This document shows, piece by piece, positions 1 through 64,000 of a stretch of DNA of 64,000 nucleotides; position 1 is the first letter of the stretch; each line of letters starts with the position of its first letter. Below the pieces are notes generated by a model, which saw only the letters and a program-made list of their open reading frames with translations, did not search any database and had not been told where the DNA came from. A program made the position numbers and the translations under genes. This stretch comes from Ectocarpus siliculosus (taxonomy: Eukaryota > Sar > Phaeophyceae > Ectocarpales > Ectocarpaceae). The stretch is from NCBI GenBank assembly GCA_000310025.1, contig FN649741.1, positions 6,601,257-6,665,256 of the forward strand. Reading direction: 5' to 3'.

Positions 1-1153
1 CGCCCGAACGCAATGAGCCTCAAAGAACACGTGCTCGCGCCCTCTCGAAGCCGGGAATTGTTCGTCTTATGGGGTCTCCGCCAAACCTTATGACCCCCCC
101 CCCGCCCCCCCCCAAAAGCAAGGAGAAGATGCGTTATGCCGTAAACTCTCATCCCCCGGCCTTTCAGCCGAATCACGAATAATGTCCCCGGCGCTCGCGT
201 TCCCTGTCGTCGTTGTCAAGGCGTACCGAGGAGTTGTGAGTGGCATGCGCGGCGAGGACACCATATTCCAGTCATTCATCGCCTTCGTCGGCATGTCTTG
301 GTGGGTACCGCACTCACGGCAAACGGCTCGACAGACCGGAGCAGATCCTAACCTCAGTTTCGTGTGTGTGATACGTGTCTGCTCGTTTATTTTAACGACG
401 CCAACTTCCCTCGCCGGGAGCACCCTCCTCAGGATGTTTGAAAGGGAGGAGAGTAGTACCGCTAGCGCTAAGCTAGCAGATTGTTCTATGATTTCCTCAC
501 TCGCCTGAGTAGGTGAACAACCGCGGGTGCGAAGTTGAACAGTGTGGAAAACAGCGGGCTCGTAAGCTCTACGGACGCAATGACCTGTGGAGCCCACCAC
601 AGATGATTCGACGTTCAACGCGGACGGTCTCTTCTGGGTTTCCTACCCAAATGGAGATGCTGCGCAAGAGAGGCATGACAGGACGGTGTGAAGAAATGTG
701 GGCGCGGAATATGTTGAATGAACGTGACGAACGGAAAATACAAACTACTTCGTAGTAGAAAAATCCCTACGTGGCCGAGTACCTCGTGTCCTGATTGCAG
801 TTCGGGAGGACACCCCCCTTGATATATTGCGAAGACGTGTTTATCCATGGCTACGCCCTCACGCACACCGATGCAGAACCTGTAAGTTGTTCCCCCCTCC
901 TCACGCCGTAATGCCATGTTTACGGCGCCCACGTTGGGATCACTTTCGTCCCCTTATCTTGTTGAGATACTTGGAGATACGTGGTGATTTCCGCGCGAGG
1001 GCTGGAAAGCCCACGTACAAGCGACGTTAGCGTACGCACCATGAATGAGCTCTCTTCCCCATCGACGGCAGGTGCTCGTTGAAAACAAGAATACGCTGGG
1101 CTACCACCTGCATCAGGTGGCGTCTGGGTGCATGGAGGAACACGTCACTCCAG

Positions 1154-2488
1154 GACAGGCCTAGGCGTCCGTCGCTCAAGATGTTCCTGCAGGGCTCTAC
1201 CGGGGTGTGCGGGGTGGATGGGCGGCCCGTGGTGATGATCCGGAGGCCGCCAGAGAGCTCGACGACACTGGGAAGGCAGCTGTCGTTCAACTGCCCGCGG
1301 TACATAACGGTGGGTTGCATTTGACGCTGTCGGGAGACGAGGGTGGGCCTTGTTCGAAGGTGACATTCACGACACCCTGAAAGAGGTCATTATCCGCCGT
1401 GTCTGCTTTTAACGGCAGCGAAGTTGATGGGGCAATCCTCGAGCATGCAGCTTTTATTGCAAGCTTGGTGTGTTTTTGTCCCTCATGATCTGACCGATCG
1501 GAGGGGGGGTTCTTGCGTGACGTATAGCGGCTGCCCCGAACCCAAGTTCTCGAGGAGGAGGCGGCTGACCGTGGTTGCTGCCAAGCTTTTGGTGTCCCTC
1601 AAGTCCAGTCACCGCCAGTGTCAGCGGAAGCACGAGCCTGTTCGACCTCAGGAGAAGAAGTCCGAAACGCACCCTGGCGTCCATCGACAACGGAGGAAAT
1701 ATTTATGGTTGCTCCAAAGGTGTTGTTCTTCCAATCCGGTGAAGGCGCAAGGAAAAGGAGCTGGTATTGCACCGCAAATCGAAACTCGAGCCCTGTCCAG
1801 CAGGTCGTTATTCCTTGCTCAGCTTGCCAGTAGGAACGATTTATGACCGCACGCCGATACAGAAAAGGAGGGTGAGACAGCGATATACCGTTGTGCTGAA
1901 TGCCAAACGACGACTCAGACGGGGTTCGTGAGTCTGAACAATGAACGGAGCCCAAGTTGCTAACCTATGCACGTGTTATGGTTTACCAGTCGTGGAATTC
2001 AGCTCTTGGCAGCGGTTGTGCACCCTTGTGCGCGTCTACCAGCGATTGTTTTTCTGCCGCTGCTAGCCGCAATCCCACCCACCACCGACCTACCTGAGCA
2101 AGCGAGGATATTCAACACGTCTGCCAAAGAATGACGGCTCTACTACCACCTCCTTCCCTACTGCAAACCCCAATCATGAGTATGGCGTCCCCGCCCGTAT
2201 ATCCGCGTTAACAAGGTGACCGAAATGCAGGCACTGATCGAAGCCACTCCGGTCCCGGCTCGCGTGGCCGACCGGTTGGTGAGGAAGATCGTCCACGAGT
2301 GGGTTTTCCGAAGCGACGAAAGGATCACAGGAGGTGTTTTTCAGTCGCCGGCGTCCTCGGGGGAGTACGGCAACGGCACCGGTGGTGGCAACGACGGCGT
2401 AACGGTAACGAACCCCAGGAGAACGTCCGGTAGTGACTCGTCACGGCCAATGCTGCGGCGGTGGTCGTCGTCCGCAGCCTCCCGATAG
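1154..2488 (+). CDS. gene 0: 3' end of an upstream polycystin/TRPP channel gene (last two exons)
   Basis: Two exons match the last two exons of genes A and B. Exon 1154-1309 (156 nt, phase 0-0, acceptor CAG, donor GTGGGT) encodes a basic tail segment with the motif GSTGVCGVDGRPVV. Exon 2216-2488 encodes VTEMQALIEATPVPARVADR and a Ser/Gly-rich end, stopping at TAG. The rest of the gene would lie left of position 1. Bases 1-1153 and 1310-2215 are intron and align with the last introns of the other copies. This copy differs at several tail residues, for example GGGNDG where gene A has GGSNGG. A solitary relic of the 3' end is possible, but the open frame and preserved splice sites favour a real gene. 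Function is inferred only from the paralogues. Confidence 0.6.
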
Positions 2489-4045
2489 TGTAAGGGGGGC
2501 GTTTCGTTTTGCAGGGTGTCCCTAGACTATGGCATTTCCGCCACGAAGGTTCGTGTCGGGATATTCTCGCACGGGGTGGGGGTCGGATGTAAATTTCATC
2601 GCTAGGTGTTGCCGCTTGTTGACTTTTCGAGGACTTCTCCAGCGGGAATACCCTTATCAAACGCCCATCTAGCGTCGGGTGGCACCTCTGCATGAAGTCC
2701 TTTTGGAAGGTGTCGTGCGTGGCAAAAGCGTGCGGTCGGCACGGTGTGCGCGGGGCTATGTGGTATAGGAAATGGACCCGGAGCTGACTCGGCGTGTACA
2801 GGTTTTCAGCGATTCATCTCAGGTTACGCTTTACTCGGAGTATCTTGGTACATATTTATTCGTCCGTTCTCCAATTCAATCCTTAGAATATCGCGCAAGC
2901 TGTCGCTTTGTAGGTATGTCCTTGTTCGTTTACGGAACAGCAGGGGGCGCTGTGGGTGGTGTGATAGCCTCTGCTGCTTGTGTCTTGTTTATCGTCCTGT
3001 TGAGAGTTGCTTGTTATGAGGCGCCTACGAATGCGGGGAACCCATTACCGTGTATTGTGTTTTTGTTCATGTGTTGGGTACGTTCCCGATGTTTGGCTCA
3101 TCCCGACGCCTTGCAAAGACGCACAACCGCCATCAGAGTTCACACTGGGTGGTGGTTGTTCCCCGGGATGATGGGGGGAATTTTGGAACATTTTGAGGGC
3201 GCCATTATCACCTGTGCCTCGTGTCATTTATGTGATTAGGACATGTGTCGTTCGTCTCGAGCTCCTTGCGTGTCTGTATCGCCGGCGTCCGCAAGATTCG
3301 CATCACATTAATATCAAGCATTTTTTAGGCGGTCAGCGTGAGATATTGTGGTAGTTGTGGATTGCGGGTTCAGTTTGTTGCTTTTTTCTCGGAGGCATTT
3401 TCGTATGATGAACGACCCCGAAAGTACAGCCCGTACCGTCGAGCTCGTCTGATCTGCCACCGTCTGATTTGAAACTACGAATATCCCTGGCCAAAGGGGA
3501 TTGGTGCTCGACCTCGGTGAATGTGTGTTGGGGGCCGTGGTGAGGCCTGCACTGCGAATAGATCAAAGCTCGCATGCATACTCTAAAGCTTGGAGACTTG
3601 CAAGCAATGAAAGTTCAACATTACAAAGTTCGACTTTTCGTTGTATTCGGTTTGTGGAACCGCTATGGGCCTCATCTTTCTGGAAGATTGTACGCCAAGA
3701 CACACTCACATTCATATTGCGTTTCTTGTGCGATGCGACAAAGTAACGGTGCGTTCGGGGCTCCCCCCTCTCTATTGCCACCCATGCCGGCACACGCACA
3801 AGAAAGTCCAGGTGGGGCATCGGTGGGCACGTCCACGAATGTTTCCATGGACACTTCAAGCAGCTCCGAGAGGCCTGAACGTCCCCACCGTCCCCAAATG
3901 GGGACGATAGGATGTGGCTACGTGACCTGTCCACGGACATTCCCGATACACAAGTAGGAGATCACGAACTCATTCAATGAAACTCTTACGCAAACGTTTA
4001 TTTGCGTGCGTGAGAACCTCTTGGGGGTCACTCGGGACTTTCATT
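2489..4045 (+). repeat. 3' flank of gene 0; paralogous to 30177-31750 and (inverted) 33150-34324
   Basis: Non-coding intergenic DNA. It aligns with many indels to the sequence downstream of genes A and B, and similarity to the gene A flank ends near 4045/31750. Short open frames here are not kept in frame among the three copies. I see no RNA gene or convincing terminator. Confidence 0.6.
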
Positions 4046-4139
4046 ATAGCCCGTACGAACAGTCTAGATAGCTATCCGCACAAGTTTTCTCCGCTGTCTC
4101 GCCCGGATCTCACGTGCTGCTCTCCCAGTAAGCCTACGC

Positions 4140-4667
4140 GCCCCGGCCCCTTCTCCTCCTTTTCCTACAATATCATATGCATACTCCTTTTTTATTTTTT
4201 CGCCTACGGTACGTAGTACTAATCGCCGTTTGGATTTTCTGGCTACTAGGGTGGGTTTGTGTCATTTTTCACAGGCAGGTGCAACCTTCCTGCTCTGCCC
4301 GACTCCACTCCTTCCTCGATTCTCCCATGAATATCCGCGCAGTGTTCGTCTCTCTCTTCCAATCCGAGCCACCCCCCCTGTGTTCTCCGCTGCTGCCCAA
4401 CCCCTGTGTCCAAACCGGGGTATTCGGGGTTCAACAACACAACACTATCTACGGTATGCTGCCACACTTCTGCCACAAGGGGGGGGGCGCGCGGTGGAGA
4501 ATGTTTCTGTACCTCAAATTGATAAAACAATTCGGCGAAAAGGGGGGGTGCAGGTCGCGGGGGAAAACGAAGAAGAAACGGAGCGCACACACACAGGCGG
4601 TGGGAGATATGGCGAGAGAGCGAACAGAAACTGCATAGGTGCGCAATTGGCACCAGCAGCACTAGAC
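4140..4667 (+). promoter_or_regulatory. 5' flank and probable 5'UTR/promoter of gene A
   Basis: The 50 bases just before the ATG at 4668 are identical to those before gene B's ATG, and similarity continues to about 4485. Bases 4140-4450 match the minus strand of 57640-57945, which I read as the same flank displaced by a transposon in gene B. No TATA box is evident. The frame of exon 1 stays open upstream to 4230, but a one-base indel relative to gene B near 4605 breaks the shared frame, so this part is treated as untranslated. Confidence 0.45.
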
Positions 4668-4889
4668 ATGTGGCGTTGGTTCACCTACGAGGAAGAGTAC
4701 CCGGGAGAAGAGTCGAAACATGATCCAAACAACGTACTCGCACTCCAAACCAGCAGCAACAGCGGGCGGCTTTCCGCCCAAGCGCCGCATGGCGACAGTA
4801 GCAGTAATAGCGGCATCGACAGCGACTCAGACGTGGCACCGACGTTCGACAAGCTGGACCCGTCAGTGACTGCTGCAATACTGGCCCAG
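4668..4889 (+). CDS. gene A exon 1: cytosolic N-terminus
   Basis: 74 codons beginning MWRWFTYEEEYPGEE, followed by a Ser/Asp-rich linker (SNSGIDSDSD) and a short helix-like end (KLDPSVTAAILAQ). The donor GTAGGC follows in phase 0. Gene B exon 1 (52537-52761) is one codon longer and nearly identical. No signal peptide is visible, as expected for a polycystin-2 type protein with a cytosolic N-terminus. Confidence 0.8.
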
Positions 4890-7800
4890 GTAGGCGACGT
4901 GAAGCATGCAAGGGAGCTGGAGCTCGTACTAAGGGGACACTGCTGTACTGCACATCATGACAGCACACGGAGAATTAAGGAAAAACAAAAACACACACAG
5001 AAAGACTACCCATTCGGAGAATATTCGTGCTGTTGCGGCGCAACCCGCTGTCTGCTGTACATGTACGAACGCATCTACGAAGGGCCGACGATGCGGGCTT
5101 CACACGCTCGTACAGCAGCAATGTGTGTTCATTATGCCACACGCCTGCTCACATAGGTTTCAGCACTGGAGGCATGGGTGACTACGTTTGCCAGAGTTCG
5201 AGTGGGCCGCCTCGTCATGAAGATCAACCTTCGTAACATCCGAACTTGAACTCCTCTTCTCCACTGCTCATCACTCGTCAACCCTTAGCATAGACATAGT
5301 CCATGACTCCACCACAAATTGGTCCAGATTATGCTTCCGTCATTGCGTCGTTACCCATGCACCAACCTATTCCTCGGCGAATGTTGAATCGATATAACTG
5401 TACATATTTGTGGACGTACGCGGACCCCATCAAATTCCGTGCGCGGGTTGTACCTTCTTACCCCCAAACTCCGAACGGAACGGAATTTATTTTCCTCGAA
5501 GACAATGCTGTAGTGCTGCTATACCACACCCTTTTTACACACCGGTCTTGATGCAGCTTCGGGTCGGAGACACCAAACGTGAGTGAATGCGAGAACACAA
5601 ACGTGAGCGCGGGTTGGCGCGGGCGTGCGTTTTCGCGCACCCCCCCCCTCGCCCTCCCCTTGGTGTTCGCCATCGGGGTTTTCGTCGCTTGGCAACGGCA
5701 TTGTAAAGAAAGCCGGTCACTTCGTGAGCTCGCCAACCAGGATGCCCCCCCTTTCTTTTATCTGTTTTTTTTGTTGTTGCGGTAACCATAGTGGTGGTCG
5801 AGTAGAATATGTTGTGCGGGGTCGAGAACCCTCACTCCGCGCAAAGGGGATGATCGCGCCACGTTGTGTTAAATTGGTGAAGCACCCTCGAGGCAGTTAC
5901 ACAACGCTTATAAATGTCTCTGGAAGTGAAAGCACGAGAAAATAAATGAAGTCATACGCAGCTGTCATCCGTACGCAAGGATGTAGGCACACGATGCCGA
6001 ACATCCTTAGCAGGATGCAGCGCACCCTTCATGCGACTCGCCGAATACCTCACGGCGCTGCGCGCTTGGCGATGTGAGAGCCTGGTCCGTTGAGAACCCG
6101 GACTCCTCCGTCCCGGCTTTGTCGGCATGCGAGGTCAATGGTCTAACGGCTACGGCATGCACGACTATAAGTACGCCCCCTGCCTCCCCGAACAAAACCA
6201 GGCTGCGTTTCGAGGCTACCGCCTGCGTGAGCGCCTACGCCGCCTGCCCGCGAGGGAGGCGGAGAAGCACATATTGGGCTTGTACAACAACGCTCGCGGC
6301 TTCCGGCGGGTGGGCCTCTTCTTGCTGTTTTCCGGGTTGTACTTCGCCTTGGTCTTCTACGGAGTCGACGTGTCTTTCCAGCGCTCTGTGCAGCAGGCGC
6401 TGAGGGATCATGTTGCTGGGGTGAGTCCGGGGGGGGTGGGGGGGTGGGCGAGGGCGGGGCAGCCGTGGCCATTGTGTTACAATCACGAAGAACAAGGCGT
6501 GTCTCGCCCCTTTGAACCCTGATTTGGACGCAATGGTTTGAAGCGTTTTTTTTTTTTCCCGCAACGCAACGGGTGACGGAGGACATGCACCTCGTAGAGT
6601 ACGTGCGAAGGGTCATTGTGCAGATGTCTGCCCATAGTAAGCACGATGATGGTGCTCTTACGATTTTTGTTGAAGCTAGGGAGTATTTCTTCTTGCTCTC
6701 GGTGACCTTGCTGTACGCGCCGACTGCTCCCTCCTGTGGTGCCTGCTTGCCCCCGGCAAACCAGGTTAAGTACGGTCCGGATCTGGACAAGACCCACCAT
6801 GACGTCGCCTCCCTCGCGGATGTTCACCAGTGGGTTCAGGTGGTATATATTTTGTCTATTGGTCGACAAGTGTGTATGCCAGGTTGTGCGCTTCCGCAAA
6901 GCAGCGGTCTTCGTATCGTAAACAAGGCATGGCGTGTGCAATAGTAAGCACGGTGATTTTTGCTATCATAGCTCGTCGGGCTGGGGGCCTGCCTCTGCGT
7001 TGCCGGACGTTTAAGTTTCTCAACTCCGGCCATTGCTTCAAGCTGCACCATCATCAGCACGTGCAAAATAGCCACTGGGCTTGGACTCTTGGCGGTCGTA
7101 CGATTTGTTTGGACAATAGGAGTGGGTGTGGAGATCATACCTTCTTGCAAGTCTTGCGACGAGAGGCGTCTTGCGAAGAGGGGGGCTGAGACTGCAATTG
7201 TAGGGCGCGGAGTAGTATCAGCAACTGTTTCAAGAATCAGGAAAGTCAACCGCGTGCCCCTCAAGAACCCGCAGATTCCGTCCACCGTGACAACAGGGCC
7301 ATCTCATAGGTTCGTCGGGATACACCCGAGAAATCCCTCCGCCGACACGCCGATCGTTCAGAACCCTCGATGTTTGTTCCTTTTCTCCGTCTTGATCTCC
7401 TTGTCTCTCTCAGACACAGTTATTCCATTCGCTTTGGAGTGCACTCCGATTGTAAGTTAAGCCGGTCGTACCAACCAAAGTCTCCGGCTGTTCAGCCGCT
7501 TGGGTTCCCAACAAACGTTGTTATTCTTCCCCTCTGCAGGTTTCCTACGTGTTTCATATTTTTCTCGGAGGCCTTCTCCATCGTGGCACGCTTCTGTAGT
7601 TTGGAAGCACTTCTCTCACTCCCTCCATGTTTGCTGCCTCGTCTGCTTCTTCGCTGCCTCTGTCTCCGTGCCTCTCTTCCTCTGTCTCTTATGTCTCCGT
7701 GGTCGTCTCTGTTGATCTCTCTCTGTTTATCTCTCCCTATCCCTCCCTCCCCACGTGCCTCTCTCTCGTTCTTTTCGGGGCGGGTCACCCAAACCCGGGA

Positions 7801-10800
7801 CACTACGAACAACGACCAATACAAACCGGGCGTGTAGGCCTTTTTCCTGAAGACTTACGACGGCACGCAACTGGAGCACCCTTGTACACCTTGCGCCATC
7901 AAGCCCCCTGACGATGTCTGTGATGCCTGCGACTTCACTCCCTTATACGAAATGTTCGCCAATGATTCGGATTCTTCTGCCGCCGACAATGTCGGCTCCC
8001 AAGGGGAACCCAGCCCTGGCGATGGGGTAGCAGCGGCTTGGAATGGCCGCAGGAAGGTGGCGGCTGCTTCCAGCTACAGCAGCAGCACCACCACCACCAC
8101 CTCCACCTCTTTTGGCATTTCTGAGGAGTGTGTGCAGTGCCTGGTGAGCGGGGGTCATGTACAAGGTCGTGAATGTTGTCGTGTTTGCTGCGGCCAATTG
8201 CTTGGTTCGGAGGTTATCGGAGTAGGGTAGCGCGACGTCCCCCACCCAGCCCGCCGGGAAGAGGCACAACGACACGAATTTGACGTTTCACAGCCCTCCC
8301 CTCCCCTCCCATCAAACGAACTCAACGATGGGATGGCGTTGGCGAATGCATGAATGTCTGTCGGCGCACCACCAGATCGCGCTCAACTGCGTCGGCGATT
8401 TACTACAGAATTGCCAAGAGGTTCTAGGGCTACCCTACTCCAACACCACCGCCTCTTCGTCCACAACAACGTCGGAGGCGGCGGCGGCCAATTTCTCGAC
8501 TCTTTTGGAGGAACTAGATCTTGAGCCCTCGGGCGGGGTTCGGGCCTCCGGAGGCTACGTCACCGTCGAAAACGTGAGGAATTACGCACGTCTTGCGAAT
8601 TCTTGTTAAGTGTTATGGGAAACCTCGTGGACGGACGCAGCGCTCCCTTTCTTTGTCTGCAGATGGCGTGTCGTTCCAAGTGGAGTGTTGCGGGAAACCT
8701 ACAAGACCCCGCACGTACCGCTTCCTTCCGAGATAGTTTGATAATTTGGTGTGAAGATAGCGTGGTTCTTCCAAGTTGTGAACCTGTGCTTGTCTGCAGC
8801 TCTCCTGTTTGTTTCTCCTTACAACAGGGAAAACCCGATCGCACAGAGGCGTTATGACTTCGCCGCGACACATCCGACCCTATCCGGTGTGCGCACTCCT
8901 GCGTGCCACTCCTACGTTGGCACGTAGAGTGGCGCCGCAGTCGCTTCAGCTTACCCCATTTGCAGGAAGGGTCCCGTAAGGTTACAGTTGTCGAAAGCGG
9001 CGACGGGAAGGCTGCCGTCCGTTTTGTTTGTTTTTCGTTTCCTCTTGGAAGGAAGTTCATTTTGTGGTGCTGGTCCACACGCGGGAGAGGTGCCCCATTT
9101 GACACGCATACAGAGCATGAACTCGGGTAGCGTCGGCGTTGTGCACCCGCTGATAGCACGGTGACCCGATTGGTCGAGACGGGACGACCCGATGCCGCTC
9201 CACGCATGCACAACGACCCTGTGTGCGCGAACAACCCCCGCCAGAGAGCGCACCCCAGAAGACACACATGGCAAGCATATATATATAGACTTCTATATTG
9301 TTTGGTGTCTGCCTATTTTTTTTTGCCGTCTAGCCCCCGCCGGCGCGCGAGCGACGATGAGATCAAGGTTATTTTGACGCCCGCCTTCTGAGAGCGCTTG
9401 ACCCGGCGAACTTGTGATGGGTTCTGTTGTTATTCCGTGGAGCGCTTGGCCCTGCAGTAACGTGTTCATGGAAGAGCCACGAGCGGTCAAGATCAAAGCA
9501 GACAGGCGCGCGTGAAGCCCTTGTGGCGCTTCAATACAAATAGGATCATCTTGTGCTAAAGTCACGCGCACCTATGTGGCCTCTCCCAGATGTGGCTCTG
9601 TGAAGTCTGTGCTTCGGGTTACAACGATAGCACTTGTCGGCATTTCAGGTGTCTCATTCTCTATCCTTGGCTCTTTGCTTGTTTGTTGGTGAGGTTTTCT
9701 TTCTGTTCCCTTGTGTTGGTTAACGACTGCGGAACTGTGTCTCTTTGTCTTTAGGAGTAGGGGAGAATATGTGCTGGATGGGGGTCAGAACAACGAATTT
9801 TGATATCGAGACAACACGACGACGATAACATCAACAACAACAGTAACGAAGTTACCGCCCCTTCCTGCGCTGTTTTGGCCCGTGAACTTGGAACAAATGA
9901 TCCAGGCGACCCAGTGCGACAACTTCGACCTAGACTGGGGGCACACGGAGAGACTATGGCGTTTCATGGCCGGCCTGCAGGAGCGTGATGTGTTCATAGT
10001 CGACGCGTACGCGCCTGGTGTACACGCGCCCGGTGTGGTTGCCGTTTGCGATTCACTTTGTTCCCGCGCGTCTTTCTTGCGGACAGTTGGAGTGGGGAGG
10101 AAAACCCCTACGCGCGTCGGTGCGAATCGGGCCTAGGGTGTAGCGTGTTGGGCAGCGAGCTACACACGTAGGTCATCATAGTCGTTTTTTTGTGGATATT
10201 GCATGTGCCCCATAAATGTAGTTCGCCTTCCACTGGATAGCCGTCTGTGGTATCGTGCAGTCAAGAGGATGCAAAAACCGACCGGTAGTTGCTCTCTGTT
10301 GCTTGTTAGACGCTGATGCCGGTGATCGCTCGGCCTTGCTGTGAGTTTTCCTTGGCCCGGACGTCTTGGGTGTCCTCCCGCCGTCTAGCCGACGCATCGT
10401 ATTCTGGCGGCATGCTGGATTGCTCCAACCTAACATGTCAAAGTTCCACTGACTCCGGTGGGCCCAACGCCCGCCCTGTTTCTTAGCTCACACCACGGTT
10501 TCGCTTGCTACTGGCACTGTGTTTGACAGGTTGATTATAGCGGAAACGGGTACGTTGGTGACAGAAACCGAGCAATCGGCGGGATGCTGGTGAGTGCGTT
10601 AAGCCGCATACGATGGTAGATCGTGACGGGCGGATCGTTGTTGGGTGGGTCGAGTCACACCGCGACCTGACACACCGGGAGTGTGTACGATAGATTGGCG
10701 CTAGGAGAACGTTGTGTTGTTTTCGTTCAAACTGCTGTCTCCCACTAGCTGCGCTGCAAGCCCTAACGTGCTGCGCGGATTTCTTGCACCTTGAAGGCTG

Positions 10801-13800
10801 CCGTGCTAGCACCTGGTATTTGTTGTTACGTGTTTAGAGATCAAATACTCCCGAATTTTCCCCCCACCTTCGAAAGAAAAGAGATGCGAGGGCGGAATTT
10901 CGGTACTCTGCCACCACATTCGCTGGGCGGCCGCTGCTGTCCTTCCGTCTTTTCACGTGCTCTGGATCTTCCGCTCGTTACGCGTCTTGCTACAGCCACT
11001 ATAATACGTGACCCACCTGCCCGCCGAACTGTAGGTGACATTCACCCGCAGAAATCGACTCTCGAGCGATGAGTGCTCTTCGTCCTCGTCCGGCGACTAC
11101 TACGACATATGTCTAGCCGACGAGGGTACCAACAAAACCACCTATGCCCCGCCACAGCCATGGGGATTCTTCAGACCCGAAGAGGAAATGACCTACAGCG
11201 GAGGTTCGTGACTCCGCACGCTGTTCCTTGTAGTCACCAGCTGATAAAGGTGGCTCACTCGCTGATCTTTGTGGTCATCAAGGTAAAGTCGTGGCTCCGT
11301 TGTAGGAGGTACTTGGTACGATGGGGCTCCGATATTATAGGGACAAAATCGACTGTCACGGACTCGACCCGCTATAATTATAGTCGGGTACCCTCTTATT
11401 TCCCCGGGCTCCGATGTAAGAGGGTCAGAGGCCTTTGTCACACAACCCGCTTGTATTTTTTAGGAGCCACGACTGCTGTAGCGCCGGCTCTTCGCAGACC
11501 GCACAACCAATCGGGGTTACAGCAGTACCTGCTACAGTTTGGTGTACCTCATCGTTGACTGCTTGGTCTCTCAAGACTTCCCCAAGGGGGGACTTCTCGG
11601 GTGTTTGGGGCACCCTTCGTGATTCATATTTTCTCTGGTGCTAAACCTCCTGCCTACCCTAACCCATTGCTCAGTGGCATCTGGATACCCTGTGCTCGTC
11701 GACACGGGAGGCTTCAACATTGGGGTAAGTGAACGGCACACCTGAACAAGTGTTGCCGCGTCTGCATTCGAGTAGAGGGGAGACTCGCTTTCTTGCGTGG
11801 ATATCGGGGCAGCAGGCCCTTGATATTTGTGGGTAGCACTCAGGACACCCCGCCGGCACCGAGATTGAACTATTATAGGAGATGTACCTCTCCGGTCCGC
11901 CGTGATGTTGACTTTCCTCACATAGCGTGTAGAATATGTGTCTACACGTTCTTGGGGGAAGTTTGCCTGTGACCACGGGAATCGACCAGGTCAAGTGGTA
12001 GATCAGTACAGACAGGTGAAGGTACGGGGCAGAGAGATCGGAATGGTTTTTCATGTGAGGAGAACAACAACATCACAGACTGTCGCCGAAACTACTGTTG
12101 AGGAGGATAATATACGCCTGTTTTCACATGCCGGTTTATGAGGTACGCCCACGGCCTTTGCGACGCTGGCTGTCACCCGAACCGCAGCTATGAACAACGG
12201 TTGCTTTTCGACTGGCTCGAACATGCACCTCGGTGAGTATTTTGCCAGTCCAACGCCCATTCAGCCGATGACATTGGGCCTTCCCAGGTTCTGCAACGAT
12301 GACCGCGCACACGGGCAGACATGGAGCTTTGATACGGGTCTCACAGAAGCTGTAAATTGTCTGTGTACGTCTTTCTGCATATTGTCACCCTCTCGCCTCT
12401 CTCCTCTACACGAAACGGAACGCCATGTGATACCCCACTGCCGGAGAGATCCCGCGATCCCCGAATACCTTGCCATGTTGATGCACGATGGGCTTAGTCG
12501 CAAATGCACGCGCACCATGATTCCCACCTCACATGACAGCTCAACTTTGGGTACTGTACCCTCTTGGTGATGGAAGATCTGGACGTGATTCCTCGGGATG
12601 AGGTTCGCTCCGTGAATGTTCAGCTCGTGACCTACAACGGGAACCAGGGGTCGGCCTTCGGCTCTATCAACATCGGCTTCACTTTCGATCACGGTAAGCG
12701 GATTTGATTCGTTCAGGTTGTGGTTTGGCTTTTCTCAGCTCCCATCAATGGGTTGAGATCCATCGGGTTGAGCGGAATTTGGCTAGGCTGGTAACGAGGT
12801 TTTCTCTGCTCTTGGTCTGTCAAATTTGGCCCACTTTCGACGGCGTGAAGTGGATACTGGTTTTTCTGGTAAACCGGGGTATCTTTGCTCTGATACTGCC
12901 ATAGCCGGGTTCACGTGCGCTAAGACGAATTTGGTTAGTCTGGGAAAATTCCGCATCTTTCGGTCGGTTCTGTCAAAGCTGGGTTCATTCTCTCGCTTTA
13001 TTGTATTTTTCCGAAGTGTCATTTTTATTATTATTTTCCACGAAGTCTGAAAGGTAACTCTCTGGCAAATAACGAGGGGGCGACACCGGTCGCTTCCCTC
13101 TCTCATCCAGAATCCAATTTTCCTTTCATGTCAACTGGCTGGGCCTAACAAAATGTCGTCTCAGTATACCGAGACCCCCAATGGTACTCTACCATTGACA
13201 TCCACCAACATCGACGTTTAGTGGGACGGCATTCTGTCTCCCTTGCCCGTACCTTCGTATATGCTAACCCTCCTTCTGCTCCTTCCATCCCTTTGCTAGT
13301 TTACGGGATACTATGTCTACGTCCACCATATTGTCCCGAGTATATATCTTGTACGTACCGGACCCTTCCTTCCATCTACCCTCTCTGTATAATTCTATCC
13401 GGTACGTCTCCTCCCGCTGCCAACGTGGTGGCGGCCCCGATCCTCAATGAATGCAAGCCAACCTGTCTCGGGTCGCCACCTACCTTCTCCACAATCTGGC
13501 GAAGGGCGCTAAGAGCTTTGGAATATCCCCAAACCTTAACCGACCTGCTCCTACTGCAACGAAACGAGCACAGAGGGGCGTTCTCAGGCAAAGCAAGATG
13601 GCACGCCATCAATTCCACCAACACCGCCACGGCACCGCCACCGGCGCCAATCTGAGAACTCGGACCTCGTGCGACATCGCGCACTCGTGTAACGTACGCC
13701 CCCATTTCCGACTGATCTCCCTTGTGGCCACGAAACCGAACCCGGACACCCGTAGCCTTGTGCCAGTGCAACGGGGTTAACACGTGCTCCCCGTCGAAAA

Positions 13801-16800
13801 ACTCGACGTCGCTCCGCCGCAAACAATGCACCTGGTGGCAGTGTCCCGACATCGTGGCAAAAATCACATCCGAACGCGCCACCAGAAAATACGACAACGC
13901 CAAGCATAGACCTGCCTATCGACGCGATGAAAATACTGTACAGCGGCGAGCTTGCCGGAAATGGTCGGTGCAACGTTACCCTTACCTGCACAACACCACG
14001 CCACAAATTCCAGGAGTGCTTGTCCCAGCACCGTATCGTCCGCCTCCCCCGAGAGGTACACCGACTCGCTAATCAACACGCGAAAAACACACTAAGCCCG
14101 CCAACCCGACCTGTAAGTTCTTCGAGACGACTGCGCAACTGACTCGCGGACGTACTCGCAGCTAAAACGCCGGTACAAATATCGGCGACCTCCGGGTCCA
14201 AGACCTCAGCCTGCTGGCGAAACCGCTCCCGCACGTCCTGACTGAATTCGAAACACCATTATACTCCCGAACGGAATTCAGCATGCAAGAAATACCCCCC
14301 CATGGCATCACCAGATGCATCTGACCACAAAAGACACGAATATGGTTGATCGAAAAAACAAACAAATTAACAAGTGGGGCTGTTAACACCCGCGACGGCG
14401 ACCCCAAGCCCCCGTCTACCATCAGACGCCAAAACTGCATCTCTGCATGAAACTCGGGACCTATCCGTGTCCGCTCCTGCCCCCGGGCTGTCAATTGCAC
14501 CGGTGGGAGCCCCAACTGGTTGAGCACACGGCGAACAAAGTATTTACCAGGCCGCACGACTTCACATATATGCAACAGCGAACCAATCACCCCCCGCAAC
14601 TCGGACTCGGAAGCACAGTGGCGCTTGGGGGGCCACTCGCGGATTGTCGCCCGCAGACGTGCCAGCTTGTCTGCGGGAACCGAAATCGTCATAGCTACTG
14701 TATCAATGTCCCACCCTAGCACACACAATCGTGTTTGCCACGAAGAGAGTTTATGCGGAGACAACAGGGGGGGGGGGTCCCCAGGCCCTCGCGCGCCAAA
14801 CACACGGAAATGGTCCGATTCACACGACGCGGACGACACTTTACACCGTGCGCCAGTCGGGATCCACATGACTTCGACAAGGATACCACCGTCTACATAG
14901 GGCTTCACGAAAAACGAGTCGGAACGACCGCCTCCTGAACCGGGGGGAATGCGACACCCAGGGGGAAAGGGGGGTGGCGTATCCCGTTCGCTAGGCAAGG
15001 GGACCTCAGCATGGTCCGTGGCTCTACGTCCTAGCTCGGTAACGACTGCATCGGACGAGGAGCCCTGCGCCCCCGCGCCCCCATACATCGGCGCTGGCGC
15101 AACCCCGGCAGCACCACCCGCCGCAGACCCGTCGCTCCGAGCGCGTACGGCCGCCAGCGCCTCCTCGAACCTCGCCGCCATGTCGGTTTTGAGGTCCTCA
15201 ACCGACGCGCTAATAATGGCCCGTTCGTTAGCGCTGTCCTGCCTTTCCGCCTGGTACTCCTCGCGGCCAATCACGGACTCATCCGAGACGTCCCCGTCCC
15301 GACTCATACCTCCGTCCCCCGACGACGGCCCCCCGATGACCGATCAATATCCTGATCACGGGCGAACAATTGGGTATGAAGACACAAGGACGAAATTATA
15401 TATGGGGGACGTCAGAACGATGATGTAGTAAACGCGTCACGTTATACACCTGCCTACCAGCGCGCACAGTAACATCTCCTCGCTCGTGTAATAGCCGGTG
15501 CAGTCGGACCATGTACCCCTCAAGCAGTGCACGACGACCCACCAGTCGCGTGTACCAGACCGGTCATTGCAAGATACATCGTGTGTCATGACGGCCGCCT
15601 TCCGTCTCGTAGGCACGCTATTAGCAACATATATGTCATACATCTGGCGGCCGGCTCCTGACAACCACGACTCGTCCCCAGACGACACGCCATCATGGTG
15701 TACAATGAACCACATGCTCCCCTTCTCAGATGTGAACCACTGTGCCTAGACATCACCGGGCGTAGGCCAATAAGTTGCGCGATCATGTACACCAGTACAT
15801 GTGTCGACTTTCCACGAGCGCGTTTGTGTTTTGGCTCCGTCCAGCTATGGTTTCTTGCATACCCACCCCTCCATCCCTCGTATGTGAGACGATTCCTTCC
15901 CATTCATACCAGCGTCATCGACGGATTTATCGATTTATTTGATGCGCCACGGGCTAGCGGGATGCGAAGCTGTGTACACCGATAGACAGCAATTCTTGTT
16001 TAGAGGTGTCCATAAGAAGACGCCCGCACCCATGCGGCACATGTATGTAGTCTCATCATATGACGGCATACATGTTGGTTCCGTGTCTCTCTCCACTCCC
16101 GCAGTCTCGCATGTTTGTTTTTCCTTGCTACAAGCATGCCAGGAAAAGACAACAAACCCTGTCTCCCTGCCCACCTGTACTAGCAACATCGACACAGGTG
16201 TCTGGGTTTACCACATCGATGCGCAACAAGTGGGCGAGACGCGAGGCCGTAAGCCGGTACCATACACACCAGCGTAACCAACTCTACATCTATTGGTTCT
16301 TTCCACCAAATTATGTCGTTCCACCGACTATCCCGTGCACTACAACCCACATTCGGGCGTGCACAACCGGCCCATGCAACATTTGGTATGTGTCATGACG
16401 ACCGCATACCTTCTCGCAGTCGCACCAGCGACCTACATGCCATACACCTGGCGCGCGGTTTGACCACCACGGATCATCTCCAACGACCCGCCATCCTGGT
16501 CTACCATCAAGAGGCCGTGAGCCGGCAACCATGCGCTCCAGCATAACCAGCTCCATATCTATTGACTTGTTCTGTTTATCGTGCTGTTCCATCGATTATT
16601 TCACGCACGACGACCTACAGTCGCGCACGCACAACCGGCCCATGTAAGATTCAGTGTGTGTCATGACGGCCGCACGCCGTTCCGCAGTCGCACCAGCGAC
16701 CTACATGCCATACATCTTGCTTTCGGCTCCTGATAACCACGACGCATCACCTGATGAGATGCTACCATCAATAGGCCGTGAGCCGGCAACCATGCGCTCC

Positions 16801-19800
16801 AGCGTAACCAGCTCCATATCTATTGACTTATCTTGCCGTTCCACCGATTTTCCATGCACGACGACCCACAGTCGCGTGCGCCCAACCGGCCCAGGTAAGA
16901 TTCAGTATGTGTCATGACGGCCGCATGCCGTTCCGCAGTCGCACCAGCGACCTACATGCCATACGTCTTGCTTTCGGCTCCTGATAACCACGACGCATCA
17001 CCTGATGAGACGCGACCATCAATAGGCCGTGAGCCGGCAACCATACGCTCTAGCGTAACCAGCTCCATATCTCGTGACTTAATTTGTTTATCTCGCCTGC
17101 TAACCACGACTCCTTACCTGATGAGACGCTACCATCAATAGGCCGTGAGCCGGCAACCATACGCTCCAGCGTAACCAGCTCCATATCTATTGACTTGTTT
17201 TGTTTATCTCGCCGTTCCACCGATTATTCCATGCACGACGACCCGCATTCGCGCGTGCACAACCGGCCCATGTAAGATTCAGTCTGTGTCATGACGGCCG
17301 CATGCCGTTTCGCAGTCGCACCAGCGACATTCACGCCATACATCTTGCTTTCGGCTCCTGGTAACCACGACTCGTCACCCGATTAGTCGCTACAATTGTA
17401 CCATGTTCGACAATCAATCATCTCACCCTTCTCATCCGGTCCACATTGACTTCTGGAAAACCTCGTGGGAAAAAAAAACCCATTCATCAAGTGTACACGA
17501 CATGACAAGCAGCAACGACAACCGAAAGTAGATTTGTGTTTGTCTCTGGGTTTGGACGGCGGTTTTTCACCAATCCACCACCCTTGTCTCGCGCCGACAA
17601 ACACCCTAGATAATAAGTCTCGTCTTGTGATCGGGATTTATCACAACCACACCATAGTTTCTCTGACAATATGGATCGAAAAGTACAACACTTTTGCGAT
17701 GCTATTGATTTCCTTTCGCATCATTGTATGCAGCTCCATGTACACCAGTACATCACTCGTGGATGACTCAACGAAGCATGCTTATCTGTGGCACCCACCA
17801 CTGTCACATGTACATAGTGCCACCCCTGATCCACACACCGGTGCGAACCATGCACCACCCAATGTCCACACACCGGTGCAAACCATGCACCACCCAATCT
17901 GACCATTGTGCTTAGGCATCGCCGGGCCTAGGCTCACGAAATGCGCGATGATAGACTGCCGAATGGGTCACGTACGCATTCTGTTTTTGGGTTGGTTTGT
18001 GTGCCGTGTGTCTTTCCACCAAATTATTTGGTTCCACCGATTTGTCCATGCACGGAATCCACATTTGGGCGCGCACAACCGGCCCCTGCCACATATGGTA
18101 TGTGTCCTGACGACCTCGTATCGTCTCGCAGTCGCACCAGCGACCTACATGCCATACGCCTGGCGTGCGGTTCCTGACCATTACGGATCATCTTCAATGT
18201 CCGCCTGGGTCTACCATCAATAGGCCGTGAGCCGGCAACCATACGCTCCAGCGCAACCAGCTCTTTATCTATTTGACTTCTTCCGTTGATCGTGCCGTTC
18301 CACCGATTATTCCCAGCACCGCGATCCACCGTCGCGCGTGCACAACCGGCCCATGTAAGGTTCCGTATGTGTCATGACGGCCGCACGCCGTTACACAGGC
18401 GCACCAGCGCCTACATGCCATACATCTTGCTGTTGGCTCCTGATCACCACGACTCATCACATGACGAGACGCCACCATCAATAGGCCGCGAGCCGGCACC
18501 ATACGCTCCAGCGCAACCAGCTCCATATCTATTGATTTTTCTTTGTTTATCGTGCCGTTCCACCGATTATTCCACGCACGACTACCCACATTCGTGCGTG
18601 CCCAACCGGCCCATGCAAAATTCAGTATGTGCCATGACGGCCTCATGCCGTCCACATTCGCACCAGCAACCTACATGCCATACATCTTGCTTTCGGCCCC
18701 TGATAACTACGACCCATCATCGATTAGTCGTTATCATGCCCAACGATCGGTCATCGTACTCTTCTCATCCGGTCCACATTGACTTCTGGAAAACCTCGTG
18801 GGAAAAAAAAACCGTCCATCAAGTGTACACGACATGACAAGCAGCAATAACAACCGAAAATAGATTTGTTTTTGTGTGTGGGTTTGGCACTGGGTTTGGA
18901 CGGCAGTTTTGTTTGTCACCAATCCACCACCCTTGTCGCACTGCGACAAACACCCCAGACGATGTGTCTCGTCTCGCGATCAGTATTTCTGATAATCACA
19001 CCATAGTGTCTCTGACACTACGGACCGGAAAGCACAACGCGTTTTCGATGCGGTCCTGGCTTTCGCATCTTTCTCATAGTCGATGCGTTGAAGTTTAAAA
19101 ATTGGGACCGCAGTCACATCATAACCGCACGCAGCACCCCGAATTCCACCTTCGGCACGGTGCCCTGTCATGCGACACCCATAGCCGGCCGCGGCGCCTC
19201 TCCCGCGCAACCAGCACACGCACCGCGGCCACCTAACCACATTGTCGGTGAGACATAATATATGCTGTATGCGTACATAGGAACGCGAACACGCGCTCGT
19301 ACCGCTCTATGTGACCATCACTCAGCACACCAGAAGTGATCGGGTGCTTCGGACATGCTCGATGATATCTGCTGTCGCATGATGCAAACTCGGCCGGTAC
19401 CCCGCGCAAGCGAACGACAGGCATCGAGGGAGTCGCGGCGCCTACCGCATGCACACCCGCGCACACACCGCAGTCACACCAGTAACCGGTGGCTTCTTTC
19501 GGACGCGCTTTCCGAACACGCCCAACAGCAGTCAACAACATCGATACAGCATGCCCACACCCGCCCGCCACTTCACATATGGCACGTGAATCCTTACAGC
19601 CTCGGCCCCCGTGTGCCGTATACAATAACAACATTTGTCATTGTGTGCACTAACTGCTGTCTGCGAAAGCCAGCTCTCGCTGTGATGCTGCTGGGATAAC
19701 ACGCCACATCGCAGTCAGTCGCACGTACCAAGCGAAGTCGATGTGTTCCAGGCTCGACGTAGCGACTCCTCCCGCCCAGCGGTAGTGGCCTCCGCCCCGT

Positions 19801-22800
19801 CGGAAAAGACGACAACACTAGCTCCCGCAACAGAATGTCCTAAACCAGCAGCTGGCAGAGTGTTGTCCAATCGTACGTCTAGCAGTCCCTGTGCTCCAGC
19901 ACTGCTGATGCTCCAACGTGATCGGGCGCAAACGGAATGTCCTGCGGGCAGCTGCCTTATCTCGGTGCGCATGCCTCCTCTCCTGCAAGCACGCAGACAT
20001 ACTCTTTGCCATATAATATAAATGCCCACTCCTTCTACCAACTCCAATAAACACCAATTTCAGACTCCTCCCCCCTTTGGTAGGATCCATCTGAAATATT
20101 CGCTTTTTTGTTTGATTTTTCGGTAGTGGTTCGTATTTGCTCATTGTTCCATCAATTTCGGGCCTCCATTCGATCGGGTTTACCGGTTTTTGCTTTAGTC
20201 TGGTATGGCGTATCTATGCTCTGGTACTATAAACGACGGGATCAGATTCAATCGTCGGAAGGTGGATTCTGGTCAAAGAGGTTCTGGCTAATGTTTGCCT
20301 TAGTTCCCTCATCATGGCGTTAAAGTACAACCCTGGTTTACCTTCACTCTTGCTCCATGACCATCGCCCAAGGCTTCCACACCGGTGCGGCGGGTTTCGG
20401 ACGAACAGTTTTGGCTTCTTGTTGTCTCTGACCCTGTCAACATCGCACACGGCTTTGATCACGACAAGCGAGGTGCTTTAGACCCGCTCGTCGCGGGCAA
20501 GGGCGCCTGCGCCGAGTTAGCGGTGCCGGAAATATTCGTATTTCATCAATACTGCTGTGGGGCGTTGGAGATGCATCGTTCGGCGTTGGGGTCTCTTGGT
20601 TGCTGAACCGTTGTGCTGCTTCTCGTTGTTACCGTTGTACAGAGGTAGTGTGCTGTACAAGCAAGTGAAGATGGCGAAATTGGTTGTCGTTCTATCTCAC
20701 GAGTTTTGCGTCGAGCAGTGCCGACGTTTGCTTTTGTGGTGGTTTGCGTAGTATCAATGTGGATGTGGAGGATTCACCAATGCATGATCTCGTCGAAATA
20801 ATTCGGAGGTTGAGTTTTCTCTGTTTTACGGTCTGTGTGACCGGGGTTGGAGTAAACGGCTCACGTGCTTCGAGCCCTGATTTGAAGTGAAGACACAAAC
20901 AACAATGTATGTTCCGAAATTGCCATGACGCACTGTCAATTTTGCTCCCTTGTGTCGGATTTCATGCTTCTGGGGCCACAAGATCTCTTGGAACCATTAC
21001 GTCAGAGATCATATCCCGTCTTCGAGAACACAGAATGAATAACAGGTCGTTCGTGCGCTATCATAGCATCCGTTTTGAGTGTTTTTCTCGCCGTTAGTTG
21101 GCTAATATGGAGATTGTTTTCCGCCATGTATGCGGATCTCGTTTTTGACGGGGCTGAACTGATGGTTTTGCAGTAGATTGGAGGTATTCGCGCGAGTAGT
21201 CTTCGGGGGCGCACAAGCGTACAGACGTCGGAGCAGCACTCAAGTGGAGATAAGACAAAACAACAAACATCAACGGCAGCAGCAGTAGCAGTAGCATCAG
21301 CAGCATCAGCAGCGAACAACAGCAACGAACACAACACAGTGCAGTATCACCACCACCAACAAGCTCCCGCCACCTGTTTTTCGGCCTTACGTTCTCTGGT
21401 TCGTTTGAACCTCCGCAGGGGGTGAAGTAGAGGCGAACGAGCTTGTGACGGCCTACATTCTGACGGGAAACGCAGGGCAGGGGAGTGACAGGTGCAGCAT
21501 GAGACGCAGATTCGATAGTAGAGGCAGGGGTACTAGCAGCCGCAGTAGTAGAAACTTCGACAGCGGGAGCGGGAGCAGCAGCAGTAGCATCAGCAGCAGC
21601 AAGCAGGAGCAGCAGGTTCACTCAGTCCCTCACATGAAGCTTTCTTCTACTGGCTGCTTGAACCCCTTCGTTCGGCTTGAGTCTTGTCTTGTGTCCACGG
21701 ATGCAATCCGTAACCATGGCCCGTGTACCACATCCCGTGTGACGCACGTCGCGAAAGATCAGCGGCCCCCCTCACGCGTGGTTTCACTTTCTACTCTCAT
21801 TCTTCCCCCCATTCTCTCGCTCGTTGTTGCTCGCTCATATTCGCTGTCATTCATCGTCTCTCTCCCCACGCTACCATGTGAACGGAAACACCAAGATGTT
21901 TCCCTCTACGTCTCCCTTTCTGTTTCTCCCTTGCCCCCTCTGTCGGCCATTCTCGCCCATCTCTCTCTCGCGCGCGCACCGTGTACGTACGCGTACACTC
22001 AGGATCCGGTGGATCCTGGGGTTGATCTTTGTGTGCATGACACTGGCCATGATTCGGCACGACACGAGGAAGTGGTATCGAGCCAGGCGTGCCAAGGCCA
22101 GGCGTGAGTTTTGGTTTCTGTTCTGTAGCACAGCGGTAGCTACTGTACGTGAGTGTCGGGCTCCAACAGGCCTAGCTCTGGGCCGCGTTGGCGTCAACAG
22201 CGGTTGACGCGCCTACGAGCTATCGACACACGGCGATCCCTTGTTGTTGTTCCGTTGGATCACAACCAGATGCAGTTGTCCCCGTATTGCACACAGGCGG
22301 TAAAAATGGTACCGTGACCACACTATTTGTCTATCCAGATTCAACGTTGTCCCCGCATCGTGAACAGCACGCGCTGCGGCATTTGACCGGTAGAAGCCCC
22401 GCTCCCCCGCCGGGCTCGTGCAGGCACCTCAACACTTTGCAACATTTTGTTCCGCCCTCTCCGTTTTCGATCCGCAGGAAACAAATGTCACTGCTGCTGC
22501 GGCTTCACGTTTTTCACTCTGATCATCCTAAACGTTCTGATGTGGCTGGTGAGTAGGCAGGCAGGCAGCCCCCCCTTTGCTTCGTTTTTTGAAAGCGCAA
22601 CGCTCTTGTCGCCTGTAGGCATGTTCTGGCTTCGTGTGTGCTCTTGTGTCTTTCCCTCTTTTTCTTGCCCCATGGGTGACAGCAGTTTCATGGTATACCC
22701 TCGGGCACCGCTGCTGTACGCTCCATAGCTACATCACAGCCATCGGTTCTTCCTTAATCAGCGTTTTCGACTTTGGAATCATGTCTACCCCGGAATTTAT

Positions 22801-25800
22801 TCACACCCGTGCCATCTTTCCCCTCGTCACACATCCTCACCATCTCTTTGGGCAGGGTTGGGCATCTCTGGGAAAGGTCATAGCGAACGATGTGGTTCTT
22901 CAAGGCACCTCCAGCGAAGAGGACTCGGTCCTGGACGCGGTATGTTTTTGGAAAACTTCGAACGCACGTTCACCGGCGCCACTGTTGTAGATGGAGCATC
23001 GTGTTGAGAACTCTCAAAATATTTTAACCCCGGCAAAACGTGGAATTCGTTCTCGCTGGTTGATCAACCGACGCGGCCTAGCTTTGGGGTGTTTGTTCGA
23101 AAGGGCTGATATTCTCTAAGAAACCCCGAGCATCTATAACTCTCTCTTGTTGTGTGTAGCCTCGTTCAACGATATCTGACTCATCGAGCCCTCCGCCCTC
23201 CGCCACTGAATGAACGTATCCGAAAAAGTAGTACCTAGGTCGAATGGTTGCCGGCGTTCATTGATCATCGAAACATAGTAGTGCATGCTATGTACGCGTG
23301 CATTTTGTGTCCTGAAGACTAGCCCAAAGGGCAGAGACCGTGGAATTGCCCGCAGCTCTCCAACTTGCAAGTGGGGAAGGGAACCGACTACGATTCAGCG
23401 CAAGCGCAACCGACGAAATTTTGCTTGCATTTAACACCATTTTTTGTTCTCAGAGACAGATTGCCCTTAAACCCAAAAGCCTACCATTTTGCTGCTTGTC
23501 CGCTCGCTACGTCGAATAAACGCCAATGGTCGACGCAGCTAGTTGGGCAGGTTCTGGCCCTCCAAGAAGCGGCTCTTTTCTCGTGGGCACTCCACATCAT
23601 TTTTCTCCTCACAACCTTGACCGGACTCTACCGCTGGATATTCCAGGCAAGAGATCGACCCAGCGATACGACGGAAGAGAAACTTTGTTCCGAAGGTGTT
23701 CGTGGTTGCAATGGTATGGTGAAACATGTCGATATTCAGGGCGTGCACTAACGTCCCTTTGCTAGACAGGGAACCGGGAACAGGGAACTCGGGATTTCCT
23801 GTGTCCCTGTGCCGTGTCGTTGTGTCCTAACATACGCCACATTTCCAGGAACACGGAACAATTCAGCGCGCGTGCGGCCCGCAGGTACCCAAAGGCAACA
23901 AACACAACCATTGGATGCAGCAGAAAAGACAAGTGGGGGGTACAGGGTGGTGTAGGTATTGAAGGAAGCTGTTGACGAGCGCACATCAAACACATGCGCT
24001 AGATATCGGCTATAAGATGCTGTGCTCCTCATGCAATCCGCACCCTCGACGGTGCTCTGGAAGGCCTGCCTTTGAGTTCTGATCGACGGCAGCTTGTCAT
24101 TTGTTTGACACTTTATGTTCCTCCATGCAACGGCTACAGGAGCATCCACCGCCGTTTTTTCGTATGTGAGACACCGGGTGATGGTGGCAATTCCTATACG
24201 GCTTGCACTGGTAGCATGCAGCACCTGTGGCAGCCACATGCCCGAGAGAAATCACAGATATCCCACCACGTCCTGATTTGCCACCGAAGAGCCCGTGTTC
24301 CACGTTCCCTATGGCCTGTTGGCTAATTTGAACTCCCTTGAGAGTTAACATTATGGTGCGGCGTAACTACCTCAAACAGGGAACGTGTGTGTCAATCCTT
24401 GTTTCCAGGAAAATTATTTTGTTTGGCTGGCCAATCAGACAGAAATTCTGAGTTCCGTGTTCCCTGTTCCGTGTTCCATGTCCCCAAAAGGGACGATAGT
24501 ACACGCCCTCACTGGTTGGACAGCTGGAACAGTTGCTCTCGAAACTGTGAGGGGATAAATACACAGGGGAACGTGAAACCGCCGGTGCCCGGGCGCTTGG
24601 AGAAAATTCGGCAGATGAAAGTCCAATTGGCCTCTTTGAGTGAAGTAGGTACGCTGGTCAGAGAGAAGAAAATGCCTACGCGCACAATGGCGGCGCGCGT
24701 GATGGGGCTTTACGCAGGTCGCGTATGGTGCGTTAGTTTCATTCGTGGTTACACCAGCTGGGTGCATACATTCGTACCTACTTGCTTTTTTCGTCTCGAC
24801 GTTCGTGGCAAGTCATCACGAGATAAGTTTGAGGAGGTAATGGTGATGTGTCTTGTGCGAGAACGGCATATTTCGAGGGCGAGTCTTCTGCTGCCATCAC
24901 TGCTTTTGAACTCTAAACGTTGCGTGGTTCTCGGCTCTGCTGTATCAGTTTGTCGCCTTCTGCTGACACGTGACATTTTTGGTTCCGCCTGCGGCAACCG
25001 CCTCCTTGTTCCTGTTTTTGGCTACACCTCACGCCTCCGCTCAACGCAGATGCTCACGTTCCACAAGCGCATGAGCATCGTCACCGACACCCTGAGCAGA
25101 GCCAGCACCCACCTCGACCACTTCCTGTTCGTGTTTTTCCTGGTAAGGCGGAACCCTTTGCCGGACAAGAGGTGTCCTGGGGTTTTGGTGCTGGTCAAAT
25201 AGTGCTGACGACGCTGTTGGTAGTGCGTTGTGCATAGTCGCGGTGGTCAGAGGTAGTGTTTCGCTTCTCGGTGTGGTCGCGTTTTAGCCCGCCATCTGTG
25301 TGGGCCGAGGTGAAGACAGGGTAGTGTTTCCTGTTGAAAGCCGTTGCTTGTATTGAAATGTCCGCACAGACGAATATAATCACACAGTATTGAAATGTAC
25401 CTCTAGCGTTCATAGGACTGAAGACTATATCCGTTGCTTGGTGTTTCCTGCGTTGTGTTTCTGCGACCAACGCGCTCGGCAGGTTTCTCCCGCCTCTCCG
25501 TGTCCACCACGCAAACAATGGTTTAGTTTCGAATCGCATGCGGTCGGACGTAATCGATTCGACCTTTACAGATGTCAAAGGGCGTATCGCAAATCTACCG
25601 ACCTAAGCGCTAAAGCTGGACACCAAAGTCTCGACAAGGGGACCAAGAACGCGTGAATACCCGCTCAGAACCCCACATGAGAGCATATGGTATGCAACAG
25701 ACTGGGATGAAACCCGCTAACTGTTTCTTTTTCCCTCTCTCTCTTTCCCCAGGTAATCCTCGCGTTTGCCGCCCTCACATGGCTCCTCGTCGGGTCCAGC

Positions 25801-28800
25801 ACGAAAGAGTTTTCCACCCTGGAGGACGCGTGGCAGAGCGTGACCCGCATTTCCCTCGGGGAGTCGGAGAATTTCTACCCGCAGATCCTGGATGCGCAGC
25901 CCACGGTCGGGCCGGTGGTGGTGGTGCTGTACCAGGTCCTGGGCGTGGTGTTGCTGCTGAACGTGGTGATCGCTATCCTTCTCGAGGTAGGGTGCTTCGT
26001 GTTGTTTTTGTTCCGGTTGTTGGAATTGGTAGTGGTGATTACTTCGTACTTTTTTATTTTGCTGTAGTTGTTGGTTAGAAGTTGCTCGTCCTCGTGTTTC
26101 GCATGTTGTGTTTCTGACGAAGACCTTCCTTGCTGCTTCGGCTGCTGATGGCACCACCGCTGGTGTGTCTACCGCCAGGTTGTGGTAGGTCGTGAAGCTT
26201 CGTGGCAGTTATTATAGGAGGCACAGAATGATGGGGCATACATAGTGTTGGAACGTGTTATCATTCCGAAAGTGATGGATCGTTCCGTCGCCGATCCGGC
26301 ACGTCCTCATCCGTACTCTTAAGGTTAAGAATTGGAGTTCCACGGTACCAAGAAGAAGAAACAACACTAAATGTCTCGAATACGGCCGTCCGACCCCGCC
26401 CATGCAAAGCAGGACTATTCTGCGTAAAGCCCGAGAAAACAAAGTAGATCACCCTGCCCGCACTCGAAGACTATGCCAGAGACTAAGCCGAAAACACCTA
26501 TGCTGCAGCACGACTCGAACGCAATGAGCCTCAAAGAACCCGTGTTCGTGCCCTCACGAAGCCGGTAATTGTTCGTCTTAAGGGTTTCCGCCCAACCTTA
26601 TGCCCCCCCCCCTCCCCCCCCCTCGGTGTTTGCCATCGGGGTTGGGTTTTCGTCGCTTGGCAACGACGTTGTAAAACAAGCCGCCCCCCACTCGGTGTTT
26701 GCCATCGGGATTGGGTTTTCGTCGCTTGGCAACGACGTTGTAAAACAAGCCAATTCACTTCGTGAACTCGGCAACCAGGTTACCGCTTTTTTTTTTACCT
26801 CTGGTTTTTTTTTGGCGGTAACCATAATGGTGGTCGAGTAGATCATGTTGTGCGGGGTCGAGAAACCTCACTCCGCGCAACGGGGGATGATCGCACCACG
26901 TTGTGTTAAATTGGTCAAGCTTCCTCGAGGCAGTTACACAGTGCTTACAACTGTCTCTGGAAGTGAAAGCACCAGAAAATAAATTAAGTCATACGTAGCT
27001 GTCATCCGTACGCAAGGAAGTAAGCACAAGATGCCGAACACCCTTAGCAGGATGCAGCTCACCCTTCATGCGACTCGCCAAATACCTCACGGCGCTTCGC
27101 GCTTGGTGATGTGAGAGCCTGGTCCGGTGAGAACCCGGCGTGTTCCGTCCCGGCTTTGTAGGGATGCGAGGTCAATGGTCAAACGATTACGGCATGCACG
27201 ACTATGAGTACCCCCCCCCCCCCGGTGTTTGCCATCGGGGTTTGGGTTTTCGTCGCTTGGCAACGACGTTGTAAAACAAGCCCCCCACTCGGTGTTTGCC
27301 ATCGGGATTGGGTTTTCGTCGCTTGGCAACGACGTTGTAAAACAAGCCAATTCACTTCGTGAACTCGACAACCAGGTTACCGTTTTTTTTTTTTACCTCG
27401 TTTTTTTTTTTGGCGGTAACCATAATGGTGGTCGAGTAGATCATGTTGTGCGGGGTCGAGAACCCTCACTCCGCGCAACGGGGGATGATCGCACCACGTT
27501 GTGTTAAAATGGTCAAGCTTCCTCGAGGCAGTTACACAGTGCTTACAACTGTCTCTGGAAGTGAAAGCACCAGAAAATAAATTAAGTCATACGTAGCTGT
27601 CATCCGTACGCAAGGAAGTAAGCACAAGATGCCGAACACCCTTAGCAGGATGCAGCTCACCCTTTATGCGACTCGCCAAATACCTCACGGCGCTTCGCGC
27701 TTGGTGATATGAGAGCCTGGTCCGGTGAGAACCCGGCGTGCTCCGTCCCGGCTTTGTAGGGATGCGAGGTCAATGGTCTAACGACTACGGCATGCACGAT
27801 TATGAGTACACCCCCCCTCCCCCCCCCCCTCCCCCCCCAAACGCAAGGCGAAGATGCGTCCTGTCGTAATCCCGCACGCCCCTGCTTTTCAGCCGAATCC
27901 CGAATAATGCCCCCGGCGCTCCCGCTTTCTGTCGTCGTTGTCAAGGCCTACCGAGGAGTCGTGAGTGGCATGCGCGGCGAGGACACCATACTCCAGTCGT
28001 TCATCGCCTTCGTCGGCATGTCTTGGTGGGTGCCGCACTCACGGCAAACGGCTCGACAACCGGAGCAGATCCTAGCGTCAGTTTCGTGTGTGTGATACGT
28101 ACTTGCTCGATAATGTTTGCGACGCCAATTTCCCTCGCGGAGAGCATCCTCCTCAGGGTGTTTAAAAGAGAAGATAGTACTACCGCTAGTCCTAAGCTAG
28201 CAGAACGTTCTTATGACTTTCCCATTCTTCTGTGTAGGCGAACAACCGCGGGTCCGAAGAAGTACCGTGTAGAACAACGCGAGCTCGTAACCTCTGCGGG
28301 CGGAATGACCCGCGGAGCCCACCAAAGATGATTGGACGTGCAACGCGGACGATCTCTTCTGTGTTGCCTACCCAATCGGAGATCCTGCGCGAGAAAGGCA
28401 TGACAGGACGGCGTGAAGAAAAGTGGGCGCGGAATTGCTGCATGAAAGTGACGAATGGAAAAAACGAAAGGGTAGAAAGCTCCCAACCTGGCCGACATTC
28501 CCCCCTTCATGATTTGCGAAGAAGTTTTTACCCATGCAAGCTTGTACGTTGTTCCACCGTCCTCACGCCATGGTGCCATGTTTGAAGCGACCACGTCGGG
28601 ATCATTTTCGTTCCCGCATCTTGTTGAGATTCGTGGCGATTTCCGTGCGAGGGTTGGAAAGCCCCGTACCAGCGACGGTAGCGCACGCACCATGAATGAG
28701 CCCTCTTCCCCGTCGACGGCAGGTGTTCGTTGAAAACAAGAATACGCTGGGCCTCCGCCTGCATCCAGTGGCGTCTGGGTGGGCGGAGAAACACGTCGCC

Positions 28801-30176
28801 TCAGGACAGGACTAGGCGTCCGTCGCTCAAGATGTTCCTGCAAGGCTCTACAGGGGTGTGCGGGGTGGATGGGCGGCCCGTGGTGATGGTCCGGAGGCCG
28901 CCAGAGAGCTCGACGATGGTGGGAAGGCAGCTGTCGTTCAACTGCCCGCGGTACATAACGGTGCGTTGGATTTTACAGGGTCCTGAGACGAGGGTGGGCC
29001 TTGTTTGAAGGTGGCATCCACGACCCCGAATTACGTCATTAATCGCCGTGCCTGATTTTGACGGCAGCGAAGTTGCCGATGGGGCTATCCTCGGGCATGC
29101 AGTTACTATTGCATGTTTGGTGTGTTTTGCCAATCCCGATTGGAGGGGGAGGGGTTTCGCTTGACGTGCAGTGATTGCCCCGAACCCTAAGTTCGTGAGG
29201 AGGCGGCGGCTGATCGTCGTTGCTGCCAATCTTGTTGTGTCGCTCTCAAGTCCAGTCGCTGCTTGTCAGCGGAAGCACGAGCCTGTTCTATCTCAGGAAA
29301 AGAGGTTCGAAACGCACCCCGGCGTCCATCGACAACGGAATGAAATGTCTGTTGTTGTTTGCAAGGTGGTGTTCTTCCAATGCGGTGGAAGGCGCAAGCA
29401 AAAGGAGCTGTTGTTGCACTGCATATCGAACATCGTTTCGGGTGCTGTCCAGCTGGTCGATATTCCCTTCTCAGCTTGCCAGTGGGAACGACTTGTATCC
29501 CGCACGCCGATACCGAAAAGGAGAGGAAGGTTCTAATCATTAGTAGGAAGAGTAAGACAGCGATATGTCGTTGTGCTGAATACTACACGACGACTCAAAC
29601 GGCGCTCGTGGTTTTAAACAATGGACTAAACCCAAGTTTTTTGCTGTACCTGCGAGTGTTATGGTTTACCAGTCGTGGAATTCAGCTCTTGGCAGCGGTT
29701 GTGCACCCTTGTGCGCGTCCACCACTGATTGTTGTTCTGCCACTGCTGGCGATGCTGCCCGCCATGCCACCAACGACCTGCATGAGCAAGTCAGGATGTT
29801 CAACGCGCCTGCTCAACAAAGACGGCTCGACTACCACCTCCTTCCCTACAGCACACCCCAATCATGAGTACCGCGTCCCCGCTCGTGTATCCGCGTTAAC
29901 AAGGTGACCGAAATGCAGGCACTGATCGAAGCCACTCCGGTCCCGGCTCGCGTGGCCGACCGGTTGGTGAGGAAGATCGTCCACGAGTGGGTTTTCCGAA
30001 GCGACGAAAGGATCACCGGAGGTGTCTTTCAGTCTCCGTCGTCCTCGGGGGAGTACGGCAACGGCACCGGTGGGAGCAACGGCGGCGTAACGGTAGCGAA
30101 CCGGAGGAGAACGTCCGGTAGTGACTCGTCACGGCCAATGCTGCGGCGGTGGTCGTCGTCCACCGCCTCCCGATAG
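4668..30176 (+). CDS. gene A: polycystin/TRPP (PKD2-like) cation channel, complete
   Basis: Predicted six-helix, non-selective (Ca2+-permeable) channel of plasma, ciliary/flagellar or endomembranes, expected to form tetramers; this role is inferred from the family. Exons: 4668-4889, 6202-6420, 6765-6839, 7838-8143, 8376-8573, 9906-10019, 11035-11203, 11675-11724, 12540-12693, 21419-21491, 22003-22103, 22478-22548, 22856-22939, 23551-23646, 25050-25142, 25753-25986, 28805-28960, 29904-30176. They join in phase to about 895 codons with no stop, close to human PKD2 in length. Approximate domains: S1 111-130, CxxC-rich insert 173-378, TOP domain 379-527, S2 527-545, S3 569-584, S4 621-640, S5 669-688, pore 704-716, S6 730-753, tail 754-895. 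All introns are GT-AG except intron 14 (GC-AG). The start codon and exon 17 are the least certain parts. Gene B has the same structure, which supports every boundary. Confidence 0.85.
5657..6180 (-). repeat. 0.6-kb interspersed repeat (SINE-like) in gene A intron 1
   Basis: A copy of the family at 26622-27815, 36655-37140 and 45806-46535. Read on the minus strand it carries a tRNA-like B box (GGTTCTCGACCCC), preceded by TTAACACAACGTGG as a weak A box. It contains the module with the hairpin CGTCG…CGACG and the GCATGCCG…GACC module. It ends about 20 bases before exon 2. Confidence 0.5.
6202..6420 (+). CDS. gene A exon 2: pre-S1 helix and S1
   Basis: The acceptor CCAG at 6198-6201 comes directly after a copy of the 0.6-kb interspersed repeat in intron 1. 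The exon encodes a basic segment (REAEKHILGLYNNARGFRR) and transmembrane helix S1 (VGLFLLFSGLYFALVFYGV), then a short extracellular helix ending DHVAG. The donor is GTGAGT, phase 0. In gene B only 51149-51229 of this exon is assembled; the rest is in the N-gap. Confidence 0.85.
6765..6839 (+). CDS. gene A exon 3: start of the S1-S2 extracellular region
   Basis: 25 codons, VKYGPDLDKTHHDVASLADV followed by HQWVQ, identical in gene B (50727-50801). The segment resembles the polycystin motif in which an acidic/hydrophobic stretch leads to a Trp (…DFWDWL in PKD2). Phase 0 on both sides. Exon 4 (AFFLKTYDG) continues this helix naturally. Confidence 0.75.
7838..10019 (+). CDS. gene A exons 4-6: Cys-, Ser- and Thr-rich insert ahead of the TOP domain
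   Basis: Exons 7838-8143, 8376-8573 and 9906-10019 are all phase 0-0. Exon 4 carries three CxxC pairs (CTPC, CDAC, CVQC) separated by an acidic and Ser/Thr-rich stretch. Exon 5 begins IALNCVGDLLQNC and continues with N-T-T and Ser/Ala-rich sequence that could be glycosylated. Exon 6 encodes DLDWGHTERLWRF and ends VFIVDAYAPG, which leads into the first strand of the TOP domain. Topology puts the block outside the membrane. I do not recognise it from animal polycystins. Gene B keeps all these cysteines and all frames; its exon 4 is 12 nt shorter. Confidence 0.75.
11035..12693 (+). CDS. gene A exons 7-9: polycystin (TOP) extracellular domain
   Basis: Exons 11035-11203, 11675-11724 and 12540-12693. 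Exon 7 starts VTFTRRNRLSSDEC, like the GVRxRQxRV…C start of the PKD2 TOP domain. It continues DYYDICLADEGTN and PWGFFRPEEEMTYSG, matching the WG…TYSG signature. Exon 8 gives GYPVLLD/GYPVLVD-like residues equivalent to GYYLDL. Exon 9 has IPRDEVRSVNVQLVTYN, aligning with the LDRGTRAxFxxFxVYN segment, then SAFGSINIGFTFDHG. Phases 1 and 0 join correctly. The two Cys of exon 7 may form the disulfide known in this domain. Confidence 0.85.
13290..15330 (-). mobile_element. DIRS/Ngaro-like tyrosine-recombinase retroelement, degenerate copy 1
   Basis: On the minus strand, an ORF at 15307-14162 fuses a Gag-like N-terminus (coiled-coil-like, EDLKTDMAARFEEALAAV) to the end of a reverse transcriptase (SFFVKPYVDGGILVE … LCVLGWDIDT). 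The catalytic YVDD reads YVDG, and most of the RT core is deleted. An RNase H start (SDASG) follows in another frame. A tyrosine recombinase lies at 14006-13376 with HSLRIGAAT (HxxR box). After a frameshift the nucleophile region (GTYKIYTRDN) follows at about 13360-13290. Not functional. The strand is the opposite of the host gene. Confidence 0.75.
15490..18740. repeat. satellite array, period about 250-265 bp
   Basis: The phrase TGTCATGACGGCCGC recurs near 15585, 16392, 16660, 16910, 17288, 18370 and (diverged) 18108 and 18630. Each is followed by GCACCAGCGACCTACATGCC and, further on, by AGGCCGTGAGCCGGCA and TTCCACCGATTATTCC. Most copies are spaced 250-265 bp. Longer gaps at 15.6-16.4 and 17.3-18.1 kb hold unrelated or higher-order sequence. 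Many short open frames here are repeat translations, not genes. Confidence 0.8.
17400..19060. repeat. higher-order duplication inside the satellite region (17400-17700 and 18740-19060)
   Basis: Both segments contain TTCTCATCCGGTCCACATTG, CTGGAAAACCTCGTGGG plus a run of A, CATCAAGTGTACACGACATG and CACCAATCCACCACCCTTGT in the same order. They lie about 1.34 kb apart. This suggests that a unit of several 255-bp monomers plus a unique segment was duplicated. A 36-bp direct repeat (CACACACCGGTGC) lies at 17828-17897. Confidence 0.7.
19060..20099. other. unassigned DNA at the right end of the intron 9 insertion
   Basis: I see no supported gene. One minus-strand open frame (19233-19634) is Cys- and Ala-rich without a recognisable motif. 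Some phrases (CGCAGTCACACCAGTAACC) recall the neighbouring satellite. It may be the end of the inserted element. Confidence 0.4.
21270..21615. repeat. imperfect (CAG)n tracts flanking gene A exon 10
   Basis: GCAGCAGCAGTAGC-type tracts lie at 21275-21320 (intron 9) and 21565-21615 (intron 10). The paralogous positions in gene B (42660-42715, 42343-42380) have related CTG/CAG tracts of different length, as expected for unstable microsatellites. Confidence 0.7.
21419..22548 (+). CDS. gene A exons 10-12: TOP exit, S2 and S3
   Basis: Exon 21419-21491 completes the GG at the end of the TOP domain and runs GEVEANELVTAYILTGNAG. It ends in phase 2 at CAG|GTGCAG. Exon 22003-22103 encodes S2 (WILGLIFVCMTLAMI) and a very basic cytosolic linker (RHDTRKWYRARRAKARR). 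Exon 22478-22548 encodes S3 (GFTFFTLIILNVLMWL), preceded by the unusual cluster CHCCCG; gene B has CHCFCG. The split codons (AG|G, C|GA) join in frame, which fixes the donor choices. Confidence 0.82.
22856..22939 (+). CDS. gene A exon 13: S3-S4 segment
   Basis: 28 codons (GWASLGKVIANDVVLQ … SVLDA), phase 0-0, between GGGCAG and GTATGT. It is the most divergent coding exon between A and B: gene B (40999-41079) is one codon shorter and differs at roughly a third of residues, while exon 15 is identical. Its position corresponds to the S3-S4 loop of PKD2. Confidence 0.7.
23551..25142 (+). CDS. gene A exons 14-15: S4, S4-S5 linker and start of S5, joined by a GC-AG intron
   Basis: Exon 23551-23646 encodes S4 (LFSWALHIIFLLTTLTGLY) and ends RWIFQ at TTCCAG|GCAAGA. 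Exon 25050-25142 starts MLTFHKRMSIVTDTLSRAST and ends in the first half of S5 (FLFVFFL). Joined, they align without a gap to the PKD2 S4-S5 linker ([20 protein letters not shown]). No GT lies near the end of exon 14, so a GC donor is required; gene B is the same. S4 carries few basic residues. A MITE occupies 23739-24508 in this intron. Confidence 0.85.
23739..24508. mobile_element. MITE-like DNA transposon (PIF/Harbinger-like) in gene A intron 14
   Basis: A 770-bp element with inverted ends: GGGCGTGCACTAACGTCCC at the left and the complement of GGGCGTGTACTATCGTCCC at the right. Inside each end lies a second inverted motif of GGGAACAGGGAAC type. TCA flanks both sides (23736-23738, 24509-24511), a 3-bp target duplication. 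There is no transposase. The 3-bp duplication and GGG-starting ends fit PIF/Harbinger MITEs; the superfamily is an inference. Confidence 0.65.
25753..25986 (+). CDS. gene A exon 16: S5 end, pore helix, selectivity filter and S6
   Basis: 78 codons, phase 0-0, after a strong acceptor (CTCTTTCCCCAG). The sequence is VILAFAALTWLLV, then a pore helix (FSTLEDAWQSVTRI), the filter LGE, a turret with NFYPQILDAQP, and S6 (VVVVLYQVLGVVLLLNVVIA). The FST…R-I-x-L-G-D/E pattern and LLNxxxAI of S6 are diagnostic of polycystin-2 channels. The filter has Glu where PKD2 has Asp. Gene B (37954-38187) differs at a few residues. Confidence 0.92.
26622..27217 (-). repeat. 0.6-kb interspersed repeat, first of a tandem pair in gene A intron 16
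   Basis: Runs from CGGTGTTTGCCATCGGGG to GACTATGAGTAC and a C run. The module TTGGGTTTTCGTCGCTTGGC appears twice at its left end. The tRNA-like B box is on the minus strand. It is nearly identical to the following unit, so the pair arose recently. Confidence 0.65.
27218..27815 (-). repeat. 0.6-kb interspersed repeat, second of the tandem pair
   Basis: Nearly the same sequence as 26622-27217, joined through a run of C. In gene 0 the matching intron position (near 95-118) has only the C run, so the insert is absent there. In gene B a truncated copy with an assembly gap occupies this place. Confidence 0.65.
28805..30176 (+). CDS. gene A exons 17-18: cytosolic tail
   Basis: Exon 28805-28960 (52 codons) is inferred from an in-phase acceptor (CCTCAG), a donor (GTGCGT) and an exact 156-nt length in all three paralogues. 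Several of the differences among copies are synonymous in this frame. Exon 29904-30176 starts VTEMQALIEATPVPARVADR, forms a likely helix (RLVRKIVHEWVF), then a Gly/Ser-rich end with RRTSGSDSSRP and RRWSSSTASR, possible phosphorylation sites. No EF hand or coiled coil is visible, unlike human PKD2. Confidence 0.7.
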
Positions 30177-31750
30177 TGTAAGGGGGGCGTTTCGTTTTGC
30201 AGGGTATCCCTAGACTACGGCGTGGACAGGGTCGTGTCGGGATATCCTCACGCGGGACGGGGGTCAGATGTAAGTTTCATCGCCAGGTGTTGCCTCGTGT
30301 TGACTTTTCAATGGTTTTCCCAAGCGGGGATACCCTTTCGCACGACCATCAAACATCCTGTGGCACCTCTGCATGATGTGCTTTTGGAAGGTATTGGGCG
30401 TGGCAAACGCGTGTGGTTCGGCACAGTGTGTGCTCCAGGCTATGTGGTGTAGGAACGGACGCGTAGCTGACTCGGCGTGAAGGTTTTCAGTGATTCTTCT
30501 CTGCTTCACGCTTTTTCTGGGTTTATTCATTGTTCCGTTCTCCCGTTCAATCCTTCGAATACCCGCGCAAAGCTGTCGCGTTGTAGATATCTCCTTGTTC
30601 ATATACGGAACAGCAGGGGGCGCTGTGGTGGTGTGCTCACCTCTGTTGCTTGTGTGTTGTTTATCGTCCTGTTGAGAGAGGGTGTATGAGGCGTTGGAGC
30701 TCTACGATATTGAGGGCGTCCTACGAATGGGCTGAGACCACCTGCTTTTTTCGTGTATTGTGTTTTTGTTTATGTGCTGCTTACGTTCCCGATGTTTGGC
30801 TCATCCCGGCGCCTTGCAACGACGCATAACCGGCAACAGAGTTCGCACTGAGTGGTGGTTGTTCCCCGGGATTATGGCAATTTTAAACATTATGAGGGAC
30901 CTTTGTCTTGTGTGATTTACGTGATAAGGGCACCACACCAAATGTGTCCTTCGTCTCGAGTCCCTTGTGTATCTGTATCGCCGGCGTGCACAAGGTTCGG
31001 ATGCCATCAATATCAAGCATTTGAGGCGGTCAGCGTGAGATATTGTGGTACATGGAGTCGTTGTCAATTGCGGGTTACAGATTATTGCTTTGTCTCGATG
31101 GCGTTTTCGTATGATGAACGATCCCGGAAGTCCAGCCCGTACCGCCGAGGTCATGTGATCTTCCACCGTCTGATTTGAAGCGTCTAACGAATATCCCCGG
31201 CCACAGGGGACTGGTGGTCGATCTCGGTGAATGTGTATTGGGAGCCGTGGTGAGGCCATACCTGCGATGAAAGCTCGCATGCATACTAGAGATTTGCCAG
31301 GCACGAAAGTTCAGCGTTACAAACATGATGGTTTTGACTTTTCATTGTAATCGCTTTGTGGAACCGCTTTGGCTCTCGTCTCTCCGGAAGACTGTGTACG
31401 CCTGGGCACACTCACATTCACCGTGCGTTTTTTGTGACGCTGACAAAGTAACGGTGCGTTCGGCGCTCCTGCCTCTCTATTGCCGCCCATACTGGCCCAT
31501 CCACAAGCAAGTCCAGGCTGGAAATGGTGGGCTCGTCCGCGAACGTTTCCATGGGCATTCAGGCAACTCCGACAGGCCTGAACGTCCTCACCGTTCCATA
31601 GTGGGGACAATAGGATGTGGCCATTGGGCCTGAGTCCTCGGATACTCCCGATACGCAAGTAGAACATCACGAACTCGTTCAGTGAAACTCTTCCGAAAAC
31701 ATTCATTTTGTGCATGAGAACCACATGAGGGTCACTCTGAACTTTCACTA
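30177..31750 (+). repeat. 3' flank of gene A, inner edge of the inverted duplication
   Basis: No gene seen. It aligns with 2489-4045 (direct) and with the minus strand of 33150-34324 (inverted); similarity to the inverted copy fades near 31660. Right after the TAG stop, all three copies have the identical stretch GTAAGGGGGGCG…TTTTGCAG. Confidence 0.6.
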
Positions 31751-33149
31751 CTGTAAGCAGAGTCTCATGAGGTGATGGTTCCTACGGAGTTGTTCATCCA
31801 CGCTCCCTTCGGATGCCCAACGTTGAAGAAAATTCACATGCAACCGCTGACTCTCTAACCGTTCGAGATATTTCCCCAGTCCAAGGGATGCGGAGCCGTT
31901 GCTCAATCGAATTCAAGCGGGGCAGGCATCGTCCGACCGTTACCCTGAACCACCGGTGGACAAAGTATTGTTCTCTGCGCTAGTGTAGGTCGCCCGGACA
32001 AATCGTCATTGGATGTAGATATTATTGTATCTAGATGTGCATAGGGCATTCCTGTGGATATTCAACAGGGCCATCGCTCGCGTCCTCTCGTCTGAGAAAA
32101 TTGGTCCAACTACGGCACATGTCTACTCATTAATGTTCGACATCTAGTCTACAGTAACAACTTCCAACACCGGTCTTCCAGATTAAATATCCAGGTCGTT
32201 CTGCAATCAATCGTCGTGTTCGCTTCCCATATACCCTCACATCCATAACTCTACTGCAGCTTACCACCCTACCAGGACAGGCATTGGGCGATCACCAGGG
32301 CAAGAGAAGGTGACCTCAAGTGTGAAACACTGTGTTCGTTCATCAGTCGTGATAGGCGGTCGACAGCATCATGACCTCGCTGCCTGAGGCTGTGACGTCA
32401 GGAATCGTTCCAGCGAGGGCATGTTGTTTTCATCGCTACTGAGCCCTGTTCTGAGTTCATTCGTTGCACCCAGCATATGCAGCGCATATACGTCTGTTGG
32501 CCAGATGCATCGTACACGGCGTTTCCACCTTCTTCAGGACAAGGCCATTGGGGTGGTAGTCTTGGTGGGTGTCGGTCAGGTTGTGGAAATACTGCCGAAG
32601 CACAGGAAGCCGTCTGTAAGCTCGACGAGTTTCATCCCAAGTTGCTCGAACCCCCATAGCGCTGGCAGCAGAGGGACTCCTTCGATGTACCTTCGGGGAA
32701 AGCTTGCAAATGCGAGCGTTGGGATAATGTCGTCCAGGTTGGTTCCAGGACCGGTGCACTCTGAATCGTCTGACCCAAGTTGACCCTTTGTTGTTTCTTC
32801 CGCCTATACGGGAGGGGAGCAAGCATTGCAGATAGCGTTGGACCGCTTCCCATCGGCAAAGCCCCTGGTCCGCCAGGTATTCGAAGAACCCAATATGGAT
32901 GTCCCATCCCATGGGCCTGCGAGAAGTTCAGCGATTCACCGTGACGCGTGTCCGTGGGGATCCCTGGGTTTGGCAGACGTCGTCAAAGACAAAAACATAA
33001 AAACTCAAAACTCCCCACAGAGCATCCTTCACGAAACAGATCGTCGCCTGTGGTAGGAGCGTAGACAAATCAAGTGTAGGAGCAAGAGTGGCAACAAAGC
33101 CCCGGCAGGTTTTTCAGGCTTGCCGGAAACAACACCCACTCCGCAACTT
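31751..33149. other. unique spacer at the centre of the inverted duplication
   Basis: No paralogous sequence elsewhere in the window. A minus-strand open frame (32912-32457, 151 codons) begins MGWDIHIGFFEYLADQGLCR and contains RWEAVQRYLQCLLP, vaguely like the N-terminal domain of a tyrosine recombinase. A second frame over the same DNA is also open. I cannot assign a function, and a degraded mobile element is as likely as a gene. Confidence 0.35.
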
Positions 33150-34324
33150 CGTTCTGTGTGTCGGGAGTGTCCGTGAACTCAGGCCCAGCCACATCCTATG
33201 GTCCCCACTAGGGAACGGTGGGAACGTTCAGGCGTTTCGGAGTTGCCTGAATTGCCCTTGGAAACGTTCGCGGACGTGCCTGGACTTGCTTGTGGATGGG
33301 TCAATATGGGCGGCAATAGGGAGGCAGGAGCGCCGAACGCACCGATACTTTGTCACAGCGTCACAAATAACGCACGATTGATTATAGCGGCCTGGGCGAA
33401 CATTTATATTCTCTTCCGGAGACGAAACCCATAGCGGTTCCACCAAGCAAACACAATGAAAAGTCGACGTCATCACTACTGTAACCCGCAATTGACAACG
33501 ACTACATGTACCGCAATATCTCACGCGAACCACCTCAAATGCTTGATATTGGTGGTATCCGAATCTTGCACACGCCGGCGATACAGATACGCAAGGGGCT
33601 CGAGACGAAGGACACATTTGGTATGGTGTCCTAATCAAATAAGTCATACGAGACACAGGTGATCAAAAGAGCTCTAAAAAAATTCAAAATTTTGCCGAAA
33701 TCCCGGGGATCAACCACCGCCCCGTTTGAACTCTGTTGCCGTTTGTTCGTCGTTGCAATGCGCCGGGATAATCTAAACATCGGGAACGGACGCATCGCAG
33801 TAACAAAAACACAACTTGTATGGGGGAGAAACAGGTGGTCTCCCCCCACTCGTAGGACGCCCTCAACTACCATAAAGCTCCAACGCTTCATATGCGAAAC
33901 ACCCTCTCTCAACAGGACGATATACAACACACATGTAACAGAGATGGAGATATCTAAAACGCGACAGGTGCGCGATACTCTAAGGATTGGACGGGAGAAC
34001 GGACGAGTAAAAAATACAGAATAAAGCGTCTTGCGGAGAAATAATCGTTGAAAACCTGTACACACCGAGTGGGCTACGCGTCCATCTCCTTCACCACATA
34101 GCCTGGCACACACAACGTGCCGAACCACACGCTGTCGCCACGCCCAACACCTTCCAAAAGTACATCATGCAGAGGTGTTGGATGGCCGCTTAAAAAGTCA
34201 ACACGCGGCAACACCCGGCGATGAAACTTACATCTGACCCCCGTCCCGTGTGAGGATATCCCGACACGACCCTGTCCACGCCGTAGTCTAGGGATACCCT
34301 GCAAAACGAAACGCCCCCCTTACA
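33150..34324 (-). repeat. 3' flank of gene B, inverted copy of 30177-31660
   Basis: Intergenic, no supported gene. It aligns in inverted orientation to the gene A 3' flank with indels, for example loss of part of the ATATACGGAACAGCAGGGGG region. Confidence 0.6.
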
Positions 34325-37300
34325 CTATCGGGAGGCGGTGGACGACGACCACCGCCGCAGCATTGGCCGTGACGAGTCACTACTGGACGTTCTCCTGGTG
34401 CTCGCTACCGTTACGCCGCCGTTGCTCCCACCGGTGCCGTTGCCGTACTCCCCCGAGGACGACGGTGACTGAAAAACGCCTCCGGTGATCCGTTCGGCGC
34501 TTTGGAAGACCCAATCGTGGACGATCTTCCTCACCAACCGGTCGGCCACGCGAGCCGGGACCGGAGTGGCTTCGATCAGTGCCTGCATTTCGGTCACCTT
34601 GTTAACGCGGATATACGAGCGGGAACGCGGTACTCATGATTGGGGTGTGCTGTAGGGAAGGAGGTGGAGCCGTCTTCGTTGGGCAGACGCGTTGAACATC
34701 CTGGCTTGTTCAGGTAGGTCGTTGGTGGGATTGCGGCCAGCAGCGGCAAAAAAAACAATCGCTGGTAGACGTGAACAGGGGTGCACAACCGCTGCCAAGA
34801 GCTGAATTACACGACTGGTAAACCATAACACTCGCATAGGCAGCAACAAACTTGGGTTTAGTCCATTGTTCAGAACCACGAGCGCCGTTTGAGTCGTCGT
34901 CTGGTATTCAGTACAACGTTATATTGCTGTCTTGCTCCTCCTACTAATGTTTAGAACCTTCCTCTCCTTTTCGGTATCGATGTGCGGGATACAAGTCGTT
35001 CCCACTGGCAAGCTGAGCAAGGAATACTGACCAGATGGACAGCGCCCGAAACAATGTTCGATATGCAGTGGAATAACAGCTCATTTTGCTTGCGCCTTCC
35101 GATAATTATTTCCTCCGTTGTCGATGGACGCCAGGGTGCGTTTCGAACTTCTTCTCCTGACGTAGAACAGGTTCGTGCTTCCACCGACACTGGCGGTGAC
35201 TGGACTTGAGCGACACTAAACGCTTGGCAGCAACCACGATCAGCCACCGCCGCCTCGAGATTTTGGGATTGGGGCAATCACATTGACGTCACGCGAACCC
35301 CCTCCCCCGCCGATCGGGATTGACAAAACACACCAAACATGCAAAACAATTGCATGCCCGAGGATTGCCCGATTGTCAACTTCGCTGCCGTGAATATCAG
35401 ACACGGCGGTTAATGACGTCTTCCAGGGTCTGGTGAACGGCACCTTCGAACAAATCCCACCCTCGTCTCCCGACCGCGTCATATCCAACCCACCGTTATG
35501 TACCGCGGGCAGTTGAACGACAGCTGCCTTCCCACTATCGTCGAGCTCCCTGGAGGTCTCCGGACCATCACCACGGGCCGCCCATCCACCCCGCATACCC
35601 CGGTAGAGCCCTGCAGGAACATCTTGAGCGACGGACGCCTAGGCCTGTCCTGAGGCGACGTGTTTCTCCATCCACCCAGACGCCACCGCATGCAGGCGGT
35701 GGCCCAGCGTATTCTTGTTTTCAACGAACACCTGCCGTCGACGGGGAGGACAGCTCGTTCACGGTGCGTACGCTAACGTCGCTTGTACGTGGCCCTCGCG
35801 CGGAAATCACCACGTGTCTCACAAAGATACGGGGATGAAAGTGATCCCGACGTGGGCGCCGCAAACATGGCACTATGGCGTGAGGATGGTGGAACAACGT
35901 ACAGGTCTGCATGGGTGTGCGTGAGGGCGTAGCCATGGGTAAACACGTCTTCGCAAGATATGAACGGGGGTATGTCGGCTACATTGGGAGCTTTCTACCG
36001 TTTTGTATTTTCGACTTGTCACGTTCATCCAGCAAATTCCACGCCCACTTTTCTTCACGCCGTCCTGTCATGCCATTCTCGCGCAGGATCTCCGATTGGG
36101 TAGGCAACACAGAGAGACCCTCCGCGTTGCACGTCCAATCATCTGTGGTGGGCTCCATAGGTCATTCCTTCAGCAGAGCTTACGGGCTCCCGTTGTTCTA
36201 CGGGGTCATACCTCGAACCCGCGGTTGTTCGCCTACCAACACGAATGAGAAACCACATAAAAGTTCTGCTACATAAGCGTAGGGCCTGCGGTACTACTCT
36301 CTTCCCTTTCAAACACCCTGAGGAGGGTGCTCTTGGCGCCGAAAGTTGGCGTCGTAAACATTAACGAGCAGACACGTATCACACACACGAAACTGACGCT
36401 AGGATCTGCTCCGGTTGTCGAGCCGTTACCGTAAGTGCGGCACCCACCAAGACATGCCGACGAAGGCGATGAACGACTGGAATATGGTGTCCTCGCCGCG
36501 CATGCCACTCACAACTCCTCGGTAGGCCTTGACAACAACGACAGAGAGCGCGAGCGCCGGGGACATTATTCGTGATTCGGCTGAAAGGCAGGGGGATGAG
36601 AGTTTACGGCATAACGCATCTTCTCCTTGCGTGCGTAGGCCTTGCGTGCGTAGGGGGGGGGGTGAGGTATTTGGCGAGTCGCATGAAGGGTGAGCTGCAT
36701 CCTGCTAAGGGTGTTCGGCATCTTGTGCTTACTTCCTTGCGTGCGGATGACAGCTACGTATGACTTAATTTATTTTCTGGTGCTTTCACTTCCAGAGACA
36801 GTTGTAAGCACTGTGTAACTGCCTCGAGGGTGCTTGACCAATATTAACACAACGTGGTGCGATCATCCCCCGTTGCGCGGAGTGAGGGTTCTCGACCCCG
36901 CACAACATGATCTACTCGACCACCATTATGGTTACCGCCAAAAAAAAAACCGACGTAAAAAAAAAAAAAGGTAACCTGGTTGCCGAGTTCACGAAGTGAA
37001 TTGGCTTCTTTCACAACGTCGTTGCCAAGCGACGAAAACCCAATCCCGATGGCAAACACCGAGCGGGGGGCTTGTTTTACAACGTCGTTGCCAAGCGACG
37101 AAAACCCAAACCCCGATGGTAAACACTGGGGGGGGGGGGGGGGGGGGGGGGGGTAAAAGGCCCAAAAAAAAAACAAAAAAAAAAAAATTTCNNNNNNNNN
37201 NNNNNNNNNNNNNNNNNNNNNNNNNNNNNNNNNNNNNNNNNNNNNNNNNNNNNNNNNNNNNNNNNNNNNNNNNNNNNNNNNNNNNNNNNNNAGAAGGAAA

Positions 37301-40300
37301 AAGGGGGGGGGGGGGGGGGGGGGGGGGGCGTAAGGGTCGGCAGAGAGCCATAAGACGAACAATTCCCGGCTTCGTGAGGGCGCGAGCACGGGTTCTTTGA
37401 GGCTCACTGCGGTCGGTCGTGCTGTAGCATAGGTGTTTCGGCCTAGTCTCCGGCTTAGTCCTCGAGTCTGGGCAGGGCGATCTACTTTGCTTACTGTTGG
37501 GCTTTTCGCAGAACAGTGCTACTTTGCATGGGCGGGGTTGGGCGACTGATTCCGAGACAATTTGTTTTGTTTCTTCTTGGTCCTGCGAAAGTCAATCTCT
37601 TGCCCTCAAGAATACGGAAGAAGATGTGCCCCGGATCGGCGACGGAACGATCCATCACTTCCGGGATGAGCACACGATCCAACACTATGCGCCATCATTC
37701 AGTGCCTCAAAACTGCCTGAAGCTTCATGCGCCTGGTACCACCACAACAACCTGGCGGTAGACATACCAGCGGTGGTGCCATCAGCAACCGACGCCGCAG
37801 GTAAGGTTTTTGTGAGCAACACAACTTGCGAAACACGAGGATGAGCAACCCTTAACCAACAACTACAGCAGCACCAAAAAATACAAAAAAAAACACTTGC
37901 AACACCACCACCAACATCAACAACAACAACAACAACAACACCAAGCACCCCACCTCGAGAAAGATAGCGATCACCACGTTCAGCAGCAACACCACGCCCA
38001 GGACCTGGTACAGCACCACCGCCACCGGCCCGACCGTGGGCTGCGCGTCCAGGATCTGCGGGTAGAAATTCTCCGACTCCCCCAGGGAGATGCGGGTCAC
38101 GCTCCCCCACGCTTCCACCAGGGTGGAAAACTCTTTCGTGCTGGACCCGACGAGGAGCCATGTGAGGGCGGCAAACGCAAGGATTACCTGGAGAAAGAGT
38201 GGAAAAAAAGTAACAGTTGAGCCGGGTTTCCATGTCAGTCTGTCGCTTATATTTTTATGCTCTCATGTGGTTTTCTTCGCGGGACGTGTGTGTATGCACG
38301 TGTTGTTCGTCCCCTTGCCGAAACTGTGATATCTAACTAGTGCTTTGGTCGGTAAATATGCGATACACCCTTCGACATGTTCGAAGATCGGGTCGTCAAC
38401 GTCTGACCGAAACTAAAATCATTGTTTGCGTGGTGGACACGGAGAGGCGGGAGAAACCTGCCGAGAGTGTTGGTGGCAAAAACAGAATGCCGGAAACACA
38501 AGCAAGGGATATAGTAGTCTTGACTCCCTTGTCAAAAGCTTCAGTTCCATAGTGTGTGATTACATACGTCTGTGGACGTTTCAATACAAGCAACGGCTTT
38601 CAACAGGAAAAGCTACCATTTCTTCACCTCGGCCCACGAAGAAAGCGGGCTACACGCGACCACACCGAGAAGCGAAACACTACCTCTGACCACCGCGACT
38701 ATGCACAACGCACTACCAACAGCGTCGTCAGTACTATGACCAGCACCAGTACCCCAAGACACCTCTTGTCCGGCAACGGGTTCCGCCTTACCAGGAAAAA
38801 CACGAACAGGAAGTGGTCGAGGTGGGTGCTCGCTCTGCTAAGGGTGTCGGTGACGATGCTCATGCGCTTGTGGAACGTGAGCATCTGTGTGAAGCGGAGG
38901 CGTGAGGTGCAGCCAAAAAAAAGGAAGAAGGACGCGGTTGCCCTAGGCGGAACAATGTCACGTGTCAGCAGAAGGCGACAAACTGATAAAGCAGAGCAAA
39001 GCCGAGAATAACGAAACATTTCAAGTCCAAAAGGAGTAATGGAAACAGAAGACTCGCCCTCGAAATGCGCCGTCCTCGCACAAGACACATCACCATTACC
39101 TCCTCAAACTTATCTCGTATGACTTGCCACGAACGTCGAGACGGAAAAAGCAAGCAGATACGAATGTATGCACCCAGCTGGTGTAACCACCAATGAAACT
39201 AACGCAACACACACGACCTCCGTAAAACCCCATCACGAGCGCCGCCATCGTGTGTGACGGCGATTTGTTCTCTCTGACCAGCGTACCTACTTCACTCAAA
39301 GAGGAGTTCAACAAATTGGACTGTCGTCTGCCGAATTTTCTCCAAGCGCCCGGGCACCGGCGGTTTCACATTCTCCTGTACATTTCCCCGCTCACAGTTT
39401 CGAGAGCAACTGTTGCAACTGTCCAAGTAGTGAGGGCGTGCACTATCGTCCCTTTTGGGGACATGGAACACGGAACAGGGAACTCGGAATTTCTGTCTGA
39501 TTGGCCAGTCACACAAAACAACTTTCCTGGAAACAAGAACTGATACACACGTTCCCTGTTTGAGGTAGTTACGCCGCACCATAATTTTAACTCTCGAGGG
39601 AGTTCAAATTAGCCAACAGACCATAGGGAACGTGGAACACGGGCTCTTCCGTGGCAAATCAGGACGTGGTGGAATATCTGTGATCGCTCTCGGGCATGTG
39701 GCTGCCACAGGTGCTGCATGCTACTAGTTCAAGCCGTATAGACATTGCCAACATCACCCGGTGTCTCGCATGCGAAAAAACGGCGGTGGATGCTCGTGTA
39801 GCCGTTGCATGGAGGACCACAAAAGTGTCAAACATATGGCAAGCTGTCGTGGACCACAACTCAAAAGCAAGCCGTCCAGAGCACCGTCGAGGGTGCGGAT
39901 TGCATGACGAGCACTGCATCTTCTAGCCGATATCTAGCGCATGTGTTTGATGTGCGCTCGTCAACAGCTTCCTTCAATATCTACACCGCCCTGTACCCCC
40001 CACTTGTCTTTTCTGCTGCATCCAATGGTTGTGTTTGTTGCCTTTGGGTACTTGCGGGCCGCACGCGCGCTGAATTGTTCCGTGTTCCTGGAAATGTGGC
40101 GTATGTTAGGACACAACGACACGGCACAGGGACACAGGGAATTCCGAGTTCCCTGTTCCCGGTTCCCTGTCTAGCAAAGGGACGTTAGTACACGCCCTGA
40201 ATATCGACATGTTTCACCATACCATTACAACCACGAACACCTTCGGAACAAAGTTTCTCTTCCGTCGTATCGCTGGGTCGATCTCTTGCCTGGAATATCC

Positions 40301-43300
40301 AGCGGTAGAGTCCGGCCAAGGTTGTGAGGAGAAAAATGATGTGGAGTGCCCACGAGAAAAGAGCCGCTTCTTGGAGGGCCAGAACCTGCCCAACTAGCTG
40401 CGTCGACCATTGTCGTTTATTCGACGTAGCGAGCGGACAAGTAGCAAAATGGTAGGCTTTTGGGTTCCAGGGCAATCTGTCTCTGAGAACAAAAAACGGC
40501 GTTAATGCAAGCAAAATTTCGTCGGTTGCGCGCGTGGTGAATCGTAGTCCATTCCCTTCCCCACTTGCAAGTAGGAGAGCTGCGGGCAATTCCACGGTCT
40601 CTGCCCTTTGGGCTAGGCTTCAGGACACAAAATGCACGCGTACATAGCATGCACTACCATGTTTCGATGATGACCAACGATTGGCGGTAACCAGTCGACC
40701 TAGAAATTGTATTTATGGATACGGTCCTTCAGTGGCGGAGGGCGGAGGGATCGATGAATAAGGTATCGTTGAACGAGGCTACACACTACAATAGAGAGCT
40801 ACTGCAATTATGCTCGAGGTTTCTTAGAGAACATCAGCCCGGTCGAACAAACAGCCCAAAGCTAGGCCGCGTCGTGTGATGGAGCAGCGCGAACAAATCC
40901 CACGTTTTGCCGGGGCTGAAAAATGAGAGTCCTCAACCGGTAGCTCTATCGAGAATGGTGGCGACGGTGAACCTGCATGCGAAATTTTCCAAACATACCG
41001 CGTCTAGTACCGCACTCTCTTCGCCCGTGTTTTGAACAACCACCTCGAGCGCGATGACCTGTCCCAGAAATGCCCAGCCCTGCCCGAAGAAATCGCGAGG
41101 ATAAGGGGCAAATATGGCAGGGCTGTGAGGAAAACCCAGGGTAGTAGCGACACGGATGTGAGGAAAATCCGGGGTGGACGAAATTCGAAGGTTGCTTCAG
41201 GAAGGACCGACGGCCATGATGAACGTTACGGGGAATGGCGCCAAAGGGATGGACACCATGAAACTGCTGCCATCCATGCGGCAAGGAAAAGCGGGGTCAG
41301 AAGCAAAAGCAAGCACGAAGCCAAGTATGCCCACAGGCGACAACAGTGTTGCGCTTTCAAAAACGAAGCGACGGGAGGCCTGCCTGCCTGCCTGCCTCGC
41401 GACTCACCAGCCACATCAGAACGTTGAGGATGATCAGAGTGAAAAAGGTGAAGCCGCAGAAGCAGTGACATTTGTTTCCTGCGGATAGAAAACGCAGAGG
41501 GCGGAAAAGGGGGTTCCAGAGCTTGAGGTGCCGGCACAAGCCCGTCGGGGGAGCGGGGCTTCTAGCGGTCAAATGCCCCGCAGCGCATGCTGTTCACGAT
41601 GCGGGGACAACGTTGAGTCTGGAGGGACAACCAATGTGGTCACGGTACAGCTTTCGCCGCCTGCGTGCCGTGCCATATGGGGATCACTGCATCTGGTTGT
41701 CATCCAATGGAACAACAAGGGGTCGCCGTGTGTCGATAGCTCGTAGGCCCATCAGCCGCTGTTGACCCAAATGAGGCCAAGCGCCAGGACTGCCGGAGCC
41801 CGACACTGACGTAGCTACCGCTGTGCTTAGAACAGAAGCTCAAACTCACGCCTGGCCTTGGCACGCCTGTTTCGATACCACTTCCTCGTGTCGTGCCGGA
41901 TCATGGCCAGTGTCAGGCACACAAAAATCAACCCCAGGATCCACCGGATCCTGAGATGGGCGACAATGGTAGACAGTCGGGGAGAGGGAGAAGCAGGAAG
42001 GGAGACGGAAAGGAAACAGTGTTTGTGTTTCCATGCACATGGCAGCGTGAGAGAGAGACGATCAATGATAGCGAATATGAGTGAGCGACAACGAGGGAAA
42101 GAATGGGGGAGAGAATGAGAGTGCCAAGTGAAAACACGCGTGAGGAGAACCGTAGCATTTTCGCGACGGGTGTAAACACGGGATGTGGTACACGGGCCAC
42201 GGTTGCGGATTTCATCCGTGACGCAAGGCAAGACTCAAGCCGAACGAAGGGGTTCAAGCCGCCAGTGACAGCAAGTTTCATGTGAGGGATGGAGTGAACC
42301 TGCCGATGTGAGTACAACTTCTACGCATAACAGTGATCTTGCTGTTGTTGCTGCTGCTGCTGCTGCCGCTGCTGCTCCCGCTCCCGCTCCCGCTGTCGAA
42401 GTTTCTACTACGGCGGCTGCTACTACCCCTGCCTCTACTGTCGAATCTGCGTCTCATACTGCACCTGTCACTCCCCTGTCCTGCGTTTCCTGTCAGAATG
42501 TAGGCCGTCACGAGCTCGTTCGCCTCTACTTCACCCCCTGCGGAGGTACAAACGAACCAGAGATGTAAGACCGAAAAACAGGTGGCGGGAGCTTGTTGGT
42601 GGTGGTGTTCATAGTGGTGGTGATGGTACTTCAATGTGTTGTGTTCGTCGCTGTTGTTTGCTGCTGCTGCTGCTGATGCTGCTGCTGCTGCTTCTGCTGT
42701 TGCTGCTGGTGTTCGATGTTCTGTCTTATCCCCACTTGAAACGCTGCTCCGACGCCTGCACGGCCCAAAGACTACTCACGCGATTTCGTTCAATCCACCG
42801 CAAAACCGTCAGTTCGCCCCCGTCAAAAACGAGATCCGAATACATAGCGGAAAATATTCTCTGTGTTTGCTGACTATAGTATGCTATACTAGCTTGCGAA
42901 CGATGGGTTTTCGAAGACCGGGACCTGATATCTGGCGTAATGGTTCCAAGGGATCTTGTGCCCCAATAGCAGAACAAAATCCGCCACACGGGAGCAAACT
43001 TGACAGTGCTTCCTGGTAATTTCGGACCATAAAACAGCAAAAATCAACCGACGAACCATACAACTTCGACGAGATCATGCATTGGTGAGTCGTCCACGCC
43101 CACGTTGATGCTACGCAAACCACCACCAAAACAAACGTCGGTACTGCTCGACGCGAAGCTCGTGAGATAGAACGAAAACCAATTTCGCCATCTTCACTTG
43201 CTTGTACAGCACACTACCTCTGCACAACGGTAACAACGAAAAGTAGCACAACGGTTCAGCAACCAAGAGACACCGACGCCGAACGATGCATCTCCAACGC

Positions 43301-46300
43301 CCTACAGCAGTACTGATGAAAAATTAATATTTCCGGCAGCGCTCACTCGGCGCAGGCGCTCCTGCCAGCGGGTAAAAAAAACACCTTGGTTGTCAAGGCC
43401 AAGGCCGTGTACGATCTTGACAGGGAAATAGACAACAACAAGCCTAAAACTGTTCAACCGAAATCCGCACCGGGGTGGAAGCCTTGGGCGATGGTCATGG
43501 AGCTAGAGCAACGGCAACCAGAATTCTAGGGTATTGAACTCTAACCCGATGTTGAGGGAACAATGGCAAACATTGTCCATAACCTCTTTCACAAGAATCC
43601 AGTATACCACATCAAAGATACGCCATACCAGACTAAAGCAAACGATCGAAAGGGTGCCCGATGTTGATGGAACCATGAGCAAAGATGAACCACTACCGTA
43701 AAATCAAACAAAAAAGCGAGAGAGTGAACCCGGCGTTGACAGAACCGACCCAAAGATACGGAATATTACCAGACCAAAACCCAAATGCGCTTAGCGTACG
43801 TGAACCCGGGTAGGCAGTGTCAGAGCAAAGATACTCCAGTTTACCAAGAAAAACCAGTTTCCACTTCACACCGTCGAAAGCGGGCCCAATTTGACAAACC
43901 AAGAGCAAAGAGACATCATCACCAGCCAAACCAAATTCCGCTCAACCCGATGGATCGCAAGCCATTGATGGGAGCTGAGAAAAGCCAAACCACAACCTGA
44001 ATTATCCAAATCCGCTTACCGTGATCGAAAGTGAAGCCGATGTTGATAGAGCCGAAGGCCGACCCCTGGTTCCCGTTGTATGTCACGAGAAGAACATTCA
44101 CGGAGCGAACCTCGTCCCGAGGGATCACGTCCAGATCTTCCATCACCAAGAGGGTGCAGTACCCAAAGTTGAGCTGCTTGTATGGCGAGAACCATGGTGC
44201 GCGTGTATTTGCGGGTAAGCCGATCGTGCATCAACATGGCAAGGTAAGTGGGAATCGGGGATCTCTCCGGCAGTCGGGTATCACAAGGGGTTCGGTCTAG
44301 TGAAGAGGAGAGAGGCGAGAGGGTGGCAATATGTAAGAAGACGTACACAGACAAGTCAGAGCTTCTGCGACTCCGTGTCGACGCTCCATGTCTGCCCGTG
44401 TGCGCAGTCGTGGTTGCCGAACCTTGCAAGGCCCGATGTCGTCGGCTGAAATGGGTTTTGGGCTGGCAAAATACTCACCGAGGTGCATGTTCGAGCCAGT
44501 CGAAAAGCAACCGTTGTACATCGCTGCTGCGCGTACCCCCTCCCCCCCCCGCCTAGGAATTGTCGAAGCCTCCTGCATGCTCCAACGTGCTTCGTTAGTT
44601 TCGAGCACACACGATCCTACAGTATGCACAGCAAAAACAGAAGAAACGATGTATGACAGCCAGCGTCGCAAAGGCTGTGGGCGTACCTCACAAGGCGGCA
44701 TGTGAATAGAGGCGTCATGTTCTCTGCTTCCACAGCAGCTTCGGCGACAGTCTGAGAGGCTGCTGTTGTTGTTCTCTTCACATGAAACACCGTGCCTTCA
44801 TCAGTCTGTACTGATCTACCACTTGACGCGGTCGATTCCCGTTGTCACAGGCAAACGTTCCCACAAAAGGTACACTCGAGAAAAATGCACCCGAAGGGTC
44901 CCAAAAACAAATAAAAAACAGAGACACATATTCTTCAATCTATGTGACGTAAGAATGGAGCTGAAAGGCAACATCACGGCGGACCGGAGAGGTACATCCC
45001 CGTTCAATCTTGGTGCCGGCGGATTGTTCTGAGTTCTGCCCACAAATATCAGGGCCTGCTGCCTCATCTCCACGCAAGAAAGCGAGTCTCCCCTCTACTC
45101 GAATGCAGACGTGGCAACACTTGTTGAGTGTGCCGTTCACTCACCCCAGCGTTGAAGCCTCCGGCGTCGAGGAGCACAGGGTATCCAGATGCCACTGAGA
45201 AAAGCAGTGAGTTAGGGTAGGCAGGAGGTTTAGCAACCAGAGTAAACATGAATAACGAAAGGGGCGCCAAAACATTCGAAAAGCCCCCTCGCGGGGATGT
45301 CTTGAGAGACCAAGCAGTCAACCCGGAGGTACACCAAACTGTACTAGGTACTGCTGTAGCCCCGATTGGTTGTGAGGTCTGCGAAGAGCCGGCGCTACAA
45401 ACATGGCCCCGAAAAAATACAAGAGGGTGGTGTGACAAAGGGCCTCTGACCCTCGTACACCAGAGCCATCTCTCATCCCGGTAAGAGGGTACCCAACTAC
45501 ATATAGCGTGTCGACCCCGTGACAACCGATTTCGATCCTATCATATCGGAGCCCCTTTTTGTAAGGTACCGTGTAACGGAGCCACGACTTTACCTTTATC
45601 AGCTGGTGACTACAAGGAACACAAACCTCCGCTGTAGACCATTTGTTCGCCGAATCTCAAGGATCCCCATGGCTGTGGTAGGGTATAGGTGGTCTTGTTG
45701 GTACCCTCGTCGGCTAGACAGATATCGTAGTAGTCGCCGGACGAGGACGAAGAGCACTCATCGCTCGAGAGTCGATTTCTGCGGGTGAATGTCACCTACA
45801 GTTCGCCGAAGGGTAGAGGGGGGGGAGTGTACGCATTGTTGTGCATGCCGTTGTCGTTGGACCATTGACCTCGCATCCCCACAAAGCCGGGACGGAGCAC
45901 GCCGGGTTCTCACCGGACCAGGCTCTCACATCGCCAAGCGCGAAGCGCCGTGAGGTATTCGGCGAGTCGCATGAAGGGTGCGCTGCATCCTGCTAAGGGT
46001 GTTCGGCATCTTGTGCTTACTTCCTTGTGCACGGATGACAGCTGCGTATGACTTAATATATTTGCTGGTGCTTTCACTTCCAGAGACAGTTGTAAGCACT
46101 GTGCAACTGCCACGAGGATGCTTCACCATTTTAACACAACGTGGCGCGATCATCCCCCTTGCGCGGAGTGAGGGTTCGAAACCCCGCACAACATAATCTA
46201 CTCGACCACCATTATGGGTACCGCGAAAAAATAACAGAGGAAAAAATAAAAACGGTAACCTGGTTGCCAAGTTCACCAATGAATTGGTTTGTTTTACAAC

Positions 46301-49300
46301 GTCGTTGCCAAGCGACGAAAACCCAATCCCGATGGCAAACACCGAGGGGGGGGCTTGTTTTACAACGTCGTTGCCAAGCGACGAAAACCCAACCCCGATG
46401 GCAAACACCGGCCGGGGGCGGCGGGGGGGGTGTACTCATAGTCGTGCATGCCGTAGTCGTTAGACCATTGACCTCGCATCCCTACAAAGCCGGGACGGAA
46501 CACGCCGGGTTCTCACCGGTGGCGGCGGGGGGGGGGGGGCACATAGTGGCTGTAGCAAGTTGCGAAACGAGCGGAAACTTCAAAACACGCGAAAAAACAA
46601 AAGTACAGCAGCGGCCATCCAGCGAAGGGGGGGGCAAAATACCAAATATTCCCCCCCCGCATCTCTTTCCTTTCGAAGGGGGGGGAGGAAATGCGGGAGT
46701 ATTTGGTCTCTGTACACGAAACAAACAATACCAGGAGCTAGCACGGCAGTATTCAAAGGTGCAAAAAAATGCGCGCAGCACGTTAGGGTAGCAGCCCAGC
46801 TGGTTCGGAGACAGCAATTTGAACAAAAACTACACAACGTTCCACGAGTGAAAACTGTTCCTAAAAAATCCTGGTGTGTCAGGTCGCGGTACGACTCAAC
46901 CCACCAACCCCGATCCGCCCGCCAAGATCTATCATCGCATGCGGCTCAACGCACTCACCAGCATCCCGCCGATTACTCGGTTTCTGTCGCCCACGTACCC
47001 GTTTCCGTCGTAATCAATCTGTCAAACAAGATCACCAGAATCACCCGAAAGCATGGCATGAGCTAGGAAAAAAGAGGGCTGGCGTTGGGCCCACCGGAGT
47101 CAGTCCCGTTTGGGTGGAAATCTTGAAATTGAAATTTTGAAATTTTGACATGTTAGGTTGGAGCAATCCGGCATGCCGCCAGATGCGCCGACTAGACGGC
47201 GGGGGGACACCCAAGACGTCCGGGTCAACGGGACACACACACCAGCGACGAGCAAACAACAGAGAGGAAGTACCGATCGGTTTTCGCACCCTCTTGACTG
47301 AACGATGCCACAGACGGCTATCCAGCGGAAAGCGCATTGCATTTACAGGGCACATGCACCATGCACAAAAAACAACTATGATGACCCACGTATGTAGCTT
47401 TGCTGGCAAAAGCGCTACACCCTAGGCCAGATGCGCGCCGACGCGCGTACGGTTTTCCTCCCTACTCCAACTGTCCGAAAGAAAGACGCGCAAGAAGAAA
47501 GTGAATCGCAACCGGCAACCACAACGGGCGCGGGTACACCAGGCGCGTACGCGTCGACAATGAACACATCACGCTCCTCCAGGCCGAAAAAGAAACGCCC
47601 GAAACTCTCCGTGTGCCCCCAGTCTAGTTCGAAGTCGTCGCACTGGGTCGCCTGGATCATTTGCCAAGTTCACGGGCCAAAACAGCGCAGGAGTAGAGGC
47701 GGAAACTATTTGTTGTTGATGTTAATGTCGTCGTCGTCTTGTCTGGATATGAAAATTAATTCTGGCCTCCGTGCAGCACCTATTTTCCCCTACTCCTTGA
47801 GACAAAGCGACAAAGTCCCGAGGTCGTGAAACAACACCAGGCATCACACCGAAAAACCTCCCCCGCAAATAAGCAAAGAGTAACGAGCAAGGATACACAC
47901 GCGAGACGCCCGAAATGCAGACAAGTGCTATCGTGTTCATCCAAAGCGCCGACTTCACAGAGCCACATCTGGGAGAGGCTACATAGGTGCGAGTGACATT
48001 AGCGCAAATGATCCTGCTATCTGAATTGAAGCGTCGCTAGGATTTCACGCGCCCCTGTCTGCTTTGATCTTGACGGCTCGTGGCTCTTCCATGAACACGT
48101 TACTGCAGGGAAAGTGCTCCACGGAAGAACAGCAGGAGTCATCACAACTAGGCCGGGTGAAGCGCTCTCAGAAAGCGGATGTCAAAATAACCTTGATCTC
48201 ATCGTCGCTCGCTTGCTGGCGCGGGCTAGACGGGCAAATAAAATATGCAGACACAAAACAATAAAAATACTTGGTGCGTTCTCTGGTGGTGGTGTTCGCG
48301 CACACAGAGTTGTTTTGCATGCGTGGAGCGGCATCGGGTCGTCCCGTCTCGACCAATCGGGTCACCGTGCTTGCAGCGGTTGCACAACGCCGACGCTACC
48401 CGAGTTCCTGCTCTATATGTGTGTCAAATGGGGCACTGCAGGTAACCTTCCCGCGTGTGGACCAGCACCACAACATACACTTCCTTCCAAGAGCAAAAAT
48501 ATATATATATATATATGATATATATGGACAGCAGCCTTCCCGTTGCCGCTGTCGACAACTGGATGCTTCCGGGACCCTCCTGTAACCAGCGCAAGATGAA
48601 GCGAGCGCGACGCCACTCTACGTGCCAACATTGGAGTGACACGCAGGAGTGCGAACACCGGATTCGCGCGGATGCGTCGTGGCTAAGTCGTAACGCCTCT
48701 GTGCCATCGGGCTTTCACTGTTGTGACGAGAAACGCACACACAACAAGGAGAGCTGCAAACAAGCACAGGTTCACATCTTGGAACGACTGCGTTATCTTC
48801 ACACCAAATTGTCTCGGAAGGAAGTGGTGCGTACGGGGTCTAAGAGTTTCCCTCAACACTCTACTTGGAGCTACACGCCATCTGCAGACAAAGAAAAAGG
48901 GAGCGCTGCGTCCGTCCACGAGGTTTCCTATAACACTTAACAAGAATTCGCAAGACGTACGTTGAATTCCTCACGTTTTCGATGGTCACGTAGCCTCCGG
49001 AGGCCCGAACCCCGCCCGAGGGCTCAAGATCTAGTTCCGCGAGGAGGGCGGAGAAATTGGCCGCCGCCGCATCCGACGTTGCTGTGGACGACGAGGCGGT
49101 GGTATTGGAGGAGGGTAGCCCTAGAACCTCTTCGCACTTCTCTAGGAAAACACCCACGCAGCTGGTCGCGATCTGGTAGTGTGTCGACAGGCATGCATTC
49201 GCCAACGCCATCCCATCGTTGAGAGCGTTCGTTTGATGGGAGGGGAGGGGAGGGCGGCGAAACGTCAAATTCATGGGGCTGTGCCTCTTCCCGGCGGGCT

Positions 49301-52300
49301 GGGTAGGGGACGTCGCGATACCCTACTCCGATGACCTCCGAACGAAGCAACTGGCCGCAGCAAAAACGACATCATTCACGACCTTGTATATCACCCCCGC
49401 TCACCAGACACTGCACACACTCCTCAGACAGGCCCATAGTGCTGCTGCTGCTGCTACTGTCGCCGGAAGCAGCCGACATCTTTCTGCGGCCGTTCCAAGC
49501 CGCTGCTACCGCCTCGCCAGTGCTGGGTTCCCCTTCGGAGCCGACAGAATCGGCTGAAGAAGAATCCGAATCCTCGGCGAACATTTCGTACACGGAAGTG
49601 AAGTCGCAGGCATCACAGACATCGTCCGGGGGCTTGATGGCGCAAGGTGTACAAGGATGCTCCAGTTGCGTGCCGTCGTAAGTCTTCAGGTAAAAGGCCT
49701 ACTTGCTCGGTTCGTATTGGCCATTGTTCGTAGTGCCCCGGGTTTGGGTGACCCGCCCCCAAAAGAACGAGAGAGAGAGAGACGTGGGGAGGGAGGGACA
49801 GAGAGGGAGAAATAGAGAGAGAGAAATAGAGAGAGATGAACACGGAGAAATACAGAGACAGAGAAAGAGAGGGACGGAGACAGAGAAAGCGAAGAAACAG
49901 ACGAGACAAGCAGAAATGGAGAGTGAGAGAAGTACTCCGAAACTACAGAAGCGTGCTACGGTGGATATGGCCTTCGAGAAAAGGCATGAAAGAAGCGGGG
50001 AACTTGCTGAGGGGAAGAATAACAACGTTTGTTTGAAACCCATGCGGCTGAACAGCCGGAGGCTTTGGCTGGAACGACCTGCTAAACACACGATCGGAGT
50101 GCACTCCAAAGCGGATGGAATAACTCCGCCTGAGAGAGACAGGGAGAAAAGGAAACACCATCGAGCGTTCTGAACGATTGGCGTGTCGGCGGAGGGAGTT
50201 CTCGGGTGTATCCAACGAACCTATGAGGTGGCCATGTTGTCAGGCTGTACGGAGTCTGCGGGTTCTTGAGGGGCACGCGGTTGCCTTTCCGTTTTTTTTT
50301 AACAATTCCCGTCATTATTCCGCGCCCTATATTAGCAGTCTAAGCCGCTTCTCTTCGCATGGCGCCTCTCTTCACAAGACGTGCATGAAGGCACGATTTC
50401 CACACCCACTCCTAGTGCCCCAACAAATCATACGACCGCCAAAAGTCAACGTCCAGTGGCCTTATGCACGTGCTGATGATGGTGCAGCTTGAAGCAATGG
50501 CCGGAGATGCGAAACTTAAAAGTCCGGTACCCGTGAAGGAAGACAGCAGACAGGCAGGGCCCCAGCCCGTCGAGTTATGACAGCAAAAATCACCGTGTTT
50601 ACTTTTACACACGACATGCCTTGTTTACGATACGAAGATCGCTGCTTTGCGGAAGCACACAACCCGGTACAGACATCGTCGACCGATAGACAAAATAAAT
50701 ACCACCTCCGTCGTTCCTTGCCCACCTGAACCCACTGGTGAACATCCGCGAGGGAGGCGACGTCATGATGGGTCTTGTCTAGATCCGGACCGTACTTAAC
50801 CTGTCTCGCCAGGGGAAAGCAAACACCACAGGAAGAAGCTGTCGGCGCTAACAGCAAGTTCATCGACAGCAAGAAGGAATACTCCCTAGCTTCAAGAAAA
50901 AACGAAAGACCATCATTATCGTGCTTGCTCTGGGGAGACCTCTACACAAATGCCCTTCGCACGTACCCGACGAGGTGCATGTCCTCCGTCACCCGTTGCC
51001 TTGTGGAAAAAAAATAAACCCCGCTTCTATGGCGTCGAAATCAGGGGTTCAAAGGGGCGAGACACGCCTCTTCTTCGTCAACGTAGTACAATGGCCAAGG
51101 CTGCCCCGCCCTCGGCCCCCCAACCCCCCCCTCCCTTCCCAGACTCACTCCGGCAACGTGATCCCCCAGCGCCTGCTGCACAGAGCGCTGGAAAGACACG
51201 TCGACTCCGTAGAAGACCAAGACGAAGTANNNNNNNNNNNNNNNNNNNNNNNNNNNNNNNNNNNNNNNNNNNNNNNNNNNNNNNNNNNNNNNNNNNNNNN
51301 NNNNNNNNNNNNNNNNNNNNNNNNNNNNNNNNNNNNNNNNNNNNNNNNNNNNNNNNNNNNNNNNNNNNNNNNNNNNNNNNNNNNNNNNNNNNNNNNNNNN
51401 NNNNNNNNNNNNNNNNNNNNNNNNNNNNNNNNNNNNNNNNNNNNNNNNNNNNNNNNNNNNNNNNNNNNNNNNNNNNNNNNNNNNNNNNNNNNNNNNNNNN
51501 NNNNNNNNNNNNNNNNNNNNNNNNNNNNNNNNNNNNNNNNNNNNNNNNNNNNNNNNNNNNNNNNNNNNNNNNNNNNNNNNNNNNNNNNNNNNNNNNNNNN
51601 NNNNNNNNNNNNNNNNNNNNNNNNNNNNNNNNNNNNNNNNNNNNNNNNNNNNNNNNNNNNNNNNNNNNNNNNNNNNNNNNNNNNNNNNNNNNNNNNNNNN
51701 NNNNNNNNNNNNNNNNNNNNNNNNNNNNNNNNNNNNNNNNNNNNNNNNNNNNNNNNNNNNNNNTTTTTTTCCAATGTGGTTCCCAAGGGAGGAAAACCTA
51801 CCCCGGATGGCAAACCCCGTTTTGGGGGGGGGGGGGGGGGTTGCGCGAAAACGCACGCGCGCGCTCAAGTTTGTTGTTACCGCATTCACGCACGTTTGGT
51901 GTGTTGCTCCTGCCTCCAACCCGAACTTGTACCAAGATGGGTGTGAAAAAGGGTGTGGTATAGCAGCATTACCACAGCATTACCTTCGCGATGGGAGTCT
52001 CGCAATTAGCAATATATTCCGTTCCGTTCGGAGTTTGGCGGTGAGAAGGCACATCCACAGACGGAATGTGATGGTGTCCGCGTCCGCCCACATTTATGTA
52101 CAAGTATATGAATTCAACATTCGCCGAGGACTGGGTTGGTGCATGGGAAATGACGTGATGACTGAAGCAAAATCGGGACCAAATTTGTGGTGGGAGTAAC
52201 ACCGATTGACGAGCAGTGGAAGAGGAGTTCAAGTCCCGAACAGGTTGATATGCACGACGAGGCGGCCCACTCGAACTCTGGCAAACATACGTAGTCACCC

Positions 52301-52761
52301 ATGCCTCCAGTGCTGAAACCTATGTAATCAGGCACGTGGCATGATGAACATACATTGCTACTGTACTCGCTGCACGCACGATTTGTAGCCCGCTTCGTCG
52401 GCGGCCCTTCCGATGCGTATGTATGTACCGCAATGATGCCAGGGTTACGCCGCAACAGCACGAACACTCTCATTGCTGTCGGGCCATGATGCTAGGATGT
52501 GCGGTACAGCTCTCATGCATGTCTTATGCCGCCTACCTGGGCCAGTATTGCAGCAGTCACTGACGGGTCCAGCTTGTCGAACGTCGGTGCCACGTCTGAG
52601 TCGTTGTCGGTGTCACTATTGCTGCTACTGCCGCCGTGCGGAGCTTGAGCGGAAAGCCGCCCTCCGCTGCTGCTGCTGGTTTGGCGTGCGAGTACGTTGT
52701 TTGGATCATGCTTCGACTCTTCTCCCGGGTATTCTTCCTCGTAGGTGAACCAACGCCACAT
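34325..52761 (-). CDS. gene B: polycystin/TRPP (PKD2-like) cation channel, complete except an assembly gap
   Basis: Same 18-exon structure as gene A, on the minus strand. Exons: 52761-52537, exon 2 (end at 51149; upstream part in the N-gap), 50801-50727, 49698-49405, 49172-48975, 47651-47538, 45795-45627, 45194-45145, 44173-44020, 42537-42465, 41950-41850, 41478-41408, 41079-40999, 40385-40290, 38884-38792, 38187-37954, 35649-35494, 34597-34325. About 891 codons if exon 2 has gene A's length. No stop or frameshift is seen in assembled exons, so it is probably functional. The pore (RISLGESENF), S6 and the CxxC insert are kept. Exon 15 is identical to gene A, while exons 6, 13 and 18 differ most (tail HDWVFQSAERITG). 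The GC donor of intron 14 is also kept. Intron 9 is only about 1.5 kb because it lacks gene A's insertion. Confidence 0.83.
36655..37140 (+). repeat. 0.6-kb interspersed repeat, truncated, in gene B intron 16
   Basis: Starts at GTGAGGTATTTGGCGAGTCG and lacks the outer module found in other copies. It carries the B box and the paired TTGCCAAGCGACGAAAACCC modules. It ends in a long G run followed by the gap at 37192. Confidence 0.6.
37192..37291. other. assembly gap (100 N)
   Basis: Exactly 100 N between G/A homopolymers next to a 0.6-kb repeat, probably a gap of unknown size. The flanks belong to the last large intron of gene B, so no exon is expected here. Confidence 0.95.
37954..38187 (-). 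CDS. gene B exon 16: pore and S6
   Basis: 78 codons, phase 0-0, same acceptor and donor positions as gene A. It differs from A by VEAWG for EDAWQ in the pore helix, VAVV for VVVV at the start of S6 and AIFLE for AILLE at its end. The filter LGE is unchanged, so both genes should conduct with similar selectivity. Confidence 0.9.
39434..40197. mobile_element. MITE-like DNA transposon in gene B intron 14
   Basis: The 764-bp counterpart of 23739-24508, with the same inverted ends (GGGCGTGCACTATCGTCCC and its partner) and the same 3-bp flank read as TGA on this strand. Same intron position, so the insertion predates the A/B duplication. Confidence 0.65.
45806..46535 (+). repeat. 0.6-kb interspersed repeat inserted in gene B intron 6, absent from gene A
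   Basis: Lies just upstream (in gene sense) of exon 7, between CACCTACAGTTCGCCG and GCACATAGTGGCTGTAGC. Gene A has these two flanks about 25-30 bases apart (11003-11034). It contains the best B box of the family (GGTTCGAAACC at 46173-46183), an A-box-like TTAACACAACGTGG, and a repeated outer module at both ends. Confidence 0.65.
48496..48535. repeat. (TA)n microsatellite in gene B intron 5
   Basis: AAATATATATATATATATATG followed by ATATATATGG. The matching place in gene A does not show an expanded tract; a shorter ATATATATAG lies at 9276-9285. Confidence 0.7.
49765..49935. repeat. GA-rich tract (CT-rich in gene sense) upstream of gene B exon 4
   Basis: A run of GAGAGA-type repeats. In gene sense it is the polypyrimidine region of intron 3. 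Gene A has a related CT-rich stretch at about 7590-7790, somewhat shorter. Confidence 0.7.
51230..51763. other. assembly gap (534 N) covering part of gene B exon 2
   Basis: The assembled part of exon 2 starts at YFVLVFYGVDV, in the middle of S1. The missing upstream half of the exon, the intron acceptor and probably a 0.6-kb repeat lie in the gap: the right edge shows CCNGATGGCAAACCCC-like repeat sequence and a G run. Open frames spanning the N run are artefacts. Confidence 0.95.
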
Positions 52762-52960
52762 GTCTAGTGCTGCTGGTGCCAATTGCGCACCTATGCAGTT
52801 TCTGTTCGCTCTGTCGCATATCTCCCGCCGCCTGTGTGTGTACAACCCTTCTCGTGTCTTTGTTTCCCCCCGCGATATGCACCCCTTCCCCCCTGTTCAC
52901 CGCATTTGTGTATTAATTGAGGTATAAAGTAATTCTCCACCGCGCGCCCCCCCCCCCTTT
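52762..52960 (-). promoter_or_regulatory. proximal 5' flank/5'UTR of gene B
   Basis: Conserved with the 200 bp upstream of gene A, including 50 identical bases next to the ATG and CACACACACAGGCGG. Similarity to gene A stops near 52960, where inserted DNA begins. Confidence 0.45.
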
Positions 52961-53375
52961 GCTTCTTTGCTGTTTTCTCGACGCTTTCGAAATTTGTCAT
53001 TATTTTGCGTACGTACCCCCTTTGCTCGCCAAGGGGGAGGGGAAAAGAGCGGAGACCAGGCAGGGCAACACCACACACGCCCCCGGTCTACTCCTTACGA
53101 TCAGTATAAACATCAGCCACCCAACAGACAGAAATATATAAACTCTGTCTGCCCCCAAACCTAAGGCTGGTGCGCCATACTGATCCCCCCCCCCTTTTAT
53201 TTTGGCAAACCATGCACAACATATATATATATACCGCATACCATATATATATGCAAAACAAACTTTATGTACAACATACAATATAATATACGGCATACAT
53301 ACGATGTACAGCAAAATACCATCGGTATAACAAGGACCTCGACATGCACCACGCGCCACAGAAACCCTTCACACG

Positions 53376-54387
53376 TCACCCCATCGGGTACCCTGCCCTG
53401 GCTGTCTGTGTAGTCAACTTCTCCTTGTTCGCCAACACCTCTGACACCCACGAAGCATCACCCCCAACATTCCGAACATAACAGAGGTAACTACTCTCCC
53501 CCGACCATCGCCCTTCTCTACGAAGAACCTCTGGCGATGTGCCCCCCGCCGCCAAGAAAGTTGCGCCCCCAATTCGAAGGGAGTGCAGCGCGTACTCCTC
53601 GGGCTGCAAACCCGCCAACGCAACCACTTGGCGAAGGGCCACAGGAGCTTGACACTTAGTCCACATGGCCCACTGGCCCCGACCAATACCGAAAGCCACG
53701 AGAGGCGCATGCGAAGGCAGAAAGGTATACAGGGAAAGCAGTTCCACCATGACATCCACTGCACCACCCCCTCGGTCAACCCCACAGCACGGACCTTGCC
53801 GTGTGCGCGTGCAAACCGCCCCTTTCCGAAACTGGTCCCCTTTGGACGAGCGAAAACGTACCTCCACGCGATCGGCCAACGGCCACTGCGCCGACTGCAA
53901 TAGCTGGACCGCCCCCCGAAAAAAAAACGCTACGTCCCCCCGACGCAACCCATGAACCTCATGCATGGACAATTTCGACACCGCAAACATCTCGGATGCT
54001 CGCGTCAGAAAGAAGAAAGAAGCACTCAGCGCAAGAAACAAAACACGCCCGCCTATGTACTCCCCATTGCGGTACCAACGAACTCCCCCGTTGCAACATC
54101 GCACAAGACACCGGCCGCCGCAACCGCTGCTGTGTTCCCACATCGGCATGCCCCCGCGCCGCCCCACGTAAAGCACAACGAACCAGCGGATGCTGCGTAT
54201 CAAGCTCCCCTTCACCCGACACACGATGGAAAAATTTAACAGCGGACAGGTGACTAGCAATCGTCGATTGTTGCAGGCCCAAAACGGAAAAACCATACGC
54301 GACGTACTCAACCAATTGAGCAACGACATCACGCGGAACAGTCTCAGCAGCAACCAACACCGGCCGATCGATGCACAACGGCCACAC
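53376..54387 (-). CDS. tyrosine recombinase of DIRS-like element 2 (one frameshift)
   Basis: The N-terminal core-binding part (LVEYVAYGFSVLGLQQSTIA … SAVKFFHRV) is in one frame (54387 to about 54080). The catalytic part is in another (about 54100-53376). Catalytic signatures are RASEMF (first Arg), ALHSLRIGGAT (HxxR) and GRWSGESSYLCYV with the nucleophilic Tyr. The function would be integration of a circular DNA copy without integrase. The frameshift suggests an inactive or recently broken copy. Confidence 0.75.
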
Positions 54388-54393
54388 GATATT

Positions 54394-55870
54394 TCACCCA
54401 GCCTCCAAAAAGGCCCAGGTAAGTTCGTTCAGACGTTCGCGCAAGTGACTGGCGGACGAGGCTGGCCCCAGCACGGCATAGCACATCTCTTGCCCGGCTC
54501 GATTCAACTCCACTTCCTGCCATCGCACATGGGGGGCAGCGGCACAAAGGTTGTCGTACACATAAGCGGCAGGCCAGCGAGAAATACCATCGGCAAGCGA
54601 ATTGAGCACACCAGGCACATGGGATGATTTGAAAAGCCACCCTCTAGACACTTCAATCGCCCCCAGCATCCGCATGATCGCGCCGGACCGCGGCTCTTTG
54701 CCTCCGCGACACCGCTCAATCCATGCCACACCCGCTTCATTGTCTCCCCGCAACTGGATGCAGTCACCGGCCGACACCGGCACGTGACGCTGTTGCACAA
54801 TCAACACCCACGCCGCAGTGACCATGCCGAGTAGCTCAAGAACATTGATACTGACATCGGCACACTCGGATACAGACTTGCTAGACCCCACAAAACGGGA
54901 CTGCTCGTCACACGTCAAATCACGCCGGAAATAACACCCAGTTTGCACACAGTATGCTCCGAACGCTGTTTTGGAACCTCGGCAAACACGGCCATTACCG
55001 GAGGACGAAGCACCACATTGTACATCGGTGCACACAACTGGCCGCCACGCGACGCCAGACCTCGCCGCACAAACCAGCGCCAAAATCCAAATTATCGTGA
55101 CACATGGGCCCCAACACGACACGCCGAGTGGGTTAGAAACACGCGAAGGGAACACTTCGGACTGCGGCATGCCGACATCAGCCAACAGAGAGCCGACGAA
55201 AATTTGCCTTGACGCAAGGCAAAAGACACGTGAAGAAGAAAACCGGTCAATTCCGCGACGTGACGGGCGCGTCTGTGTCCACTCGCCCAACAAACGATGT
55301 AAGTTCTGTTGTTTTCGCAGAGGCATGGTCACTGTGAGAGTATGCGTGTCCAAAATCCATCCCAACACCTCTAAACGTGTCGAAAAATCAGTGATTTTCT
55401 TTGCAGACAACAACGGAGTATCGTTTGGCCCCCGGTGTCCCAGCAGACGGAAATGGTCCCACGCGATCGACTGCACGGCACGTAAGCAACGACGACCATC
55501 CTTGCAAAACCGCGCCTCGACAAGCACACCGTCATCCACATACCCCCATCGTGTATCCGAATACCGATGCCCTCGAAGGGTCGACCAACACTTGACGAAA
55601 AGCCTCACGCACGTCAATACGGCAGAGCAAAATCTCGAGATGCGGTCCGTGCAATTGGCGCAAAAAGAGGAGGCGCGACGACAAGATATCGAAAAAAAAT
55701 ACATGTCCCAACAGACACTCGGGGGCACGATCAAAATCTATATCTGCATTGACGCTAGACGGCGCACCAGCCGCTGTGAATGTGAGATCATGAATGATGC
55801 GGAATTTCGGATCTTCCACCACCCCAAGGGGGGAAACATGCACACCCAAAATTTCACGGATGAAATGCAC
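54394..55870 (-). CDS. reverse transcriptase and RNase H of DIRS-like element 2 (broken)
   Basis: RT fingers and motif A (FRIIHDLTF … CRIDVREAFRQVLVD) are at 55870-55532. In a second frame (about 55545-54394) come GYVDDGVLVE (motif C), VLGWILDTHTLTV, and an RNase H with INVLELLGMVTAAWVL, QLRGDNEAGVAWIE and SSHVPGVLNSLADGISRW. Motif B is missing between the two, so an internal deletion with frameshift has removed part of the palm. Confidence 0.75.
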
Positions 55871-56086
55871 GTCGAAGACAAGAGCACGACCAAACGTAAC
55901 ATCCGAAACTATCTTGTCAGTAATCTGCGAAGTGTATGGGAAAATGCTGGAATGGTTGCCGTATTTTTAATTCGGCGTCGAGACACCCCCTCGGGTGCGC
56001 CAGGACACAACACGCGGAGGAGTTTTGTCAATGTGCGAAAACGTTTCGCGACCCCAAAAAATAAATTCACGAACCGACGCAACATC

Positions 56087-56490
56087 GACATGGGGCGCAA
56101 AGAAGCCGGCACCACCGGCCGCCACGAGCACTTCAAAATGCCCCCCACACTGTCTAAGCAAGGTGGAACCAGCGGAAGCCACCTCACGAAGACCCACACC
56201 CATATCGGAGGGTGAACACACCGCCGCTAAAGCAGACACACGAGATCGCCACACGCAAAGTTCACGCGAACCCGCAATCGACAACAAAGACATGGGGCGC
56301 AAAGAAGCCGGCACCACCGGCCGCCACGAGCACTTCAAAATGCCCCCCACACTGTCTAAGCAAGGTGGAACCAGCGGAAGCCACCTCACGAAGACCCACA
56401 CCCATATCGGAGGATGAACACACCGCCGCTAAAGCAGACACACGAGATCGCCACACGCAAAGTTCACGCGAACCCGCAATCGACCTAAAC
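56087..56490. repeat. 202-bp direct tandem duplication inside DIRS-like element 2
   Basis: GACATGGGGCGCAAAGAAGC starts at 56087 and again at 56289. The two units are almost identical through to GCGAACCCGCAATCGAC. The period is not a multiple of three, so it shifts the frame between Gag and RT. Confidence 0.85.
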
Positions 56491-56496
56491 GAGACA

Positions 56497-56970
56497 TCAC
56501 CTGGTAGCCAACGAATAGACAGCTCCGGGCACACACGCCCCTCGATCGACGCCCACGCCCGCCGCCGCCAACGCCGCGGCCCCAAGCGCCCGGGAACCCG
56601 GCCTTGCTGTCTGATCTACGCTCACACCGGCCACCGCAGACGACCCACCAGGGCCCTCCACGGATAAACCAGCCATGCTGTCGGCCCGCCGTGCCTCAAC
56701 CACACTGACCGCCGACCCCGCCGCGGCGGCGGCCCCAGCTGTTGCGTCTTGCTGCTGACGTTGAAGTTGCTGCGGCTGCTGCGTTTGCTGCTGCGGCTGC
56801 TGCTGCTGTTGCGTTTGCTGCTGCGGCTGCTGCAGTTGCTGCGGCGGCGGGCCCTGCTGGTCCTGCTGGGCTGCCAACGCCATTGCGGAAGCCGCGCCCG
56901 CCACCGCAGCAGAGGGAGGGGCGCCGCCACCACCGCTGCTGCCACCGCCGTCGGCGATGGAGTCATCCAC
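56497..56970 (-). CDS. Gag-like Gln-rich ORF of DIRS-like element 2
   Basis: 157 codons beginning MDDSIADGGGSSGGGGAPPS, with an Ala-rich part and a long Gln/Pro tract encoded by CAG repeats (CTG on the + strand, 56750-56850). Its position ahead of the RT suggests Gag. No zinc knuckle is seen. Confidence 0.5.
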   Translation of the reverse strand: MDDSIADGGGSSGGGGAPPSAAVAGAASAMALAAQQDQQGPPPQQLQQPQQQTQQQQQPQQQTQQPQQLQRQQQDATAGAAAAAGSAVSVVEARRADSMAGLSVEGPGGSSAVAGVSVDQTARPGSRALGAAALAAAGVGVDRGACVPGAVYSLATR

Positions 56971-57055
56971 CGACGTACGAATCCCGTCGGCAGCAATCGG
57001 CAGGCCCTTTTCCGAGATTTAGATTCAAAGCCATATCGCCCCGGAGACAGAAAGA

Positions 57056-57200
57056 AAACGTCACGGCAGAAACAACCCTTGGCCACCACAAGCACACACA
57101 CGTGCTGTCGCTCGCCCCCGGTAAACGAAACGTCACGGCAGAAACAACCCTTGGCCACCACAAGCACACACACGTGCTCTCGCTCGCCCCCGGTAAACAC
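57056..57200. repeat. 72-bp tandem repeat (two units) upstream of the Gag-like ORF
   Basis: AAACGTCACGGCAGAAACAA … CTCGCCCCCGGTAAAC occurs twice, differing by about one base. It lies between the element's Gag start and its presumed 5' end, so it may belong to the terminal repeat. Confidence 0.75.
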
Positions 57201-57639
57201 GGCGAAGCGAGTAGACTGAAAACAGGAACCAACACGCTCGTCCGCTTCCTGCTTTCTGATTGGCCAACGGTTTATTTCTGCCGCTTCTCACAAAACGCAG
57301 ATTTCCCTTACTTCGTCAGTCAATCTTTCGCATTTGGGGAGATGATAATGGCATGTACGCCAATATGCCATTTGCCCCCTTTACACCACAGATTCCGATT
57401 CACTGATTGTTGTGTATACATACAATCTCCGGCCTGCCCTCGCCGAGGGTGGGCCGAGGCCCGCCAGTGGGCTTAGACCATGCAAAGACCACCACGGAGA
57501 CATGAGCTCAAGCCTTGAAGGTAAGGCACAATAGTCCCGAGAGTGGTTGATGTGAGATACCGCGGTCGCGAGATCGGGGGACCTCCCGTTTTTTTTGGGT
57601 TGGACTGTACTGTATGTAGCAGTAGCAGCATACATAACT

Positions 57640-57945
57640 ATACGCTCTGTCTAGATAGGGTTGTTTAACCTTGGAATGCCCTGGTTTGGACACAGGGGTT
57701 GGGCAGCAGCGGAGAACACAGCGGGGGTGGCTCGGATTGCAAGAGAGAGGCTGAACACTGCGCGGGTATTCATGGGAGAATCGAGGAAGCAGGAGTGAGG
57801 TCGGGCAGAGCAGGAAGGTTTCACCTGCCTGGGAATAATGCACGAACCGGGCTGACACACACCCCAGCAACCCTAGCCAGAAAATTGGTGAAAAAATAAA
57901 AAGGAGTACAGCAGTAGTAGGCTTCGCCGTGGTGGGGATGAAGGG
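57640..57945 (-). repeat. displaced outer 5' flank of gene B (matches 4140-4450)
   Basis: On the minus strand it shows CTCCTTTTTATTTTTTC, TTTTCTGGCTAGGG, CAGGCAGGTGAAACCTTCCT and GCTGCCCAACCCCTGTGTCC in the same order as upstream of gene A. The match stops at CTATCTA on the gene-proximal side (57652). This places the retroelement insertion between it and 52960. Confidence 0.7.
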
Positions 57946-57949
57946 GACG

Positions 57950-58740
57950 AGGAGGGCTTGGGCAACCGGAGTTCCCAACAGCAGGATTCAGGGTTTTCTG
58001 TCATGGGAGCGAGAAAGGTGGGGAACGTGGGGTGGGGTTAGCAATGGGTGGATGTGCCGTAACTCCACTTCTTACACGGTCGAATACGGTACCATCGACC
58101 GCCTCATGGCTATGCGGTTTGAGGGACAGAACGAGAAGGGCGGAGCGGTGAATCTTATAACTGCCTACGCACCGACAGAGGTCGCAGATGATGAGAAAGG
58201 CATAATTTCTGGGATGAGCTCGATAATAACCTCGTGTAGCGGATCCCAGCGAAAAAGGGTGTGTGTATGTGATCATGGATGCTAATCCACGGACGGAGAA
58301 GAGAACGGAGGGAGAGCACTTACCTGCAGGAGGGTAGGGTTTCTTGGCCCTTACGACCGTGATGAGCTGATCAATAACGGCAAACGGCTGCTGAACTTCG
58401 CCATAGACGACGAACTCGCCGTCACCAACACCTTCGTCAGTATGCGCAAGGGCGGAATATCACACACCTTCAACGGCGCCAAGGGCAAAAGGGTGGGCGA
58501 CCTCAAGCGAATAGACTGCATCCTAACGGGGCAGGAACGCCGACTTAGTCGTACGCCCCCAACCCACATACCCGACCAAACTGGACTCCGATCACAACAT
58601 GGTGGTAGCTATTGTCGATGCCCTCGGTATCCGGATCGCCATGCGGCAGTTCAGTCGCAAAGCGCTGCAAGGGGAAATACAGAGGGACAAGGTGATCAAT
58701 CAGTTCCTCCAAAGCCTTGACCAGCAAAAAGCCTAGCCTG
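57950..58740 (+). pseudogene. non-LTR retrotransposon endonuclease (EEP/APE-like), degenerate
   Basis: Successive frames encode DRLMAMRFEGQNEKGGAVNL plus ITAYAPTE, then RDELINNGKRLLNFAIDDEL and GGISHTFNGAKGKR, then RIDCILTGQERR and DSDHNMVVA. These match the apurinic-like endonuclease of LINE elements, including the SDH end motif. At least two frameshifts interrupt it. It lies directly beyond the displaced gene B flank. Confidence 0.7.
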
Positions 58741-60120
58741 AGCGCCCCGGAAGCCGCGAGTGAATTACCCAAGCTATCCTTGGGGCAGGGAAGTCAGTGC
58801 TGCCGGCAGAGACCCGGATACCACGAATGCCGGAGTGGTGCCAGAGCTCGCAAACGAGAACAGCAGTCGAGACAGCCCTTGCCGAGCGAAGGAAGGCACG
58901 CCGGGAGACGAAAACGGACCGAAATCAAGCAGCATGGAAAACATTCTGGGCCGCTTGCAAGGCTGTACGTACAGCAATTGATGACGGCATCTTACCCACT
59001 TGAAGAAGTGGCTAGGATGAAACCCATTCTCCAGGATCGCGACTTGCGGGGACTTTAACAAATTCCTCAAGAGCTCGATAGGCCTAGACGGCAAGCAGAC
59101 AGGGGGACAGCAACCCGTCAAAGACGAGAATGATGTCATGCTGAGGAGTATGGATGAAATTCTCCAACGGTGACCCCATCGTAATCAAAGACGAGAATGT
59201 TGTCATGCTGAGGAGTACGGATGAGATTCTCCAACGGTGAGGGAGGTTCTACGGCTCTTTGCTCAATGCTAAATCTCCCACGTTGAACCTATCCATCATC
59301 GAGGAGGTAACGCAACGACCTAAGGTACCATTCGCTACAATCTCGAAACACCTGAGGTCCGCGCCAACCCTGGAGGAGAATCGGAGAGCAGCACGGCAAA
59401 GCACGGAGGATGAAACACTGAAAAGCGCCTGGTCATGATTCCCTGCCGGTAGAACTACGCAACATCGACGACGTAGACAGCCCCATCGTGATCAAAAGCT
59501 TCCACGCCATCCTCTTCGAAGTGAGGAACGGGAAGGAAGTCCCTGAGGAATGGCCACCATCAAGGTACTCTACAAAAAGTCGCACCGATCCAACTGTAGC
59601 AAATACAGGCGGATACCCCTTATCTCGCATGCGGGCAAAGGTGCTCCTGAAACTCGTCGCTAACCGTCTCAGTGACCACTGCGAGAAGCACGACATCTCG
59701 CCGGAAGAGCAGTGCGGCTTCCGACCTAGCAGGTCCGCCGTCGACATGCTGTTCGTTGTACGAGGACTGCAAGAGCTGGCACACAGGCGGAGTATCCCGC
59801 TGTACATGTGCTTCGTCGACCTCCGGAAGGCCTATGTCTCAGTCGACCGGGAGCTGCTGCGTCGGGTGCTGGCCCAGGCGGGGATCCCGGAGGGAATGAT
59901 CGCGGTCATCCGCCTGTTCCACGACGGCATGCAAGCTCGGGTACGCATGGACGACGGGGAGTTCTCCGACTGGTTCGAGGTCACCCAGGGACTGCGACAA
60001 GGATGCGTACTGACGCGGGACACATCTCTGCATCTGTGGCTATTTGGACGACGATGGGCCGACCATTCGATGTTCGCGAAGATGGGGAGAACAATCCCCA
60101 GCTGTGACCGATCGGGATGA
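58741..60120 (+). pseudogene. non-LTR reverse transcriptase remnant
   Basis: 58741-59480 is a degraded linker with a short duplicated segment (GACGAGAATGWTGTCATGCTG at 59123 and 59190). From 59488 the frame encodes GGYPLSRMRAKVLLKLVANR, EEQCGFRPSRSAVDMLF, motif A-like CFVDLRKAYVSVDRE and motif B-like QGLRQGCVL. It then runs into unrelated sequence before the YADD motif, so the enzyme is dead. Confidence 0.75.
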
Positions 60121-60180
60121 GGGTGGATGGTGGTAGGTGACTCCATAGCAAGTTTCAGACCCGGGGCAGCGGGGGGGGGG

Positions 60181-60300
60181 AGGGTATACTCATGAAACGC
60201 ATGCCGTAGTCGTTAGATCATCGGCATCGCGCATCCCCACAATGCCGGCAGCGACGGATTTGCCGGCTTTTCACCGGCCCAGGCTACGTCTCCCAAGGAT
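60181..60300 (+). repeat. fragment of the 0.6-kb interspersed repeat (outer module only)
   Basis: TACTCATGAAACGCATGCCGTAGTCGTTAG … TTTTCACCGGCCCAGGCT matches the outer module at 46436-46520, downstream of a G run. It is diverged and lacks the B-box part. Confidence 0.55.
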
Positions 60301-61599
60301 GAAAGAAGCATTTGGGGCGGGGGATGGCCACATCCTGAGGTCCTGGTGCGAGCTCGTACACACGAGTGATGTCGTGTGTGCTCGTACCACGCGGTGTACA
60401 TGGTGTGTGCGAGCTCGGGAACCATGTCATTAAGCCTTCAGACATTGAAGAAGCTCGGTCAAGGTGAAATGTTTGATCGGCATTTACTTCCAGGCCATGA
60501 AAGAAGAATGTTGTTGCTGGCGGTACCTGCCTCACGAAGGTACACTGGGAGGTCGGCCATGGGGGCTGAAAAACAAACTTGTCTCCTCGCAAGAAGAGTG
60601 GACCAGATCGATATGGGTAACTCCTGGGTACCATCACCAGCGCTCGCCCTTCCTTGCCATCATATCAAGCTGCTGGGGCACGAGGGGCACCGTCTAGGGT
60701 CGTGGGATTTGCTTGGGGGAGCACCGTAGAGCCGGAGGAGGTCCTACGATTGCAGAAAGGGGGGAGGCCCCGCCTCAACAGTAATGCGAGGACGACCGCA
60801 ACGCCGAAGGTGACCCTCGTGGACCCCTAAGCGGTTTGATGTTGCTCATGATGTATCACTCAAGGCGATGCTGTGTCTATGTTTCTACCCTACCTATGGT
60901 GATCGCGGAAGCTGCGGTGTGTTGGATCCCAAGGTCTTGTTGAACGACGTTGTTGCATTTTTTTTAACACGCAGCTCTCAAGTGTCAGCCAGAAGAACAA
61001 CCCTCCTGTGTCCTCTGCATGGGGCCCTTGGCGTGAAAAATAGAGGAACAAGAACCCCGTTGATCATCAGCGGATGCCTGCTCAAATAAAGCAGTTCTTG
61101 AGTGCGGGCGCTACGTGTAGCTTTGCGCAGCAATGCGCCGAGCTGTGTATTATTTGTGTGTGGCAGTATGTTAGGACGCGCGGGGATACATGTGATTCAA
61201 GTTCGTTCCCCGCCATTAGAATCTTCGACGCCTGGGCAGAGAGGTGAACACGAAGCTCGAGATCGTCCCCACCGCGGGTCCGTGTCCTCGCTACCTAGTG
61301 ATGTGTTTGGAAGCCCTTTCAGGCAACGTCCCTGGAAGAATCCCCAAAAATCCTATCCGAAACACATTAGTGTTGTTCCGTTTCATTGCAGAACTCTGGA
61401 ACGAAGGATGCAGTGAAAAAAGAACGTGAAAGTGAAAAATAAAATACAGAATGCAGGACAGCGGACACCACAAAAAAGAAACTGTTTCTTTGTCCGTTTT
61501 AAAAGGTCGCAACCTTTTTTCGCGGCGTGAAGCTGTCCACCGCGATGTCGGAAAGTCGAAAACATGTTTAAAAAATATTCCATCTAGATGAATTCCATA
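60301..61599. other. no supported gene
   Basis: Short open frames on both strands (for example 60376-60729 and 61102-61416) have no recognisable domain or splice pattern. I see no repeat that matches the rest of the window. Confidence 0.5.
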
Positions 61600-62490
61600 A
61601 TGATCGAAGAAGATGGACTACTTCCGTGGAAACCGTTCATGGACAGCTTCCATGAAAGTCTTTGAGGGTTTACTCCATTGAAACTAGATTGAGGGAAAAT
61701 CTTGCATGGAAGGAGCTAGGCAGGATACTTCCATGGAGGCAGGAGGACAGAATGACTTCCTCATGAGAATTGGAAGGGGGGCAGGACACCATGGAAGCTC
61801 CGTCAGGCAGCTTCCATTAAAGTCTTCTATGTTGTCCATGGAAGTTGGCAGAAGGTGTAGGAGTTCCATGGAAGTTGGATCGGTGCGTAATACTTCCTTG
61901 GAAGCTGAACACTTCGAATTCCTTCCATGGAAGGTCCGGAACAGAAGAACTTCAATGGAAGCTAGAACGGGGCAGAACACTTCCATGGAAGCTATCTGAA
62001 AGAGCTTCCATGAAATTTTTTTTCGATGCCTTCCTGGAAGCTGGTAATGTGTACAAGTAGAGTACTGCCATGCCCACCGTCTCATACTGCATCCATGCAA
62101 GCCTTTCGGTGTAGCTTCCATGGAAGCTGGACAGAGGCAGAATGCTTCCATGGAAGCTGTCTTGGGTAACTTCGATGGAAGTGCTCGCCTGTGACTTCTT
62201 CATTCTTCCATGGAAGCTATCGCCGACTTCCATGGAACCTATGCCTAGGTCTTTTAAAGAGCCTCCATGGAAGGCAGTCCTTCGTTCCATGGAAGCTGGG
62301 CCGAGACTGTTATGATAGCTTCCGTAAATTTATTGTTCCACTTCCAGTGAAGGTTTTCCACTTCCTTCCATGGGACTTCCATGGAACCTTAAACTTCCAT
62401 GGACGTGGAACTCCACACTTCACATCTATTGTTTGTTCCGTGGAAGTATCGATTATGTCGATTTTAGCTTCCATGGGAGTAAACAACTTT
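61600..62490. repeat. degenerate minisatellite built on the palindrome CTTCCATGGAAG
   Basis: About 25 perfect or near copies of TTCCATGGAA occur at irregular spacings of roughly 30-50 bp. The best units read ACTTCCATGGAAGCTGG plus about 15 bases containing GGCAGAA. Each core is self-complementary. Both strands carry long open frames full of Met-Glu (SMEA, SMEV), which are translations of the repeat and not a gene. Confidence 0.85.
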
Positions 62491-62519
62491 GCTTGAGTCT
62501 TGATAGGCATGGAAGAGAG

Positions 62520-62770
62520 TTGGTAGAGTGGGGCGTGACAGAGCGGGTTATGAAGGCCAGAGTGAGTCTGGACGGAGTCATGACAGAGTCATATCAGGTT
62601 TATGAAAAGGCATGATAAACTCAGTTGTGAACGATTCTTGCCGGAGGGATTTATCACGCTGGTTTATGACTGGTGCCTCATCCATGACACATTCACGAGT
62701 GACAGATTTCGCGACGGGCTCATGACGGACTCATGACAGACGCTTGACAAACTCATGATGGAAAGTAAAA
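62520..62770. repeat. TCATGA-rich short-repeat block
   Basis: GAGTCATGACAGAGTCAT, GGCATGATAAACTC, GGGCTCATGACGGACTCATG and ACAAACTCATGATGG recur. Like the neighbouring block it is built on a short palindrome (TCATGA), but the units are shorter and less regular. Confidence 0.5.
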
Positions 62771-64000
62771 ATTGTAACATACCATTCATTGGAAATGCCC
62801 GTGAACGTTTGCCAATTCTGCGGAGCTACTCCATAGTAGCAACGAAAGTTTTAGGCTGACACCCCCGACGTGTTGCCTACAGTAGTCCATAACACACCCA
62901 CTAATATTCATGGGATCCGATGGTAATGCTGATTCCTTGTGGAGTTACACGAAAATCACGAAGTATGCGCCGGTCGGTGCGCCATGACCTGCTACTACAA
63001 CATCATCGTGATACACGACCCTATCAAGGCACCTACACCCCTCATGCACATATTGATCATTCGTCCATTGAATCGAGATCAGCCAGGCCGACTAATCTGT
63101 CTGTCCGTGCCTTCTTGCCTGCGAGCGAAGAAGCAATCGAGTCGAGCGGACGACAGGTAGCACGAGAAGGCGGGTGAGCAACATGCCGCTTGCTGTGGTT
63201 TGGCGGGAGGAGAGGGGGGCAAGAAACTGTGCGTTGGATAACGGTAAGTGTCCCCGAGTACAAAGCGACATCGCAGCAATAAACTGGTTCATTTATATGT
63301 CGCAACACTGTCGTTGACGTCTCAGGTTGGCTATCGTTCCACAAACGAACAAACGTTCCGTACCACCCTCCGACTGCCACATTTCATGATGAATAGCCTA
63401 ACTAATATGCAATCTAGTTGTTCGGGTGTTTTGATGCTTGCAGTGATTTGAGGTGTGATTCGGGTCGATGTCGTTGTGTTCACGTAATCTCCGTTCACCA
63501 GATATCCGACATCGGAAGAGAACCATAACCCCAATAGTCTACGAGGCCATTCTCGCGCGCGGGCACAAACACAGTGGCAAGAATGTTGCGACTGTCGAGG
63601 TGAAAAATCAAGAAAGAAATGTCCTTTCGGCGGGTTTGGCGGCTAGCTACGCCGCCATGTCAATACGGAACGATTCCACGTGACTCGACATTCTCAAGTC
63701 AATGTGCATTCATTGCATCCTTGCGCATGTTGACGCGATCATTGGAAAACATTGTCTTTTTGTTTGGAGAGTGCTGGCCATAAAAGAAGGTATAACATGG
63801 CTTTGAAGCTTTCGAAAAAACAGTGCGTAAGCGGGTATCCTCAATCTTCCCTCATTTCTACCGCTGAAAAGGAAAAACACTGCAACGAAAATAAATTATG
63901 TGTAGTAGTGCGCGGAAAACTATATTCGTAATTATGTACGCTTGACCTTCGTGGAACATATGCGGATAGAAAGGGAAGAACCCCCCCCCCCCCCTTTTTT
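62771..64000. other. no supported gene; ends in a poly-C/poly-T run
   Basis: Open frames up to about 107 codons (63380-63057, minus) lack motifs and splice partners. The window closes with a C run and a T run at 63978-64000. Confidence 0.5.

What the first reader, a model, noticed from the sequence alone, without database searches (positions are those of the whole stretch)
1154..52761. A cluster of at least three polycystin/TRPP genes, two intact and tail to tail in a large inverted duplication
Eighteen exons in gene A and their counterparts in gene B join in phase without stops, and the last two exons of a third copy lie upstream in direct orientation. Local amplification of a Ca2+-permeable channel family by both tandem and inverted duplication suggests dosage or functional divergence, for example in flagellate or egg stages. 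The phenotype is inference.
Basis: partly seen in the sequence, partly recalled or inferred. Interest (0 to 1): 0.75.

Follow-up and report, generated by a model that had tools for sequence, protein, structure and literature searches.

The report
Triplicated polycystin-like calcium channel genes
A genome that looks like a brown seaweed's carries three complete-looking copies of a polycystin-like ion-channel gene side by side, two in a row and one flipped; the channel type is already known, so this is a local gene expansion and not a new kind of system.

Summary
One 19-exon model stays in frame in three copies, with AG acceptors at every readable site and GT donors except one GC donor shared by all three. 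A (+) lies at 4668-30176, B (-) at 52761-34325. The third copy, C (+), is also complete, but only its last three exons lie in the window. In B, 138 of 219 bases of exon 2 are an assembly gap. The 935-aa product of A matches PKD_channel (E 4.9e-18); its best solved relatives are PKD2L1 and PKD2, over S4-S6. The polycystin (TOP) domain was not detected, so I call it polycystin-like. Proteins are 89-90% identical, aligned DNA differs by 13-14%, dN/dS is 0.36-0.44. One distant homolog sits on C14 and no further near-identical copy was found, which argues against a haplotype artefact; no reads were examined. Local near-identity suggests gene conversion. A and the C14 homolog each have a sub-threshold IQ motif before S1. 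Many EsV-1-7 motifs suggest a brown alga, a group with a published TRP expansion. Stage-specific roles are untested.

The parts
4254..31747 (+). Unit A, one arm of the inverted duplication, with gene A (start codon 4668, stop codon ending 30176, 935 aa)
   Evidence: self-comparison, curated model
33155..57848 (-). Unit B, inverted arm, with gene B (start codon at 52761, stop codon ending at 34325); the stretch about 52.96-57.66 kb is an insertion relative to A
1..4043 (+). 3' end of unit C (direct copy); the rest lies upstream of the window, from about -15578
31748..33154 (.). Spacer between the tail-to-tail arms A and B, free of N
4668..4889 (+). A exon E1
6202..6420 (+). A exon E2: rest of the IQ-like motif, S1
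6765..6839 (+). A exon E3 (extracellular loop)
7838..8143 (+). A exon E5 (extracellular loop; E4 was dropped)
8376..8573 (+). A exon E6 (extracellular loop)
10530..10589 (+). A exon E7 (extracellular loop)
11035..11203 (+). A exon E8 (extracellular loop)
11675..11724 (+). A exon E9 (extracellular loop)
12540..12693 (+). A exon E10 (extracellular loop; conserved with the C14 homolog)
21419..21491 (+). A exon E11
22003..22103 (+). A exon E12: S2
22478..22548 (+). A exon E13: S3
22856..22939 (+). A exon E14: S3-S4 loop
23539..23646 (+). A exon E15: S4, followed by a GC donor conserved in all three copies
25050..25142 (+). A exon E16: S4-S5 linker and start of S5
25753..25986 (+). A exon E17: S5, pore with LGE, S6
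27946..28025 (+). A exon E18: just after S6
28723..28960 (+). A exon E19 (C-terminal)
29904..30176 (+). A exon E20 with stop codon
52537..52761 (-). B exon E1
51149..51367 (-). B exon E2, of which 138 bases are N; extent inferred from A
50726..50800 (-). B exon E3
49405..49698 (-). B exon E5
48975..49172 (-). B exon E6
46959..47018 (-). B exon E7
45627..45795 (-). B exon E8
45145..45194 (-). B exon E9
44020..44173 (-). B exon E10
42465..42537 (-). B exon E11
41850..41950 (-). B exon E12: S2
41408..41478 (-). B exon E13: S3
40999..41079 (-). B exon E14
40290..40397 (-). B exon E15: S4
38792..38884 (-). B exon E16
37954..38187 (-). B exon E17: S5, pore, S6
36448..36527 (-). B exon E18
35494..35731 (-). 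B exon E19
34325..34597 (-). B exon E20 with stop codon
221..300 (+). C exon E18
1072..1309 (+). C exon E19
2216..2488 (+). C exon E20 with stop codon
37192..37291 (.). Assembly gap of 100 N in the B intron between E17 and E18, between poly-G runs
51230..51763 (.). Assembly gap of 534 N that hides most of B exon E2
13005..20095 (.). About 7 kb insertion in the A intron between E10 and E11, absent from B and C

Best explanation
Three paralogous genes for a polycystin-like (TRPP-type) cation channel lie in one block of about 68 kb: C and A in direct tandem, B inverted and tail to tail with A. Shown here: homologous units that include the introns, one shared 19-exon structure, open frames, and homology of S4-S6 with the pore to PKD2L1 and PKD2. 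Inferred: each gene makes a six-helix subunit that assembles as a tetramer; the large S1-S2 extracellular region senses a stimulus; cations, probably Ca2+ among them, pass a filter with the sequence LGE; calmodulin on an IQ-like motif just before S1 gives Ca2+ feedback. The cluster arose by one direct and one inverted duplication (A and B slightly closer to each other), followed by some copying of sequence between units.
For: Inverted and direct units. One 19-exon frame in three copies, readable acceptors all AG, donors GT but for one shared GC. PKD_channel E 4.9e-18 (A) and 5.8e-18 (C), Ion_trans above cut-off in both. Profile against solved structures: PKD2L1 1.5e-13, PKD2 6e-12 to 1e-10; TRPML and TRPC 0.06 or worse. 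Six hydrophobic regions with a loop of about 380 residues between the first two. dN/dS 0.36-0.44, bootstrap upper bounds 0.58 or less; pore region 93-96% identical, extracellular loop 86-89%. IQ-like motif in A and in the C14 homolog, 17.9 and 18.3 bits against a cut-off of 20.3. A-B closest: 1076 shared sites against 876 and 870.
Against: No profile detected the polycystin (TOP) domain. No transcript evidence. Exons were picked partly for low amino-acid change, so dN/dS is biased down. Exon 2 of B is mostly N. The IQ matches are below the curated cut-off. Filter LGE, not the LGD of PKD2. Gene-finder runs differed between copies before curation.
Confidence: 0.85

Rival explanations
1. The inverted copy B is an assembly artefact: two haplotypes or a misjoined scaffold.
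For: Two gaps lie in B; the part of B beyond 37191 is joined through a 100-N gap.
Against: Bases 1-37191 hold A, the spacer and B's last three exons without N; sequence on both sides of the gap is collinear with A. Aligned DNA differs by 13-14%. A genome search listed 50 matches in the three units, 3 on C14 and no further near-identical copy; 53 of 60 first-look candidates were scored.
Confidence: 0.04
2. One or more of the copies is a pseudogene, not transcribed or decaying.
For: dN/dS of 0.36-0.44 is not low; A carries a 7-kb insertion in an intron and B a repeat element in two introns; B exon 2 is unread.
Against: No stop or frameshift in any readable exon of any copy, splice sites conserved; pore more conserved than the loop in all three pairs.
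Confidence: 0.2
3. It is a member of another TRP-like family that shares only the S4-S6 module with polycystins.
For: The polycystin domain was not detected; Ion_trans also matches.
Against: PKD2L1 and PKD2 lead TRPML and TRPC by about ten orders of magnitude in E-value; PKD_channel scores 65.8 bits against 29.9 for Ion_trans; the long S1-S2 loop fits polycystins, though it fits TRPML too (recalled).
Confidence: 0.1
4. The copies are specialised for flagellate cells, gametes or eggs.
For: Five polycystin/REJ-like proteins were expressed only in male Ectocarpus gametes (PMC3879662, passages); two PKD2 homologs rise during zoospore formation in an oomycete (PMC7399828, passages).
Against: Those are other genes: the cluster proteins show no REJ domain and 0 of the 6 REJ matches listed lie on C16. 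No expression data here.
Confidence: 0.15

Closest known systems
PKD2 / PKD2L1 (TRPP, polycystin-2 family)
   Same: S4 to S6 with the pore align (E 1.5e-13 for PKD2L1); six hydrophobic regions and a long S1-S2 loop
   Different: Polycystin domain not detected; filter LGE where PKD2 has LGD (quoted in PMC7399828); IQ-like motif before S1; Pfam found no further C-terminal domain
Oomycete PKDRR channels (stramenopile polycystins)
   Same: PKD channel domain in a stramenopile; filter varies, LGA or AG(D/E) (PMC7399828, passages)
   Different: PKDRR proteins mostly carry RyR-type R domains; none was found in A or C by Pfam
Ectocarpus Esi0130_0068 (PKD/REJ-like)
   Same: Polycystin cation channel signature in a brown alga (PMC4700764, passages)
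   Different: 1427 aa with REJ and GPS domains; A and C show neither
Brown-algal TRP expansion in general
   Same: TRP channels reported as greatly expanded in brown algae, 51 in Sargassum fusiforme (PMC11085791, section 2.6)
   Different: The passages I saw describe no cluster of this arrangement

Membership tests
TRPP / polycystin-2 | PKD_channel domain | tested here: met
   A 4.9e-18 (65.8 bits), C 5.8e-18 (65.6 bits), cut-off 22.4
TRPP / polycystin-2 | Six transmembrane helices with a large extracellular S1-S2 loop | tested here: met
   Hydropathy only: 9 windows in A falling in six regions, loop about 380 residues; C adds a borderline seventh at 262-280; shuffles gave a mean of 3.07 and 3.33 and a maximum of 11 and 10 windows
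TRPP / polycystin-2 | Polycystin (TOP) domain between S1 and S2 | tested here: inconclusive
   No Pfam hit in the joined proteins or the loop alone, none in solved structures, none in the genome; but the genome search rang in no control genome either and says it does not show absence
TRPP / polycystin-2 | S4-S5 linker, S5, pore and S6 closest to PKD2 among solved channels | tested here: met
   single-sequence search agrees
TRPP / polycystin-2 | Cation conductance as a tetramer | not testable with these tools
   needs expression and recording
PKD1 / REJ-type polycystin | REJ, GPS or PLAT domains before the channel | tested here: not met
   none in A or C at E up to 10; the 6 REJ matches listed in the genome are on C9, C251 and C2
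Oomycete PKDRR | RyR-type R domains | tested here: not met
   none in A or C

The most novel reading that the evidence does not exclude
A brown-algal branch of polycystin-type channels with a calmodulin-binding IQ motif immediately before S1 and an LGE filter, whose three clustered copies share a conserved pore but have diverging extracellular sensors, are kept partly alike by gene conversion across direct and inverted arms, and assemble as mixed tetramers that tune Ca2+ entry.
Probability: 0.15. Interest if true: 0.5.

Novelty: new member of a known kind. Interest (0 to 1): 0.3.

Why it matters
It gives an exon-level model for a polycystin-like subfamily in what appears to be a brown alga, a lineage in which TRP expansion is reported but, in the passages I saw, not dissected gene by gene. 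The cluster is a natural setting to ask whether tandem and inverted duplicates of a Ca2+ channel diverge in their sensor region while sharing a pore, and whether an N-terminal IQ motif regulates them. It does not change the view of how such channels work.

Tried and rejected
A first gene finder with cheap gene boundaries split the gene into pieces; later versions with higher costs gave one gene per copy, though the exons they chose differed between copies and some were rejected in curation. An exon at 7414-7451 was dropped because its length does not fit the phase between its neighbours. Small candidates at 9981-10019, 11482-11543, 20561-21060, 23318-23370 and 26068-26162 were dropped as not needed for the frame or not consistent across the copies. 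A start of exon E18 at 27893 was replaced by 27946, which joins in phase after S6 and gives a product that aligns with PKD2L1 there. The finder missed S1 and, in its first versions, S4; S1 was found with the C14 homolog and S4 by reading the aligned copies, then confirmed by the finder once GC donors were allowed.

The curated exons have none.

For divergence and conversion tests, A columns outside 4611-31200 and in 5500-6210, 8560-9480 and 26600-27830 were left out as flanks, repeats or misaligned insertion (in one search the 8560-9480 stretch only for pairs with C). Run test: A-B 15 sites (3 of 2000 shuffles as long), B-C 12 (1 of 2000), A-C 7 (709 of 2000). Window test: A-C also had a window below all 1000 shuffles, 12 differences in 300 inside the last exon and, with exons removed, 17 in 300 at 7760-8365 against a minimum of 19. 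So low windows are not special to A-B and B-C, and uneven constraint or rate may explain part of them.

Three other PKD_channel loci, two on C3 and one on C11, have long open exons and are not among the 53 matches to the cluster protein; set aside. The Rfam scan of the window gave nothing at gathering thresholds. The pore exon gave no match in phage records. The paper searches listed no paper that I could recognise by title or abstract start as describing this cluster; I read passages of six papers and one section of one of them. Pfam found no domain in four of five ORFs from the inserts, so retroelement labels there, apart from the RVT_1 ORF, rest on copy number and on motifs recognised by eye.

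Locus L010 was fetched but not analysed.
Full report
What was checked. The window is G000:C16:6601257-6665256, in a 189-Mb assembly of 492 contigs. A search for the EsV-1-7 cysteine motif listed 150 matches, all 150 candidates that were scored out of 880; that this motif is abundant in brown algae is recalled, and the species was not identified. Self-comparison shows unit A (about 4.25-31.75 kb, +) against unit B (about 57.85-33.16 kb, -), and 0-4.04 kb as a direct copy of 27.8-31.75 kb. Thirty kb of upstream sequence shows that this direct copy is the end of a third unit, C, that starts near window coordinate -15578.

Gene model. A three-way alignment of the units served a comparative exon search that scored open frame, synonymous bias and conserved splice sites, followed by curation by eye and with a distant homolog. 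The result is 19 exons that join in phase in A, B and C: 2808, 2796 and 2796 nt, with only a terminal stop. All 53 readable acceptors of 54 are AG (B exon 2 is unread); of 54 donors 51 are GT and 3 are the GC donor after S4. In B exon 2, 138 of 219 bases are N. Labels run E1 to E20 because E4 was dropped. The model is a prediction; no transcript was available.

What the protein is. A (935 aa) and C (931 aa) match PKD_channel at E 4.9e-18 and 5.8e-18, and Ion_trans above its cut-off. A two-row profile finds PKD2L1 (E 1.5e-13) and PKD2 (6e-12 to 1e-10) among solved structures, aligned from S4 through S6 to just beyond it; TRPML reaches only 0.06 and TRPC 0.17. Hydropathy of A gives six regions: S1 (111-129), S2 (510-528), S3 (548-566), S4 (606-624), S5 (656-674), S6 (716-734); C adds a borderline one at 262-280, and shuffled sequences had a mean of about 3 and a maximum of 10-11 windows against 9 in A and 12 in C, so the count alone is weak. 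The filter reads LGE in all three copies. The polycystin (TOP) domain was not detected by Pfam or in solved structures; the genome-wide search for it found nothing, but it rang in no control genome either. I therefore call the protein polycystin-like and leave membership in TRPP proper open.

The IQ-like motif. Directly before S1, A has an IQ match at E 0.0024 (17.9 bits) and the C14 homolog one at E 0.0018 (18.3 bits), both below the cut-off of 20.3; in the whole protein of C it scores 14.2 bits, E 0.038, and in whole A it was not listed. Its presence at the same place in two proteins that share 36% identity over a compared 67-residue stretch makes it more credible than either score alone. 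That the C14 stretch is spliced to its S1 exon was not shown.

Paralogs. The 858-aa first model gave 53 matches (53 of 60 candidates scored): 50 on C16, within the three units, and 3 on C14 at 2.799-2.804 Mb; 11 of the 53 rows carry stops, where that model or the match runs past an exon. No further near-identical copy appeared. PKD_channel itself rang at 6 places (19 of 19 candidates scored): the three cluster pores, two loci on C3 and one on C11, whose open exons are long.

Divergence and selection. Proteins are 794/884, 840/931 and 786/881 identical for A-B, A-C and B-C. dS is 0.129, 0.138 and 0.161; dN/dS is 0.439, 0.385 and 0.358, with bootstrap intervals of 0.323-0.581, 0.288-0.498 and 0.263-0.486. 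Intron divergence in that call was 0.152, 0.211 and 0.204, but the pairs with C include a misaligned insertion; with it and the repeats removed, divergence over all columns is 0.142, 0.159 and 0.159, and shared-site counts are 1076 (AB), 876 (AC) and 870 (BC). A and B are thus slightly closer. Because exons were picked partly for low amino-acid change, dN/dS is biased down; the contrast between regions is less exposed to this: the pore region is 93-96% identical, the extracellular loop 86-89%.

Conversion. A-B has 5 differences in 300 columns at 23470-23769 and B-C has 9 in 300 at 20588-20972, against minima of 16 and 17 in 1000 shuffles each; with exons removed the values are again 5 and 9, against minima of 15 and 19. 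A-C also falls below all shuffles (12 in the last exon; 17 against 19 in introns), so uneven rates contribute. Shuffling assumes an even rate, the A-B patch includes exon E15, and conversion is therefore likely but not proven.

Is it an artefact? Bases 1-37191 contain no N and hold A, the spacer and B's last three exons in inverted orientation. The rest of B follows a 100-N gap flanked by poly-G runs, with sequence on both sides collinear with A. With 13-14% divergence and no extra copies found, a haplotype artefact is unlikely, though no reads were examined.

How it most likely works. Shown: gene structure as predicted, homology of S4-S6, hydropathy, constraint. Inferred from the family: a tetrameric cation channel with an extracellular sensing region, Ca2+ feedback through calmodulin at the IQ-like motif, and possibly mixed tetramers of the three products. 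Any role in flagella, gametes or eggs is untested.

Literature. TRP channels are reported as greatly expanded in brown algae, 51 in Sargassum fusiforme (PMC11085791, section 2.6 read; passages). Polycystin/REJ-like proteins specific to male gametes are reported in Ectocarpus (PMC3879662 and PMC4700764, passages); they are of a different, REJ-bearing type. Oomycete PKDRR channels vary at the filter (PMC7399828, passages). Copper-activated TRP responses in Ectocarpus rest, in the passages seen, on inhibitors (PMC5907779). Tandem and proximal duplicates are numerous in two Sargassum genomes (PMC12089773, passages). The searches showed no paper that I could recognise as describing this cluster.

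Verdict. New member of a known kind; interest 0.3.

Noticed in passing
13005-20095: About 7 kb present in A only. An ORF at 13379-13915 (-) looks by eye like a tyrosine recombinase and one at 14165-15343 (-) like a reverse transcriptase/RNase H region, as in DIRS-type retroelements; Pfam found no domain. The first ORF gave 150 matches in the genome (150 of 493 candidates scored), one elsewhere 100% identical.
   Followed up: partly
53379-55737: Two ORFs (-) of a second element of the same look, inside a stretch (about 52.96-57.66 kb) that interrupts the 5' flank of unit B relative to A; one ORF gave 129 matches in the genome (94 of 283 candidates scored). No Pfam hit.
   Followed up: partly
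26603-27822, 36662-37149, 45818-46519, 5651-6180: Short interspersed repeat of about 0.5-0.6 kb, in tandem in A; a 231-base piece matched at 40 scored places of 1845 candidates, all listed at a rounded 100% identity, so it looks recently spread. A and B carry it in the same intron; C does not.
   Followed up: partly
59422-60117: ORF with a reverse transcriptase domain (RVT_1, E 1e-11).
   Followed up: no
16317-18719: Tandem repeat arrays with periods near 250-260 bases inside the insertion of A.
   Followed up: no
56080-56484: Two head-to-tail copies of a 202-base unit, 98% alike.
   Followed up: no
L005, L006, L007: Three further PKD_channel loci, two on C3 and one on C11, with long open exons of another channel type; the C3 match near 1.0145 Mb holds one stop.
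   Followed up: partly
L008 and L009 (C14:2793501-2812000, minus strand): Single distant homolog of the cluster gene, with recognisable S1, loop end, S4-S5 linker, pore (LGE) and S6, and an IQ-like motif before S1.
   Followed up: partly
7838-8143 and 8376-8573: Paired cysteines (aa 188/191, 200/203, 270/273) in the predicted extracellular loop of A.
   Followed up: no
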